DNA from: Paenibacillus sp. FSL M7-0420
GTDB taxonomy: Bacteria; Bacillota; Bacilli; Paenibacillales; Paenibacillaceae
Reading direction: 5' to 3'
Assembly: GCF_038002345.1 (NCBI RefSeq)
Contig: NZ_JBBOCJ010000001.1
Coordinates: 4,588,001-4,652,000, forward strand
DNA length: 64,000 bases
Below, one piece after another: positions 1 through 64,000 of the stretch; the first letter of the stretch is position 1; every line of letters begins with the position of its first letter. The translations under genes and the position numbers were made by a program. The notes under the pieces were generated by a model. The model worked only from the letters and a program-made list of their open reading frames with translations, was not told the origin of the DNA and made no database searches.

Positions 1-154
1 CTTCTTTCAGATAACCAATAATATAAGCGCTGATCTCCCGTGAATCGCCCGGCGGATTCTCCGAAGGGTAACGGATCAGCTGAGAGCAGAGCGCAAGCAG
101 TTCCTCCTGCCCGGCATCAATGGCCTCCAGCACCTTGCTTTTCCAGTCTGTCAT
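1..154 (-). CDS. M20 family metallopeptidase (ArgE/DapE/ACY1-like), N-terminal part
   Basis: Only the first 51 codons are in the window; the gene runs off the left edge. The ATG at 154 follows an AAAGGAG ribosome binding site about 10 nt upstream. The readable N-terminus contains LIRYPSENPPGDSREI, typical of the start of M20 zinc peptidases and deacylases (a leucine-rich helix, then PS-x-NPPGD). The metal ligands lie outside the window, so the substrate cannot be judged. It is on the same strand as, and 125 bp downstream of, the peptide-binding lipoprotein gene. I infer that it cleaves or deacylates what the adjacent ABC transporter imports. Confidence 0.75.
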   Translation of the reverse strand, partial: MTDWKSKVLEAIDAGQEELLALCSQLIRYPSENPPGDSREISAYIIGYLKE

Positions 155-279
155 GGGTTACGAATTCTCCTTTGTGTTCCAGGCTGCACGCCTTGCGGCT
201 GGCAGGAGGAACTGTGAATTTGTGACAAAGAAGAGGGACAAGGCCTAAGGCCTGCCCGCTCTCTTTTAGCCAAACCTGC

Positions 280-1884
280 TTATTCTGTAATCGACAGCGG
301 ATAGAAGCGGATGACTTCGTCCGGATAGAAGGCGTAGCCGCTGATCTTGCTGCTCATCCCTACAATGCGGTTATACTCGTAGAGATACGCCCAAGGTGCT
401 TCTGTCGTGATGATCTCCTGAGCCTGCTTGTAGAGCTCTGTGCGCTTCGCTGTATCTGTCTCCAGGTTCGCCTGCTCCCACAGCTTGTCTACTTCAGCAT
501 TCTGGTAGTTGATGTAGTTGGAAGAGCCCTTGCCGTACAGCAGGAAGCCGAGGTGATAGCCAGGATCATTGACGAAGGAAGTCCATTTGGAGATATAAGA
601 GGTCAGATTATTGGTCTTCTGCTGCTCCAGGAACTGTGCGCGGGCCAGCTTGTTGATCTTCATGTTGACTCCGATTTTGGCCAGCTCAGCCTGGATCAGG
701 ACCGCATCATCTTCCCAGTCATCGAAGCCGGAGCCCAGCGTGAAGTCGAAGTCAAAGCCCTTCTCATAGCCTGCTTCCTTCAGCAGTGCCTTGGCCTTGT
801 CCAGATTGTACTCATACACATAGCCTGCATCGGTGAAGCCCGGCGTGTTGCTGGCTACCGCACTCTTCATCTGCTTGGCCTGGCCGTACATCACCCCGCT
901 CAGCAGCTGATCGTAAGGAATCGCATAGTTGATCGCCTGACGGACTTTTACATTATCGAATGGCTTAACTTTGTTGTTCATGGCGAAGAACAGAATCCGG
1001 TTACTTGCATTGGAAGCGACCGTCAGCGCCGAATTACTCTCCAGTGTGGATACATCCTTCGGAGGAATCTCAATCGCCATGTCTACATCGCCCTTACCCA
1101 GCAGCAGCACGCGGTTCGAAGCTTCCTTGGTGAACTTCAGGGTTACCTTGCCGAGGCTTGGCGCACCCTGCCAGTAGCTGTCATTAGCTGTGAAAACAGC
1201 TTCGGTAGCCGGGTCCCACTTCGTAAGCTTGAACGGGCCGGAACCGGCGGCATTCGTCTTGAGGTAGTCTGCACCCTGTGCTTCTACCGTCTTCTGGTCC
1301 ACGATGGAGAAGGTGTACATTGCCAGAATCTGCAGGAAATTATGATTGGCCCCCGTCAGAGTAACTTCAACGGTCGAAGCGTCTTTTACCGTAACGGATT
1401 TAATTGATGCCATGCCGTAGAGGAAGCTGCCGGAGCTGGACTTCGCCACACGTTCAAAAGAGTACGCCACCGCTTCGGCATCCACCGGATTGCCGCTCTG
1501 GAAGCTCACGCCGGATTTCAGCTTGAACGTATACACCGTGTTGTCAGCATTCACTTCCCAGCTCTCTGCGAGCATGGGCTTGATGTCTTCGGTATTGGCG
1601 ATGCTCGCGCCATTCTCGGTCTTGATGCCGTAGGTGACCAGCTGATCATATGCGGCCAGCACAAGCGTATCGGAGGTCAGATCATTGGCTTCCGCCGGGT
1701 CGAGCGTGGTGCCGCCCTCGGAATAGGCCACCGTCAGGTTCTTTTTGAGCGGGGCTGCCGTTGCTGCTGCGGTATCTGTTCCTGCCGAAGTAGCAGCAGG
1801 GGTCTGCGGATTGGCGCTGCTGGCGCATCCGGCAAGCATGATTGAAAAAGCGACGAGTGTGGACAACAGTTTAACTTTTTTCAT
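280..1884 (-). CDS. ABC transporter substrate-binding lipoprotein, peptide/nickel type (SBP_bac_5)
   Basis: A 534-aa extracellular solute receptor. The first 20 residues form a lipoprotein signal peptide ending in the lipobox LAGC, with Cys20 as the lipidation site, followed by a Ser/Ala/Thr-rich linker. The mature part has the family 5 layout: TLDPAEANDL near residue 60, LAESWEVNADNTVYTFKLK near 105-123, and repeated Asn/Tyr-rich ligand-pocket segments to the C-terminus. The length suits DppE/OppA proteins. The start is preceded by AAAAGGGAGGA. It is the third gene after the two permeases (dppB-dppC-binding protein-M20 peptidase). No ATPase genes are visible here; they may lie beyond the left edge or be shared with another system. 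The ligand is unknown: peptides or amino-acid derivatives are likely, given the neighbouring peptidases and racemase. Confidence 0.9.
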   Translation of the reverse strand: MKKVKLLSTLVAFSIMLAGCASSANPQTPAATSAGTDTAAATAAPLKKNLTVAYSEGGTTLDPAEANDLTSDTLVLAAYDQLVTYGIKTENGASIANTEDIKPMLAESWEVNADNTVYTFKLKSGVSFQSGNPVDAEAVAYSFERVAKSSSGSFLYGMASIKSVTVKDASTVEVTLTGANHNFLQILAMYTFSIVDQKTVEAQGADYLKTNAAGSGPFKLTKWDPATEAVFTANDSYWQGAPSLGKVTLKFTKEASNRVLLLGKGDVDMAIEIPPKDVSTLESNSALTVASNASNRILFFAMNNKVKPFDNVKVRQAINYAIPYDQLLSGVMYGQAKQMKSAVASNTPGFTDAGYVYEYNLDKAKALLKEAGYEKGFDFDFTLGSGFDDWEDDAVLIQAELAKIGVNMKINKLARAQFLEQQKTNNLTSYISKWTSFVNDPGYHLGFLLYGKGSSNYINYQNAEVDKLWEQANLETDTAKRTELYKQAQEIITTEAPWAYLYEYNRIVGMSSKISGYAFYPDEVIRFYPLSITE

Positions 1885-2029
1885 CGGTAATTCCTCCCTT
1901 TTCTATATCCTGCCTGCATAACAACTACTTGTGCTGCTGATGATTGTCTGCCGCTTGCGCTCCAGCTGACGTTAATTTATCTATCTCTAACGGGGACGGG
2001 CGGCCTTGGGGGGATTCCCTTGCTCCGCC

Positions 2030-2926
2030 TCATTTCCCCGAACGCAACCGCGGGTCAAGCACATCCCGGAAGCCGTCTCCGAGGAGGTTGAAGCCTAAGA
2101 TGGAGGTGGCAATGCCGAGGCCTGGAAAAGTAACCAGCCACCATTGCCCGGAAATGATATATTCCCGGCCTTCGGAGATCATCGCGCCCCATTCGGCAAT
2201 CGGGGGTCTGACCCCAAGCCCCAGGAAGCTGAGACTGGACGCGGTCAGGATGGCGAAGCCCATCCCGAGCGTAGCCTGCACCATTAGCGGAGCCAGGGCA
2301 TTCGGCAGAATGTGGCGGTACAGAATGACTCTATCCTTCACACCAATGGCCCGGCTGGCTTCGATATACTCCTTCTCCCGCAGCGAGACCGTCTGGCCGA
2401 ACATCAGCCGGGCGAATTCGGGAATGCCGACAATACCGACAGCGATCATTGCGCTGCTGAGACCGGCGCCGATCGAGGCGGCAATCGCCATCGACAATAC
2501 CAGGGACGGGAAGGACAACAATACATCCATAACCCGCATAATGATGGTTCCGGTCCGGCCGCCGTAGTAAGCCGCAATCCCGCCCAGCGGCATCCCGATC
2601 AGGAAGGAGATCGAGACCGCGATCAGGCCGGTCCAGATGCTGATCCGTGCGCCGTACAGCACCCGGCTGAGAATATCCCGGCCGAAGTTGTCGGTTCCGA
2701 ACCAATGGCTGCCGGAGGGCGGCTGCAGCTTATTCGCCATATCTGTGACGAACGGATCATGCGGAGCCAGCCAGGGTGCGAAGACGGCAACCACGGTCCA
2801 GATCAGGATGAAGGTCAGCCCGATGGCCGCCAGGCGGTTGTGCAGCAGCAGGGATAATAGGGTCCGGGGCTTGGCCGGTGCGGGCTTCGCCGGGCTGCCC
2901 TGTGCTGAATGTGCTGCAGTGCTCAC
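2030..2926 (-). CDS. ABC transporter permease, DppC/OppC type
   Basis: A 298-aa inner-membrane permease. The N-terminal OppC domain (RLAAIGLTFILIWTVVAVFAPWLAPHDP) leads into the periplasmic loop motif HWFGTDNFGRDILSRVLYGAR, diagnostic of DppC/OppC. The BPD_transp_1 core carries the cytoplasmic EAA loop EASRAIGVKDRVILYRHILPN. I chose the GTG at 2926 because it sits 9 nt after AGGAGG; a GTG eight codons earlier would overlap its own ribosome binding site. It ends about 145 bp before the binding-protein gene and begins about 30 bp after dppB, so the two permeases are clearly co-transcribed. It pairs with the DppB-type permease to form the translocation channel. Confidence 0.9.
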   Translation of the reverse strand: MSTAAHSAQGSPAKPAPAKPRTLLSLLLHNRLAAIGLTFILIWTVVAVFAPWLAPHDPFVTDMANKLQPPSGSHWFGTDNFGRDILSRVLYGARISIWTGLIAVSISFLIGMPLGGIAAYYGGRTGTIIMRVMDVLLSFPSLVLSMAIAASIGAGLSSAMIAVGIVGIPEFARLMFGQTVSLREKEYIEASRAIGVKDRVILYRHILPNALAPLMVQATLGMGFAILTASSLSFLGLGVRPPIAEWGAMISEGREYIISGQWWLVTFPGLGIATSILGFNLLGDGFRDVLDPRLRSGK

Positions 2927-2956
2927 AAGCAATCTCCTCCTCTCACACAAGCTGTT

Positions 2957-3967
2957 CTATTCATAACGGATTCTCGGGTCAATGAACCCGTAGATCAGGT
3001 CGACCGCCAGGTTAATTCCGCAGTAGAGCACGGCACTGACCAGGGTGAATGCCTGGATCGGCGCGTAATCCGCTGCCAGTATAGAGTCGGTGACATAGCC
3101 GCCGATTCCCGGCCAGGAGAAGATGGTCTCCGTGATGACCGCGCCGCCCATCAGGAAGCCGAACTGGAGTCCGAGCACGGTTAATGTAGGAATGAGCGCA
3201 TTGACCAGTGCGTGCTTGTAGATGACGGCCGATTCCCGCAGCCCCTTGGCCCGGGCGGTGCGGACGAAGTCCTGATCGACCACCTCCAGCATGCTGGAGC
3301 GGGTCATCCGGGCGATGATCGCCATCGTGCCGGTACTGAGGCAGATCGCCGGAAGCAGCAGATGCGCGAGGCTGCTTTTAAGTGCAGCGGTGTCGCCGGA
3401 GAGTATACTGTCCAGCACGTACAGCCCGGTGATATGCACCGGCGGGTTAAGATCCCCGCTGATCCGGCCCATCGGCGCCGGTGCCCAGCCCAGAATGGAG
3501 TAGAAGATATAGATGAACATCAGTCCGAGCCAGAAGATCGGCACACAAGCACCTATCAGGGAAAACACACGCGAGATGTGATCCAGCAGGGATTCCTTAC
3601 GGGTTGCGGCCACAATGCCTACCGGAATGGCGATTAGAACCGCAATCAGGATGCTGGCCAGGGTCAGCTCAATCGTAGCCGGGAAGCGCGAAGCCAGGTC
3701 ACTGGCGACCGAATGTCCGGTGTGATAGGCGTAGCCGATATCGCCTTGCAGCAGCTGCCCGATATAAGCGAAGAACTGGATATACAGCGGCTTGTCCAGC
3801 CCCATATCCTGGCGGATCTTGTTCACTATCTCCTCCGGAGCCTGCTCTCCGGCCAGCATAATCGCAGGATCGCCCGGCAGGACTCTCGACAGAATGAAGG
3901 TGATGACGATAATGCCGAGCAAGGCTGGAATCATCTGCACCAGTCTTTTTAATGTATAAGCAAACAA
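2957..3967 (-). CDS. ABC transporter permease, DppB/OppB type
   Basis: A 336-aa integral-membrane permease. The start is the classic DppB opening, LKRLVQMIPALLGIIVITFILSRVLPGDP, and the EAA loop reads TARAKGLRESAVIYKHALVNALIPT. The start codon is TTG at 3967, 8 nt after an AAGGGGG ribosome binding site; no ATG fits better. It is the first gene of the minus-strand unit dppB-dppC-binding protein-M20 peptidase. The preceding PucR-type regulator gene ends about 240 bp upstream and is closed by a terminator, so this transporter unit probably has its own promoter between 3968 and 4115. I could not identify that promoter confidently. Confidence 0.9.
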   Translation of the reverse strand: MFAYTLKRLVQMIPALLGIIVITFILSRVLPGDPAIMLAGEQAPEEIVNKIRQDMGLDKPLYIQFFAYIGQLLQGDIGYAYHTGHSVASDLASRFPATIELTLASILIAVLIAIPVGIVAATRKESLLDHISRVFSLIGACVPIFWLGLMFIYIFYSILGWAPAPMGRISGDLNPPVHITGLYVLDSILSGDTAALKSSLAHLLLPAICLSTGTMAIIARMTRSSMLEVVDQDFVRTARAKGLRESAVIYKHALVNALIPTLTVLGLQFGFLMGGAVITETIFSWPGIGGYVTDSILAADYAPIQAFTLVSAVLYCGINLAVDLIYGFIDPRIRYE

Positions 3968-4114
3968 TGAATCAACCCCCTTACGACTTCGACTGCTGTG
4001 CCTCTGTGACGGAATTCCGCTCTCATGTCAGGTAATACGTGTATGCTGTGTCTTATTAAAGTGTTGAGCTAATTCTACATAGAATTTCACAGCCCCTCTA
4101 CGTCCCGTTCAGCT

Positions 4115-4146
4115 AAAAAAATGCACAACCGTTTGTCGGTTGTGCA
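4115..4146 (-). terminator. Rho-independent terminator of the PucR-type regulator gene
   Basis: A perfect 10-bp stem (TGCACAACCG / CGGTTGTGCA) with a 5-nt loop, followed on the minus strand by a run of seven T. It lies about 60 bp after the regulator stop codon and separates it from dppB. Confidence 0.9.
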
Positions 4147-4208
4147 CTATCAAGGACTATGAATGTTAGATTTACTCACACGACATTCCAGAAATCTTCC
4201 AAAGCGCC

Positions 4209-5735
4209 CTATTTTTCCTGGAGGTAATAGTAAATCAGGCACAAATGGCAGACGAACTGTTCGCGCGGATCATTCAGATCGAAGCCAGTGATATCCCGAA
4301 TCCGCTCCAGCCGGTATTTGACGGAGTTGCGGTGGATATAGAGGCTGTTCGCCGTCTCAATCAGACTGCCCCGGCACTCCAGATAATGATAGAAGGTCAG
4401 CAGCATATTGCTGTCATGCTCCTGGTCGTATTGCAGCAGCTTGCCCAGCTTGCGCTCGAACAGCCGCCCGAATCCGGGACCGTCCAGCCCCTCCAGCAGA
4501 TGATAGACCTCCATCTCTTCGTAGCGGGTAATCCCGCCGGGGCCTTGTCCGAGTCTTCTGGAGATGGACAGCGCTTTGCGCGCCTCGTTATAGCTGGTGT
4601 GGATGTCCCACAGGTATTCCGAGGTGCCGATACCGCAGCGGTAGCTGCTTAAGCCTTCTGCCTTGTCCTGTAGCCAGCTTCTGAGCGTCTTCTCCCACGG
4701 CTCCTCCGCGTCGCCGCCCGGCGTGAACCTGCGCCCCTCCTGCGTAGGCAGGAACAGCACCGCCCGGCTCGAACGGTACTCGGCGTGCGGCGTGACGCCG
4801 CGCTTCTTCGCCTCCCGCTCCAGCAGCCGGTTCACCGTCTCCTCGCTCGGCGCCGTCTCCCCTTCGATGACGGCCACCTCCCACTTGTGCTCAGGGTTCA
4901 TCCCGAGCTGGCGGGCCCGCCGCTGCACCTCATGCCTCGACGGCAGCGGCGGGGTCAGCAGCTCATCGATGAAGTTGCCGCGCAGCCGGAATTCCGTATC
5001 CTCGGCTACCTTGCGCCGCATTATTTCAAGGGCAAACACAAGCCGGGCTTGCTCGATGCCCACCTCCTCCATATCATCCAGCCGCTCCTTGTCGACGAGC
5101 AGCCGGGCGACCGTCCGGCGGTCCACATGGATGTTCCAGCTAAGCGGAGAGCCGCTCTGGGTCCAGTCATAGTCTGCCGGGGAGGATACGATAATCTTCC
5201 GCTCCGTATCCACGAGTGCCACCGGGGCCTTAAGGAACTCGGCCACACTGTCGCTGACCGCCTGAATGCCGCTGTTCTCCAGCACCATGGTGGTCAGCGT
5301 GCGGTAGACCTCCTCCGCCCGGCGCAGCAGCATCGCCTGCCGTCCCAGCAGCAGCTCCATCACCGGCTGGGTGATATCCGTGTACGGAATCTCGGGCGGG
5401 ATCTCCACAATCGGCAGACCGCAGGCATTGCTGGCCTCGATGGCACCTTGGGGGATCTCCTTCAGGAAGCGCGCCGGCTTAATTGCCAGCGCCGCTGCGC
5501 CCAGATTGTCGAGCGTGTAGATCACCTCGGTCAGCAGTGAAGGATCATGCCGGATCGAATAGGCCGTCGTCAGCAGCATCACCCCTTCGCTGATCCAGCC
5601 CTTTAGATCCGGGACCTCCATAATATCCACGAACCGGACCACCCGGTCCAGCCCCTGCTCGCCGCTAATGACCTTCGCTTTCCCAAGAACCGAGAGCTCC
5701 ATCAGCTCCCGCAGCGTAATTCCTCGTGTATTCAC
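4209..5735 (-). CDS. PucR family transcriptional regulator
   Basis: A 508-aa regulator. Residues about 5-125 are a PucR N-terminal domain (ITLRELMELSVLGKAKVI, then MLLTTAYSI and LPIVEIPPEIPY). The middle is a GGDEF-derived/CdaR-like region. The last 60 residues are the HTH_30 DNA-binding domain (LIETANSLYIHRNSVKYRLE). The GTG at 5735 is chosen because it follows GGGAGG by 7 nt and gives the canonical N-terminus; an upstream in-frame ATG would add 25 residues without a ribosome binding site. PucR proteins activate catabolic genes (purine, proline and similar). Its place between the transporter unit and the racemase/DUF1177 unit suggests that it controls one or both in response to their substrate. 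Confidence 0.9.
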   Translation of the reverse strand: MNTRGITLRELMELSVLGKAKVISGEQGLDRVVRFVDIMEVPDLKGWISEGVMLLTTAYSIRHDPSLLTEVIYTLDNLGAAALAIKPARFLKEIPQGAIEASNACGLPIVEIPPEIPYTDITQPVMELLLGRQAMLLRRAEEVYRTLTTMVLENSGIQAVSDSVAEFLKAPVALVDTERKIIVSSPADYDWTQSGSPLSWNIHVDRRTVARLLVDKERLDDMEEVGIEQARLVFALEIMRRKVAEDTEFRLRGNFIDELLTPPLPSRHEVQRRARQLGMNPEHKWEVAVIEGETAPSEETVNRLLEREAKKRGVTPHAEYRSSRAVLFLPTQEGRRFTPGGDAEEPWEKTLRSWLQDKAEGLSSYRCGIGTSEYLWDIHTSYNEARKALSISRRLGQGPGGITRYEEMEVYHLLEGLDGPGFGRLFERKLGKLLQYDQEHDSNMLLTFYHYLECRGSLIETANSLYIHRNSVKYRLERIRDITGFDLNDPREQFVCHLCLIYYYLQEK

Positions 5736-6030
5736 CCTTCCGCCTCCCTCTGCTTTCTTCAGTATTTCATGATTTTTCCTGAAATATGCCACATACATGC
5801 CGCCAGCCACTTTTTGCGTTCCCGCTAGTTTATCAGAGATTCCCGCCGAGCCACAGGAAAATCATATCCAGTTGGCGATATTTTCGGTGTGAAAACGCAT
5901 TAGGAAGAAATTGGATGGTGATGGATGGATCGGGAGCGGTTGCTGGGAGGGGGCTGGGGAGGGTTGAGAAGCGTAGGGGCGCGATAGGGGAGACAAATGG
6001 GAAGTTGGTGAGAGAGTGTAAGGGGAGGCG

Positions 6031-6165
6031 GATTCAGAGGGATTTATCCCTTTGGTTACGAGCGTGGAGCACGTTTCGCCGAATTCGGAGGGATTTATCC
6101 CTTTGATTACAGGCGGCGGGCACGTTTCGCCGGATTCAGAGGGATTTATCCCTTTGATTTCGGAC
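6031..6165. repeat. 51-bp hairpin repeat array A (3 units; core AGGGA-TTTA-TCCCT)
   Basis: Three tandem units begin at 6031, 6082 and 6133, exactly 51 bp apart. Each reads GATTCAGAGGGATTTATCC or a close variant. The core is an inverted repeat (GAGGGA / TCCCTTT with a TTTA loop), followed by a semi-conserved spacer ending in CACGTTTCGCC. The lead-in GCCGAATTC matches other arrays in the window. Reading frames run through it only because 51 is divisible by three. It lies between the PucR-type regulator start and the racemase stop. Confidence 0.85.
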
Positions 6166-6510
6166 GGCAGATGTATGCAGATATGTTACCTATGGCTAAG
6201 TGCTCTAACCAAATTAGTTACTCTACACCTTCTGGCTATTTCCCATTCCATAGCGCTGCATCATACTCCCTATGTACCTGACCAACTATAATTTACCAGA
6301 TTGCTCTCCTCACTAATTATTCTGTTCAGTACGGCTAAGCTTAACGATTCAACGGATCTGTAACTAACTATTCCCTAATTTATCTCCCCTCCCATTCACT
6401 GAGCACAATAAATGCCAAATGTTACTCAAAAGATACTCATCCACGCCGCCCCACTCTCCTGCTTCCCCAAAGCTCTCCCCCGCCAATACTCCCCCCATAG
6501 TCAATCTGCC
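6166..6510. other. Intergenic stretch without a recognisable gene
   Basis: AT-rich spacer between arrays A and B. I see no ORF with a ribosome binding site, no terminator hairpin with a T-run, and no repeat longer than a few bases. The whole gap between the PucR-type regulator start (5735) and the racemase stop (6915) is 1.2 kb. Apart from arrays A and B and the 14-bp tandem repeat near 6.8 kb it appears empty, including 5736-6030. Confidence 0.6.
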
Positions 6511-6700
6511 CAATTCAGGGGCACTAATGCTCCTCATTCGCTCCTTTTGCCCACTAACGCCCAATTCAGGTGCACTTCTGCTCCTCATTCGCTCCCTTTG
6601 CCCACTTTCGCGAAATTCAGGGGCACTAATGCTCCTCATTCGCTCCTTTTGCCCGCTTACGCCGAATTCAGGGGCACTTGTGCTCCTCTAATCCCCTAAC
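6511..6700. repeat. 51-bp hairpin repeat array B (4 units; core AGGGGCAC-N2-GTGCTCCT type)
   Basis: Four units start at 6511, 6562, 6613 and 6664, spaced exactly 51 bp. Each has an AATTCAGG lead-in, a core such as GGGGCACTTGTGCTCC (near-perfect inverted repeat) and a conserved spacer CATTCGCTCC-TTTTGCCC. Variation is mainly at loop bases (AA, TC or TG) and at a few spacer positions. It lies about 215 bp downstream of the racemase stop codon. Short ORFs through it are artefacts of the 51-bp (17-codon) period. Confidence 0.9.
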
Positions 6701-6760
6701 CACAAACAAGCGTCCCCCGGGCCTGAGCCAGGAGGAGCGCTTTAAGGAGATCATAGCTAT

Positions 6761-6831
6761 TAGTTTGCCACACATTAGTTTACACGCATTGATTTTCACA
6801 CATTGATTTTCACGCATTATTTGCCGCACAT
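6761..6831. repeat. 14-bp tandem repeat, about five copies
   Basis: Consecutive units of the type TGATTTTCACACAT (first copy 15 bp, then 14 bp each) fill 6761-6831. Two middle copies differ at a single base. It is unrelated in period to the 51-bp arrays and sits 84 bp 3' of the racemase gene. Confidence 0.75.
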
Positions 6832-6914
6832 CGCCTATACACGTAGTCTGCCCCACACTTACAAGGACGCGAGTTCTAGCAAATTGCAAAGCCTGCCCAA
6901 CACAAAAAGCCATT

Positions 6915-7571
6915 CTACATGCGATGCACAGCTCCCTCACCAGAAGCTGACGCAGCAGCCGCTGCACCAAGGCAAAGTATGGGATCGAACGCCCGGATGC
7001 CCAGCCGTTCTTCCAGCTCCGCTGCCAGCCCTATGGTCGCGAAGCCGGTGCACGCCAGCACCAGCACTTCCGCGCCGCGCTCCACGAGCCGGGCGGCACC
7101 GGCCAGCGCGCCTGCCCGTCCGGCGGGTGTGTTCAGATCCAGCGTGGTTGTCACGCCGTCGGGGCGGTCCATGCCAACGTAGGCATCGCCGAGAATGCTG
7201 CGGATGAGCGGCGGCACCTCTTCCAGAATCGTCAGCACCCCCACCCGGCTGCTGTACGCCATGGCCGTATGAGCCGCGCAGGAGCCTGCTCCCAGCACAG
7301 GAACATTCACCACTGCCCTGGCTTCTGCCAAGGCAGGGTCAGCTGCACAGCTGATGCCGATTACCGTGCAGCCCTGCTGCTCCAGTTCCCGCGCAAGTGA
7401 GATAATCTTCGGAATGGATTCAGCCTCTGTCTGCGCATCATGCACACCCTGAGGCTGATCCGGGATGCAGCGGCTTATCACCGGCAGACCGTAACACCGC
7501 TCAATTAAATCTCCATGTAACTGGATCGCAGAGCTCTCCTGCAGTGTAATAACACGTATGATTCCAAGCAT
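6915..7571 (-). CDS. Asp/Glu/hydantoin racemase family protein
   Basis: A 218-aa cytoplasmic enzyme of the cofactor-independent racemase fold. The two family cysteines are visible: GISCAADPA near residue 85 and LACTGFATIG near residue 175. These act as the acid/base pair in aspartate, glutamate and hydantoin racemases and in the related maleate isomerases. The ATG at 7571 follows CAGGAGGAGATAGG; longer in-frame starts have no ribosome binding site. It is the last gene of the minus-strand set DUF1177-AroM-aminopeptidase-racemase. The true substrate cannot be read from the sequence; I infer a D/L amino-acid derivative or hydantoin-like compound. Confidence 0.85.
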   Translation of the reverse strand: MLGIIRVITLQESSAIQLHGDLIERCYGLPVISRCIPDQPQGVHDAQTEAESIPKIISLARELEQQGCTVIGISCAADPALAEARAVVNVPVLGAGSCAAHTAMAYSSRVGVLTILEEVPPLIRSILGDAYVGMDRPDGVTTTLDLNTPAGRAGALAGAARLVERGAEVLVLACTGFATIGLAAELEERLGIRAFDPILCLGAAAAASASGEGAVHRM

Positions 7572-7718
7572 CCTATCTCCTCCTGATTCGCCCTGATTTA
7601 GATGCTGCAGCAGCATAACCAGCCGCCCTATTTCAGCCGTAAACAGCAATAGCAGCCGGAAATCCAAAGGTTCACTACAGTAATGATTGAACCTCGCGTT
7701 CAGCAGCTTCCATTCCGC

Positions 7719-8663
7719 TTACAGCAATTCCCCAGCCTGCATAATCAGCTTATCGTCGATGTACACATCCGGCTTCATGACTACTGCGTCAATATGTACG
7801 CCAGCCGCGACAACTCCGCCGAACGTGTTATTGCTGCCAAAAGCCACATGAATCGTCCCGTACACCTTCTCATCCTCCAGCACCACGCCCGTGATCCGGG
7901 CCTTGTTGTTGGTCCCGATCCCGAATTCGCCAAGCAGCCTGCCATCGCCATCTCCAAGCATGTCCAGCAGCTTCCCGCCATGCTCCCCGTCGGCATGAAC
8001 CAGCCGGCCATGCTCCACGGTCAACACCATCGGGCCGTCCAAAGCACCGATCCCTGCAACCGAGCCATCCACTTTAATCTGGCCCGTAGCAGTGCCTTCC
8101 AGCGGCGCAATATAAGCTTCACCGGAGGGCAGATTGCCGGACTCTCCCGGATTTAGATATAATCCGGTGCTGAGAATACCATCCCGGCCGTCAATAGAGA
8201 AACTAAGAACCAGACCTTCCTTCTCCACACGCACCCGGCTGCCCGCAGACAATAGCGCAGCAACCTGCTCGGTCAGTGCCTTAACCTGCCCATAATCCGC
8301 AGTAATCGCCCCGTGGCTGAACATATCATCGGTGATTCCCGGCATGGTCGCTACCCGGGTTCCCGCTGCGGCTGCCTGCTTGCGCGCCGCTGTATGTGTC
8401 ATCGAATGGGTCGTGATGCATACGGCCACATCCGCCTTAGCCATAGCTTCTGCAACCGGAGCCGGAGGCTCCTCCCCCGATCTGCTCCGCGGCTGCATGA
8501 CCAGCAGCATCGATTCCGCTCCCAGCCGCTTGCCTGCCTCATAGACCGACTCAGCCAGATCACGCTTATCATCATCAGCTACTACGGCCAGCAGTTCTCC
8601 GCTGGCAACCCCGAGACAATCCTTAAGAACGTTCATACTAATTGCTATTCTTGCTTCACTCAT
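7719..8663 (-). CDS. M29-like aminopeptidase family protein (leucyl aminopeptidase / dihydroxypyridine dioxygenase superfamily)
   Basis: A 314-aa protein. The C-terminal half has features of M29-type metallo-aminopeptidases and the related 2,5-dihydroxypyridine dioxygenases: LGEFGIGTNNKARITGVVLEDE, then GTIHVAFGSNNTFGG and HIDAVVMKPDVYIDDKLIM. These carry the acidic and histidine metal ligands. The ATG at 8663 is 8 nt after GGAGG; an ATG two codons earlier is too close. It lies 18 bp after aroM-like and about 150 bp before the racemase. Either hydrolysis of an N-terminal amino acid or ring-cleavage-type metal chemistry is possible. The peptide transporter and peptidase nearby favour a peptidase role. 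Confidence 0.75.
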   Translation of the reverse strand: MSEARIAISMNVLKDCLGVASGELLAVVADDDKRDLAESVYEAGKRLGAESMLLVMQPRSRSGEEPPAPVAEAMAKADVAVCITTHSMTHTAARKQAAAAGTRVATMPGITDDMFSHGAITADYGQVKALTEQVAALLSAGSRVRVEKEGLVLSFSIDGRDGILSTGLYLNPGESGNLPSGEAYIAPLEGTATGQIKVDGSVAGIGALDGPMVLTVEHGRLVHADGEHGGKLLDMLGDGDGRLLGEFGIGTNNKARITGVVLEDEKVYGTIHVAFGSNNTFGGVVAAGVHIDAVVMKPDVYIDDKLIMQAGELL

Positions 8664-8681
8664 CTTCATTTCCTCCCGGGA

Positions 8682-9350
8682 TTAAACCATTTCTGCTACC
8701 AGCTTGCCCATCAGGGCATTGGACAGCACGGCGGGCACTCCTGCGGAGGCCGCCCACTGTCTATGCTGCTCCACATATCCCATACAGTCAAGCACTATCA
8801 CGTCCGCATGATCCCGCAGACGCTCTGCTGCGGCGCGAAAATCCGCTTCCGTACCCGTATAAGGTGATGCCGCTGCGAATGGCAGCCGTGCTCCGGCTCC
8901 TGCGAATTTTTCAATCATTGCGTCCTCCTGCTCGGGCAAAGGGCCAATCAGTCCCAGACGGCGCCCGTCCAGCATCGCCTGCACGACCGGAGGAATGATC
9001 CGGTCCGGCTCAATCAGATGGGCAGCAGACGTATGCAGTCCCGGAAAAACTCCCGTACACGCCAGCAGGATCGTCCGAATCCCAGCGGCTTCCATAGCAT
9101 CAATCTTCCCTTGGAGAACGGACTGTATCCGCTCCCGCGAAATTACCGCAGCGGACCCGTCCGCCATGCGGGTGGTCAGCACATACTCTCCCGGCCCTGG
9201 ACTGTAGAATTCACGCACCTGTTCAGCCGTGAACCCGTCCAGCACCCCGGACTGAACCAGTCCCGCCTTGCCTTCCAGATATTTCTCAATGATGGGCGCG
9301 ACATCCTGCCTGGGTGCTTGCCCAATCGTAATCAGCCCGATATTCTTCAT
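8682..9350 (-). CDS. AroM family protein
   Basis: A 222-aa protein with the AroM opening MKNIGLITIGQAPRQDV and the two racemase-fold cysteine segments LLACTGVFPGL (about residue 97) and VLDCMGY (about 185). AroM belongs to the same Asp/Glu racemase-like fold as the neighbouring 6915-7571 gene. The E. coli protein lies next to aroL but has no firm function. The start follows TGGAGGGACAAGA. The cluster therefore encodes two racemase-fold proteins in one apparent operon, which suggests sequential steps or a heteromeric enzyme acting on a related substrate (inference). Confidence 0.85.
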   Translation of the reverse strand: MKNIGLITIGQAPRQDVAPIIEKYLEGKAGLVQSGVLDGFTAEQVREFYSPGPGEYVLTTRMADGSAAVISRERIQSVLQGKIDAMEAAGIRTILLACTGVFPGLHTSAAHLIEPDRIIPPVVQAMLDGRRLGLIGPLPEQEDAMIEKFAGAGARLPFAAASPYTGTEADFRAAAERLRDHADVIVLDCMGYVEQHRQWAASAGVPAVLSNALMGKLVAEMV

Positions 9351-9400
9351 TCTTGTCCCTCCAGACGCTATAGGTTACAAACCAAGCTGTGCTAACAGAG

Positions 9401-9426
9401 CAGGCGCTGAAGGAAGCTCAGCGCCT
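9401..9426. promoter_or_regulatory. Intercistronic hairpin between DUF1177 and aroM-like
   Basis: A 10-bp perfect stem (CAGGCGCTGA / TCAGCGCCTG) with a 6-nt loop and no T-run on either strand. It lies in the 103-bp gap after DUF1177. It could be an attenuator or a processing/stability element in a polycistronic message rather than a terminator. Confidence 0.45.
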
Positions 9427-9453
9427 GACTGTACATGTACATCTGTTATCCTG

Positions 9454-10404
9454 TTAATGAGAGATGACTGCCGGTTTACCCAGCGTCTGCAGCACGCTCA
9501 TGGAGCCGTACAGCTCGGTAATCTTCGCAAACTCTGCTTCGTTGTAGAAGGAGCATGTCCCCTGCGTTACTTCCTTGGCCGTCTCGATAGCAAAACGCAC
9601 CGCCTGAGCAATATCCACCTCATGGCTGGCACCGGTACCACAGCCCGGAACCATAGACTGGGCAGTAATCGCGAGGCCCACCACCGGAGCAGAGGTAGCT
9701 ACCGCAGGCTGAAGAATGGAATTGATATGATACAGCCCGTTGCCGTAAGGGGTAATATCCTGAGTCGTCACCGGAAAAGTCACCGGGTACTGTCCGGTCG
9801 TCATTTCCTTGATCCGCAGCAAATCTTCGCTGACCCGCAGAATATAGCCTTCTTTAACCGTCGGTGAGATGGCGATCCCTTTGTGGTTAACCACACGGTT
9901 GCCTTTGGTCGTATCAATCGATAGAACCGCTTCCATCTCCGGCAGCACTTCATGCTCATTCATCTGCAGAATATCTACAGGAGAATCCATGAAATCCACC
10001 GGCTCGTGCGGCAGGGTTGGAGCATCCGGGCAAATATGGGTGGTAACCAGCACATCCCCCAGCAGCACATCCCCTTTGGTCTGCATGTCTGCCAGCTTCA
10101 GCGCAGAAGCAATCGCCGCGACCGCACCGTCTGCATCAGAGACCAGGCCAATCCGGCTCGGGCGCGCCCCGATACCACCCAGTCTGCCGACAATACCAAA
10201 CGTTGGGGCAGATCCGCCAGTGAGCTTGCCTTCGCTGCCCGGGATCGTGATTTTAACGAATTCTGTGCTGCCCTTCTCCCCTTCGACCTTCTGAATCTCA
10301 ACCTTAACCGCAGGATATTCTGCGAATAACTGCTTGACCTGCTTACCGTTAACATAAGCGCTGTCCAGTGCGTTCAAGACTGTAATCGTTTGCTGAAGTG
10401 CCAT
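9454..10404 (-). CDS. DUF1177 family protein
   Basis: A 316-aa protein recognised as DUF1177 from its overall pattern: MALQQTITVLNALDSAYVNG, the glycine-rich IVGRLGGIGARPSRIGLVSDADGAVAA, and HICPDAPTLPHEPVDFMDSP. The His/Asp/Glu-rich middle could bind a metal. The start follows GGGGAGG by 7 nt. It is the first gene of the four-gene unit ending at 6915. From memory, DUF1177 genes tend to occur beside AroM, racemase and aminopeptidase genes and peptide transporters, as here; no biochemical function is known to me. It is divergent from the serine hydrolase at 10652, with 247 bp between them. Confidence 0.8.
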   Translation of the reverse strand: MALQQTITVLNALDSAYVNGKQVKQLFAEYPAVKVEIQKVEGEKGSTEFVKITIPGSEGKLTGGSAPTFGIVGRLGGIGARPSRIGLVSDADGAVAAIASALKLADMQTKGDVLLGDVLVTTHICPDAPTLPHEPVDFMDSPVDILQMNEHEVLPEMEAVLSIDTTKGNRVVNHKGIAISPTVKEGYILRVSEDLLRIKEMTTGQYPVTFPVTTQDITPYGNGLYHINSILQPAVATSAPVVGLAITAQSMVPGCGTGASHEVDIAQAVRFAIETAKEVTQGTCSFYNEAEFAKITELYGSMSVLQTLGKPAVISH

Positions 10405-10651
10405 TCTAATTCCTCCCCGGATGCATGCTCATGTTTGTCATGTTTGCATTTATACTATCTCATCTCGCAAAATGTCCACAATGTACCGCCCTGCCAAACT
10501 GGAACAGCATTTCTTGTCCTTTGCAGATAAACCTTACGCGCAGCGTACACTCTTACGGCTTACCGCCCATGAATAAAGGTTAATTCTCCCAAGCAGCGAA
10601 ATATATCAGGGTACTGATGCTTTATTTTCCAGACAGGAGGTGCTTCATACG

Positions 10652-11701
10652 ATGAAGTCTGCACATCAGATTAACAAGGACAAGCTGGTCCAGATTATCA
10701 GTGAAGAGGCCCGGCGGACGGGGTTCTCAGGGGTCGTACAGGTGACGGAACGGGAGCATGTCCTTGCAGCGGCAGCTTTTGGGATAGCTAATATCGGGGA
10801 CGTACGGCTCAACCAGGCCCACACCCGCTTCGCCATCGCTTCCGGCAGCAAGCTATTTACCGCCATTGCAGTCTGCCAGCTCGCAGAGCAGGGTTTGTTT
10901 TCTTTTGACGCCAAAATACTGGACATCCTGCCGAAGCAGGAATTCCCATTGTTCGATCCGGCGATCACAGTGCATCAGCTATTGACTCACAGCTCGGGCA
11001 TACCGGATTACTTCGATGAAGAAGAGATGGAGGATTTCGCGGCACTGTGGAAGGAGACCCCGATGTACACGCTGAGGCGGCCCGGAGATTTCCTCCCGCT
11101 GTTCGCCGGACTGCCGATGAAATTCGCCCCAGGCGGGCGGTTTCACTATAACAATGCAGGATATATCATGCTTGCTATGCTCGTAGAAGCCGTCAGCGGG
11201 CAACCTTTTACGGAATATGTAGAACAACATATTTTCCTGCCTTGCGGGATGAAGGATTCCGGTTACTTCGCGCTTGATGCGCTTCCGGCCCACACCGCTC
11301 AGGGATACATCGACAGCAGCAATGGGAAAAAGACCAGCAACATCTACTCCATTCCGGTGGTCGGAGGCGGGGACGGAGGGGCATTTGTTACGGCGGCGGA
11401 TATGCATAAGCTGTGGAGCGGCTTGCTTGAACACAAGCTGTTACAGGCAGAGACCACGGCTCTGCTGCTGACACCGCATATATATGAGCGAAAGGACAGC
11501 TATTACGGTTATGGCGTGTGGATACAGTCCGGCCCCAGCGAAAAGGTGCTAAAGTACCATATCATGGGCTACGATCCCGGGATCAGCTTCCACTCCGCAT
11601 ATTATCCCGAACGGAGCTTAACAATTACTGCTCTCTGTAACAAGAGTAACGGGGCTTATCAGATGATGTCTGCGATGGAGGATTATCTGCCGGTGGGGTA
11701 G
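10652..11701 (+). CDS. Serine hydrolase, class C beta-lactamase / penicillin-binding fold
   Basis: A 349-aa protein of the beta-lactamase-related family (PF00144). The nucleophile motif S-x-x-K is S64-G-S-K67 (ASGSKLFTA). The second element is the Tyr motif YNNAGY (about residue 168), and near the C-terminus HIMGYDPG occupies the position of the H-x-G/K-T-G motif. There is no obvious signal peptide, so it is probably cytoplasmic and an esterase or D-aminopeptidase-like hydrolase rather than a secreted beta-lactamase. The ATG at 10652 is 11 nt after ACAGGAGG; the upstream GTG at 10640 overlaps the ribosome binding site. It is a lone plus-strand gene with its own terminator. Confidence 0.88.
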   Translation: MKSAHQINKDKLVQIISEEARRTGFSGVVQVTEREHVLAAAAFGIANIGDVRLNQAHTRFAIASGSKLFTAIAVCQLAEQGLFSFDAKILDILPKQEFPLFDPAITVHQLLTHSSGIPDYFDEEEMEDFAALWKETPMYTLRRPGDFLPLFAGLPMKFAPGGRFHYNNAGYIMLAMLVEAVSGQPFTEYVEQHIFLPCGMKDSGYFALDALPAHTAQGYIDSSNGKKTSNIYSIPVVGGGDGGAFVTAADMHKLWSGLLEHKLLQAETTALLLTPHIYERKDSYYGYGVWIQSGPSEKVLKYHIMGYDPGISFHSAYYPERSLTITALCNKSNGAYQMMSAMEDYLPVG

Positions 11702-11757
11702 CGGTATGTTCCGTTTAGCAGTTACGGAGTATGATTCAATTATCCTCAGATACACTT

Positions 11758-11797
11758 ATAGCCTTAGCTCAGTTTCTGGGCTAAGGCTATTTTACTT
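11758..11797 (+). terminator. Terminator of the serine hydrolase gene
   Basis: An 11-bp stem (ATAGCCTTAGC / GCTAAGGCTAT) with an 11-nt loop, then TTTACTTTT on the plus strand. It lies 57 bp after the hydrolase stop and also separates it from the convergent collagen-like gene. Confidence 0.88.
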
Positions 11798-11820
11798 TTA
11801 ATCTGCCGGGTGGAGTGGGG

Positions 11821-13704
<1,884 letters not shown>

Positions 13705-13982
13705 CTACTTCATTGCTTAAAGTGTCAATCTCTATTAAATGAACTGCAGATTCATCCAGAACCTATCGGCTCCTTCCATATGAATCCGGTAATAAAATAT
13801 AATGTAGTCTATCCTATTCAAACCAATTTCAACTGCGTATGCTGTTGACCCTAGTAATCAGTAGTTTGGTTCCATTCGTTACGAGATTCAGGCTTATGCA
13901 AAGGGAATTACTAGGTACGTAGGGAACAGGCGGAAGAATTACCCGGATGTCTTCAGAACAAAATGCCTGCGGCATCCCCATT

Positions 13983-14237
13983 GTGATCGGTTTTTCGACC
14001 ATATCCGGCCCACGCATCTCTACCGCACCGAATGTAGTCGGTTTTTCGACCATATCCGGCCCACGCGCCTTTGCCGCACCGAATGTGATCGGTTTTTCGA
14101 CCATATCCGGCCCACACGCCTCCGCCGCACCGAATGTGGTCGGTTTTTCGACCATATCTGGCCCACACGCCTCCGCTGCACCGAATGTGGTCGGTTTTTC
14201 GACCACATCCGGCCCAGATGACCACGCGCTGTTCATG
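13983..14237. repeat. 51-bp hairpin repeat array C (5 units; GGTCG-loop-CGACC core)
   Basis: Five units start at 13983, 14034, 14085, 14136 and 14187, each exactly 51 bp apart. The core is an inverted repeat around a GTTTTT loop; the last unit has perfect 9-bp arms (ATGTGGTCG / CGACCACAT). The spacer CCGGCCCACACGCCTCCGCC is well conserved, and each unit is introduced by GCACCGAAT. Two long overlapping ORFs through the array, on opposite strands, result from the 17-codon period. The array lies 159 bp beyond the pdp stop and past its terminator. Confidence 0.92.
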
Positions 14238-14302
14238 TGTTCGGACCTCCCCCCAACTTTATGCACTACTTATCCCCATCGGACGTAAATCATAATTTCC
14301 CT

Positions 14303-14356
14303 AATCAAAAATAAAACAAGCCGTACGCCAGCAATCTGCTGATTCGTACGGCTTGT
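14303..14356 (-). terminator. Terminator of the xerD/deoB/pnp/pdp transcription unit
   Basis: A 12-bp perfect stem (ACAAGCCGTACG / CGTACGGCTTGT) followed on the minus strand by TTTTATTTTTG. It lies 40 bp after the pdp stop codon. Confidence 0.92.
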
Positions 14357-14395
14357 TTGTATTAACAGGATTCCAGCGTAATACTCCGTTTCCAG

Positions 14396-15727
14396 CTAGT
14401 AACGCGTTACCCCGTCCTTGGTCACCAGCGCAAAAACCAGCGGCTGCGGCGGAACTGGCTGGGCGGAGATGCGGTAAGCCTCCAGCACTTTGACTTCGGC
14501 CTCCTGCACCTTGCTCTCGCTGGCATCGTTCACATGCAGTACTGCCAGCGTATCGCCTGCAGCCACGGCGTCGCCGACCTTCAGCGAGAGCTGAATGCCG
14601 ACCGCCAGATCGATCACGGACTCCTTCGTCTCGCGTCCGGCACCGAGCAGCATCGCGGCCACACCGATCTCTTCAGCCTGGATGCTCTCCACATAGCCTG
14701 CGGTCGCAGCCTTGACCTCGATGAATCTGCGGGCAGCAGGCAGGGTATCAGGCGAATCAATCTGCGAGACATCGCCGCCCTGGGCTGACACCATCTGCTT
14801 GAACTTAGCGAGGGCGCTGCCATCTTCGATATGGGACAGCAGCATGGAGCGCGCTTCTTCCTCATCCTTCGCCTTGCCGCCGAGCACCAGCATCTGGCTG
14901 CCCAGGATCAGGCAGACCTCCTGCAGATCCTTCGGCCCGTGACCGTTCAAGGTTTCGATACCCTCTTTGATCTCCAGGGCATTGCCGATACCGAAGCCCA
15001 GCGGCTGGTCCATATCGCTGATGACCGCTACCGTGTTGCGGCCAAGGTGTGTCCCGATATCCACCATGGCCTGGGCGAGCGCGATGGAATCGTCCAGTGT
15101 CTTCATGAATGCGCCGCTGCCAGTCTTCACATCCAGCACGATGGCGTCAGCGCCTGCGGCGATCTTCTTGCTCATGACGGAGCTGGCAATCAGCGGGATC
15201 GATTCCACCGTGGCCGTCACATCACGCAGGGCATACAGCTTCTTGTCCGCCGGCGTGATGTTGCCGGACTGGCCGATCACCGCCGCACCGATCTCGCCCA
15301 CCTGGGCGAAGAACCGTTCCCGGTCCATCTCCACCGAGAATCCCGTGATCGACTCCAGCTTGTCCAGTGTGCCTCCGGTGTGGCCGAGGCCGCGCCCGGA
15401 CATTTTGGCTACCGGAACTCCGGCCGCTGCGACCAGCGGTGCAAGCACCACCGTCGTCTTATCACCCACGCCTCCGGTAGAATGCTTGTCCACCTTGATG
15501 CCCGCAATCGGGCTAAGGTCCACCTGGTCACCAGACATCGCCATCTCCAGAGTCAGGTCGCCGGTCTCCCGCGCATTCATTCCGCGGAAATACACGGCCA
15601 TTGCCCAGGCGGAAATTTGATAATCCGGGATTTCCCCTTTGCTGTAGCCTTGGATCAGGAACGCTATTTCTTCGCGGCTAAGCTCACCGCCGTCTCTTTT
15701 TTTCTGAATAAGATCAACAGCACGCAT
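14396..15727 (-). CDS. pdp: Pyrimidine-nucleoside phosphorylase
   Basis: A 443-aa enzyme that phosphorolyses uridine, deoxyuridine and thymidine to the base and (deoxy)ribose-1-phosphate. The thymidine phosphorylase family signature is intact: [15 protein letters not shown] (about residues 80-94), then [16 protein letters not shown]. The C-terminal PYNP domain ([25 protein letters not shown]) is also present. The length is standard. Its ATG overlaps the TGA of the preceding purine nucleoside phosphorylase gene by one base, so translation is probably coupled. It is the last gene of the minus-strand salvage set deoB-pnp-pnp-pdp. The deoxyribose-1-phosphate it makes is the substrate of DeoB, encoded upstream. 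Confidence 0.95.
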
Positions 15728-16590
15728 CAGATCTGTACCTCACGGACGAAGGCGCGCACCAGTCCGATGAATTTTGGCTTGGTCAGGTTCGCCACTTTGA
15801 CCACCTGCTCATGGGTGAGCGGCTCCAGCTCATCGCCAATCGCCATGTCGGTGATACAGGTAATGCCGAGCACACGCAGCTTGCTGTGACTGGCCACGAT
15901 AACCTCCGGCACGGTGGACATTCCCACGGCATCGCCGCCGAGATAAGCCAGCATTTTCAGCTCAGCCGGGGTCTCATAAGTAGGGCCGCTGATGCCGGCA
16001 TATACGCCTTCCTGCAGGACAAGCGCTTCACCGTCCACACCTGTAACGCCCCCTGCAAGCTTCTTCGCCAATGCAATATATTCAGGGTCATAGGCACTGG
16101 ACATATCAGGGAACCTTACGCCCAGCTCCGGATCATTCGGTCCGATCAGCGGGTTGTCGCCGGTCATATTGAGATGGTCGGTAATCAGCATCAGGTCGCC
16201 TGCCTTGAACGCTCTGTTCATCCCGCCGCCTGCGTTGGTAATAACAAGGGTGCCGATGCCCAGCTTAGCCATTACATAGACCGGAAGAACTACCTTGCGC
16301 ATCTCATAACCTTCATAGTAGTGAAAACGGCCCTGCATGATCATAACATCCTTGCCTTCCAGCTTACCGATCACGAATCTTCCGGCATGGCCTTCTACCG
16401 TTGAATGGGGGAAATGCGGAATTTCTTCATAAGGCAGGTAGACTGCATCTTCGATCTGATCGCCCAGGTCGCCAAGACCTGAACCCAGAATAAGGCCGAT
16501 TGCCGGTGTATAACCGCCGAATTTGGATTGAATATATGCAGCAGCTTCCTGAACCTGAGTGCCGTATGGGACTGTTGTTGGTGTTGTCAT
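15727..16590 (-). CDS. Purine nucleoside phosphorylase, paralogue with Asp at the base-recognition position
   Basis: A 287-aa trimeric-type PNP (PunA/DeoD-II family): [12 protein letters not shown] phosphate loop, [20 protein letters not shown], and [10 protein letters not shown] with the base-binding Glu206. The segment that contacts the purine N7/O6 reads CITDMAIG, with Asp248 where the family normally has Asn (the adjacent paralogue has CITNMAAG). It also has TNAGGG in place of TNAAGG. In human PNP the equivalent Asn243-to-Asp change shifts preference toward 6-aminopurines, so this copy may accept adenosine. It follows the second PNP by 57 bp, starts after GGGAGGATC, and overlaps pdp. Confidence 0.92.
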
Positions 16591-16647
16591 CGATTGATCC
16601 TCCCGGATATGGATTGTGTATAGATTAACGCGTATGTGAAGCAGTAC

Positions 16648-17472
16648 CTACATTTTGGGAATAAAAGCAAGCACAAGCTTCAGGAACTGCTCGCGCACAC
16701 GCTCAGCGGTCTTCATCACCTCTGCATGATTCAGCGGCTGTGGAAGAATACCGGCTGCCATGTTGGTGATACAGGAAATGCCCAGCACTTCAATTCCGGC
16801 ATGACGGGCAACGATGGTCTCGGATACGGTGGACATGCCTACGGCATCTGCTCCCTGGCGGCGCAGCATCACGATCTCAGCAGGCGTCTCATAGTTCGGT
16901 CCGAGCAGACCCGCATATACGCCTTCCTTGAACTCAAAATTCAGTGCGGCGGCAGCTTCCTTGGCAGCTGCAATCAGACGCGGGCTGTACGCCGAGGACA
17001 TATCCGGGAACCTTACGCCCAGCGCATTGTCGTTCGGTCCGCTCAGCGGATTGCGGCCGGTCAGATTCAGATGATCCGTGATCAGCATGAGATCCCCTGG
17101 TGTGTATTCCGTATTCACGCCACCGGCTGCGTTGGTGACCAGCAGGCTGGTTACGCCCAGCTCCTTCATCACCCGTACCGGGAAGGCTGTAACCTCAGGG
17201 CCGTAGCCTTCATACATGTGGAAGCGGCCCTTCATCATGACCACGCGGCGGCCTTCGATCATGCCGATCAGCAGCTCGCCTTCATGTCCTTCTACCGTGG
17301 ACACAGGGAAATGAGGAATCTCATGATAAGGAATAACGACTTCATCTGTGATCAGATCCGCCAGAATGCCGAGGCCGGAGCCTAGGATCAGCCCGATTTC
17401 GGGGGCGACGGTGCATTTATCTTTGATATATACGGCTGCTTCTTGAATATGGTTAAGAGTCACATTGGTCAT
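16648..17472 (-). CDS. Purine nucleoside phosphorylase (6-oxopurine type)
   Basis: A 274-aa PNP cleaving inosine and guanosine, and their deoxy forms, with phosphate. Family elements are intact: [52 protein letters not shown] with Glu195, and CITNMAAG with the purine-selecting Asn237. It is the orthologue by position of Bacillus pupG/punA, directly downstream of deoB (19 bp). The start follows TGGAGG. The two PNPs are tandem paralogues about half identical by eye, and the second copy is probably a duplication that diverged in specificity. Confidence 0.94.
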   Translation of the reverse strand: MTNVTLNHIQEAAVYIKDKCTVAPEIGLILGSGLGILADLITDEVVIPYHEIPHFPVSTVEGHEGELLIGMIEGRRVVMMKGRFHMYEGYGPEVTAFPVRVMKELGVTSLLVTNAAGGVNTEYTPGDLMLITDHLNLTGRNPLSGPNDNALGVRFPDMSSAYSPRLIAAAKEAAAALNFEFKEGVYAGLLGPNYETPAEIVMLRRQGADAVGMSTVSETIVARHAGIEVLGISCITNMAAGILPQPLNHAEVMKTAERVREQFLKLVLAFIPKM

Positions 17473-17491
17473 GGTTTGGTTTCCTCCAGAA

Positions 17492-18670
17492 TTAGATTAG
17501 TTGAGACAAAAAGCTCGTCCCGTACTGCGGCGCCTTCGCTCCGAAGTTGTCGGCGATTGTGGCGGCCACATCCGAGAAGGTCTGGCGGATGCCCAGGCTG
17601 CCTGGAGTCTTGAATCTCGGGCTGTAGACCAGGAGCGGCACATACTCGCGTGTGTGGTCCGTTCCGGCATGGACCGGGTCATTGCCATGGTCTGCGGAGA
17701 TGATCAGCAGATCATCCTCACCGAGGGTAGAGAGCAGCTCAGGCAGCGCCTGATCGAATACCTCCAGCGCACGGCCGTAGCCTTCCGGATCACGGCGGTG
17801 GCCGTAGAGGGAATCGAAGTCCACCAGATTGGTGAACAGGAATCCGTCGAACGGCTTGCGCAACTCGTCGATCGTAATCTGGATGCCGTGTTCATTGCTT
17901 TTGGTCGGATAGGTTGCGGTTACCCCTTCGCCGGTAAAAATATCATTGATCTTACCCACAGCAATCACATCCTTGCCGATATCCTCCAGTGCATTCATCA
18001 CCGTCGGCTCAGGCGGCTTCACCGCATAATCATGGCGGTTAGGTGTACGCACGAAGTTGCCCGGCTCGCCCACATAAGGGCGGGCAATCACGCGGCCAAC
18101 AGAGAACTCGGGAGCCATCGTCAGCTCACGGGCGATTTTACAAGCGCTATATAGCTCCTCCAGAGGGATAATATCTTCATGTGCCGCAAGCTGGAACACG
18201 CTGTCCGCTGAAGTATAGACAATCCATGCGCCCGTCTTCATCTGCTCCTCGCCGTATTCCACAAGAATCTCCGTGCCGGAGGCCGGCTTGTTACCGATGA
18301 CCTTGCGTCCGGTAGCCGCTTCGAATTTCTCGATCAGCTCCGCAGGGAAGCCATCAAAATAGGTGTTAAAAGGAACCTCGATCTTCAGTCCCATCAGCTC
18401 CCAGTGGCCGGTCATGGTGTCCTTGCCTACGGATACCTCCTGCATTTTGCCGTAGTAGCCTGTAGGGGCCGTTACCGGTTCAAGCGGCGGCAGCGGGGCA
18501 ATATTCGCCAGCCCGAGCTGCTGCAGATTCGGAAGCTTAAGACCCGGAACCCGTTCCAGAATATGGCCCAGCGTATGGGAGCCTGTATCTCCGAAATTAG
18601 CGGCATCCGGTGCTTCACCGATACCTACACTGTCCAGAACAATAAATCCGATGCGTTTAAATGAGGACAT
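17492..18670 (-). CDS. deoB: Phosphopentomutase
   Basis: A 392-aa manganese enzyme of the alkaline-phosphatase superfamily. It interconverts (deoxy)ribose-1-phosphate and -5-phosphate, feeding nucleoside sugars into the pentose phosphate route. Visible motifs are [14 protein letters not shown] (metal ligand Asp), KDTMTGHWE with the phosphorylated Thr, and the C-terminal ISADHGNDP...[12 protein letters not shown] metal site. The ATG at 18670 lies 11 nt after AAAGGAG; an in-frame TTG farther upstream is less likely. It stands between xerD and the PNP genes as in Bacillus (drm-punA). Confidence 0.95.
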
Positions 18671-18724
18671 TGCCGTCTTCACTCCTTTTATAGTTTGCAT
18701 AATCTTCTCGTCTGCTCTAAGCAT

Positions 18725-18765
18725 GAAGAAACTCCGGGAGAACCTCTCCCGGGAGCGATTTCTTC
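18725..18765. promoter_or_regulatory. Nested hairpin upstream of deoB
   Basis: Two nested stems (GAAGAAA / TTTCTTC outside; TCCGGGAG / CTCCCGGGA inside) lie 55 bp before the deoB start and about 100 bp after xerD. There is no long T-run. It may be a weak terminator between xerD and deoB or a leader structure. Confidence 0.45.
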
Positions 18766-18868
18766 AGTATGATTCCATCATAACTTTCTTACTCACAAAA
18801 AGCATCTTTTCGGCCTAATCCGATCCGCCCGCCCGTATTCCTAAGGTCCCTCATCCCTGTACAGCCGG

Positions 18869-19762
18869 CTATTTCGCCCGGGGATGATGATTCTCGTAGA
18901 CCTCCTTCATATTCTTGCGGGCAATTCCGCTGTAGATCTGAGTGGTCGAACTATCGGAATGGCCCAGCATCTGCTGCACAGAGCGCAGGTCCGCCCCGCC
19001 TTCAAGCAGATGCGCAGCGAAGGAGTGGCGCAGAGTATGCGGTGTGATGTCCTGCTCAATCTGAGCTTCACGCGCGTATTTTTTGATGATTTTCCAAAAG
19101 CCCTGACGGGTCAGCCGTCCGCCCAGACTATTCAGGAACAGCGCAGGCTCCTCCCGGCTCGCACGCAGCAGCTTGTCCCGCATCCCCGAGGTATAACGGG
19201 CTACGCAATCAGCCGCAATCACGCCGATCGGGACCACACGCTCCTTGCCAGAGGCGCCGCTGCAGCGTGCGAACCGCAAGGATGTGTTCACATCCTCCAC
19301 ATTCATCGAGATCAGCTCCGTCACACGGATACCCGTCGCATAAAGCAGCTCCAGCATAGCCTTATCGCGCATCCCCTGGGGAGCAGCTTCATCCGGAGCC
19401 GCCAGCAGACGCTCGATCTCCGTAATGCTGAGAATGACCGGCGGCTTGTGACTCGGCTTAATGGCTTCCATATCCAGCGTAGGATCTTGGACAATCAGCC
19501 GTTCCTTCAGCAAAAAATGAAAATAGGCGCGCAGCGATACCGTATTCCGGTTCACCGTGGCTGCTGCCTTCCCTGCTCCGCGCAGGGCACCCAGATAGAG
19601 CATAATATGCGTTCTTCTAATATCTTCGGCCGCGTCCAGGCCCCGCTCTTCCGTAAACTCCAGAAACTGCGAAATATCCCGTCCATAGGATTCCAGCGTA
19701 CTAGGAGACAATCCTTTGTCCCCGGACAAATACTGCATAAACGGCTGTAAGTATGACTTCAT
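18869..19762 (-). CDS. xerD: Site-specific tyrosine recombinase XerD
   Basis: A 297-aa phage-integrase-fold recombinase. With XerC/CodV it resolves chromosome dimers at dif. The N-terminal SAM-like DNA-binding domain (LSGDKGLSPSTLESYGRDI) and the catalytic domain are both complete. The catalytic residues are Arg in LYATGIRVTEL, His-x-x-Arg in HTLRHSFAAHLLEGG, a second His in LGHSDSSTTQIY, and the nucleophilic Tyr in QIYSG. I chose ATG 19762 (9 nt after AGGAG) over the TTG one codon upstream. Neighbours fur, yqzK and deoB match the Bacillus locus. Confidence 0.95.
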   Translation of the reverse strand: MKSYLQPFMQYLSGDKGLSPSTLESYGRDISQFLEFTEERGLDAAEDIRRTHIMLYLGALRGAGKAAATVNRNTVSLRAYFHFLLKERLIVQDPTLDMEAIKPSHKPPVILSITEIERLLAAPDEAAPQGMRDKAMLELLYATGIRVTELISMNVEDVNTSLRFARCSGASGKERVVPIGVIAADCVARYTSGMRDKLLRASREEPALFLNSLGGRLTRQGFWKIIKKYAREAQIEQDITPHTLRHSFAAHLLEGGADLRSVQQMLGHSDSSTTQIYSGIARKNMKEVYENHHPRAK

Positions 19763-19902
19763 CAATTCACGCTCCTGTCAGACTCAGGCTGCTTCATGCG
19801 GCTTCGCAGCGGGTTGAGATCCAGCAGCCGGAACAGCGTTGTTCCATGACATGCTATAGATTGATTCGACATACTTCTCCCTTAATCCTGCAATCCGGCC
19901 CG

Positions 19903-20136
19903 TTACTCCCCGTACCAGTAAAAAAGGCGCAGGCGATCCCCCGCACTTATCCCCTGTTCCCCATACTGGACATCCTGAAACGCCCGGACGGCGGTGCCTT
20001 CCGGAATCTCAACATTGCGGGCCGGGCTGATCCATGCGCTGACCCAGCTCAAAACATAATACAGCACACAGCTTACCGCCACAAGCATCGTCATGAAATA
20101 CAGCCGGCGCACCGTGCGGGGCAGAGAAATAATCAT
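19903..20136 (-). CDS. yqzK: DUF4227 / YqzK family small membrane protein
   Basis: A 77-aa protein with one N-terminal transmembrane segment (LYFMTMLVAVSCVLYYVLSW) and a soluble tail ending LRLFYWYGE, typical of DUF4227. The function is unknown. The start follows GGAGG by 8 nt. It lies between fur and xerD, exactly where Bacillus subtilis has yqzK, which is the main support for the symbol. Confidence 0.85.
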   Translation of the reverse strand: MIISLPRTVRRLYFMTMLVAVSCVLYYVLSWVSAWISPARNVEIPEGTAVRAFQDVQYGEQGISAGDRLRLFYWYGE

Positions 20137-20343
20137 CCAGGCAGCCTCCTCAAAATGATATCAGCATCTGCATCATCATCCTGTATATGCTCCCCTTCTG
20201 CTGCACTTGGGTAAGCGCAGGCAAGGCGGCGAGTAGAAAGAATGCGGGCAGAACTCGTCCTTCACTTTATGCGCCGGAGGAACGTGTTATGTATGTTAAG
20301 TAATATTTGGCTCCCTGGCCGCCCTCACTGAGACGGCTCTGCC

Positions 20344-20640
20344 GAAATCAGGTGCAATTTTACACCTTATTCCCCTGTTTAGTCCACGTTTGCCAAAATC
20401 AGGTGCACTAATGCTCTTCATTTGCTCAATATAGCGTACTTGGACTGGATTTAGGTGCACTTGTGCTCTTCATTTGCCCGTTTAGCCGACTTTGGCTGAA
20501 TTCAGGTGCACTTGTGCTCTTCATTACTCTCCTTCAACTGCCCGTCCAGCACACTTTTAGTGAATTTAGTGGGATTTATCCCTTTCTTTTCCTTATCCAG
20601 ATCACTTTCAGCCAATTCAAAGGGATTTATCCCTTTCATT
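20344..20640. repeat. 51-bp hairpin repeat array D (6 units, two core types)
   Basis: Units whose AGGTGC or GGG cores begin at about 20350, 20401, 20453, 20504, 20568 and 20620. Spacings are 51, 52, 51, 64 and 51. The first four units carry the GGTGCAC-type core also seen in array B (CAGGTGCACTTGTGCTC). The last two carry the GGGATTTATCCC core of array A. Lead-ins resemble GCTGAATTC or GCCAATTC. It lies about 150 bp 3' of fur, beyond the fur terminator. Confidence 0.9.
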
Positions 20641-20673
20641 CCCCGCTACAGCCCACTATCCTTGCTCTCCAGG

Positions 20674-20717
20674 CAATCAAAAAGCTCCCCTCCAGCCATT
20701 CAGCCGGGGGAGAGCTT
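20674..20717 (-). terminator. Terminator of fur
   Basis: Minus-strand stem AAGCTCTCCCCC / GGAGGGGAGCTT with one bulge, closed by TTTTTGATT, 78 bp after the fur stop codon. Confidence 0.8.
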
Positions 20718-20794
20718 GCGCGGTCATTCCTCATTTGAAGATGAGCTTAGGAATTTCGCAATGAAGCATTCTTAAGTCCACGTTCTATATACGC

Positions 20795-21262
20795 TTATTC
20801 GGGAGTATTATCCTCTGCCGGATTCTTATCCTTGCAGCGGTGGCATATTCCGTGAAAATCAAGTCTATGATCAACCACCGTGAAGTTGTATTCCTGCTCC
20901 AGCCGCTCTTCCAGCGGTCCGAGCCAATCCTCACGAATCTCATCCATACTTCCGCACTGCACACAAATCAAATGATGATGATGATGCTTCGCCGTATCCG
21001 TACGCAGATCATAGCGGGCCACACCGTCTCCGAAATTGATCTTCTCCACGACATGAAGCTCGCTAAGCAGTTCCAGGGTACGATACACGGTGGCAAGACC
21101 GATCTCGGGCGCCTTTTCTTTCACAAGCATGAATACATCTTCCGCACTTAAATGATCATCCTCGTTCTCCAGGAGAACTCTTAAGGTCGCTTCCCGTTGA
21201 GGTGTAAGCTTGTATCCTTGGGATTGTAGTTGTTGCTTAATCTTGTCTATTCGGGCTTCCAT
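20795..21262 (-). CDS. fur: Ferric uptake regulator family repressor
   Basis: A 155-aa metal-dependent repressor. The N-terminal winged helix contains YKLTPQREATLRVL and PEIGLATVYRTLELL. The dimerisation domain carries the His cluster KHHHHHLICVQC and the structural zinc pairs CVQC and CHRC. Length and motifs fit Fur, PerR or Zur; the location beside yqzK-xerD and spoIIM matches Bacillus fur, so Fur is the most likely identity. The start follows GGGGGAGG. As a Fur protein it would repress siderophore and iron-uptake genes when Fe(II) is plentiful. Confidence 0.9.
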   Translation of the reverse strand: MEARIDKIKQQLQSQGYKLTPQREATLRVLLENEDDHLSAEDVFMLVKEKAPEIGLATVYRTLELLSELHVVEKINFGDGVARYDLRTDTAKHHHHHLICVQCGSMDEIREDWLGPLEERLEQEYNFTVVDHRLDFHGICHRCKDKNPAEDNTPE

Positions 21263-21412
21263 TGTCTGCCTCCCCCTTGGAAAATTACCACACCGGGCTT
21301 CAAGCCACTTCTTCCATTATAGGGGGATTTCCTTTAAGAAGTCAAACGGTTTTAGCATCTCGACAGGGCTGGCCCATTCATTCACAGATCCTCCATATTT
21401 GAAAATTCTTCC

Positions 21413-22048
21413 TCATCCGGCCGACACCAGAAGAGGCGTCACCCAGCGCATCATCACCGGAGTCACGTAAGCCTCGAAGCCTGAGATTCCCATCACCAGC
21501 AGCGCCATCCCCAGCGAGAGCAGCGTATACATCATGAACGGATGAGTCACCTGCGTGCGGCGCTGCTGTCCCAGCACCCGGCTGCGGATCATTAGCAGAG
21601 AGAAACCGAGGGCCGCCGCGCTACATACCAGCAGAACCGGAATCAGCACCAGATTATGCGGAGCGACGGAGACCAGGGCGAACAGCATGCCGTGCCAGGA
21701 ATATTGGCTGACGAGCGTGCCGACGGTGAAGCCGATCAGCACGCCTTTGAGGAAATCCAGAATCAGAATTCCCGGAAGTCCGATCACGGACAAGCCGAGC
21801 ACCCAGATCAGGCCAACCCACTTCAGATGAAAGGCGGCGATGCTCCAGTATGAATCCTGCGCGGCAGGCAGTCCCTGCTGATCGACCGTCACGAAGAAAT
21901 TGCTTAAGTAATCGCCCAGCTCCTGCTGCTGATCCAGCGTAAGCGCAGTGACGATAAGCGCTCCGAAGACCACCCCGACCAGAAATAATACCGCGACAAA
22001 AATATAAAGAGGCGTCTGTTCCTTCACCATCAGCTTTAAACTGCGCAC
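21413..22048 (-). CDS. spoIIM: Stage II sporulation protein M
   Basis: A 211-aa polytopic membrane protein with about five hydrophobic segments. Family stretches include LVGVVFGALIVTALTLDQQQEL, LKWVGLIWVLGLSVIGLPG and SVAPHNLVLIPVLLVCSAA. SpoIIM is the scaffold of the SpoIIDMP peptidoglycan machinery that drives engulfment of the forespore. I chose GTG 22048 (AAAGGGG about 9 nt upstream) over GTG 22072, giving a length close to the 214 aa of B. subtilis. It lies between fur and the EndoQ gene on the same strand. Confidence 0.9.
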   Translation of the reverse strand: MRSLKLMVKEQTPLYIFVAVLFLVGVVFGALIVTALTLDQQQELGDYLSNFFVTVDQQGLPAAQDSYWSIAAFHLKWVGLIWVLGLSVIGLPGILILDFLKGVLIGFTVGTLVSQYSWHGMLFALVSVAPHNLVLIPVLLVCSAAALGFSLLMIRSRVLGQQRRTQVTHPFMMYTLLSLGMALLVMGISGFEAYVTPVMMRWVTPLLVSAG

Positions 22049-22115
22049 CCTGACATTCCCCTTTCCGGTCACATGTTACACCATATGAGGGAATGTCCTG
22101 ATCTATGACTTGTCC

Positions 22116-23309
22116 TTAGCTCTTGAGCACCTTGCCGTAGGTGCCACCGCCTCCCGAGGAGAGGACGAGCTGCCCGCTGCGGGCCAGCACGATCAGCCCG
22201 GCCAGCTCTGCCCCCGCTACAGCGGCAAGCTCAGCTTCTCCAGCCCGGTGCAGAATGTTCATCTCTGTGCCAAAAGCCTCCAGCAGCAGGTTCAGCTTAC
22301 GCTTGCCGAGGCCGGGAATGAACTCCAGCGGCACCTGGTAATGGTAAGGCGGCCGATATTCCGGAACCTGCGGCAGCGGACGGTCGGCAATGTGCAGGAT
22401 GCGGTCCAGCACACCCTGGACCAGCTTCGGACTGCCGCAATACGGGCAGCGCTCCGAGGTGCTGTAGGCTTCATCGATGATGCTGCCGCAGCCGCCGCAG
22501 TAGGTCCGGTGATATTTGCCCAGCCGGGGATTCAGCCCGAAGTTGGCGCTGACCCTGCGTCCTGCCGAGCGCTGGAGCGCCAGCTTCAGCTCCTCGAAGG
22601 AGGGCTCCCGCATCTCGATGACATTGTACTCGCGGCCGATTTTGCCGAGAGAATGGGCATCGGAATTAGTCAGGAAGCTGTAACGGTCAAGCTCCGAGAT
22701 ATACCCTGCCATCTCTGAATCCGCACTGAGGCCAAGCTCCACCGCCGCGATGCGGTCCAGATCGAATAACTCAGCCATCCGCTCGGCCGCACATCCATAG
22801 AGTCCCTTGTGAGGCGTGAAAATATGGGCCGGAATCAGCAGTCCGCCCCGCCCGGTAATCTCGTCCTGAAGCACCCTGGAAGGGGCGTACAGGCGCTGGG
22901 AGCTGAGATTCACATTACGCATATGGGCGCTCATCCAGGTGCTGAAATCCTCCATTGTCCCGAGGTCCGGCATGAAGGCCAGGACATGGCACTCCCGCCG
23001 CCCGGGCTCGCGGATCTCAATCTCGGTTCCCAGCAGGATCGTCGTTCCCCGGTACGCAATTCCGCCGCCCGCAGCTATCGTCATCTCGCCTGAGTCCAGC
23101 GCCGCAACAATATCCCGCAGCACCCCCGGAGAGTGGCTGTCGATAATGCCGATCAGGCCAATCCCCTTGCGCTCCGCCGCTTCCCGGGCAATCCCGGCGA
23201 AGGTCAGATCACGGCTGCCGCTGATTTTGACCGCCTGGCCCTCTGAGGTCCGTCCGATATGCACATGCAGATCGCAATAGACACTGCTGAGTTCTGCCGC
23301 TAGTGCCAT
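22116..23309 (-). CDS. Endonuclease Q family protein (PHP domain, YqxK-like)
   Basis: A 397-aa protein. The N-terminal PHP metal site starts with CDLHVHIGRTSEG and continues through GIIDSHSP and FLTNSDAHSLGKIGREYNVI. A four-Cys zinc ribbon (CGGCG...CPYCG) follows near residue 275. The C-terminus holds a helix-hairpin-helix-like element (LEFIPGLGKRKLNLLLEAFG). EndoQ enzymes nick DNA 5' of deaminated bases (uracil, hypoxanthine), giving an alternative to glycosylase repair. Its start overlaps the stop of nudF by 10 bp, so translation is coupled. Position next to nudF and spoIIM agrees with Bacillus yqxK. Confidence 0.85.
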   Translation of the reverse strand: MALAAELSSVYCDLHVHIGRTSEGQAVKISGSRDLTFAGIAREAAERKGIGLIGIIDSHSPGVLRDIVAALDSGEMTIAAGGGIAYRGTTILLGTEIEIREPGRRECHVLAFMPDLGTMEDFSTWMSAHMRNVNLSSQRLYAPSRVLQDEITGRGGLLIPAHIFTPHKGLYGCAAERMAELFDLDRIAAVELGLSADSEMAGYISELDRYSFLTNSDAHSLGKIGREYNVIEMREPSFEELKLALQRSAGRRVSANFGLNPRLGKYHRTYCGGCGSIIDEAYSTSERCPYCGSPKLVQGVLDRILHIADRPLPQVPEYRPPYHYQVPLEFIPGLGKRKLNLLLEAFGTEMNILHRAGEAELAAVAGAELAGLIVLARSGQLVLSSGGGGTYGKVLKS

Positions 23310-23872
23310 TGGCCTGTCAGCGTGTAGAGATGCCAGGCATAGACCGCCATCATCGTCTTCGCATCGGCAATCCGTCCGTCCGCAATGTACTGGTAGGCTT
23401 CCTCCAGCGTCAGCTCCGAGACCTCCAGGAACTCATCCTCATCCAGCGCCATCTCGCCCGGCTGGGCATCCTCGGTCACATAGAGGTGAATGATCTCGTC
23501 GGCGAAGCCGGGAGAGGTGTAGAACGACTTCAGCAGCCTCAGCCCCCCGCTATGAAATCCGGTCTCCTCCTGAAGCTCACGGCCCGCAGCCGCCAGCGGA
23601 TCTTCACCCGGGTCCAGCTTGCCTGCGGGAATCTCCACCTCGGTACGGTGCATCGGCTGACGGTACTGCTCCACGACCAGCATTTTACCTTGATTCAAAG
23701 CCAGCACAGCTACAGCTCCAGGGTGCTTCACGACCTCACGGGTTGCAGTGTTGCCGTCCGGCAGTCTCACAGTATCCACCTGAAGCGAAATAATGTGGCC
23801 TGCAAAAATCGGCTTCGTTGACAATGTTTCTTCATCCAATGCGGGGTTGCGGTTGATTTCATCTTTTTTCAT
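23300..23872 (-). CDS. nudF: ADP-ribose pyrophosphatase (Nudix hydrolase)
   Basis: A 190-aa Nudix enzyme that hydrolyses ADP-ribose to AMP and ribose-5-phosphate. The Nudix box is complete: GRELQEETGFHSGG preceded by EIPAGKLDPGED, with the REx2EExGD-like acidic cluster. The ATG at 23872 is 11 nt after AAAGGAG; the longer in-frame start would add 36 residues that run through the divergent promoter region. It is divergent from mciZ with 77 bp between starts. Confidence 0.92.
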   Translation of the reverse strand: MKKDEINRNPALDEETLSTKPIFAGHIISLQVDTVRLPDGNTATREVVKHPGAVAVLALNQGKMLVVEQYRQPMHRTEVEIPAGKLDPGEDPLAAAGRELQEETGFHSGGLRLLKSFYTSPGFADEIIHLYVTEDAQPGEMALDEDEFLEVSELTLEEAYQYIADGRIADAKTMMAVYAWHLYTLTGQWH

Positions 23873-23949
23873 AGATTTGTGGTCTCCTTTGGCATCGTTA
23901 TGCATAGGGTGTATTATAGCAAACTTAAGAAGAAAGAAGGAATGCAGGC

Positions 23950-24123
23950 ATGAATAACATCCTTGTCCAAGCAAGCTCATCCGCAGTTACAATGGTAGGT
24001 AAACCGGAACAGATTATGGCCGTAATGGCCGGGTGGATGAAGCAATACGGGCGCGATATGCCCCTCTCTTACATCCTGCTGCTCCAGGCAGATTCGCGGA
24101 TCAAAGCTTCCAAGGCTGGATAA
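23950..24123 (+). CDS. mciZ: MciZ-like mother-cell inhibitor of FtsZ
   Basis: A 57-aa ORF starting at ATG 23950 (AGAAGGAA about 9 nt upstream). The central part, AVTMVGKPEQIMAVMAGWMK followed by QYGRD, aligns with B. subtilis MciZ (VVLVGKAWEIRAKLKEYGR): VGK, an Ile three to four residues later, and the YGR are shared. MciZ caps FtsZ filaments in the mother cell during sporulation and blocks Z-ring formation. This version is longer than the 40-aa Bacillus peptide at both ends. It lies divergently beside nudF, which as I recall is also the Bacillus context. It has its own terminator. Confidence 0.75.
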   Translation: MNNILVQASSSAVTMVGKPEQIMAVMAGWMKQYGRDMPLSYILLLQADSRIKASKAG

Positions 24124-24172
24124 TGCCGCTTCGTTCTTCCGGTCAGCGTCTATAATATTCCAGAGTATAAGA

Positions 24173-24220
24173 AGGAGCTGTCTCCCGGATCATCCCGGAA
24201 GCAGCTCCTGTTTATTATTT
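24173..24220 (+). terminator. Terminator of mciZ
   Basis: Stem AGGAGCTG / CAGCTCCT enclosing a secondary CCCGGAT/ATCCCGG-like pairing, then GTTTATTATTTG. It lies about 50 bp after the mciZ stop. Confidence 0.85.
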
Positions 24221-24294
24221 GTTATGCGGCAGCAGACCGCCTTGGTATTAGCCTTGGCATGAACGGGTCCCTGCTGCACAGTGTCTTGATCGGC

Positions 24295-25422
24295 TCAGCC
24301 CTTCTGGCTCTCGGCCACAATGGCTACAACCAGGCTGGCCACCTTGACGATGTCTGCGGCCTTGATCCGCTCCTTCGTGGTGTGGATATCCTCGTAGCCA
24401 ACCGCCAGATTCACAACCGGAACGTTCAGCCCGTTGAACACATTGGCATCACTGCCGCCGCCGGAAGCGAACAGCCGGGTCGTCAGACCCAGCGAAGTGA
24501 TCGCCCGGTCAGCCAATTGAACAACCGGATCATTACCATTAAAGCTGAACGCCGGATAGATCATCTCGCTGCGGAATTCACTCTGCGCACCGTGGTCGCG
24601 TGCGGTAGTCTCCAGCGCCTCACGCATAGAGGCAATCTGCTTCTCTACCTTCTCCTGCACAATACTGCGGGCCTCCGCATCGAGCTGTACATGATCGCAG
24701 ACCACATTCGTCGGTCCGCCGCCGGCGAACTTGCCGATATTCGCTGTCGTCTCGTTGTCGATCCGTCCAAGCTTCATCGCCGAGATCGCTTTGCTCGCTA
24801 CCTGAATGGCGCTGATACCATCCTCCGGGTTCACGCCTGCATGGGCGGATTTGCCGAAGATCTGCATCGTTACCTTCGCCTGGGCCGGTGCTGCAATCGC
24901 GATGGCTCCCACTTCTCCGTTGGAATCCAGCGCGAAGCCCATATCTGCATCCAGATGCGCCGGGTCCATGGCGCGTGCGCCCATCAGCCCCGACTCTTCG
25001 CCTGCCGTAATGACGAACTGAATCTGGCCGTGCGGCAGCTTCTGCTCCTGAATGACCCGGATTGCTTCGAACAGGGCAGCCAGTCCCGCTTTGTCATCCG
25101 CTCCAAGAATGGTGCTGCCATCACTTCGAATCCAGCCGTCTTCCCCCAGGGCAGGCTTGATCTTCTGGCCGGGCACCACGGTATCCATATGGCACGTGAA
25201 CAGCAGCTTCGGCGCGCTCACTCCGCTGTCCGCAGGCCAGGTCACGAACAGGTTGCCGGCTCCGTGCCCCGTTCTCTCCTGCGAATCGTCCTCCACCGCA
25301 GTCAGCCCCAGGCTGCTGAACTTCTCCTTGAGCACATCGGCAATCTGCCGTTCATTCCGGGTCTCACTGTCAATCTGGACAAGCTCCATGAACTCATGGA
25401 TCAATCGGTCTTTTGATATCAT
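24295..25422 (-). CDS. M20 family peptidase, PepT-like (YqjE type)
   Basis: A 375-aa zinc-dependent peptidase. Metal and catalytic residues are visible: LLFTCHMDTVVPG (His, Asp), LGADDKAGLAALFEAI (bridging Asp), TAGEESGLMGA (Glu-Glu) and the C-terminal HTTKERIK. The dimerisation domain (KVTMQIFGKSAHAGVNPEDG) is complete. It fits tripeptidase-T-like proteins such as Bacillus YqjE. It stands alone on the minus strand, divergent from prli42, and converges on the mciZ terminator. Confidence 0.9.
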   Translation of the reverse strand: MISKDRLIHEFMELVQIDSETRNERQIADVLKEKFSSLGLTAVEDDSQERTGHGAGNLFVTWPADSGVSAPKLLFTCHMDTVVPGQKIKPALGEDGWIRSDGSTILGADDKAGLAALFEAIRVIQEQKLPHGQIQFVITAGEESGLMGARAMDPAHLDADMGFALDSNGEVGAIAIAAPAQAKVTMQIFGKSAHAGVNPEDGISAIQVASKAISAMKLGRIDNETTANIGKFAGGGPTNVVCDHVQLDAEARSIVQEKVEKQIASMREALETTARDHGAQSEFRSEMIYPAFSFNGNDPVVQLADRAITSLGLTTRLFASGGGSDANVFNGLNVPVVNLAVGYEDIHTTKERIKAADIVKVASLVVAIVAESQKG

Positions 25423-25459
25423 ATGGACTTCCCTCTCTTTCTCAGATACGTTACAATGG

Positions 25460-25489
25460 TTGTACTGCGTTCAATTGTGGGCTTATGCT
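25460..25489 (+). promoter_or_regulatory. Candidate sigma-A promoter of prli42
   Basis: TTGTAC, an 18-bp spacer and TATGCT lie 33 bp before the prli42 start in the divergent gap. This is the best match in the gap, but each hexamer has two mismatches to consensus. Confidence 0.35.
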
Positions 25490-25521
25490 CATAACTTAAA
25501 CTAATCTCAAAGGAGTCACTC

Positions 25522-25623
25522 ATGCAACGACAAAAATGGTTCCGCATTATCATCTACATCATGCTGTTCGCTATGATCGCCTCTACGGTGCTGTTCGTCA
25601 TCGAACCGTTTATGGCCGGTTAA
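25522..25623 (+). CDS. prli42: Stressosome-associated membrane miniprotein Prli42
   Basis: A 33-aa ORF with an ideal ribosome binding site (AAAGGAG, 6 nt before ATG). A short basic N-terminus (MQRQKWFR) leads into one transmembrane helix, IIIYIMLFAMIASTVLFVI. This closely fits Prli42, the miniprotein that anchors the stressosome to the membrane in Listeria and is conserved in Bacillales (typical core: basic start, IYIMLF-M-STLL). Its stop overlaps the stop of convergent lipB by 2 bp. It is well below the size cut-off of most gene finders. Confidence 0.8.
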   Translation: MQRQKWFRIIIYIMLFAMIASTVLFVIEPFMAG

Positions 25624-26354
25624 TCACGCTTAGCGCTTAAGTAACAGCGTCCGGGTTCCCCGGGCGCTGTTTGGCTATACGGAAACTGCTCCAGGAAATA
25701 AGGCACCAGCTCTTCAGCGACCGTCCCGATGTCAAAAGCGCGCCCTGTACATTCCTCAAGCGAGGTCACTCCGTATTCCGCAATCCCGCAAGGGATAATG
25801 CCTGTGAAGCCGCTTTGCCCGATCCCGGCCGATACGTTGAAGGCAAAGCCATGGCTGGTGACAAACCCACGGCGGAATTTACACTTGTTGAACTTTACGC
25901 CGATTGCACAGATTTTCTCATCACCGACCCACACCCCTGTATACCCCTGCTTGCGGGTTCCCGTAATGCCATAGGCCTCCAGATACGCAATAATCACCGA
26001 CTCCAGCTTGCGCAGATAGCCGTGCAGATCAACCTTGCCGTTCTCGCCCAGCTTCAAAAGCGGGTACCCGACCAGCTGGCCGGGCCCGTGATATGTAATA
26101 TCTCCCCCGCGGTCAATCTCAAACAGCGCAATGCCCTGCTGCCTGAGCTGTTCCCCGCTGAGGAGCAGATGCTCCGGGTGATTCTGTGAACCGATGGTGT
26201 ATGTGGGCGGATGCTGCAAAAGAATCAGCTGCTCGGAAGCAGTGCCCGCGTCAATCGCATGCACCGCTTCCTTTTGCAGCTCCCAGGCCGCCCCGTACTC
26301 CATCACCGGAAGAATGGTAACTGTAAGTTTGCTTAGGTTCAGGTTCTCCGTCAT
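25620..26354 (-). CDS. lipB: Octanoyl-[acyl-carrier-protein]:protein N-octanoyltransferase
   Basis: A 244-aa enzyme of the BPL/LplA/LipB fold that transfers octanoyl from ACP to lipoyl domains, the first step of lipoate assembly. Motifs: PPTYTIG, RGGDITYHGPGQLVGYPLL (the classic LipB loop), KFRRGFVTSHGFAFNV, and the catalytic Cys in GIIPCGI. The ATG at 26354 follows AAAGGGGA. It sits just downstream of the E2 gene of the bkd set, whose lipoyl domain is an obvious client, and converges on prli42. Confidence 0.92.
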   Translation of the reverse strand: MTENLNLSKLTVTILPVMEYGAAWELQKEAVHAIDAGTASEQLILLQHPPTYTIGSQNHPEHLLLSGEQLRQQGIALFEIDRGGDITYHGPGQLVGYPLLKLGENGKVDLHGYLRKLESVIIAYLEAYGITGTRKQGYTGVWVGDEKICAIGVKFNKCKFRRGFVTSHGFAFNVSAGIGQSGFTGIIPCGIAEYGVTSLEECTGRAFDIGTVAEELVPYFLEQFPYSQTAPGEPGRCYLSAKRD

Positions 26355-26411
26355 CGTAAGTTCCCCTTTGCTTCTCATTCTCCCTGTCCCAGGAGTCCGC
26401 AGCCGCCTTAC

Positions 26412-27851
26412 TTAGTAGAGCTTCGTCTCCGGGGTGTAGCCTTCCACATTATCCTTCACGCGCTGCAGGAACCGTCCGCTGATGACTCCGTCCAGAATCC
26501 GGTGATCCAGCGACAGACAGATATTCGCCATCGAACGTACGGCAATCATATCATTGATGACGACAGGCTTTTTGACAATGGATTCAAAAGTCAGAATTGC
26601 CGCCTGCGGATAGTTGATAATCGGGTAAGACAGAATCGAGCCGAACGAGCCGGTGTTGTTCACCGTGAACGTACCGCCCTGCATATCGTCCAGCCGCAGC
26701 TTGCCCTCCCGTGTCTTGAGTGCCAGTTCGTCGATCTCGCGGGCCAGCCCGGCGACATTCTTCTGATCGGCTTTTTTGATGACCGGCGTCATGACCGAAT
26801 CCTCTGTGCCTACGGCCAGTGAGATGTTGATGTCGCGTTTGACGATGATTTTGTCAACGGCCCAGACCGAGTTCATGATCGGGTAATCCTTAATTGCACT
26901 GACCACAGCCTTCATCAGAAAAGCGAGATAGGTCAGGTTGATCCCTTCCTTGCGCTTGAACTCATCCTTCAGCTTGTTGCGCAGCACCACCAGATTGGTC
27001 ACATCGACCTCGATCATCGTCCAGGCATGCGGGATCTCCGAGACGCTCTGGCGCATTCTGGTAGCGATCGTATTACGGATCGGCGTAACGTCGATCAGAT
27101 ATTCCGAGCTGCTGCCCCGTCCGCCTTCGATCTCAATCGTCGGAATCTTCGGCGATTCGCTGAGGTGCAGGCCGGAATTGCGCACCGGCTGAAATTCATC
27201 CTGCACCGGCTGGAACACAGGCTGCTGCGCAGCGGGTGCAGGGGCGGCGTCAGGTACAGGCGCAGCAGCAGGGGCTGCTGCGGGTGCCGGCGGCTGCACG
27301 GAGGCGCCGTTCTCCAGGAACGTGAGCACATCCTTGCGTGTGATACGTCCGCCCAGGCCGGTGCCCGGCACGGCCGCCAGGTTGATGCCGTGCTCGGCGG
27401 CCAGCGTCTGCACAGCCGGAGAGTAACGGGCGCGCATTGGAGCTGCGGCGTCATAAGCCGCAGCGGGCACGGGCGGCCGCGCGGCGGCGTGGGCCGCCTG
27501 CGGGGCGGTGCCGGATGCCGCAGCCGGGGCAGCGGCAGGTGTAGGGGCGTCACCGGAAGCTGCCGGTGACGGGGCCGCCGCGGCTGGCGCAGCGGAGCCA
27601 GCCACTGCGATGCGGGCGATGATCTCGCCGACGCTGACCGTCTGTCCCTCTTCGGCCAGCAGCTCGGCCATGGTGCCGTCTACCGTTGCAGGCAGCTCCG
27701 CGTTCACCTTATCCGTGATCAGCTCGCAGATCGGCTCATATTGCTCTATCGGATCGCCCGGCTGCTTCAGCCATTTCCCGATGGTCGCCGAGACCAGCGA
27801 TTCAGCCAGCTGCGGCATAATTACATCCGTCAGCGTTGTATTGTCAGACAT
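26412..27851 (-). CDS. bkdB: Dihydrolipoamide acyltransferase (E2) of branched-chain 2-oxoacid dehydrogenase
   Basis: A 479-aa E2 core. The N-terminal lipoyl domain carries the modified lysine in ICELITDKVNAELPA. An Ala/Pro-rich linker follows, then a peripheral E3/E1-binding domain (RYSPAVQTLAAEHGINL...GRITRKDVLTFL), a second Pro/Ala linker and the catalytic domain. This last ends with the active-site His in LSLDHRILDGVISGRFLQ. Neighbouring E1 subunits resemble the branched-chain enzyme, so the complex likely makes isobutyryl-, isovaleryl- and 2-methylbutyryl-CoA for branched fatty acids. It is separated from the E1-beta gene by 353 bp containing array E, an unusual interruption. Start after AAGGAGTGACATT. 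Confidence 0.92.
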   Translation of the reverse strand: MSDNTTLTDVIMPQLAESLVSATIGKWLKQPGDPIEQYEPICELITDKVNAELPATVDGTMAELLAEEGQTVSVGEIIARIAVAGSAAPAAAAPSPAASGDAPTPAAAPAAASGTAPQAAHAAARPPVPAAAYDAAAPMRARYSPAVQTLAAEHGINLAAVPGTGLGGRITRKDVLTFLENGASVQPPAPAAAPAAAPVPDAAPAPAAQQPVFQPVQDEFQPVRNSGLHLSESPKIPTIEIEGGRGSSSEYLIDVTPIRNTIATRMRQSVSEIPHAWTMIEVDVTNLVVLRNKLKDEFKRKEGINLTYLAFLMKAVVSAIKDYPIMNSVWAVDKIIVKRDINISLAVGTEDSVMTPVIKKADQKNVAGLAREIDELALKTREGKLRLDDMQGGTFTVNNTGSFGSILSYPIINYPQAAILTFESIVKKPVVINDMIAVRSMANICLSLDHRILDGVISGRFLQRVKDNVEGYTPETKLY

Positions 27852-27979
27852 AATGTCACTCCTTAATGGTTTGTAAGCGTGGACTTCTTGAATTTACTTC
27901 GTACAAAACTGGCTTCGGAAACATACGCTTAGTTTGGTAAGCATTAGCTTCCTGGCCTCCGAACGAACATTCAGCCATC

Positions 27980-28160
27980 AAATCCTGCACTTAATGCAAC
28001 ATTCGCTCATAAAAATCTGCCCAAAATTAAAAATGTTGCACGAAATGCAGCATTCCTGTTCATACAGGCGGCAAAGCGGATATTTTGTTGCATTTCCTGC
28101 AGCATTCTGCCTAATCCACTATTTATTTCGTATCTAAAGCCACTTTCTGCAACATTCTTG
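27980..28160. repeat. 51-bp hairpin repeat array E (4 units; TTGCA-loop-TGCAACATT core) inside the bkd set
   Basis: The 3' arms TGCAACATTC / TGCAGCATTC occur at 27995, 28046, 28098 and 28148 (spacings 51, 52, 50). The second unit has a near-perfect stem AATGTTGCA / TGCAGCATT around a CGAAA loop (one G-U pair). Spacers are more diverged than in arrays C and G. The array fills most of the gap between the E1-beta stop (28205) and the E2 start (27851). Confidence 0.8.
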
Positions 28161-28204
28161 CCCGGGTCCGGGTCGCGGTGTCCAGGCAGGATGAATTATT
28201 GAAC

Positions 28205-29191
28205 TTAGTACTGCGCCAGACGCAGCATCTCAGCCTTCACCTTGTCCTTGCTGAGCAGGAAGAATTTCTCCATCGGCGGTGAGATCGGCATCGCCGGGAC
28301 ATCGGGTCCGCACAGGCGGAAGATTGGCGCATCGAGGTCGAAGAGACAATGCTCGGCGATGATCGCCGCCACTTCAGCGCCGATGCCTCCGGTCTTGTTG
28401 TCCTCATGGACAATCAGCACCTTGCCGGTCTGCCGGACAGCGGCAATAATCGCCTCGCGGTCCAGCGGCTGGAGGGTGCGCAGATCCAGGATATGCGCGG
28501 TGAGGCCATGCTCCTTCTCCAGCTCCTCAGCAGCCTGCATCGCAAAATGCAGCGGCAGGCTATACCCGATCACCGTAATATCGCTGCCTTCACGCAGCAG
28601 ATTCGCTTCACCAATCGGCACCGTGTAGTCGCCTTCCGGCACATCTCCCTTGATCAGCTTGTAGCACTTCTTGTTCTCGAAGAACAGCACCGGATCAGGA
28701 TCGCGGACAGCGGCCTTGAGCAGGCCCTTGGCATCTGCAGCCGAATAAGGAGCCACAATCTTAAGTCCCGGCGTCCCGAAGAAGATCGACTCCGGGCACT
28801 GCGAGTGGTACAGCCCGCCGAAGATGCCGCCGCCGATCGGCGCACGGATGACGACCGGACAGTTCCAGTCATTATTGGAACGGTAGCGGATTTTGGCGGC
28901 TTCGCTGATAATCTGGTTCGTTGCGGGCAGCATGAAATCCGAGTACTGCATCTCGGCAATCGGCTTCATACCATACATTGCAGCACCGATAGCCACCCCT
29001 GCAATAGCAGATTCCGCAAGCGGTGTGTCCAGCACCCGTTCTGCGCCGAACTGCTCCTGCAAACCTTTGGTTGTTGTGAAGACGCCGCCCTTCACGCCGA
29101 CATCCTCACCCAGCACGAACACCGACTCGTCACGTTCCATCTCTTCCTTCATCGCCAGCCGGATTGCATCGATATATTCCATCATCGCCAT
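28205..29191 (-). CDS. bkdAB: 2-oxoisovalerate dehydrogenase E1 beta subunit
   Basis: A 328-aa transketolase-like subunit. Recognisable stretches are EYIDAIRLAMKEEMERDESVFVLGEDVG, GVFTTTKGLQEQFG, DTPLAESAIAGVAIGAA, PVVIRAPIGGGIFGG and the C-terminal ICGPDVP-like RLCGPDVPAMPISPPME. It forms the alpha2-beta2 E1 with the alpha subunit encoded 3 bp upstream, decarboxylating branched 2-oxoacids with thiamine diphosphate. Length is standard. The tight spacing to the alpha gene indicates co-translation. Confidence 0.93.
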   Translation of the reverse strand: MAMMEYIDAIRLAMKEEMERDESVFVLGEDVGVKGGVFTTTKGLQEQFGAERVLDTPLAESAIAGVAIGAAMYGMKPIAEMQYSDFMLPATNQIISEAAKIRYRSNNDWNCPVVIRAPIGGGIFGGLYHSQCPESIFFGTPGLKIVAPYSAADAKGLLKAAVRDPDPVLFFENKKCYKLIKGDVPEGDYTVPIGEANLLREGSDITVIGYSLPLHFAMQAAEELEKEHGLTAHILDLRTLQPLDREAIIAAVRQTGKVLIVHEDNKTGGIGAEVAAIIAEHCLFDLDAPIFRLCGPDVPAMPISPPMEKFFLLSKDKVKAEMLRLAQY

Positions 29192-29194
29192 GGC

Positions 29195-30226
29195 TTAAGC
29201 GCCCCCCTTCAGGCCGGATTCATCGTAGACATGCAGCAGCGTATCTTCCGGTTTCGGGAACGGCGCATTCTCCGCGTAGGTTATAGCCTCTTTCAGTTCA
29301 AGATTATATTCGGCAGCCAGATCACGCTCCTGCTCGTCACTCCACAGACCGAGTCCGGTCAGATAGGTGCGGAACGCGGCGATGCCGTCTTTTGCCCAGT
29401 TCTCATCGACTTCTTCCTGCGTCCGGTAAGCCAGATCGTTATCCGAGGTGGAGTGCGGCGACAGGCGGTACATCATCGCTTCAATCAAGGTTGGGCCTTC
29501 ACCGGCAAGCGCACGTTCCCGGGCCTCCTTCACCACACGGTACACCTCCAGCGGATCATTGCCGTCCACCCGGACACCCGGGAAGCCGTAGCCCAGCGCC
29601 CGGTCACTGACCTTGCCGCCAAGCTGCTTGTGGGCAGGAATCGAGATCGCATACTGATTGTTCTGGCAAAAAATAATCATAGGCAGCTTATTCACACCGG
29701 CAAAGTTACACGCTTCATGGAAATCCCCCTGGTTGCTGGAGCCTTCCCCGAAGGTCACGAAGGAGACGAACTTCTTCTTCTGCATCTTCGCCGCCAGCGC
29801 GAAGCCTGCCGCATGCGGAACCTGGGTCGTGACCGGGCTTGAGCCCGTTACAATCCGCAGGCGCTTGCTGCCGAAGTGGCCCGGCATCTGCCGGCCGCCG
29901 CTGTTGGGATCTTCCGCCTTCGCGAAGACGGAGAGCATCAGCTCGCGCGTGGTCATTCCGACAGAGAGGACAAACGCATAGTCCCGGTAATAGGGCAGGA
30001 AATAGTCATTCTCCCGGTCCAGTGCAAATGCCGCCGCGACCTGTGCCGCCTCCTGCCCGATGCCGGATACATGGAAATTGATCTTGCCCGCACGCTGCAG
30101 CAGCAGACTGCGCTCATCATATTTCCGTCCGAGCTGCATGAATCTGTACATATCGATAACCTGGCCGTCTGTGAGTCCAAGCTGCTTATGTCTGTTAACG
30201 GTGTCTACAGTACCTTGGGATTCCAT
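29195..30226 (-). CDS. bkdAA: 2-oxoisovalerate dehydrogenase E1 alpha subunit
   Basis: A 343-aa thiamine-diphosphate-binding subunit. The ThDP motif GEGSSNQGDFHEACNFAG...NNQYAIS is complete, and the phosphorylation-loop region RLSPHSTSDND is typical of branched-chain E1 alpha. ATG 30226 is 10 nt after AGGAGG; the open frame extends 59 codons upstream, but that stretch includes a promoter-like region and has no better start. It is preceded by a 295-bp gap from lpd containing a TATAAT box and a FapR-like inverted repeat. Confidence 0.93.
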   Translation of the reverse strand: MESQGTVDTVNRHKQLGLTDGQVIDMYRFMQLGRKYDERSLLLQRAGKINFHVSGIGQEAAQVAAAFALDRENDYFLPYYRDYAFVLSVGMTTRELMLSVFAKAEDPNSGGRQMPGHFGSKRLRIVTGSSPVTTQVPHAAGFALAAKMQKKKFVSFVTFGEGSSNQGDFHEACNFAGVNKLPMIIFCQNNQYAISIPAHKQLGGKVSDRALGYGFPGVRVDGNDPLEVYRVVKEARERALAGEGPTLIEAMMYRLSPHSTSDNDLAYRTQEEVDENWAKDGIAAFRTYLTGLGLWSDEQERDLAAEYNLELKEAITYAENAPFPKPEDTLLHVYDESGLKGGA

Positions 30227-30318
30227 ATAAGAGGTACCTCCTAAAAAGTATTGCCGGCGCTCAGCTTCCAGCCCCGCTATCTCTAACAGGTTCAGGATGC
30301 GTCCGCCAGGCGGGTTGA

Positions 30319-30374
30319 CCCTAATACTAAATATATATGCCCTGATCCTATCACCAGGTACTAAATCCATTATA
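30319..30374 (-). promoter_or_regulatory. Candidate promoter with FapR-like operator upstream of bkdAA
   Basis: On the minus strand a perfect TATAAT (30374-30369) is followed 4 bp later by TTAGTACCTGGTGATAG (30364-30348). Its left half matches the Bacillus FapR operator (TTAGTACC-type repeat just after the -10); the right half is imperfect. A second TTAGTATTAGG lies at 30330-30320. I found no good -35. If real, the bkd E1 genes would be released when malonyl-CoA is abundant. This rests on motif resemblance only. Confidence 0.45.
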
Positions 30375-30521
30375 ATCTTTTTCGCGGCAAAAAGAAAAGC
30401 CAAAATCCCGCCGCCAAGGCAAGGCTCTGGAACCGAACAAATATAGCCGGTATGGAGCGATATCGGCGCATTACACGCCTTCCGCTCCCTCCGGCCTTCT
30501 TGTTAAGCTCTCTATCGCACG

Positions 30522-31943
30522 CTAGAATCCGATTGCTCTTCCATCCACCGCCAGCATCGCCTCACCCAGTACCTCCGACAGCGTCGGATGGGCATGGATG
30601 GCCTCCCCGACCTCCCAAGGCGTGGCGTCCAGCACCTGGGCCAGCGCCGCTTCGCCGATCAGATCGGTCACATGCGGGCCGATCATCTGCACGCCGAGGA
30701 TATCCCCGTTCTTCGCGTCAGCCACCACCTTCACGAAGCCGTCCTTCATGCCGTAGACAATGGCTTTGCCGATGGCGGAGAACGGGAATTTGCCGGTCAC
30801 CGTCTCACGGCCGAGCTCCTTCGCTTCCTTCTCTGTGTAACCGACACTTGCCACTTCCGGCCGTGTATAGACACAGCGGGGAACCAGATGCGCTTCATAC
30901 GGATGGAGCGCTTCACCCGCCAGATGGTTAACGGCACGGATGCCCTCATGGCTGGCGGCATGAGCCAGCTGCAGACCGCCGATACAATCGCCAATCGCAT
31001 AGATATGCGGTTCACCTGTCTGCATATTGGTATTCACCGCAATGACACCTGTATCGAAGCGGATGTCTGTATTTTCCAGTCCGAGATTCTCGATGTTCGC
31101 CACGCGTCCCACGGATACGAGCAGCTTATCCGCCGATAGACTCTGGCTCTGCTCCCCCTTGCGGGCTTCAATCGTAATCCCTGTCTCCGACACTGTGCAG
31201 GTCTCGGCATCCACCGTTGTTCCGGTGAGCACCCGGACTCCGCGTTTCTTCAGCAGACGCAGCAGCTCGCGGGCCACTTCTTCATCCTCCTGCGGCAACA
31301 GCTGCCCGGCTGCCTCGACGACCGTCACCTGCACTCCGAAATCAGCCAGCATGGATGCCCACTCCACTCCGATTACCCCGCCGCCCACAATAATAATCGA
31401 GGCCGGCAGCTCCTCAAGCGTCAACGCTTCCTCACTGCTCAGAATCACCTTGCCGTCGGGCACCAGGCCCGGCAGAACACGCGGACGCGAGCCGGTAGCA
31501 ATGATAAGATTCGTAGAGACCACAGTCTCCATCTCTCCATTCTCCAGTTCTACAGCCACTGCGCCGCTTCGCGGGGAGAAGATCGAAGGCCCGATGATCC
31601 GGCCTTTGCCCTTCAGCACCTGAATCTTGTGCTTGCGCATCAGATACTGCACCCCCTGATGAAGCTGCTCCACTACCGCTTCCTTGCGCTGCTGCACTTT
31701 GGGGAACACCAGCTTGGTGCCCGTAGTCTCTATACCGTAGCTTTCGCTCTCGTTGATTTCAGCCAATACCTCTGCACTGCGCAGCAGTGATTTGCTGGGA
31801 ATACAGCCGCGGTGCAGGCAGGTTCCGCCCAGCTTGTCCATTTCAATAACGACAACGGATTTGCCCAGCTGCGCAGCGCGGATCGCTGCCACATAACCGC
31901 CGGTGCCTCCCCCAAGTATCGCCACATCACAGGTCATTGTCAT
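30522..31943 (-). CDS. lpdA: Dihydrolipoyl dehydrogenase (E3)
   Basis: A 473-aa flavoprotein that reoxidises the lipoyl arm of E2 using NAD+. The FAD site is DVAILGGGTGGYVAAIRAAQLG. The redox disulfide is GGTCLHRGCIPSK. The NAD site is IIVGGGVIGVEWASMLADFG. The C-terminal active-site segment ends with HAHPTLSEVLGEAM (His-Glu pair). The ATG at 31943 is 9 nt after GGAGG. It is the first gene of the minus-strand lpd-bkdAA-bkdAB-bkdB-lipB series, divergent from the DUF2627 gene. Confidence 0.95.
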   Translation of the reverse strand: MTMTCDVAILGGGTGGYVAAIRAAQLGKSVVVIEMDKLGGTCLHRGCIPSKSLLRSAEVLAEINESESYGIETTGTKLVFPKVQQRKEAVVEQLHQGVQYLMRKHKIQVLKGKGRIIGPSIFSPRSGAVAVELENGEMETVVSTNLIIATGSRPRVLPGLVPDGKVILSSEEALTLEELPASIIIVGGGVIGVEWASMLADFGVQVTVVEAAGQLLPQEDEEVARELLRLLKKRGVRVLTGTTVDAETCTVSETGITIEARKGEQSQSLSADKLLVSVGRVANIENLGLENTDIRFDTGVIAVNTNMQTGEPHIYAIGDCIGGLQLAHAASHEGIRAVNHLAGEALHPYEAHLVPRCVYTRPEVASVGYTEKEAKELGRETVTGKFPFSAIGKAIVYGMKDGFVKVVADAKNGDILGVQMIGPHVTDLIGEAALAQVLDATPWEVGEAIHAHPTLSEVLGEAMLAVDGRAIGF

Positions 31944-32110
31944 GATATGTATCCTCCAGTCATTCCTCTTGAATTCAGTTCAATCTATTATATTGTACTC
32001 TCTTTCGGGAGGAATACAAAACGTACAAACGTCATGTATTCATGGACTTTTGCAGGTTAAAGCGTTATCATATGGGTGAATTCAAAGAGCTGCGAAGAGG
32101 AGCGACTGTG

Positions 32111-32416
32111 ATGAAACTGCTGATTTCACGCTTCATTGCCATCCTTATTCTGGTGATCCCCGGCCTCCTGGCGATGACGGGCTTCCTGATGATGAAAGAT
32201 GATCTGTTCAACTATTTCGCGATGCATGGAGACGATACTGCTGTGCCGGAGTTCGCCTGGCTGCATTTCGGCGGCGGTCTGCTCTTATTCCTGGCCGGAA
32301 TGACCTTCCTCGGCGGCTGGATTCTGGCCCGTGACCGCAAAAAGAACTACGTCGGCCCCCGCTTCCGGGAGAAGCAGCAAACGCAGCAGCCCCCGTCCTC
32401 CGAAGCCCGCTCCTAA
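32111..32416 (+). CDS. DUF2627 family membrane protein (YqzF-like)
   Basis: A 101-aa protein with two transmembrane helices (ISRFIAILILVIPGLLAMTGFLMM and FGGGLLLFLAGMTFLGGWIL) separated by a short acidic loop, and a basic, Gln/Pro-rich C-terminal tail. This is the DUF2627 pattern; Bacillus yqzF also lies by the bkd genes. Function unknown. ATG 32111 follows GAGGAG by 8 nt; the longer frame from 32042 is unlikely because it starts without a ribosome binding site. Confidence 0.82.
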   Translation: MKLLISRFIAILILVIPGLLAMTGFLMMKDDLFNYFAMHGDDTAVPEFAWLHFGGGLLLFLAGMTFLGGWILARDRKKNYVGPRFREKQQTQQPPSSEARS

Positions 32417-32433
32417 TTATATTCCATTGAAAC

Positions 32434-32489
32434 AGGGGATGCCTCAAGCCATGAACGAACCGGCTGCTAAGGCATCCCCTTGTTGTTTG
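32434..32489 (+). terminator. Terminator of the DUF2627 gene
   Basis: An 11-bp perfect stem AGGGGATGCCT / AGGCATCCCCT with a 25-nt loop, followed by TGTTGTTTG, 18 bp after the stop codon. Confidence 0.8.
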
Positions 32490-32611
32490 CTATCGAACTT
32501 TTAACTGGAGGACTCCCGATTCACACCAGACGCCGCGTGAACCGCACGCTGTACTCTGTGAGAGTGCGCTAAGAGTCTATCGCTCAACCACTACGTGCCT
32601 GTCACTCAAGT

Positions 32612-33045
32612 GCTAAGTGCAGTTTGTACAACTAAAATGCTCGGATCAGGCCCATTGTGAGGTTTAGCTGCACTTCGTACACTTATAAATCTCTGCATTG
32701 CGTTTAAAGACTAATGTGCCTGATCTTAGTTGTACGGAATACATCTATGCCAGCTTATTCGTTAATCCGCAGCATTATAGCTGCACGAAATACAACTATC
32801 CGCGAGATAAGAGATAAGCTTCACAGTATGTGGTACGATATTAGAGCTTACCAACAGCACAATTGCACAATGTACAACAGAAAAGGGTAATCTCCAGCAG
32901 AATTCAAAAGCTATTGCACTTCGTACAATAGAATTCGAACAAACCCCACTTTTCTGCTCAAATCAGCAAAATCTAATGTACCAAATACAGTAGAATACCA
33001 TTTCCCACTCAAAAATCAGATTTCTATTGCACAATATACAGTTAC
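32612..33045. repeat. 51-bp hairpin repeat array F (8 units in pairs; CTATTGCAC-loop-GTACAATAG core)
   Basis: Core positions (CTGCAC / TTGCAC / TTGTAC) are 32617, 32668, 32730, 32781, 32863, 32914, 32976 and 33027. Spacings are 51, 62, 51, 82, 51, 62 and 51. Units thus come in 51-bp pairs, with a 113-bp higher-order period inside each half. A clear example at 32911-32931 has arms CTATTGCAC / GTACAATAG (one G-U) around TTC. It fills most of the convergent gap between the DUF2627 gene and the ABC transporter. I see no gene in this gap, including 33046-33191. Confidence 0.8.
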
Positions 33046-33191
33046 CTTACCAATTCCACCGCCGTAGCCCCTACGTACAGCCTTCAACGCAAGGGTGAGC
33101 ATTAGTGTGAGCTCCTGCGTCTGCGCCAGCATCAGCGCCAGCGTCACACTTCCTTGCCTCACCCTCACCATGCCTCAACCATCCCTCACCC

Positions 33192-35039
33192 TTACTCCCC
33201 AGCCGCTTCCTTACTTCCCCGCACCAGCTCGCTGTAAAGGCCGCCCTGCCGGAGCAGCTCCTCATGCGAGCCCTGCTGAAGCAGGCGTCCGCCCTCAAGC
33301 ACCAGAATGCGGTCGGCTGCGCGGATCGTGCCCAGGCGGTGGGCGATCACGAAGCTGGTCCGGCCGCGCATCAGCGCCTGAAGCCCTTCCTGAATCTTGA
33401 TCTCGGTGACCGTATCGATGCTGCTCGTCGCTTCATCCAGCACCAGCATGGACGGATTCGCCAGAATTGCCCGGGCAATAGCCAAGAGCTGCTTCTGTCC
33501 CTGGCTGATGCCGCTGCCGTCCACAGACAGCATCCGGTCGTAGCCGTCCTGGAGTCTCATGATGAAGGCATGGGCATTGGCCAGCTTCGCAGCCTCCTCC
33601 ACCTCTTCATCGGTTGCATCCAGCCGGCCATAGCGGATATTATCGCGGATCGTCCCTTTGAACAGGAAGGAGTCCTGCAGGACGAAGGCCATATGGCTGC
33701 GCAGACTCTCACGGGTGACCGTTGACAGCTCCCGCCCGTCCAGCGTAATGCTGCCCCGGCTCGGATCGTAGAAGCGGGACAGCAGGCCGATTAGCGTCGT
33801 TTTGCCCGCACCGGTAGGTCCGACCAGCGCAATCATCTCACCGGGCCTCGCTTCAAATGAAATATCCTGCAGCGTATCCGCCCCCCCATCATAGGAGAAG
33901 GAGACCTCCGAGAACTTCACAGCGCCCTCAACACGCGCAAGCTTCACCGCCGCGCCCTCATCCCGGGCCTCCGTCTCTTCATCCAGCACCTCGAAGACGC
34001 GCTCCGCACCGGCGATCGCCGACAGCAGGGTGTTCCACTGGTTCGCCAGATCATTCAGCGGCCGAGTGAACTGGCGGGCATATTCGGCAAAAGCGATAAT
34101 AATCCCCACCGTCACCAGCCCGCGGATCGCAAGCAACCCCCCGACTCCGGCCACGATGGCAAAGCTCAGATTGTTCAGACCATTCATCAGCTTGGGAATG
34201 AAACCTGAAATCGCTTGCGCCCAATACCCCGACAGCATAATCCGTGTATTACGCTCTCTGAAGCCGCTAATCACCCGCTCCTCCTGCGAGAAGGCTTTGA
34301 TAATCCGCTGTCCGGACAAGGTCTCTTCGATGAACCCGTTCAGCTCACCCATATTCCGCTGCCGCTCCTTGAACAGCGGGCCGGTCCGCCGGGTAATCCA
34401 GCGCATCCCCAGCATCATCAGCGGCACCACAATGAAGGTTAGCAGCGTCAAGAGCGGGCTGAGCCACAGCATCACGCCAACCGTGCCCACCAGCGTCAGG
34501 ATACTGGAAAAGATCTGAATCGCCGAGCTGTTCAGCGTCGAGCTGATATTCTCGATATCATTGGTCAGACGGCTCATAATCTCTCCCTGCTGCCTGCGGT
34601 TGAAGAAGGAGATCGGTAGGCGGTGCAGGTGTGAGAACAGATCCGTCCGCATCCGGTAGACCGTCTCCTGGGCCACTTCGATCATCCAGACATTTTGCAG
34701 CCAGGAGACCAGGGAATTCAGCAGGTAGACGAGCGCCAGCACCAGCAGGAAGACGCCCCACGTTCTGCCGCCCTCCCCGCCCAGATAATCGTCCACTGCC
34801 CGGCTGATCAGGTAGGGTCCAAGGAGCGACAAGGCTGAGCTTAGTAGAACCATGAACAGCACCAAGATCAGCTTTGTCCGGCGTTCGGCGAGATAAGTCC
34901 ATATGCGGCCTAATGTGCCAGACCAGTTCTTGGCCTTCGCCTTCGGCTTCCGGCTGCCCATCGCCCCGAAGACCTTGGCTTCGCCGTGGCCTACATCCAG
35001 CTTCGGATAGCGGAACGGCTCAATGAGTGCTTTGAACAT
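33192..35039 (-). CDS. ABC exporter subunit with fused membrane and ATPase domains (second of a pair)
   Basis: A 615-aa type IV ABC transporter half. Six transmembrane helices occupy about 55-340. The nucleotide-binding domain has Walker A LVGPTGAGKTTLIGLL, the Q-loop, the signature GSGISQGQKQLLAIARAIL (SQGQ in place of the usual LSGGQ), Walker B PSMLVLDEATSSID and the H-loop FVIAHRLGTI. This degenerate signature paired with a canonical one in the partner is the pattern of heterodimeric exporters. ATG 35039 follows GGGGAGG and overlaps the stop of the upstream partner by 20 bp. Substrate unknown (drug, peptide or lipid). Confidence 0.9.
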   Translation of the reverse strand: MFKALIEPFRYPKLDVGHGEAKVFGAMGSRKPKAKAKNWSGTLGRIWTYLAERRTKLILVLFMVLLSSALSLLGPYLISRAVDDYLGGEGGRTWGVFLLVLALVYLLNSLVSWLQNVWMIEVAQETVYRMRTDLFSHLHRLPISFFNRRQQGEIMSRLTNDIENISSTLNSSAIQIFSSILTLVGTVGVMLWLSPLLTLLTFIVVPLMMLGMRWITRRTGPLFKERQRNMGELNGFIEETLSGQRIIKAFSQEERVISGFRERNTRIMLSGYWAQAISGFIPKLMNGLNNLSFAIVAGVGGLLAIRGLVTVGIIIAFAEYARQFTRPLNDLANQWNTLLSAIAGAERVFEVLDEETEARDEGAAVKLARVEGAVKFSEVSFSYDGGADTLQDISFEARPGEMIALVGPTGAGKTTLIGLLSRFYDPSRGSITLDGRELSTVTRESLRSHMAFVLQDSFLFKGTIRDNIRYGRLDATDEEVEEAAKLANAHAFIMRLQDGYDRMLSVDGSGISQGQKQLLAIARAILANPSMLVLDEATSSIDTVTEIKIQEGLQALMRGRTSFVIAHRLGTIRAADRILVLEGGRLLQQGSHEELLRQGGLYSELVRGSKEAAGE

Positions 35040-36762
35040 GCTGCCCCTCCCCTGTCTGCGATTGATAGATTTTGCGGTACAGCGCGGACTCATCCATTAG
35101 TTCGGAATGGGTACCCTGCGCAATGAGCCGGCCTTCGTCCAGCAGCAGAATCAGATCCGCCGAGGCGGTGGAGCTGATTTTCTGTGTGATCAGGAAGGTC
35201 GTGCAGGACAACTTCTTCAGCTCCGCCAGCAAAAGCCCCTCCGTCACCGCATCAAGCGCACTCGTGCTGTCATCCAGAATCAGGATCGCCGGTCTGCGCA
35301 CCAGCGCCCGTGCAATGCTCAGACGCTGCTTCTGCCCGCCCGACAGATTAACTCCGCGTTGCCCAAGGGCAGTATCGTAGCCCTGCGGCAGCCCGGCAAC
35401 TGTGTCATGAATCTGCGCTGCCGCTGCTGCCTGCTCAATCTCTGCCTGACTCGCCGCTGCATTTCCCCAGGCTATATTCTCCCGGATCGAGCCGGTGAAT
35501 AGCAATACCTCCTGAGGTACATAGCCAATCGAGCCCCGTAAGGTCTGCATATCCATCTCCGTATGCTTCTGTCCGTCCACCAGGATGCTCCCGCTGCCGC
35601 ATTCATACAGCCTGGGAATCAGCGTGACCAGAGAGGATTTGCCTGAGCCGGTCGCGCCCATAATCGCCACGCGTTCCCCCGGCTGCACCGTGAAGGAGAT
35701 ATCGTCAAGCACCTTAATGTCACTGCCGGCATAACTGAAGCTGACCTGCTGGAATTCAACCTTGCCTTGAACAGCTGACGCAAGACCTTCTCCAGAAGTC
35801 ATACCCAGCTCGCCCGGGCCATCGCTTGCCGCCATCACTTCAGTGACCCGTCCCGAAGACGCCCGTGCGCGGGAGAAGCTGACCATAATCCAGGATAGCG
35901 CTGACAGCGCTCCCATCGTCCGCAGCGAGTAGTTAATGACAGCAACCGTCTGCCCCAGCGTCGCATCCCCTGTAGAGATCTCTATCCGCCCAAACCATAA
36001 CACGGCCAGAATACCGGCGTTGACGATGATCATAATGAACGGGGTTGAGGTCTCGGTAAGCCGCAGCGCAGCAATAGTCGATCTCATCAGCTCTCCGCTG
36101 AAGGTTGCGAACCGTCCAATCTCATGGCCCATCCGCACAAATACACGGATCAGCCGGATTCCGGTCAAATTCTCCTGAATCACACCATTCACGCCGTCGA
36201 GCCGGCTCTGCACATTGCGGAACAGCTCGGACGCTCTGCGCATCAGCCAGATCATGAAAATCACCAAGAACGGCAGCGTCACGGTCAGCAGCAGCCCCAG
36301 CTTGATATGTACAACAAGCGCCATAATCACGCTACCGATCACAACCAGCGGAATACGGGTCATGAACCGCAGTCCCATGAAGATCGTATCCTGCATCTGC
36401 GATACATCGCCGGTAAGGCGGGTGATCAGGGATGAGGTCGGGAAGCGGCTAAAAATATCGTAAGAGAACGACTGTACCTTTTCATACAGCTTGTCACGCA
36501 GGTCGAATGCGAACCCCTGACTGGCATGCGACGCAAAAAAGGAGCTGAGTATTCCCGCCAGAAACGCCACAGCGGCACTCCCTACCAGCACCCCGCCCCA
36601 CAGCCAAACGACAGCCGTGTCCTGTTGCCGGATACCGTCATCAATGATTTTGGAGATCAGCAGCGGCTGCGACAGCTCCACGGCCAGCTCAATCAGCATC
36701 ATGACCAGCGCGGCAATGGCGGCGACCCTGTATTTTTTAAGAAAAGTCAACATTAGCTTCAT
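35020..36762 (-). CDS. ABC exporter subunit with fused membrane and ATPase domains (first of a pair)
   Basis: A 580-aa half transporter. Six transmembrane helices lie in residues 10-300. The nucleotide-binding domain has Walker A IMGATGSGKSSLVTLI, signature VNLSGGQKQRLSIARAL and Walker B PAILILDDSTSALDAVTE. Here the residue after Walker B is Asp rather than Glu, so this subunit carries the non-catalytic (degenerate) ATP site of a heterodimer. That matches the complementary signature degeneration in the partner at 33192-35039. It resembles the YfiB/YfiC and LmrCD/BmrCD families. Translation of the two genes overlaps. Confidence 0.9.
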   Translation of the reverse strand: MKLMLTFLKKYRVAAIAALVMMLIELAVELSQPLLISKIIDDGIRQQDTAVVWLWGGVLVGSAAVAFLAGILSSFFASHASQGFAFDLRDKLYEKVQSFSYDIFSRFPTSSLITRLTGDVSQMQDTIFMGLRFMTRIPLVVIGSVIMALVVHIKLGLLLTVTLPFLVIFMIWLMRRASELFRNVQSRLDGVNGVIQENLTGIRLIRVFVRMGHEIGRFATFSGELMRSTIAALRLTETSTPFIMIIVNAGILAVLWFGRIEISTGDATLGQTVAVINYSLRTMGALSALSWIMVSFSRARASSGRVTEVMAASDGPGELGMTSGEGLASAVQGKVEFQQVSFSYAGSDIKVLDDISFTVQPGERVAIMGATGSGKSSLVTLIPRLYECGSGSILVDGQKHTEMDMQTLRGSIGYVPQEVLLFTGSIRENIAWGNAAASQAEIEQAAAAAQIHDTVAGLPQGYDTALGQRGVNLSGGQKQRLSIARALVRRPAILILDDSTSALDAVTEGLLLAELKKLSCTTFLITQKISSTASADLILLLDEGRLIAQGTHSELMDESALYRKIYQSQTGEGQHVQSTH

Positions 36763-36780
36763 CGAAGATACCCCATTTGC

Positions 36781-36990
36781 TTATTCGTAGAGCGCATCCC
36801 GCAGGCGGGTAGACATGGCAGAGCCTTGTCCCGACTTCAAAATGACCCGGCGCAGCGCCTTGTTGCTGCGGTTCAGCTCGGTGAGCTCGGCTAGCATGTC
36901 TTCCAGTAAATTCTCCGTATCGGGGATGAGCTCCCCCTTCTCCTTCAGCGCATTGATCTGTTCCTTATATTGCTCCAATTTCTCTGTCAC
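36781..36990 (-). CDS. Small coiled-coil hypothetical protein
   Basis: A 69-aa charged, helical protein: MTEKLEQYKEQINALKEKGE followed by a second heptad-like helix, then a basic C-terminus (RRVILKSGQGSAMSTRLRDALYE). I do not recognise a family. GTG 36990 is chosen because AGAAGGGA lies 10 nt upstream; GTG 37014 is an alternative that adds 8 residues. It ends 18 bp before the ABC exporter start, so it is probably the first gene of that operon. It may be a regulator or adaptor of the exporter, but nothing in the sequence proves this. Confidence 0.6.
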   Translation of the reverse strand: MTEKLEQYKEQINALKEKGELIPDTENLLEDMLAELTELNRSNKALRRVILKSGQGSAMSTRLRDALYE

Positions 36991-37172
36991 CTGACTAACT
37001 TCCCTTCTGTTCACTATATTACCCTGCTGAAGACACAATTGCGTTCATTATAGCACATCCCGGGCGGAAGCAATGTTTGCACTGGCTACTCCGGCCCCGA
37101 GTATGATACTCTAGTAAGGTCGATTTTTTGGTCGTGTAGCAGATTAGCTGAACAGTGAAAGGATAGATGGAC

Positions 37173-37742
37173 GTGGCACAATTATTTTTCAGGTATGGAG
37201 CTATGAACAGCGGCAAATCCATTGAGATTCTCAAGGTTGCACATAATTATGAAGAGCAGGGCAAGTCGGTGCTTCTCTTCACACCTTCCATTGATAACCG
37301 GGATGAAGTGGGATATATCTCCTCCCGGATCGGACTGCGCAAGCAGGCCATTCCGATCGACGAGCAGACCGATATCTACAGCATAGTCAGCAGCAGTCTG
37401 CCGAAGCCGCACTGTGTACTGATCGACGAGTGCCAGTTCCTGAGCAAGGACTGCATCCTGCAGCTGGTGCGTATTGTGGATGAGCTGGACATTCCGGTGA
37501 TGGCCTTCGGCCTCAAAAATGATTTCCAGAACAATCTGTTCGAAGGCAGCAAATACATGCTGATCTACGCCGACAAGATTGAAGAAATGAAGACCATCTG
37601 CTGGTTCTGCGCACGGAAAGCCACCATGGCGCTGCGGGTCGAGAACGGCAAGCCGGTATACAGCGGCAAACAGATCCAGATCGGCGGCAATGAAGCCTAT
37701 TATCCGGTCTGCCGTAAATGCCACAAGAATCCCCCATTGTAA
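37173..37742 (+). CDS. tdk: Thymidine kinase (type II)
   Basis: A 189-aa enzyme phosphorylating thymidine in salvage. Motifs: P-loop [11 protein letters not shown] (residues 6-16), the catalytic/lid region with LIDECQFLS, and the zinc lasso CWFCARKA...CRKCHKN. GTG 37173 gives the family N-terminus MAQLFFRYG and is 8 nt after AAAGGAT; the ATG at 37167 is only 2-3 nt from it. It is divergent from the small coiled-coil gene and ends at a bidirectional terminator. Confidence 0.93.
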
Positions 37743-37763
37743 AATACCCAGCCTGGGAATTGC

Positions 37764-37806
37764 AAAACGCATTTCGGCCCTAAGAAAGGCTGAAATGCGT
37801 TTTTTC
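37764..37806. terminator. Bidirectional terminator between tdk and the 37826 gene
   Basis: AAAACGCATTTC-GGCC pairs with GGC-TGAAATGCGTTTT around a short loop, with T-runs readable on both strands. It serves the convergent tdk and 37826-38404 genes. Confidence 0.92.
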
Positions 37807-37825
37807 AGTAACCTCTATCTTCAGA

Positions 37826-38404
37826 TCAGTACAGAATCTCAATCTGTCTATATTCCTTCACAGGTTCAGTGCTTATGAATACATCCGGTTCCGTATGGCC
37901 GGTCACAAGCGCATTCAGCGTGTTCAGCTCATAATACCATTCTCCCGTATCCTGATAGAGATGTCTGCCGTTATAAGAGATTCTGCCAGATTCATTGGGA
38001 CCCAGGCCAAAGGCCCGCTCGCTCAAAGGATTATACCGCTGGTCATACCGTACCGGCTTGCCGCAAGCCATGGAGTAGTGATAACTAAACAGGTATTCCC
38101 GTTCAATCTTATCCACTTTGACGCAGCCTATAGTCCAAGACTCAGCCCCGAGGTCCAGGATGACGCTCTTGTTTTGAACAACCTCGAACCCTGTCTTGTT
38201 CTGCACAATCACTAAATGATGGAAGGGAAGACCATAAGACAAATCGTAACTGAACAAGGTATCCGGCAGAGAAAAGTTAGCCCTGTAATTGTTGCGCGCA
38301 GTTGAAAAAGGAGCGCCCCTCACTTCCTTCTCCCATCTGATGGTCGTAAATTGTAAGAGCAATCTCTCTTCGTTCCGGCGGCCTTTATGCCAGGTCTTGT
38401 ACAT
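37826..38404 (-). CDS. Hypothetical protein
   Basis: A 192-aa, probably cytoplasmic protein rich in Tyr, Asn and Arg (YNGRHLYQDTGEWYYELNTLN; LSYGLPFHHLVIVQNKTGF). There is no signal peptide, membrane segment or motif I recognise. It has a strong ribosome binding site (AAAGGTGGGAGGAA) and sits 16 bp after the small protein at 38421, in a three-gene minus-strand run with the DinB-like protein. Alternating hydrophobic and polar segments suggest a beta-rich fold. Confidence 0.65.
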   Translation of the reverse strand: MYKTWHKGRRNEERLLLQFTTIRWEKEVRGAPFSTARNNYRANFSLPDTLFSYDLSYGLPFHHLVIVQNKTGFEVVQNKSVILDLGAESWTIGCVKVDKIEREYLFSYHYSMACGKPVRYDQRYNPLSERAFGLGPNESGRISYNGRHLYQDTGEWYYELNTLNALVTGHTEPDVFISTEPVKEYRQIEILY

Positions 38405-38420
38405 TTCCTCCCACCTTTAT

Positions 38421-38681
38421 TCAAGACTTGTGAATCGCTCCCAGCGCCCGGTGCTCTGCCTCCTTGCGGACGAACAGGTCATACTGAACGTTAACCTTAC
38501 CGCCGAATTTAGCCCGCTGGGTTGTCGCCTTCATTCCGCCGTTCATCCGGGAACGGTGCGGGATGCCCGCTACTGCAAGGCGGCTTTTGACCTGAAGATA
38601 TTGTCCTTGATCGAATGTAGTGTACACTAATGTGCGCTCCCTCGGGACGAAGAAATGCCAGATGCTTCTTAGTAAGCCCAC
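38421..38681 (-). CDS. Small DUF2007-like hypothetical protein
   Basis: An 86-aa protein: LVYTTFDQGQYLQVKSRLAVAGIPHR, then VQYDLFVRKEAEHRALGAIH. This is the order seen in DUF2007-type small proteins (alpha-beta, with a yeiyV-x-x-ed-x-x-x-A end); the assignment is tentative. GTG 38681 is 8 nt after GGGAGG. It lies 15 bp before the DinB-like gene stop and 16 bp from the 37826 gene start, implying one transcript. Confidence 0.55.
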   Translation of the reverse strand: MGLLRSIWHFFVPRERTLVYTTFDQGQYLQVKSRLAVAGIPHRSRMNGGMKATTQRAKFGGKVNVQYDLFVRKEAEHRALGAIHKS

Positions 38682-38696
38682 ATGTGTCACCTCCCT

Positions 38697-39215
38697 CTAG
38701 TTCAGATAACGTTCATGAAGAACCCGTAGATGATGCAGCTCATGTCCGATGATTAGACAAAGCTGAGCTCGCACAGACATGGCAGTCCCGCCAAAGTTAC
38801 CTGTACGGGCATAGGTGTCCTCAGCAAGACTGTCTGCCAGCGCCAAGGTGGACTCCCGGACGCTCCGGTAGTGTGCAATCATCTCTTGCAGGGTGAAGCG
38901 GTCGAACGCCCCGGCAGCCGCATAATCATTCTCCTCATAGCCCGGCAGCGGCGCCTGCTCCCCTCTCGCAAAACACAGCAAGCGGTAAGACATAATACGG
39001 TCATTATCCGTCAGATGCCCTAGCATTTCCTTGATACTCCACTTCCCGGGGGCATAGCGGTAGGCCCCTTGCTCCTCTGTCAGCCCGCCAAGCAAAGTCA
39101 GCACCTGCTGAGTCTGCTCTCTTAGAATGACGCGAAGTTCTCCTTCCGGCGGCACCAGTGAAATATATCTGGACTGAAATTCGGTATACTCTCCTTGCGC
39201 AGGACGCTGAATCAT
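38697..39215 (-). CDS. DinB superfamily protein (putative metal-dependent hydrolase/transferase)
   Basis: A 172-aa four-helix-bundle protein. The three metal-binding histidines typical of DinB/YfiT-like proteins are visible: the LGHLTDND segment (about residue 65), then IGHELHHLRVLHERYL near the C-terminus. KWSIKEMLGHLTD is a hallmark phrase. Related enzymes include mycothiol- or bacillithiol-dependent transferases. ATG 39215 follows GAGGGG by 9 nt. It is divergent from the agr-like operon. Confidence 0.85.
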   Translation of the reverse strand: MIQRPAQGEYTEFQSRYISLVPPEGELRVILREQTQQVLTLLGGLTEEQGAYRYAPGKWSIKEMLGHLTDNDRIMSYRLLCFARGEQAPLPGYEENDYAAAGAFDRFTLQEMIAHYRSVRESTLALADSLAEDTYARTGNFGGTAMSVRAQLCLIIGHELHHLRVLHERYLN

Positions 39216-39276
39216 GGTAAAAACCCCTCTCCAAACCAATTTTTAAGAAATATTTGCCGGATTGTGTCAAAAGCTG

Positions 39277-39305
39277 TTGTTGTATCTTAGCCTATTATGT
39301 ATAAT
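39277..39305 (+). promoter_or_regulatory. Sigma-A-type promoter of the agr-like operon
   Basis: TTGTTG, a 17-bp spacer and a perfect TATAAT, ending 47 bp before the first gene. It fits a short leader ahead of the four-gene operon at 39353-40999. Confidence 0.7.
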
Positions 39306-39352
39306 ATCACCAGGATTACAGATTAGTTAATCTATTTCCCGGGAGTGTAAGC

Positions 39353-40018
39353 ATGCTGGATTTTGTGCTTTATATGGTATTTTCTATTTTAGAAACATCT
39401 GCAATGTTTTATTTGGCTTTCAAGGTTTTTAAGATTGATGTATATCCTGTAGAAATGATATTTGCTTCTACATTAATGGCATTTGTCTCGTTTGTTCTCC
39501 GTAATGATTATGAAATGGTGCTAACAGATGTATTCTTTCAATATTTGTTGACCTTCTGCTTTATCTGGCTTTTATTTCGAATTCATATTTTTTACGCTGT
39601 TTCTATGACAGGACTGACATACCTTGCCTATATGTTCATTCAATCCTCATGCTATCTCTTTATGAAATTAATAGGACTGTATCAAGTTGGATTACCTTAT
39701 ACGTCAATAGCTGTATACGTCCTTCAATTTATTTCTGCTACCGCAGCTATAACTATTGGAACTTATATCGGCAAGAAGAAAAAAGGATTTGACTTTGTGC
39801 CTGACAAACAAAATGTCAAAGTTAAAATTGAACAACGTGAAATTAAAATTTTAATTCTAAGTGCACCCTCCTTAATCTTTGTTATATTATTGGTGATCCT
39901 AACAGAAAAATATTCGCAATATTTCTTCCTTATGCCCATGATTTATGCTGTTTTGCTCTATGCTTACCTATATCTTTCATATAAAAAGGATCGAACGCAC
40001 AATGAATTTATTAGCTAA
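39353..40018 (+). CDS. AgrC-like polytopic membrane protein lacking a kinase domain
   Basis: A 221-aa protein with about six to seven hydrophobic segments, the last ending YAVLLYAYLYLSYKK, and a short cytosolic tail (DRTHNEFIS). The size and spacing resemble the N-terminal sensor domain of AgrC-type peptide receptors, but it stops where the HisKA/HATPase part would begin, and no kinase ORF follows. Start ATG 39353 is 7 nt after GGGAG. It overlaps agrB by 17 bp. The region is conspicuously AT-rich. It may be a receptor or anti-activator acting directly on the LytTR protein three genes on (inference), or a diverged immunity/transport factor. Confidence 0.65.
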   Translation: MLDFVLYMVFSILETSAMFYLAFKVFKIDVYPVEMIFASTLMAFVSFVLRNDYEMVLTDVFFQYLLTFCFIWLLFRIHIFYAVSMTGLTYLAYMFIQSSCYLFMKLIGLYQVGLPYTSIAVYVLQFISATAAITIGTYIGKKKKGFDFVPDKQNVKVKIEQREIKILILSAPSLIFVILLVILTEKYSQYFFLMPMIYAVLLYAYLYLSYKKDRTHNEFIS

Positions 40019-40526
40019 TCGAATTGCAGTCACAATCAAAAATGCTAATCCCGAGGAAACTCATTCCATAGAAATCATGCAATATGCGCTTGGCATTATC
40101 TTAAATACGTTGTTAATCATAGTAAGTACAGCAGTTATAGGCCTTATTGCCGGCCGTTTAACAGAATGTTTAACCTTTCTGTTAAGCTTCTGTTTCCTTC
40201 GCCTCGCCTCTGGCGGGTTTCATTTAAAAACAGCTATGGCTTGTAATATTGTCACTACTTTATTAAGTACCCTGCTCCCTTCTTTAATCGCATTTTCAGA
40301 ATTCGGCCTTTGGATTGCTAACTCAGCCAGTTTACTCATCATGATTTTATTCGCTCCAAACCCTGACAAAAACGCAAGAATCCCCGCTTCAATTTATCCT
40401 ATTTTGAAGTTGGTTTCTATAGTAATGGTCTCCTCTAATTTCTTACTTCAATCAACTGTGCTAGGATTGGCATTTTTAGTCCAGTCATTAACAGTAATTC
40501 CCTGGACAAGGAGGCAAACACATTGA
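40002..40526 (+). CDS. agrB: Accessory gene regulator B (AgrB)-like peptide-processing protease
   Basis: A 174-aa membrane cysteine peptidase. The family signature FLRLASGGFHLKTAMACNI contains catalytic His74 and Cys81, seven residues apart as in staphylococcal AgrB, within a conserved R-x-x-SGG-x-H. About five or six transmembrane helices follow. AgrB removes the C-terminal tail of AgrD and closes the (thio)lactone ring. ATG 40002 (AAAAGGAT about 10 nt before) is chosen over ATG 39945, which lies deep inside the upstream gene. The agrD-like gene starts within its stop codon. Confidence 0.88.
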   Translation: MNLLANRIAVTIKNANPEETHSIEIMQYALGIILNTLLIIVSTAVIGLIAGRLTECLTFLLSFCFLRLASGGFHLKTAMACNIVTTLLSTLLPSLIAFSEFGLWIANSASLLIMILFAPNPDKNARIPASIYPILKLVSIVMVSSNFLLQSTVLGLAFLVQSLTVIPWTRRQTH

Positions 40527-40642
40527 GAAAAACTATCGCAAGACAGCTTTCATCCGCTCTTGCCGGATCAGCTCGTTTTTTTGTTTCAATCATGAAACCA
40601 GCGATTCACAGCCCGGAAGCACCAAAAGAATTACGCAAGTAA
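40523..40642 (+). CDS. agrD: AgrD-like cyclic autoinducer prepeptide without cysteine
   Basis: A 39-aa ORF starting at TTG 40523, overlapping the agrB TGA, with a strong AAGGAGG 8 nt upstream. The layout is that of AgrD: a basic amphipathic N-terminus (MRKTIARQLSSALAGSARFF), a short core, and a C-terminal charged tail HSPEAPKELRK whose PKEL matches the conserved AgrB recognition tail. There is no Cys anywhere. Ring closure would need a Ser (Ser22 or Ser30), giving a lactone, or the mature signal may be different. It is followed 21 bp later by the LytTR gene. Confidence 0.8.
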   Translation: MRKTIARQLSSALAGSARFFVSIMKPAIHSPEAPKELRK

Positions 40643-40663
40643 TTACACAAGGATGGGGAGTAC

Positions 40664-40999
40664 ATGCGTGTCTTACAAAACGACGGCTCATCCCGCAGTA
40701 TCAAGGATGAGGAGATATTGTATTTCTCTAATTACAAGAATACAATATTCGTCCATACGAAAGAAGGCGAATTTGTTCTCCCTACCACCCTTTCCGATTT
40801 GTATGCAGCTTACGGAGAAATGGGCTTTGAACGTCTTGACCGCAGTAATGTAGTCAACATTGGCAATATTGACGGTTATGATCAGGAACGGAAGATTGTT
40901 CTGTTCAATCAAGGGGAACAATTTGCAACGGTATCTGAATCCAAGGAACCACGTATCCGCAGATTTCTGGCTTCGCATAAGAACGAACCACAGTCATAG
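40664..40999 (+). CDS. Stand-alone LytTR DNA-binding protein
   Basis: A 111-aa protein that is essentially a single LytTR domain: EEILYFSNYKNTIFVHTKEGEF, then TLSDLYAAYGEMGFERLDRSNVVNIGNI, the typical F-x-R-x-x-(R/H)-S-x-x-VN ending, and a short basic tail. LytTR domains (AgrA, VirR, HdrR) bind direct repeats in promoters. There is no receiver domain, so classical phosphorelay activation is not possible. Start ATG 40664 follows GGATGGGGA. It is the last gene of the agr-like operon and likely its output or autoregulator. Confidence 0.85.
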   Translation: MRVLQNDGSSRSIKDEEILYFSNYKNTIFVHTKEGEFVLPTTLSDLYAAYGEMGFERLDRSNVVNIGNIDGYDQERKIVLFNQGEQFATVSESKEPRIRRFLASHKNEPQS

Positions 41000-41010
41000 A
41001 ATGTAAAGAG

Positions 41011-41051
41011 AGCAGCGATTCCCTTTTCAAAGGGGGGCGCTGCTTTTTTTG
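41011..41051 (+). terminator. Terminator of the agr-like operon
   Basis: AGCAGCG and CGCTGCT arms enclosing CCCTTTTCAAAGGG, followed by seven T; 12 bp after the LytTR stop. Confidence 0.93.
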
Positions 41052-41238
41052 TAGTCATGACAGGCTAAGAAAAACAAATTCAATCATTATCACATATTAT
41101 CCAACTTATGTAAAGATAAATTCAGAGGGCGAATGACAGCAGACGGATTATATTCCAGATGGTACCATTTACATAGAAGCATTTCATTAATATCTTAATT
41201 ATCTTGTCCACTACTCTCAACCATGATGGAGGAATACA

Positions 41239-41412
41239 ATGGATACTTACTTTCATCCTTCTCCGCGCCCCTCATCACTTGAGCTATTGTCTGACGAACA
41301 ATTAATGAACATCTACGAATTGGCGCTGGAAGCCAAGGCTTCACCGGATTTTATCCAGATTATCAGGAATGTACTCACCACGCGGAATCTTTCAGGTACC
41401 CAACATCATTAG
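41239..41412 (+). CDS. sda: Sda-like sporulation histidine kinase inhibitor
   Basis: A 57-aa ORF (ATG 41239, TGGAGG 6 nt upstream). The segment LLSDEQLMNIYELALEAK-x-x-x-DFIQIIRNVLTTRNL aligns with Sda (LSDELLIESYFKATEMNL-x-x-DFIELIENEIKRRSL): LSDE-L, a central Y, DFI and the final RR/TR-x-L helix end are shared. Sda binds sporulation kinases (KinA) and delays Spo0A activation when replication is disturbed. It has an 11-residue N-terminal extension. Upstream, two imperfect DnaA-box-like sequences (TTATCCAAC at 41097, TTGTCCACT at 41214) recall DnaA control of Bacillus sda. Confidence 0.82.
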   Translation: MDTYFHPSPRPSSLELLSDEQLMNIYELALEAKASPDFIQIIRNVLTTRNLSGTQHH

Positions 41413-41455
41413 AATGCGAAGCTCTCCACCCATATGGTATACCTCCACAGATGCC

Positions 41456-41495
41456 AAAAAACCATCCTCCACAAATGTGTGGGGATGGTTTTTTG
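41456..41495. terminator. Bidirectional terminator between sda and the 41515 gene
   Basis: AAAACCATCC-TCCACA pairs with TGTGGGGATGGTTTT around a 4-nt loop, with A-run before and T-run after. It serves both convergent genes. Confidence 0.93.
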
Positions 41496-41514
41496 TGTGT
41501 AAACAAACTTTTGT

Positions 41515-41823
41515 CTACTCGATAATTTCAGTCTTGAACACATTCTCCAGCTTCCCGCCAAGCCGCTTCTTGAGGGGAACCTTGATATCGCGTCCCAACT
41601 CCTTGAAGAAGGTCTCGGCATCACATTTGACGTTCTGGGCCATAGCAATGACGGTTCCATCGGCAACGATATTCTGGTTCACTTCAAGCGGCACATCTAC
41701 TTCAATATCGTATTTTTTAGTTAGTGTCTTGATGTATCTTGCAAAAATCTCCAACAGCTCTTCGTTGTTGAAATTCTCGATGGCCGCTTTCCCTTTGCTG
41801 GTGAACTTCATATTGATTCTCAT
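41515..41823 (-). CDS. Small hypothetical protein
   Basis: A 102-aa protein with no family I recognise. It is mixed alpha/beta and charged, with MKFTSKGKAAIENFNNEELLEI at the N-terminus and KVPLKKRLGGKLENVFKTEIIE at the end; there are no membrane segments. The ribosome binding site AAAAGGGG lies 9 nt before ATG 41823. It sits 119 bp after the XRE regulator on the same strand, so they may be co-expressed, and converges on sda. Confidence 0.7.
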   Translation of the reverse strand: MRINMKFTSKGKAAIENFNNEELLEIFARYIKTLTKKYDIEVDVPLEVNQNIVADGTVIAMAQNVKCDAETFFKELGRDIKVPLKKRLGGKLENVFKTEIIE

Positions 41824-41942
41824 GATTCTTATCCCCTTTTCTGTCTAACCATTTGTAGTTTGTTTATGGATCAAGATGAATAGATGGCTGCAAATAAGGG
41901 CAACATTATTCATTTTGCAATCACGCTAAGCCGGGCCCTTCT

Positions 41943-42602
41943 TTACTTGTACACGCCCTTGATCTGTTGTACTTTGAACTGGGTGAATTCCTTCAAGGCC
42001 TGAATCACCTGGTCCTGTTCCTCTTCCTTCAGCTCAAAGATGCCTTCACGCAGCCATTCTCCGAATAAGTATGCCTGACGCCCTTGGCGCGGCTGCCTGC
42101 GGAGACTGTCCAGACTTCCCTCGAATATATCGTTCAGAACATCGGTCAGGTTGTACTTCTCGATCTTCTCTATAACCATTCCTGCCCCATATTCCGTCTC
42201 ATAAACGATGACCTCGTCAGAATCAAAGGAAACATATGACGTTTCTTTGTCTTCCTTCGCCCGGAATTCCTTCAGCTTGTTGAACGCCGTCTCGTAAATG
42301 TAGTCCTGGGACTGATTATGCTTAGGCAGCTTGTAGCCCTGCTTCAGCGTCTTGATGTACTCAATATCAGGCATATAGTCGGCCAAATGATACATCCGGT
42401 TCTTGAGATCCCCTCCGAGTGCTTCAATGATCTTATCCAGGTTATCCTTAAGCGGGATACTCTCTCCCCGTTCAATCTTGCTGAGCTGTGAATAACTGAT
42501 GCCGCTCTTCTCTTCCAGCCCCCTGAGCGTTAACCCGCGGGCCTTCCTGAAGTGCCGGATGAAATTCCCCAGCTCATCGGGGTAATTATCGAAATCGTTC
42601 AT
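41943..42602 (-). CDS. XRE family helix-turn-helix regulator
   Basis: A 219-aa protein. Residues about 8-65 are an HTH_3 domain (FIRHFRKARGLTLRGLEEKSGISYSQLSKIERGESIPLKDNLDKI). The C-terminal 150 residues are an acidic, mainly helical domain I cannot assign (PHNQ-rich linker, FDSDEVIVYETEYG, EEEQDQVIQALKEF). ATG 42602 is 7 nt after GAGGTG; an upstream GTG would overlap it. It is divergent from the 42840 gene, with AT-rich inverted repeats in the gap that may be its operator. Such stand-alone XRE repressors often autoregulate. Confidence 0.82.
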   Translation of the reverse strand: MNDFDNYPDELGNFIRHFRKARGLTLRGLEEKSGISYSQLSKIERGESIPLKDNLDKIIEALGGDLKNRMYHLADYMPDIEYIKTLKQGYKLPKHNQSQDYIYETAFNKLKEFRAKEDKETSYVSFDSDEVIVYETEYGAGMVIEKIEKYNLTDVLNDIFEGSLDSLRRQPRQGRQAYLFGEWLREGIFELKEEEQDQVIQALKEFTQFKVQQIKGVYK

Positions 42603-42627
42603 AAGAGCCACCTCTACCTATATCATA

Positions 42628-42673
42628 ACACAAGACAACAATTTGTGTTTCATAATAACAATTGTTTGTGTAA
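42628..42673. promoter_or_regulatory. Candidate XRE operator: overlapping inverted repeats
   Basis: AACACAA-N8-TTGTGTT (42628-42649) is followed by the palindrome AACAATTGTT (42657-42666) and a further TTGTGT. The ACAATTTGTG / ACAATTGTTTGTG direct repetition lies 25-70 bp upstream of the XRE start. This is a plausible autoregulatory site; no experimental homologue is known to me. Confidence 0.45.
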
Positions 42674-42839
42674 ATTCTTTGGATCAGAAGCGTAAAACCC
42701 TCCATATCCCCTTAATATATGGGGTTAATTCCCATAAATGAGAGGCGATCCATTCCGTTTTCCTTATTCTCTCAAATACACCCCAATCTTATCCGATATA
42801 CTCTAATGTAAACTTAATACCACAACTGGAGGAATGTTC

Positions 42840-43211
42840 ATGTCTTACACAATGGAAGTCAATATTGCAAAAAACCAGGTGATCGTCAGAGCCTACGGCC
42901 TGACTGAGAGTGACGTACCCGCCTACATAGCAGATTTTGAGAACGCTCTGAAGCAGCTGAAGCCTGGCTTTACCGGAGTAACTGATGTGACAGGTTCCCC
43001 AACCGTGCTCTCTCCTGAAGTAGCCGCAATGCTCGCTCCCACCGGTGACAGCGCGATAGAAGCAGGGGTAGGCGGCTGGGTATACGTTGCAGACTCCCCG
43101 GTCTGGAAAATGCAAATGAAAAGACTGTTCGGCAAATTTGCCGTACATTATCCTACATATCAGGAAGCCGATGCTTACCTGAGCAGTCTGGGCAACCAGT
43201 CCGTTAACTGA
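42840..43211 (+). CDS. Hypothetical protein, possibly STAS/SpoIIAA-like
   Basis: A 123-aa soluble protein: MSYTMEVNIAKNQVIVRAYGLTE, then alternating helices and strands (ALKQLKPGFTGVTDVTG; SAIEAGVGGWVYVADSP; MKRLFGKFAVHYPTYQEADAYLSSL). The strand-helix pattern with an opening MEV-x-x-x-x-x-v-x-v-x-G and a late EADAYL is reminiscent of STAS-fold SpoIIAA-like proteins, but I cannot confirm it. ATG 42840 is 7 nt after GGAGG; ATG 42834 is too close. It is closed by its own terminator. Confidence 0.7.
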   Translation: MSYTMEVNIAKNQVIVRAYGLTESDVPAYIADFENALKQLKPGFTGVTDVTGSPTVLSPEVAAMLAPTGDSAIEAGVGGWVYVADSPVWKMQMKRLFGKFAVHYPTYQEADAYLSSLGNQSVN

Positions 43212-43270
43212 GCAGGAGGAGGGATTCCAACATCCTGAGGATCGACATATTCAGGTATGCCTGCACATGT

Positions 43271-43305
43271 CAAAACCGTTCCTTACCGGAACGGTTTTGT
43301 GTGTT
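43271..43305 (+). terminator. Terminator of the 42840 gene
   Basis: An 11-bp perfect stem AAAACCGTTCC / GGAACGGTTTT with a 5-nt loop, then GTGTGTTGTTT, 60 bp after the stop. Confidence 0.88.
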
Positions 43306-43560
43306 GTTTGCGGATTCACCACGTATAATAACCCAAGTGTTTTTTATTATTCAGCAAGATCTTCGTCAATGCTGCAACACACAATATAATATAGATTGCC
43401 AGGAAAACCGGCATAGAAAGGAACCCCCTCTAAAAAATGTTACTGGCTACGGTACTTGTTGCATCATTTGGAGAAATTCTGGTGTTTAGAGCAAGTTAGT
43501 GGTCGGTTTGTTGCTTGTTTTTCCATTACATTTGGTTCAAGTGCCTCTGCCCCGCTTAAT

Positions 43561-43800
43561 GTAATCGTTTTTTCGATTACATTTGGGCTGCATGCCCACG
43601 TAGCGCCGAATGTAATCGGTTTTTCGATTACATTTGGGCTGCATGCCCACGTAGCGCCGAATGTAATCGGTTTTTCGATTACATTTGAGCCGCATGCCCA
43701 CGTAGCGCCGAATGTGATCGGTTTTTCGATTACATTTGAGTCGCATGCCCACGTAGCGCCGAATGTGATCGGTTTTTCGATTACATTCTCATTGTGTTCG
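43561..43800. repeat. 51-bp hairpin repeat array G (5 units; ATGTAATCG-loop-CGATTACAT core)
   Basis: Five units begin at 43561, 43612, 43663, 43714 and 43765, all exactly 51 bp apart. A degenerate unit precedes them (from about 43499). The core has perfect 9-bp arms ATGTAATCG / CGATTACAT around GTTTTT, and the spacer TTGGGCTGCATGCCCACGTA-GCGCCGA is almost invariant and itself contains GGGC-TGCAT-GCCC. Loop and lead-in match array C. It lies 114 bp 3' of spo0A beyond its terminator, in a convergent gap. No gene is seen in 43306-43560. Confidence 0.93.
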
Positions 43801-43837
43801 GCTTTTCGTGTACATCCGACCTGTCTTCAGTGAAACA

Positions 43838-43897
43838 AAATACCACTTGCTATTGGGGAATACAATTTCCCATTAGCAAGTGGTATTTATTTTTTAT
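43838..43897. terminator. Bidirectional terminator of spo0A
   Basis: A 15-bp outer stem AAATACCACTTGCTA / TAGCAAGTGGTATTT with an inner GGGAA/TTCCC pairing. T-rich on both strands (TTTATTTTTT on plus; TTTTGTTT on minus), 17 bp after the spo0A stop. Confidence 0.92.
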
Positions 43898-43913
43898 CCA
43901 GCCCCTAACCCCT

Positions 43914-53144: not shown

Positions 53145-54501
53145 TCGCTGTGCCATCCTCCTTCATTCCCCATACGTGGCAGTTTAGTTGTCCGTCATTA
53201 AGCTTTATGTTGACCACATCGCCAAGCTCTACTTCCTTCAGCGATTTGATTAAATGCTGCTCCTTCTCGTCATACACGAGGCTGTAGCCACGTGACATGA
53301 CCTTAAGCGGGCTGAGCGCATCCAGATGGCGCAGCTCTGCCCCAAACCGCGCGCGCTTATCGGCAAGGCGCGCCTGCATGGCCGCCGTCAGCTCACGGGT
53401 GAGGCCATCCGTGCGCCGGCGGGCAGCGCTGACGCTGCTAAGCGGATGGAAGCGCTGCAGGCTCTGGTGCAGCAGCGCGCTGCGCCCCTGCGCGCGGCTG
53501 TGCCTTGCCTCTGCTGCGCGGAGCAGGGCCGCGCGCAGCATATCCAGCCGCTGCGCGTGCTGGGCCAGCTGCCGGCGGGGGCCGGCCAGCGCCAGCGAGC
53601 GCTGCAGTGCAGCGAGGCGTTCGCCGCCGCGCTGCGAGCGGCGCAGCAGCCCTTGGCGCAGCCGCTGCCGGACCATGCGCAGCTGCCCGGCCAGCTCGGC
53701 TGCGCTCGGCACAGCGAGCTCCGCCGCTGCCGTAGGGGTGGCCGCCCGGAGATCGGCGGCGAAATCGGCGATCGTGAAGTCGGTCTCGTGGCCCACGGCC
53801 GAGATGACCGGAATCCCGGAGGCCGCAATCGCCCGGGCGACGGCCTCTTCATTGAAGGCCCACAGCTCCTCCAGGGAGCCGCCGCCGCGCCCGACAATCA
53901 GCACATCGGCCTCTCCCATGGCATTCAGGTTCTGTATGGCCTGTACAATGGACGGTCCAGCCCCCTTACCCTGCACTAGTACAGGGTGGAGTACAATCGC
54001 AACCTGCGGGTAGCGCCGCTGCAGGGTGATGATGATATCCCTCACAGCTGCTCCTGTCGGTGAGGTCACAACCCCGATGCAGCGCGGGAATTGCGGCAGC
54101 GGACGCTTGCGCTCCGCTGCGAACAGGCCTTCCTTTTCCAGCTTGCTCTTCAGCTGCTCGTAAGCCAGATACAGGCTGCCGATTCCGTCAGGCTGCATAT
54201 GTGTCGCATAGAACTGGTATTGCCCGTCCCGTTCATATACAGTCACATTTCCCCTGGCTATTACCTTCGTGCCTTCCTTGGGCACGAACGGCAGCCGCGA
54301 GTTATGCGAAGCGAACATGATGGCTTTGATCCGGCTGCTCTCATCCTTCAGCGTGAAGTACATATGCCCGCTACCGTGATGGGTGAAATTCGAGATTTCA
54401 CCGCGAATCCATACGTCGGACAGCAGCGCATCCGAATCCAGCTTCATACGGATATATTTGTTAAGCTCCTTGATGGAGTAGATCTGCCGCTCTGCCGCCA
54501 T
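53128..54501 (-). CDS. xseA: Exodeoxyribonuclease VII large subunit
   Basis: A 457-aa nuclease subunit. The OB-fold N-terminus (SIKELNKYIRMKLDSDALLSDVWIRGEISN, about 7-100) precedes the catalytic domain with GVVTSPTGAAVRDI, VGRGGGSLEELWAFNEEAVARAI and GHETDFTIADFAADLRAATPTAAAE. The long Arg/Ala/Leu-rich helical region after residue 280 is unusually GC-rich. Start ATG 54501 lacks a strong ribosome binding site and lies 9 bp after folD, so it may depend on translational coupling. Confidence 0.95.
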   Translation of the reverse strand: MAAERQIYSIKELNKYIRMKLDSDALLSDVWIRGEISNFTHHGSGHMYFTLKDESSRIKAIMFASHNSRLPFVPKEGTKVIARGNVTVYERDGQYQFYATHMQPDGIGSLYLAYEQLKSKLEKEGLFAAERKRPLPQFPRCIGVVTSPTGAAVRDIIITLQRRYPQVAIVLHPVLVQGKGAGPSIVQAIQNLNAMGEADVLIVGRGGGSLEELWAFNEEAVARAIAASGIPVISAVGHETDFTIADFAADLRAATPTAAAELAVPSAAELAGQLRMVRQRLRQGLLRRSQRGGERLAALQRSLALAGPRRQLAQHAQRLDMLRAALLRAAEARHSRAQGRSALLHQSLQRFHPLSSVSAARRRTDGLTRELTAAMQARLADKRARFGAELRHLDALSPLKVMSRGYSLVYDEKEQHLIKSLKEVELGDVVNIKLNDGQLNCHVWGMKEDGTANGEGS

Positions 54502-54510
54502 AAGTCCGGC

Positions 54511-55368
54511 CTACTTCAGGCCGCGGCGGCGTTTGGCGGCGATCAGTGTGTTGCTCATCAGCATGGTGATCGTCATCGGTCCTACGCCGCCCGGCACAGG
54601 CGTGATATGCCCAGCGACTTCCCGGGCACTCTCATAATCGACATCCCCGGCAAGCTTGCCGGTATCCAGACGGTTCATCCCGACATCAATCACAACCGCG
54701 CCCGGCTTCACGAACGAGGCGTCGATGAAGTTGGCCCGTCCAATCGCTACCACCAGGATATCGGCCTGACGGCTAAGCTCAGCCATATTCGCTGTGCGCG
54801 AGTGGCACATGGTTACAGTGGCATTCTCACGCTGTAACAGCAGAGATACAGGCTTGCCGACAATATTACTGCGGCCGATCACGACAGCATGCTTGCCGGA
54901 GATCTCCGTACCGGTCCGCTTAATCAGTTCAATGACCCCGGCAGGCGTGCAGGGAAGCAGACTGTCATCCCCGATGACGAGATTCCCTACATTGACCGGG
55001 TGGAAGCCGTCCACATCCTTCTCTACAGAGATGGCGTCAATCACAGCCTTCTCTTCAATATGCTTCGGAAGCGGCAGCTGAACGAGGATGCCGTCAATAT
55101 CGCTGCGGCCGTTCAGGTCCGCCACCAGTGCCAGCAGCTCCTGCTGGGTGGTAGCGGCATCCAGCCGGTGCACCTCGGAATGGAAGCCCAGTTCAATACA
55201 GGACTTCTCCTTGTTACGCACATAGACCTGGGAAGCCGGATCTTCACCGACCAGAACGACAGCCAGACCCGGCTTTACGCCGCGCTCCGCTAAGTCTGCA
55301 ACCTCCCGGGCAATCCCGATCCGAATGTCGTCCGATACCTGTTTACCGCTGATAATCGCTGCTGTCAT
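54511..55368 (-). CDS. folD: Bifunctional methylenetetrahydrofolate dehydrogenase/cyclohydrolase
   Basis: A 285-aa one-carbon enzyme. Signatures: [18 protein letters not shown] (active-site Lys region), [12 protein letters not shown], the NADP site [17 protein letters not shown] and the C-terminal [12 protein letters not shown]. Length standard. Start after AGGGGAGAGACTTAC. It lies between nusB (108 bp upstream) and xseA as in Bacillus. Confidence 0.97.
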
Positions 55369-55476
55369 GTAAGTCTCTCCCCTATTGTCTATTGAAGGCT
55401 TATTAGCCTGTTACTGCCGCCTGCTGCTGAATCTGAATCGAATCTGAATCGAATTTAAATGGAAGCTGAAGCTGAA

Positions 55477-55926
55477 CTACAGCTCAGCTCTAAGCGTGTC
55501 CACATCCTGAATCATTTTACCGAGGACACCATTCACGAATTTACCGGAATCTTCTGTGCCGAAATGCTTGGCCAGATCAATCGCCTCATTGACGGACACC
55601 TTGGCCGGCACATCGCTGGCGAAGATCATCTCGAAGGTAGCCAGACGCAGAATCTGACGGTCTACACGTGACAAGCGGCTCATCTGCCAGCCCTTAAGAT
55701 AATGCTCCAGCATATCGTCAATCGCCATTTTGTGCTCCCACACGCCGTTGACATGCGTAACAACATAAGCCTTCAGTTCAATCTCATCGGTAATAACGCG
55801 CTCGGTTTCATTCTCATCTGCCGCTTCTTCAATCAGCATGTCAACCGCTTCGGTAACCTCTACATCGTTCATTTCCATCTGGTACAGGCTTTGTACAATA
55901 ATTTCTCTCGCTAAACGTCTCTTCAT
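55477..55926 (-). CDS. nusB: Transcription antitermination factor NusB
   Basis: A 149-aa all-helical RNA-binding factor that acts with S10 at rRNA boxA. KRRLAREIIVQSLYQMEMNDV at the start and DRQILRLATFEMIFASDVPAKVSVNEAIDLAKHFG, the conserved core, near the end. Start after TAGGAGGAACAC. The upstream gap to DUF2273 (413 bp) is filled by array H, so nusB may be transcribed from a promoter there or as part of a longer message. Confidence 0.96.
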   Translation of the reverse strand: MKRRLAREIIVQSLYQMEMNDVEVTEAVDMLIEEAADENETERVITDEIELKAYVVTHVNGVWEHKMAIDDMLEHYLKGWQMSRLSRVDRQILRLATFEMIFASDVPAKVSVNEAIDLAKHFGTEDSGKFVNGVLGKMIQDVDTLRAEL

Positions 55927-56030
55927 GTGTTCCTCCTACGAACTAGCCTCTTGTTTTGGTGTTACAGATTTCAACAATTACAACCGGACCAGCTTCTATC
56001 CTACATTTCCTCACATAAACGTCCGCATAG

Positions 56031-56245
56031 GCCGATTTAAGAGCATTTATACCCTTAATTTCCTCAAAAAACCCACTCCGAGCCGATTCAGGTGTATTTA
56101 TACCCTTAACTTTCTCAAAAAGCCCACTACGGGCCGATTCAGGTGTATTTATACCCTTAATTTTCTCAAAAAGCCCACTCCGAGCCGATTTAGGTGCATT
56201 TATACCCTTAACTTTCTCAAAAAGCACACTCCGGGCATTTATACT
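56031..56245. repeat. 51-bp hairpin repeat array H (4 units plus a truncated fifth; GGTGTATTTATACCC core)
   Basis: Lead-in GCCGATT recurs with G at 56034, 56085, 56136 and 56187, each exactly 51 bp apart. A fifth, shortened unit (GGGCATTTATAC) follows near 56234. Core GGTGTA-TT-TATACC is an inverted repeat with one G-U; spacer TTAACTTTCTCAAAAAGCCC is strongly conserved. It lies between the DUF2273 stop and the nusB start on the same strand, starting about 90 bp after DUF2273. Confidence 0.92.
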
Positions 56246-56338
56246 GCCTTTTCAGCAAAAAACCGCGCAGCCTTTCTTCCGCAGGTCAGCAACTCAAAGT
56301 AACGGGTTCCAGGCTTCCGGGAGAAAGACTATCGCGGT

Positions 56339-56572
56339 TCATTTGAAGGGACGCCAGCGTCCGGACAGCCGCTCTGCGATCTCCTGCCATTGAAACAGGG
56401 GACCCTGCGCGGTATCCTTTCGTTTGCCGAACGTATATCCGATGAACACTACCAGTGCAAAGAACAGCATATCCCAAAAACCGCTAATCAGATAAATCAA
56501 TCCGAGAAAGACACCGAAGGCAACTCCGGTAATTCTACCCCCGTGACTTTCCCATACTTCTCTCCAGGACAT
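56339..56572 (-). CDS. DUF2273 family small membrane protein
   Basis: A 77-aa protein with two hydrophobic helices (GRITGVAFGVFLGLIYLISG and DMLFFALVVFIGYTFG) and a basic tail. DUF2273 proteins typically accompany Asp23/Gls24 and AmaP, as here (15 bp after amaP). In B. subtilis the accC-nusB interval holds only yqhY, so this trio is an elaboration of the locus. Start after GAGGTG. Function unknown; probably part of an Asp23-AmaP envelope-stress assembly at the membrane. Confidence 0.85.
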   Translation of the reverse strand: MSWREVWESHGGRITGVAFGVFLGLIYLISGFWDMLFFALVVFIGYTFGKRKDTAQGPLFQWQEIAERLSGRWRPFK

Positions 56573-56587
56573 CAGGGAAACTCACCT

Positions 56588-57127
56588 CTATTCCACTCGA
56601 CTTTTGAAGCTTGGTGCCTGTGTGAGGTTAGCAATGTATACAGACACATCTGCAACCGGAATTCCGGTTGTCTCCTGTACGAAATCATGCACCTGACGCT
56701 GTACATCCGTTGTAAGCAGCGGCAGTGAATGCTCGCCGTCGACGACCGCCCGGATCATAATCTCAAGACCCGCCTGTGAGACACGGATGCGCGATTTCAG
56801 GTCGCGGATGCCCTTCACTTTGCCCGCAGCCTTCAGACTCAGGTTCTCAATGGTCTCCATTGAGATCTGAATATCCCCGTACTCTGTACGCTGATCCACA
56901 GACGGCAGGGAAGCGCGGTCGCGGCGCAGGGAGATGTAGAAGAAGCGGATGCTCAGCAGGAACAGAATGACCGCCACCGAGATCGCAGTGATATAGACCG
57001 CCGGTCCGTCCGAAATCTCATACTTGTCCGGAATGACACCGCTTAAGAGGAGGATGGCAGTTACAGATAGTATTCCAATGCTTAAGCTGTACAGGAACAG
57101 CAGAAGCCTGTCCAGAATTTTGGCCAC
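56588..57127 (-). CDS. amaP: Alkaline shock response membrane anchor protein AmaP
   Basis: A 179-aa protein. Two transmembrane helices at the N-terminus (LLLFLYSLSIGILSVTAILLLSG and AVYITAISVAVILFLLSIRFFYISL) are followed by an Asp23-like domain (QISMETIENLSLKAAGKVKGIRDLKSRIRVSQAGLEI). AmaP anchors Asp23 to the membrane in Staphylococcus. GTG 57127 (10 nt after AAGGAGG) is chosen over GTG 57136, which is too close. It is followed by DUF2273 and preceded by the Asp23 protein. Confidence 0.88.
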   Translation of the reverse strand: MAKILDRLLLFLYSLSIGILSVTAILLLSGVIPDKYEISDGPAVYITAISVAVILFLLSIRFFYISLRRDRASLPSVDQRTEYGDIQISMETIENLSLKAAGKVKGIRDLKSRIRVSQAGLEIMIRAVVDGEHSLPLLTTDVQRQVHDFVQETTGIPVADVSVYIANLTQAPSFKSRVE

Positions 57128-57155
57128 GAGTCTCACAACCTCCTTAAATTAAGGT

Positions 57156-57182
57156 AAACCCTCGACGCACTGTCGGGGGTTT
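57156..57182. terminator. Weak hairpin between Asp23-like gene and amaP
   Basis: Minus-strand stem AAACCCCCGA / TCGAGGGTTT with a 7-nt loop and ACCTT after it. There is no proper T-run, so it may lower rather than stop read-through from the Asp23-like gene into amaP. Confidence 0.45.
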
Positions 57183-57199
57183 ATGGAAGAACTGAACCC

Positions 57200-57616
57200 T
57201 TACTTCACGCGGATAACCGCATCCGTGTCCTCGCTCTTGTCAATGCTTGTATTGCTTTTGAACTGCACATCATGAATATGCACGTTCACTTCCACAACGG
57301 TCAGACCGGTCATGGTTTCGATGGAGCGCTTAACATTGCGCTGAATTTCAGCAGCCACTTCCGGAAGACGGTAGCCGTATTCGATAATTACGGACACATC
57401 CACCGCAGCCTCGCGCTGGCCAACCTCAACCTTAACCCCTTTGGACAGGTTCTTGCGTCCGAGAAGCTCCACGATTCCGCCGGCGAAACCGCCGCTCATT
57501 CCGGCCACACCTTTCACCTCAACGGTTGCCAAACCGGCGATAACCTCGATCACCTCTGGAGCGATCTGGATTTCACCGATTTCCGTACGTTCAAATTCTG
57601 TCGGCAATGTACTCAT
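57200..57616 (-). CDS. yqhY: Asp23/Gls24 family envelope stress protein (YqhY)
   Basis: A 138-aa DUF322/Asp23 protein: FERTEIGEIQIAPEVIEVIAGLATVEVKGVAGMSGG, then GVKVEVGQREAAVDVSVIIEYGYRLPEVAAEIQRNVKRSIETMTGL and EVNVHIHDV. In B. subtilis YqhY lies after accC and affects acetyl-CoA carboxylase activity; the position here is the same. ATG 57616 (AGGTG about 10 nt upstream) is used; the longer frame has no ribosome binding site. Confidence 0.92.
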   Translation of the reverse strand: MSTLPTEFERTEIGEIQIAPEVIEVIAGLATVEVKGVAGMSGGFAGGIVELLGRKNLSKGVKVEVGQREAAVDVSVIIEYGYRLPEVAAEIQRNVKRSIETMTGLTVVEVNVHIHDVQFKSNTSIDKSEDTDAVIRVK

Positions 57617-57735
57617 TTGGACTTCACACCTTTCCAGCAAAAAAAGTTGTAGGGGCACTTCAAGCGGGCAGTACACCTCTTATTAAACATACTATATCAT
57701 TTGACGAACTTTATGACAAACCATGAGAAGCCGTC

Positions 57736-59079
<1,344 letters not shown>

Positions 59080-59135
59080 GCGTTTCCTCCCAAAGTTTAG
59101 CGAAGCTTGCAAGCTCCTCCTCATTCTCGCGGCAA

Positions 59136-59645
59136 TTATTCCGCTCTCACCAGAAACAGCGGCTGGCCATATTCCACCAGTTGGCCGTTCTCAACCAGGA
59201 CAGAGACAATCTCGCCCTTCACTTCGGCTTCCAGCTCATTCATCAGCTTCATTGCTTCAATGATGCAGACCGTGGATTTCTCATTTACCCGGTCCCCGAC
59301 ATTGACAAAGGAAGGTGTCTCCGGTGAAGCGGCACTATAGAAGGTCCCGACCATCGGCGAGACGATTTTATGTAATGCGCCTTCAGCGGAGGGTGCGGGC
59401 TGCTGCGCCGCAGCAGGAACTTCACTAACAGCCGGAGGGGCAATGATCTGCGGACTTTGCGGCTGCGGGGCTGGCGTAAAGGGGTAGGTATAAGGAGCCG
59501 CCTGAATTACTGTTCCTTCAGCTTCAGAGCGATCCGGTTTACGGATAGCCAGCTTCATACCTTCGCTTTCAATCTCCAGCTCGTGCACGGAGGAAGTCTG
59601 GTCCAGCAATTGAATCAATTCCTTAATCTCGCTTAACTTGAACAT
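59136..59645 (-). CDS. accB: Biotin carboxyl carrier protein of acetyl-CoA carboxylase
   Basis: A 169-aa carrier. N-terminal helix [28 protein letters not shown], an Ala/Pro/Gln-rich linker (about 50-90) and the biotinyl domain with [19 protein letters not shown], Lys being the biotin site. ATG 59645 follows AAGGAG by about 11 nt. A promoter lies about 180 bp upstream, so accBC is probably separable from the spoIIIA operon. Confidence 0.96.
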
Positions 59646-59828
59646 TGGGTAGTTCACTCCTTCAGCTTTCTCTCGAAGCCATTTTGGGACGCTGGCTGAG
59701 CAGGGTACGATATCCGTTCTGACAAGCATACCTGTAAGGCTGGGCTGCTCTGTTATTCTCTTGAATCGCTACCTGGTGTAACCGCTGCCTGCGTAATCTT
59801 CTTTTTGTATGCATCGATAACTTTATGT

Positions 59829-59856
59829 ATTATATCACAAACGCTAGAAATGGAAA
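59829..59856 (-). promoter_or_regulatory. Candidate promoter of accBC
   Basis: TTTCCA (59856-59851), 16-bp spacer, perfect TATAAT (59834-59829). The -35 overlaps the distal arm of the spoIIIAH terminator. No FapR-like box was seen here. Confidence 0.5.
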
Positions 59857-59882
59857 GAGCCTGGGACGCGCCCGGGCTCTTT
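59854..59882 (-). terminator. Terminator of the spoIIIA operon
   Basis: Stem AAAGAGCCCGGG / CCCAGGCTCTTT (one mismatch) with a 5-nt loop, 40 bp after the spoIIIAH stop; followed by CCATTTC rather than a strong T-run. Confidence 0.65.
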
Positions 59883-59922
59883 CGGCATTTTATTCTATTT
59901 TCCCTGATTATATTCAGCTGGC

Positions 59923-60834
59923 TTACTGCTCCGAGACGTATTGGACCTTAATCTTATCCTGGGTAACGCTCAGTTCCTTCATTACAAAATCCACGATGCC
60001 GACCGCCTGCTTCACATCCAGCTTATCGCTGAGCACTACGATCGTATAGGCGTCACCGGCTTCTTCTTTCACAATGGCCTCGCCGTATTTTTGTTGAAGC
60101 TTTTCTTCAATCCCGGTGATTTTGGATTCCTTCTCTTCCAGCTTGCTCAGTTGCTCCTGGGCTGCTGCATTCTCGGCCGGTGTCTTATCCATATCGTTAA
60201 TCAGCGCCAGCAGATCATTATGATCCTTCAGGTTCTTCTGCTCGCGTTCGTACAGGTAGTTCGTGAACAGGCTGCTGGCCGATACGCTCTGCGAAGCCAC
60301 CTCATCCAGAATAGCCTCGTCGTCCTTCGCCGGAGTCTTGTCTACAGCGGCTGACGTATCCTTGCTGTCTTTGCTGTCCTTAGTGTCCTTGTTCTCCTTG
60401 CTGTCCTTGCTGCCAGCCGTATCCTTGCCGTTATCAGCCGTAGTAGTGGCCGCTTTGTCCGTTGCTGCAGTTGTATCCTTAGCAGTGTTACTGCTGTCTG
60501 CAACCACACTGCTGTCATCTATCACAGCCGGAGTCGTAATGTCCTCAGTTGCCACTGTCGATGCTGCTTCATCCTTGGATGTCTTGCTGCTGTCATCCAC
60601 GGTTCCTACTGCAATCCCTTTGTCCGTGCTGACCTCTTTGATGACAAGTCCGCTGTCCAGCGTAGTGGAGGTTCCGCCGCCCGTCCCGTCTTTGATAGTG
60701 TCCACCTGGATGCTGCCTGCGGTTTCTTTGGGGATGGGAGCCCCCGTATCTTCCGTGAACAGATAATATGCAGAGAGCACTACCATCAAACTGAGCATAG
60801 AAACCAGCCAAATCGTTTGTCTTTTGCCCTTCAT
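59923..60834 (-). CDS. spoIIIAH: Stage III sporulation protein AH
   Basis: A 303-aa mother-cell protein whose extracellular domain binds forespore SpoIIQ to form the A-Q channel. One N-terminal transmembrane helix (IWLVSMLSLMVVLSAYYLFT), then a long low-complexity region rich in Ser, Thr, Lys and Asp (about 60-175), then the YscJ/FliF-like ring domain (ASSLFTNYLYEREQKNLKDHNDLLALI to the end). It is about 85 residues longer than the B. subtilis protein, all in the linker. Start after TAGGAGGTATAAACA. Last gene of the spoIIIA operon. Confidence 0.93.
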   Translation of the reverse strand: MKGKRQTIWLVSMLSLMVVLSAYYLFTEDTGAPIPKETAGSIQVDTIKDGTGGGTSTTLDSGLVIKEVSTDKGIAVGTVDDSSKTSKDEAASTVATEDITTPAVIDDSSVVADSSNTAKDTTAATDKAATTTADNGKDTAGSKDSKENKDTKDSKDSKDTSAAVDKTPAKDDEAILDEVASQSVSASSLFTNYLYEREQKNLKDHNDLLALINDMDKTPAENAAAQEQLSKLEEKESKITGIEEKLQQKYGEAIVKEEAGDAYTIVVLSDKLDVKQAVGIVDFVMKELSVTQDKIKVQYVSEQ

Positions 60835-60941
60835 TGTTTATACCTCCTATAATTTTGTTGCCAGCCCTCTTGTCGTGTGTGTCATGTGTATCGTACAAGC
60901 CTCTTCTGTTAAAGCATATGCCGGGGTTGCCGGAGACATGC

Positions 60942-61580
60942 CTATTCCTGCTTGCGCGGGACAACAGAAATCCGGTAGACCGGTACGTTAAGCCCTTTTT
61001 CAACCGCCTGCTCAATCAGACTGCGCACGACCTTATTCTCTGCCCCTTTGGCAACCACCAGCACTCCCCGTACCTGAGGCTTCACCCGCTTGGTGATGAT
61101 CGGAGCCTCGTTCCCTGACTGGCTGTAAGTGACGATCTGGCCGTCCCTGGTGTACTGGGTGGTATGGCGTTTACCGCCGCTGGCATCCGTTTCTTCACTT
61201 TGCTGCTGCGAGTCGTTCATATTGCGCTGCACGATAATCTCTTCTGTGGAATCTACGGTGACCATGATATCCACAGTACCGACCCCCACGATTTTCTCCA
61301 GAATCTCCTTCGTGCGGTTCTCCATCGCCAGTTCGATACTGTCAAAAGAATTCGCGTTTCCGGTCTCCGGCTGCAAAACCGTCTGTGAGGTCCCGCTGTC
61401 CGGCGGTTCACGCCCTGTGTTCTCGTTGTCCAGCTTCTTCACATTCACGAAGGAGTTGAACAGCATGATCGCAACGCCCAGCAGGCCGATTATGATCAGC
61501 CAGCGGAAGGTGTGGCTGCGCTTCGGGCTGCCGCTGCCGCCTCCGGCCCACTGCTCCAGCTTTTTCAGCCAATTGCCCAT
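60942..61580 (-). CDS. spoIIIAG: Stage III sporulation protein AG
   Basis: A 212-aa ring-forming component of the SpoIIIA-SpoIIQ apparatus. One transmembrane helix (FRWLIIIGLLGVAIMLFNSFV) and an extracellular ring-building domain with EILEKIVGVGTVDIMVTVDSTEE and KPQVRGVLVVAKGAENKVVRSLI. Start after GAAGGAGGGAAATCA; spacing of 17 bp from spoIIIAF. Confidence 0.94.
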   Translation of the reverse strand: MGNWLKKLEQWAGGGSGSPKRSHTFRWLIIIGLLGVAIMLFNSFVNVKKLDNENTGREPPDSGTSQTVLQPETGNANSFDSIELAMENRTKEILEKIVGVGTVDIMVTVDSTEEIIVQRNMNDSQQQSEETDASGGKRHTTQYTRDGQIVTYSQSGNEAPIITKRVKPQVRGVLVVAKGAENKVVRSLIEQAVEKGLNVPVYRISVVPRKQE

Positions 61581-61597
61581 TGATTTCCCTCCTTCAA

Positions 61598-62401
61598 TTA
61601 TGATTTCACGGTACCGCCCCCGCTGCTTTGCACCTTGATCAGAGCGGGGTCCAGGTTCCAGTTCTTCTCCAGCAGCTGGATAATTGTTCCGGCTTCTTCC
61701 GCCAGGGTCTCCTGCACTCCCTCTATGCCGCTCCCGGAAGAGGAGGAAGCCGGAGCCGAACCACCACCTGAGGAGGACGCTTCCTGCGCTTCACCATCCC
61801 CGCCGCTGCCTTCCAGACTGACCTGGACCGGTTCTACAGGGTTAATCTGTATCGGCCCGGCTGACGGGAGGGATGCTGTACCCTTGCCCGGGACAGCGCC
61901 TCCAGAGGCGCTCTGCTCCGGCGGAAGAGCTACCGTGACCGAGGAGATCAGCGGCACCTCCTCGCCCAGCGGCGCATTCGGATTCGGGCCCATGGCCAGG
62001 GCCACCGTCACCTTCACCCCGCCGAGCCCGGTGCTCCCGGCAATCTGGTCGCGCATCTGGCCGGCGATTTCCTCGGCAGCCAGCTTCAGGCTCTGGTCAC
62101 GTGCTCCGGCGGCAAGCATCCGGCCGTCTGCCAGAATCTTGTCCAGCGAATCCGGTGCGCCCTCCGCCTTGTTCAGCAGCCCCCCGCTTCTCTCCTGCTG
62201 CTGCATCGCCACGGTCAGCTCCTTGCTGGCATCGCCCTTCAGCAGAGAGATTATCGGGCTGAGCATCGTTAGCAGAACCAGCAGACTGAGCACCAGCCTG
62301 GCATAGCGTTCCATGGATTTGCTGGGCAGCAGCATCTCCACGAATGCAGCCATCAGCACGACGAGAATCAGCTCATGGAGCCAACTGCTGAGCCAGGACA
62401 T
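61598..62401 (-). CDS. spoIIIAF: Stage III sporulation protein AF
   Basis: A 267-aa protein. Two transmembrane helices (LHELILVVLMAAFVEMLLPS and LVLSLLVLLTMLSPIISLL) precede a soluble domain (IAGQMRDQIAGSTGLGGVKVTVAL). The C-terminal half has an inserted Ser/Gly-rich low-complexity segment (about 200-235). B. subtilis SpoIIIAF is 206 aa, so this is enlarged. Start after AAGGAGGTGCGCC; 24 bp from spoIIIAE. Confidence 0.93.
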   Translation of the reverse strand: MSWLSSWLHELILVVLMAAFVEMLLPSKSMERYARLVLSLLVLLTMLSPIISLLKGDASKELTVAMQQQERSGGLLNKAEGAPDSLDKILADGRMLAAGARDQSLKLAAEEIAGQMRDQIAGSTGLGGVKVTVALAMGPNPNAPLGEEVPLISSVTVALPPEQSASGGAVPGKGTASLPSAGPIQINPVEPVQVSLEGSGGDGEAQEASSSGGGSAPASSSSGSGIEGVQETLAEEAGTIIQLLEKNWNLDPALIKVQSSGGGTVKS

Positions 62402-62425
62402 GGCGCACCTCCTTATCCTTTCGTT

Positions 62426-63757
62426 CTATCGCATCATCACGGTCACATTGCCCGCAGTCAGCATAATGGTTACAGCCAGGAAGAACATCAGCGAGACGGC
62501 GGCCAGCGCCGCGAAGACGTAAATCATGCTTTTGCCGATCGTCTGCAGGCAGGTCACAATCGGTGTCTCGCCCAGCGGCTGCATCACAGCGGCGGCCAGA
62601 TTGTAGATCAGGGCGAGGATCAGTATTTTGATTGCCGGGAACGCGCACAGGAAGAGGATAATGATCACTCCCGACAGCCCGATGGCGTTCTTCACCAGCA
62701 GTGAGGCCGAGATGACCGTGTCCGTGGCATCCGCGAACATTTTACCGATCACCGGCACGAAATTTCCTGTTATATATTTGGCCGCGCGTATGGTCACTCC
62801 GTCTGTAACCGAGCTGGTAATCCCCCGGACGGAGATCACTCCTAGAAACACCGTCAGCAGCACCCCGAGCAGCCCGGCCCCGATATTGCGCAGCAGATTC
62901 GCCAGATGGGTCAGCTTGTATTTCTCCGACATGGCGCTCACCAGATGCAGCACCGCCGAGAAGAACAGCAGCGGGAAGACCAGCGTATGAATCAGCGTGC
63001 CTACGGTATGGATCATGAATACGATCAGCGGATGGGTCACCGACACCGTGACGATATTGCCCATGGAAGCCAGCAGCGCGAACAGCAGCGGAATCATAGC
63101 CATCATGAAGTCGATCATCCGGTCGATGGCATCCTTGGCATAGCCGATAGCGACATTGAAGCTGTTAACGGCGATGACCAGCACCACCATGTAGCAGAGC
63201 ATATAAGCAATCCTGCTGACTGATTTCCGTTCAAAAGCGGTCTGCAGCGTCTCCAGAATCATGCTCAGCACACTGATCATCACAATCGTGACCAGCAGCT
63301 TGCCGTTGTAGAGTACCTCATGCCACATGAAGTTCATCAGGCCGGACAATACGCTTTTGAAGCTTAAGCCCTTATCTCCCGGCAGCAGCATATCCATCAA
63401 GGAAGGCGTCCGTCCCTCCGGGAAAAATCCACCGTAATCCTTCATCAGCTGGTCCCAGTAAGACTCGACTTTGTCTTTTGGCAGATGCTCCACCTGCCCT
63501 TTCACCCACTGGTCAACAGGAGACGTAGGGCCTCCGCTGCCGCCTGTAGCCGGGGACGAAGGAACCGGAGCCGTGCTTGCCGCACTTGCAGAACTTGTAT
63601 CACTTGCGGCGCTTGCGGCGCTTGCGGCGCTTGCGGCGCTTGCGGCGCTTGCCGTGCTTGCACACAGCAGAAGCAGGTGGAGCACCAGCAGTAGAGCTGG
63701 CAGAAGCAGGAGCGCTTTCACCCCTTTTGGCGGCCGAAAAATATGATGCTCCTGCAT
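62426..63757 (-). CDS. spoIIIAE: Stage III sporulation protein AE
   Basis: A 443-aa polytopic membrane protein, a channel-like component of the feeding-tube apparatus. A signal peptide (ALLLLPALLLVLHLLLLCASTASA) is followed by an Ala-Ala-Ser repeat linker encoded by a 9-bp tandem repeat, then about eight transmembrane helices (for example MLCYMVVLVIAVNSFNVAIG and VGTLIHTLVFPLLFFSAVLHL). ATG 63757 is 8 nt after GGAGG; GTG 63766 would overlap it. Confidence 0.93.
   Translation of the reverse strand: MQEHHIFRPPKGVKALLLLPALLLVLHLLLLCASTASAASAASAASAASAASDTSSASAASTAPVPSSPATGGSGGPTSPVDQWVKGQVEHLPKDKVESYWDQLMKDYGGFFPEGRTPSLMDMLLPGDKGLSFKSVLSGLMNFMWHEVLYNGKLLVTIVMISVLSMILETLQTAFERKSVSRIAYMLCYMVVLVIAVNSFNVAIGYAKDAIDRMIDFMMAMIPLLFALLASMGNIVTVSVTHPLIVFMIHTVGTLIHTLVFPLLFFSAVLHLVSAMSEKYKLTHLANLLRNIGAGLLGVLLTVFLGVISVRGITSSVTDGVTIRAAKYITGNFVPVIGKMFADATDTVISASLLVKNAIGLSGVIIILFLCAFPAIKILILALIYNLAAAVMQPLGETPIVTCLQTIGKSMIYVFAALAAVSLMFFLAVTIMLTAGNVTVMMR
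63576..63656. repeat. 9-bp tandem repeat in spoIIIAE (about nine units)
   Basis: Units of CTTGCGGCG on the plus strand: five perfect copies at 63603-63647 flanked by degenerate copies on each side (63576-63656 in all). It encodes an Ala-Ala-Ser linker just after the signal peptide. Since 9 is a multiple of 3, length changes by slippage would stay in frame. Confidence 0.9.
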
Positions 63758-63804
63758 TCCCCTCACCTCCGCTTTACTCCAACTTGTCCGGCATGTCCGC
63801 TGTA

Positions 63805-64000
63805 TCAGGCTGGCAGCAGCTTCATGACCGTTTCAATAATAATGCTGATAATCGGAACAGCCAGCACCATGATCAGCACCTTGCCGGCCAGCTCAATCTT
63901 GGAAGCAATCGATTCCTGCCCGGCATCCCTCACGATCTGCGCCCCGAATTCCGCAATATAGGAGATGCCGATGATTTTGAACACGGTTTTGATGTGGATC
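63805..64000 (-). CDS. spoIIIAD: Stage III sporulation protein AD, C-terminal part
   Basis: The last 64 codons of a gene running off the right edge. Readable end: KTVFKIIGISYIAEFGAQIV, then SKIELAGKVLIMVLAVPIIS, IIIETVMKLLPA. This matches SpoIIIAD, a small polytopic protein of the spoIIIA operon, and lies 48 bp before spoIIIAE, as expected. Confidence 0.92.
   Translation of the reverse strand, partial: IHIKTVFKIIGISYIAEFGAQIVRDAGQESIASKIELAGKVLIMVLAVPIISIIIETVMKLLPA

Follow-up and report, generated by a model that had tools for sequence, protein, structure and literature searches.

The window, by which we mean the whole stretch of 64,000 nucleotides analyzed from Paenibacillus sp. FSL M7-0420 (contig NZ_JBBOCJ010000001.1), lies in the left chromosome arm, where + strand arrays are expected, as observed for array A. 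It contains eight intergenic arrays of tandem palindromic units, A to H, all recovered where an earlier note had located them:

Array A, 6032..6159, + strand: three T4 cores (AATCAGAGGGATTTATCCCTTTCATT type), steps of 51 and 51 bp.
Array B, 6512..6691, + strand: four T3 cores (AATTCAGGTGCACTTGTGCTCTTCATT type), steps of 51, 51 and 51 bp.
Array C, 13980..14209, + strand: five T1 cores (AATGTAATCGGTTTTTCGATTACATT type, variant GTGATCG/CGACCAT), steps of 51 bp.
Array D, 20345..20640, + strand: composite, four T3 cores followed by two T4 cores, steps of 51, 52, 51, 64 and 51 bp.
Array E, 27981..28160, no single strand: TE cores (AATGTTGCA...TGCAACATT), two on the - and one on the + strand, steps of 51 and 52 bp, one more unit seen by eye.
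Array F, 32614..32798, no strand assigned: TF element (TAGTTGTAC...TACAACTA), two + units in the scan, 51 bp apart at 32727 and 32778.
Array G, 43507..43816, + strand: five near-perfect T1 cores at exact steps of 51 bp, with a degenerate core at either end.
Array H, 56034..56213, + strand: four T5 cores (GATTCAGGTGTATTTATACCCTTAACT type), steps of 51 bp.

A consensus scan of the window recovers 34 units (A 3, B 4, C 5, D 6, E 3, F 2, G 7 counting the degenerate core at either end, H 4). With the additional unit in E and two more in F, seen by eye at about 32614-32690, the total comes to about 37, compared with about 39 in the earlier note. The note had also described the pitch as exactly 51 bp in A, B, C, G, and H, and as 51 bp with exceptions in D, E, and F. 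This is correct for A, B, C, and H but not for G, whose single deviating step, of 29 bp, leads to the degenerate last unit; in D and E, the exceptions are as described, with a strand flip in E, and the 64-bp step of D is the T3/T4 junction, about six turns long. The lead-in related to GCCGAATTCAGG that had been noticed ahead of the cores lies within the spacer consensus, which is partly common to different core types. At other loci, the TF element consists of a pair of - units and a pair of + units separated by 62 bp. The genes on either side of array E encode E2 and E1-beta-like (transketolase) domains, and array G adjoins a Spo0A-like gene.

Across a 1.66-Mb sample of the window's genome, TRF reports a period of 51 bp more often than any other (38 of 194 rows; 52 bp accounts for 9 and 102-104 bp for 16), so the genome-wide enrichment on which the earlier proposal had been staked beforehand holds. 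The palindromic cores, about 21-27 bp long, are repeated at intervals of 51-52 bp, and 228 of the 265 within-group steps between neighbouring cores measure 51 or 52 bp. The T1 consensus, at a threshold of at least 19/26 matches, finds 152 positions in the real sample versus 0 in its Markov-resampled version. This pitch is common to seven types of core, and in other species an eighth core also occurs at 51 bp. Neighbouring cores are of the same type and on the same strand in 626 of 718 pairs, 604 of these with 51/52-bp steps, and 44 of the 92 junctions where core type or strand switches measure 50-53 bp. Composite arrays run from T3 to T4 in all 35 cases of the main set, with two exceptions among fresh loci. 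This order had escaped the earlier note, as had the replichore orientation and the role of cores as insertion targets described below. The pitch thus persists through switches of core and strand and is found again, around another core, in other species, in agreement with the idea of one element class having a constant pitch and a variable core. Selection for spacing, also proposed in the note, is supported by the quantised junctions described below, which lie outside the reach of 51-bp unit duplication alone, but this falls short of proof, since such duplication could by itself explain the equal steps inside a homogeneous block.

The phasing analysis used junctions between different cores, leaving out lengths of 49-54 bp and multiples due to skipped units, with periods of 8-14 bp scanned. 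In these 36 junctions, the best period is 10.40 bp (R 0.62, phase 0.02, scan-corrected p 0.0005), and 83% lie at most 0.2 turn from a whole number of turns, placing the cores on one helix face as in a cooperative operator or centromere array and supporting a helical explanation of the pitch. Fresh loci of the same genome agree weakly (n=10, R 0.46, p 0.12; one-sided at phase 0, p 0.026), those in relatives show no significant phasing (n=4), and T3-T4 junctions from relatives only (n=15) give p 0.035 at 10.45 bp, or 0.10 after scan correction, related loci being non-independent. One orthologous T3/T4 locus has junctions of 51, 42, 51, and 73 bp in four species, with differing unit numbers. The G+C content of the unit also carries a helical signal, harmonic 5 (10.2 bp) being the strongest with 0.31 of the power, followed by 0.11 for the next (spacer-permuted p 0.0002; for T1 alone, p 0.08).

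Orientation follows the replichore. In both arms, nearly all arrays of T1 and T4 are directed against the replication fork, at 36/40 and 35/35 loci of the window's genome, respectively. In four other genomes, the loci listed fit two arcs in 21/21 (G042), 25/25 (G073), 12/12 (G071), and 17/18 (G079) cases. The exceptions to polarity are four T1 loci, one T2 group, and one T2/T1 group; in G022 and G092, an AGGGATTTTTCCCT variant has the opposite orientation. A dif site sought near the terminus flip gave a best match (19/28) at background level.

Among 296 genomes of the order searched with the T4/T6 patterns, carriers are found in one genus, many members of which have none of the searched patterns; two genomes sampled over 140 kb each (G028 and G055) contain no 51-bp tandem arrays. 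Of two Bacteroidota matches, the one examined closely was rejected as an array, as it corresponds to a long single hairpin. Even close species differ in which arrays they carry, a turnover which indicates that single arrays are dispensable. All-against-all comparison of 202 flanking proteins, made in search of a candidate binder, returned orthologous neighbours, IS transposases, and distant similarities; setting aside one IS transposase and the two-array loci, none of the proteins was recurrent.

The earlier note had known of no named family of this kind, and indeed the Rfam scan of the window gives no match above the gathering score, and no description was found in the literature searched. 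Plasmid centromeres of the sopC type occupy one plasmid locus, have one core, and are made of tandem units whose palindromes are bound by a dimeric DNA-binding protein. The arrays resemble them in having tandem units of similar length with an inverted repeat, but differ in their many chromosomal loci, their cores of at least eight kinds, and their replichore polarity. A palindromic repeat of about 26 bp with a spacer of about 25 bp also recalls CRISPR; nevertheless, the spacers here repeat within an array and are partly common to different arrays, and none of the 10 window genes scanned has a cas domain, so CRISPR membership, which entails unique spacers and cas genes, was rejected. The ori-to-ter orientation of T4 and T1 in both arms is reminiscent of KOPS/SRS, read by FtsK and SpoIIIE. 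KOPS are described in PMC2680272 as 8-bp motifs that, in each arm, point away from the origin and towards the terminus, whereas the arrays are palindromic and hundreds of bp long.

Helical-turn spacing and orientation along the direction of copying suggest that, in a group of Paenibacillus, a putative protein reads these arrays along one face of the chromosome. Our preferred reading, which we hold tentatively at a little under an even chance, is that they are arrays of multiple DNA sites, bound on a single face of the helix and endowed with chromosome polarity. Each array would be a row of DNA-level binding sites, with one or several dimeric DNA-binding proteins occupying neighbouring cores on the same face and probably contacting each other, thereby wrapping or bridging the DNA. 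The asymmetric loop and the spacers may set a polarity that gives direction to a machine moving along or reading the chromosome arm, possibly the replisome, a DNA translocase, or a condensin. Duplication of the 51-bp unit would lengthen arrays and its loss would shorten them, and a core could be exchanged in place provided that palindrome and pitch stay. Against this reading, it does not account for one assembly reading several unrelated cores, and a symmetric dimer needs no polarity by itself.

Somewhat less probable, though still a serious possibility, is that these are REP-like repeats spread or amplified via single-stranded DNA at the replication fork. On this view, hairpins whose loops are strand-specific would be recognised or copied on just one of the template strands, leading to replichore orientation, which is near-complete in T1 and T4, and the pitch would be inherited by unit duplication. 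REP/BIME elements of Enterobacteria and Pseudomonas are described as dispersed extragenic palindromes with many copies and regular arrays (PMC2817692) and as IS targets (PMC1525189). The arrays are similarly extragenic and high in copy number, their cores serve as targets of IS elements, and they avoid divergent, promoter-containing regions: among intergenic regions of at least 150 bp, they occur in 18/68 convergent, 22/296 codirectional, and 5/113 divergent ones. BIMEs are, however, described as alternating in unit orientation (PMC2817692), unlike the predominantly same-strand neighbours counted above, and PMC3733652 assigns GTAG or CGTC tags to REPs and presents head-tail dimers as absent or under-represented. 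Here, units are arranged head to tail, their cores can change, their spacing follows whole turns, and their polarity follows the replichore; neither tag is present in the consensus of cores and flanks for T1, T2, T3, T4, and T6. The only intact Y1_Tnp of the window's genome lies beside tnpB in an IS605-type element, two fragments are located at 6.79 Mb, and no stand-alone, REP-type transposase (RAYT) is present, for which reason RAYT-driven REPs were rejected. Moreover, none of the three filled/empty site pairs inspected shows a clean insertion, and a single-strand mechanism gives no reason for whole-turn junctions or the 10.2-bp composition signal.

We regard as improbable that the arrays are neutral tandem repeats, expanded by slippage of a 51-bp unit and oriented by strand-biased mutation, with nothing reading them. 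The variable unit number of orthologous arrays and their presence or absence between close species are consistent with neutrality, and the arrays follow the strand skew of the genome, with leading-strand GC and AT skews of 0.161 and 0.143 versus 0.086 and 0.025 in other intergenic DNA, three stretches at 7.31-7.55 Mb being placed in the wrong arm in this comparison. Nevertheless, neutrality is at odds with a pitch shared by unrelated cores and across species, its preservation through many core switches and flips, and the helical clustering of junctions. Spacers are also less conserved than cores (within-array variability of core and spacer: 0.039 and 0.082 in six T1 arrays, 0.09 and 0.189 in two T3 arrays, 0.037 and 0.227 in one T4 array), and T4 orientation is complete, yet only 860 of 1138 called genes lie on the leading strand.

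A role at the RNA level, with transcribed arrays forming terminators, 3'-end stabilisers, or small RNAs, has a still poorer chance. Cores are hairpin-like, and 16 of the 22 arrays in codirectional contexts are nearer the 3' end of the upstream gene; however, a terminator-like hairpin separates gene end from array in 52 of 79 cases, compared to 381 of 1138 gene ends overall. Stem mismatches of the G.T kind outnumber A.C in T1 (204 to 94), T3 (174 to 73), TE (49 to 13), and TF (31 to 14), which favours RNA, but are the rarer kind in T2 (43 to 75) and T4 (71 to 111). We rejected RNA hairpins on this difference between core types; in addition, helical spacing has no meaning in RNA, and the window lacks Rfam matches. 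That the arrays encode 17-residue repeat peptides, 51 bp being 17 codons, can be practically dismissed as not frame-specific: a frame is open throughout in 36 of 55 arrays of at least three units versus 18.9 expected after column shuffling, but the 80 open frames are scattered over both strands and several frames, and extend past arrays no more than control frames; moreover, the spacers of T1, T3, and T4 have no codon-position pattern in common, and frames are broken by 52-bp steps and strand flips.

Should a reader protein exist, it would be a new nucleoid or segregation factor in spore formers, and the natural junction lengths, which range from 32 to about 95 bp, would provide a ready-made helical-phasing experiment. 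We further speculate, as an unlikely extension, that this Paenibacillus lineage uses a distributed, polar code of helix-phased arrays to label its chromosome arms, in which interchangeable palindromes on one face would form nucleoprotein segments signalling the origin-to-terminus direction to a translocase, condensin, or replisome, the core being free to change together with its reader at a constant pitch. Dispersed extragenic palindromes are in themselves a known kind of element; what is new is the combination, as the literature searched contains no repeat family with both whole-turn spacing across unrelated cores and near-complete replichore orientation. Even if the arrays are selfish, a repeat which holds 51 bp while swapping its palindrome would represent a new evolutionary route for dispersed DNA.

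All eight palindrome arrays (A-H) that the earlier note claimed in the window are present, as judged by sequence inspection and a consensus scan. The window covers bases 4,588,001-4,652,000 of a 7.66-Mb chromosome. In a sample of that chromosome (80 stretches of 20 kb distributed over its length, 1.66 Mb including the window), 51 bp is the commonest tandem period, accounting for 38 of 194 Tandem Repeats Finder rows, with period 52 in 9 rows and 102-104 in 16; the 51-bp spacing, whose genome-wide enrichment that note had proposed to check, is thus enriched. Seven core consensuses (T1, T2, T3, T4, T5, TE, TF) gave 375 core instances in this sample, in 110 groups of which 46 are single, and within-group steps are exactly 51 bp in 175 of 265 cases and 52 bp in 53. 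The T1 consensus was matched at 19 of 26 positions or better at 152 sample positions versus 0 in a resampled control; the seven-consensus scan used a threshold one lower for some types than this control test, so that its single hits are evidence of nothing.

Palindromic core types and where they occur
T1, AATGTAATCG-GTTTTT-CGATTACATT, arrays C and G
T2, AATGTATGC-TGTTTTTC-GCATACATT, absent from the window
T3, arrays B and D
T4, array A and the end of array D
T5, array H
TE, array E
TF, array F
T6, AATCAAAGGCA-TTTT-TGCCTTTGATT, another genome (G003), near T4 in sequence and with the same pitch

T6 came from motif-free sampling of genus members (19 genomes, 20 kb each). A variant core, AGGGATTTTTCCCT, occurs at 52-bp pitch in two other genomes (G022:C1:1822511 and G092:C1:1875478). 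The pitch is kept across cores and species, and, averaged over arrays, the spacers of different core types have position-specific preferences in common. Spacer profile correlation is 0.71 for T1-T2 and T3-T4, 0.60 for T4-T6, 0.55 for T3-T6, 0.45 for T2-T6, 0.44 for T1-T6, and 0.29 for T1-T4 and T2-T4; T1-T3 and T2-T3 reach about 0.2, which is not significant. The lead-in noticed earlier before the cores proved to be the end of this partly common spacer consensus. Judging from sequence, the differing core types appear to form one class of element.

Steps between cores of the same type and strand measure 51 bp in 544 of 626 cases and 52 bp in 60. Junctions at which the type or the strand switches number 92, and 44 of them lie at 50-53 bp. 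With spacings of 49-54 bp and skipped-unit multiples (100-107, 151-159) taken out, 51 spacings were left, whose best period in an 8-14 bp scan is 10.45 bp (R 0.56, phase -0.02, scan-corrected p 0.0005); 78% of them are no more than 0.2 turn away from a whole number versus 40% expected, and junctions between different cores (n=36) give a best period of 10.40 bp with R 0.62, all these statistics including homologous loci, which are not independent. Fresh loci of the own genome, that is, the one containing the window, gave R 0.46 and p 0.12 (n=10), with p 0.026 in a directed test, the T3-T4 junctions of relatives only (n=15) had a scan-corrected p of 0.10, and the four fresh junctions of relatives are too few to inform on phasing. 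One locus is conserved in four species, in which its T3-T4 junction measures 51, 42, 51, and 73 bp, with differing unit numbers. Along the unit, with types pooled, the strongest harmonic of G+C content is that at 51/5 = 10.2 bp, which carries 0.31 of the power, the next carrying 0.11 (p 0.0002, spacer columns permuted); the p values per type are 0.08 (T1), 0.029 (T2), 0.0004 (T3), 0.0014 (T4), and <0.0002 (T6). Whole-turn phasing of the junctions, and a constraint on it, are supported but not proven.

Of the 64 groups that have two or more units, none falls inside a called gene. Among intergenic regions 150 bp or longer, T1-T5 groups occupy 18 of the 68 between convergent genes, 22 of the 296 between codirectional genes, and 5 of the 113 between divergent genes, according to a simple purpose-made gene finder in which array C is wrongly convergent, a repeat-rich ORF having been missed. 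This large, perhaps collagen-like ORF (window 11821-13677, - strand) carries long repeats of 9, 36, and 90 bp, and array C lies upstream of its start. A terminator-like hairpin comes between the end of the gene and the array 52 times out of 79, versus 381 of 1138 for all gene ends, a baseline that takes in genes within operons. In composite arrays T3 precedes T4 at 35 of 35 junctions, with two exceptions among fresh loci (stretches L214 and L175). A domain scan of ten genes near the window arrays revealed no common theme; they encode a PucR-type regulator, an Asp/Glu racemase, a beta-lactamase-fold protein, a pyrimidine nucleoside phosphorylase-like protein, a Fur family member, a 2-oxoacid dehydrogenase E2, a transketolase-domain protein, an ABC transporter, Spo0A, and NusB. 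Array E (window 27981-28160) is flanked by same-strand genes whose domains are of E2 and E1-beta-like kind, and it is probably part of an operon of the pyruvate dehydrogenase type.

The arrays are oriented by chromosome arm. GC skew of the sampled stretches switches sign at 3.73-3.82 Mb and 7.22-7.31 Mb, which we took as terminus and origin, respectively, and array orientation in the own genome is against the fork at 35 of 35 T4 loci and 36 of 40 T1 loci (exceptions at 0.70, 0.89, 5.67, and 7.56 Mb). Near the terminus it flips within 3 kb, between T1 units from 3,786,427 (-) and T2 units from 3,789,391 (+). In other genomes, two arcs fit 21/21, 25/25, and 12/12 of the T3/T4 loci listed (G042, G073, and G071) and 17/18 of the T4 loci listed (G079), a fit equalled for the loci listed by 0, 0, 39, and 30 of 2000 shuffles, respectively; the listed loci of G022 (7/7), G039 (9/9), and G061 (6/6) also fit, in numbers too few for significance. 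The AGGGATTTTTCCCT-variant arrays of G022 and G092, one each, oppose the listed neighbours in their arm. In the own genome, T4 matches leave one gap of about 0.9 Mb spanning the origin and another of about 0.9 Mb spanning the terminus, where T1 matches are present, an observation made post hoc.

Gene direction does not fully account for this orientation. T1-T5 groups run against the fork in 42 of 47 cases with the origin at position 0 and in 44 with the origin at 7.27 Mb; the 18 called convergent-flanked agree with their arm in 16 and 17 cases, respectively, or in 15 and 16 of 17 once array C is removed. Replication and transcription are not fully separable as causes, because sites with both flanking genes on the lagging strand are nearly absent (0 of 35 loci in one set, one clear T1-T5 case in the 47-group set). 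The arrays may have a role in chromosome polarity, and a protein may bind them.

Within the genus, exact two-unit patterns matched 6 of 81 genomes for T1, 22 of 100 for T4, and 8 of 100 for T6, the own genome included each time, and the reversed control patterns matched none. The combined T4/T6 pattern, the one searched order-wide (in pattern searches of this type, those for T1, T2, and T3 kept to the genus), matched 16 of 296 genomes, all of the window's genus (1 of 48 genera). In a T1 scan with one genome per species, which may omit the window's own species, the pair turned up in Paenibacillus piscarius, in P. silagei, and a single time in each of two Bacteroidota bins. Distribution within the genus is patchy, since 140 kb sampled from each of two members (G028 and G055) contained no 51-bp arrays; a CRISPR-like 65-bp array occurs in G028 (stretch L187, 13993-14355).

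We found no description of such arrays in the open-licence literature, a coverage that leaves out most subscription journals, and term searches within PMC6344855 and PMC13155455 revealed no mention of Paenibacillus. The nearest known thing that the arrays work like is the BIME, a palindromic repeat of other bacteria, whose GTAG/CGTC tag (in the T1-T4 and T6 consensuses), stand-alone RAYT transposase (in the window's genome), and alternating order were looked for here and not found. A likeness to REPs is that insertion sequences target array cores here, as the abstract of PMC1525189 describes for REPs. An IS4-family element (PF01609; best annotated relatives 'IS4 family' and 'IS1675 family') lies within T3 cores, and an IS110-family element (PF02371) at T1/T2 cores in two species.

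Insertion sequences at cores, by examined stretch
L064 1912-3234, IS4-family (IS1675-like), in T3 core, 10-bp duplication of core centre
L025 10376-11698, IS4-family (IS1675-like), in T3 core, near copy of the 10-bp duplication
L063 about 15060-15125, IS4-family (IS1675-like), element end abuts T3 core
L142 about 1366-2972 (P. silagei), IS110-family, in loop of T1 or T2 core
L047 about 6550-8155 (own genome), IS110-family, in loop of T1 or T2 core
L014 about 7105-8709 (own genome), IS110-family, adjoins T1 units, right end inspected

The bridge RNA of the IS110-family element may match the core. Of IS605-type elements, the own genome has a single intact one (tnpA and tnpB; L091 975-3000), which adjoins a T1 array.
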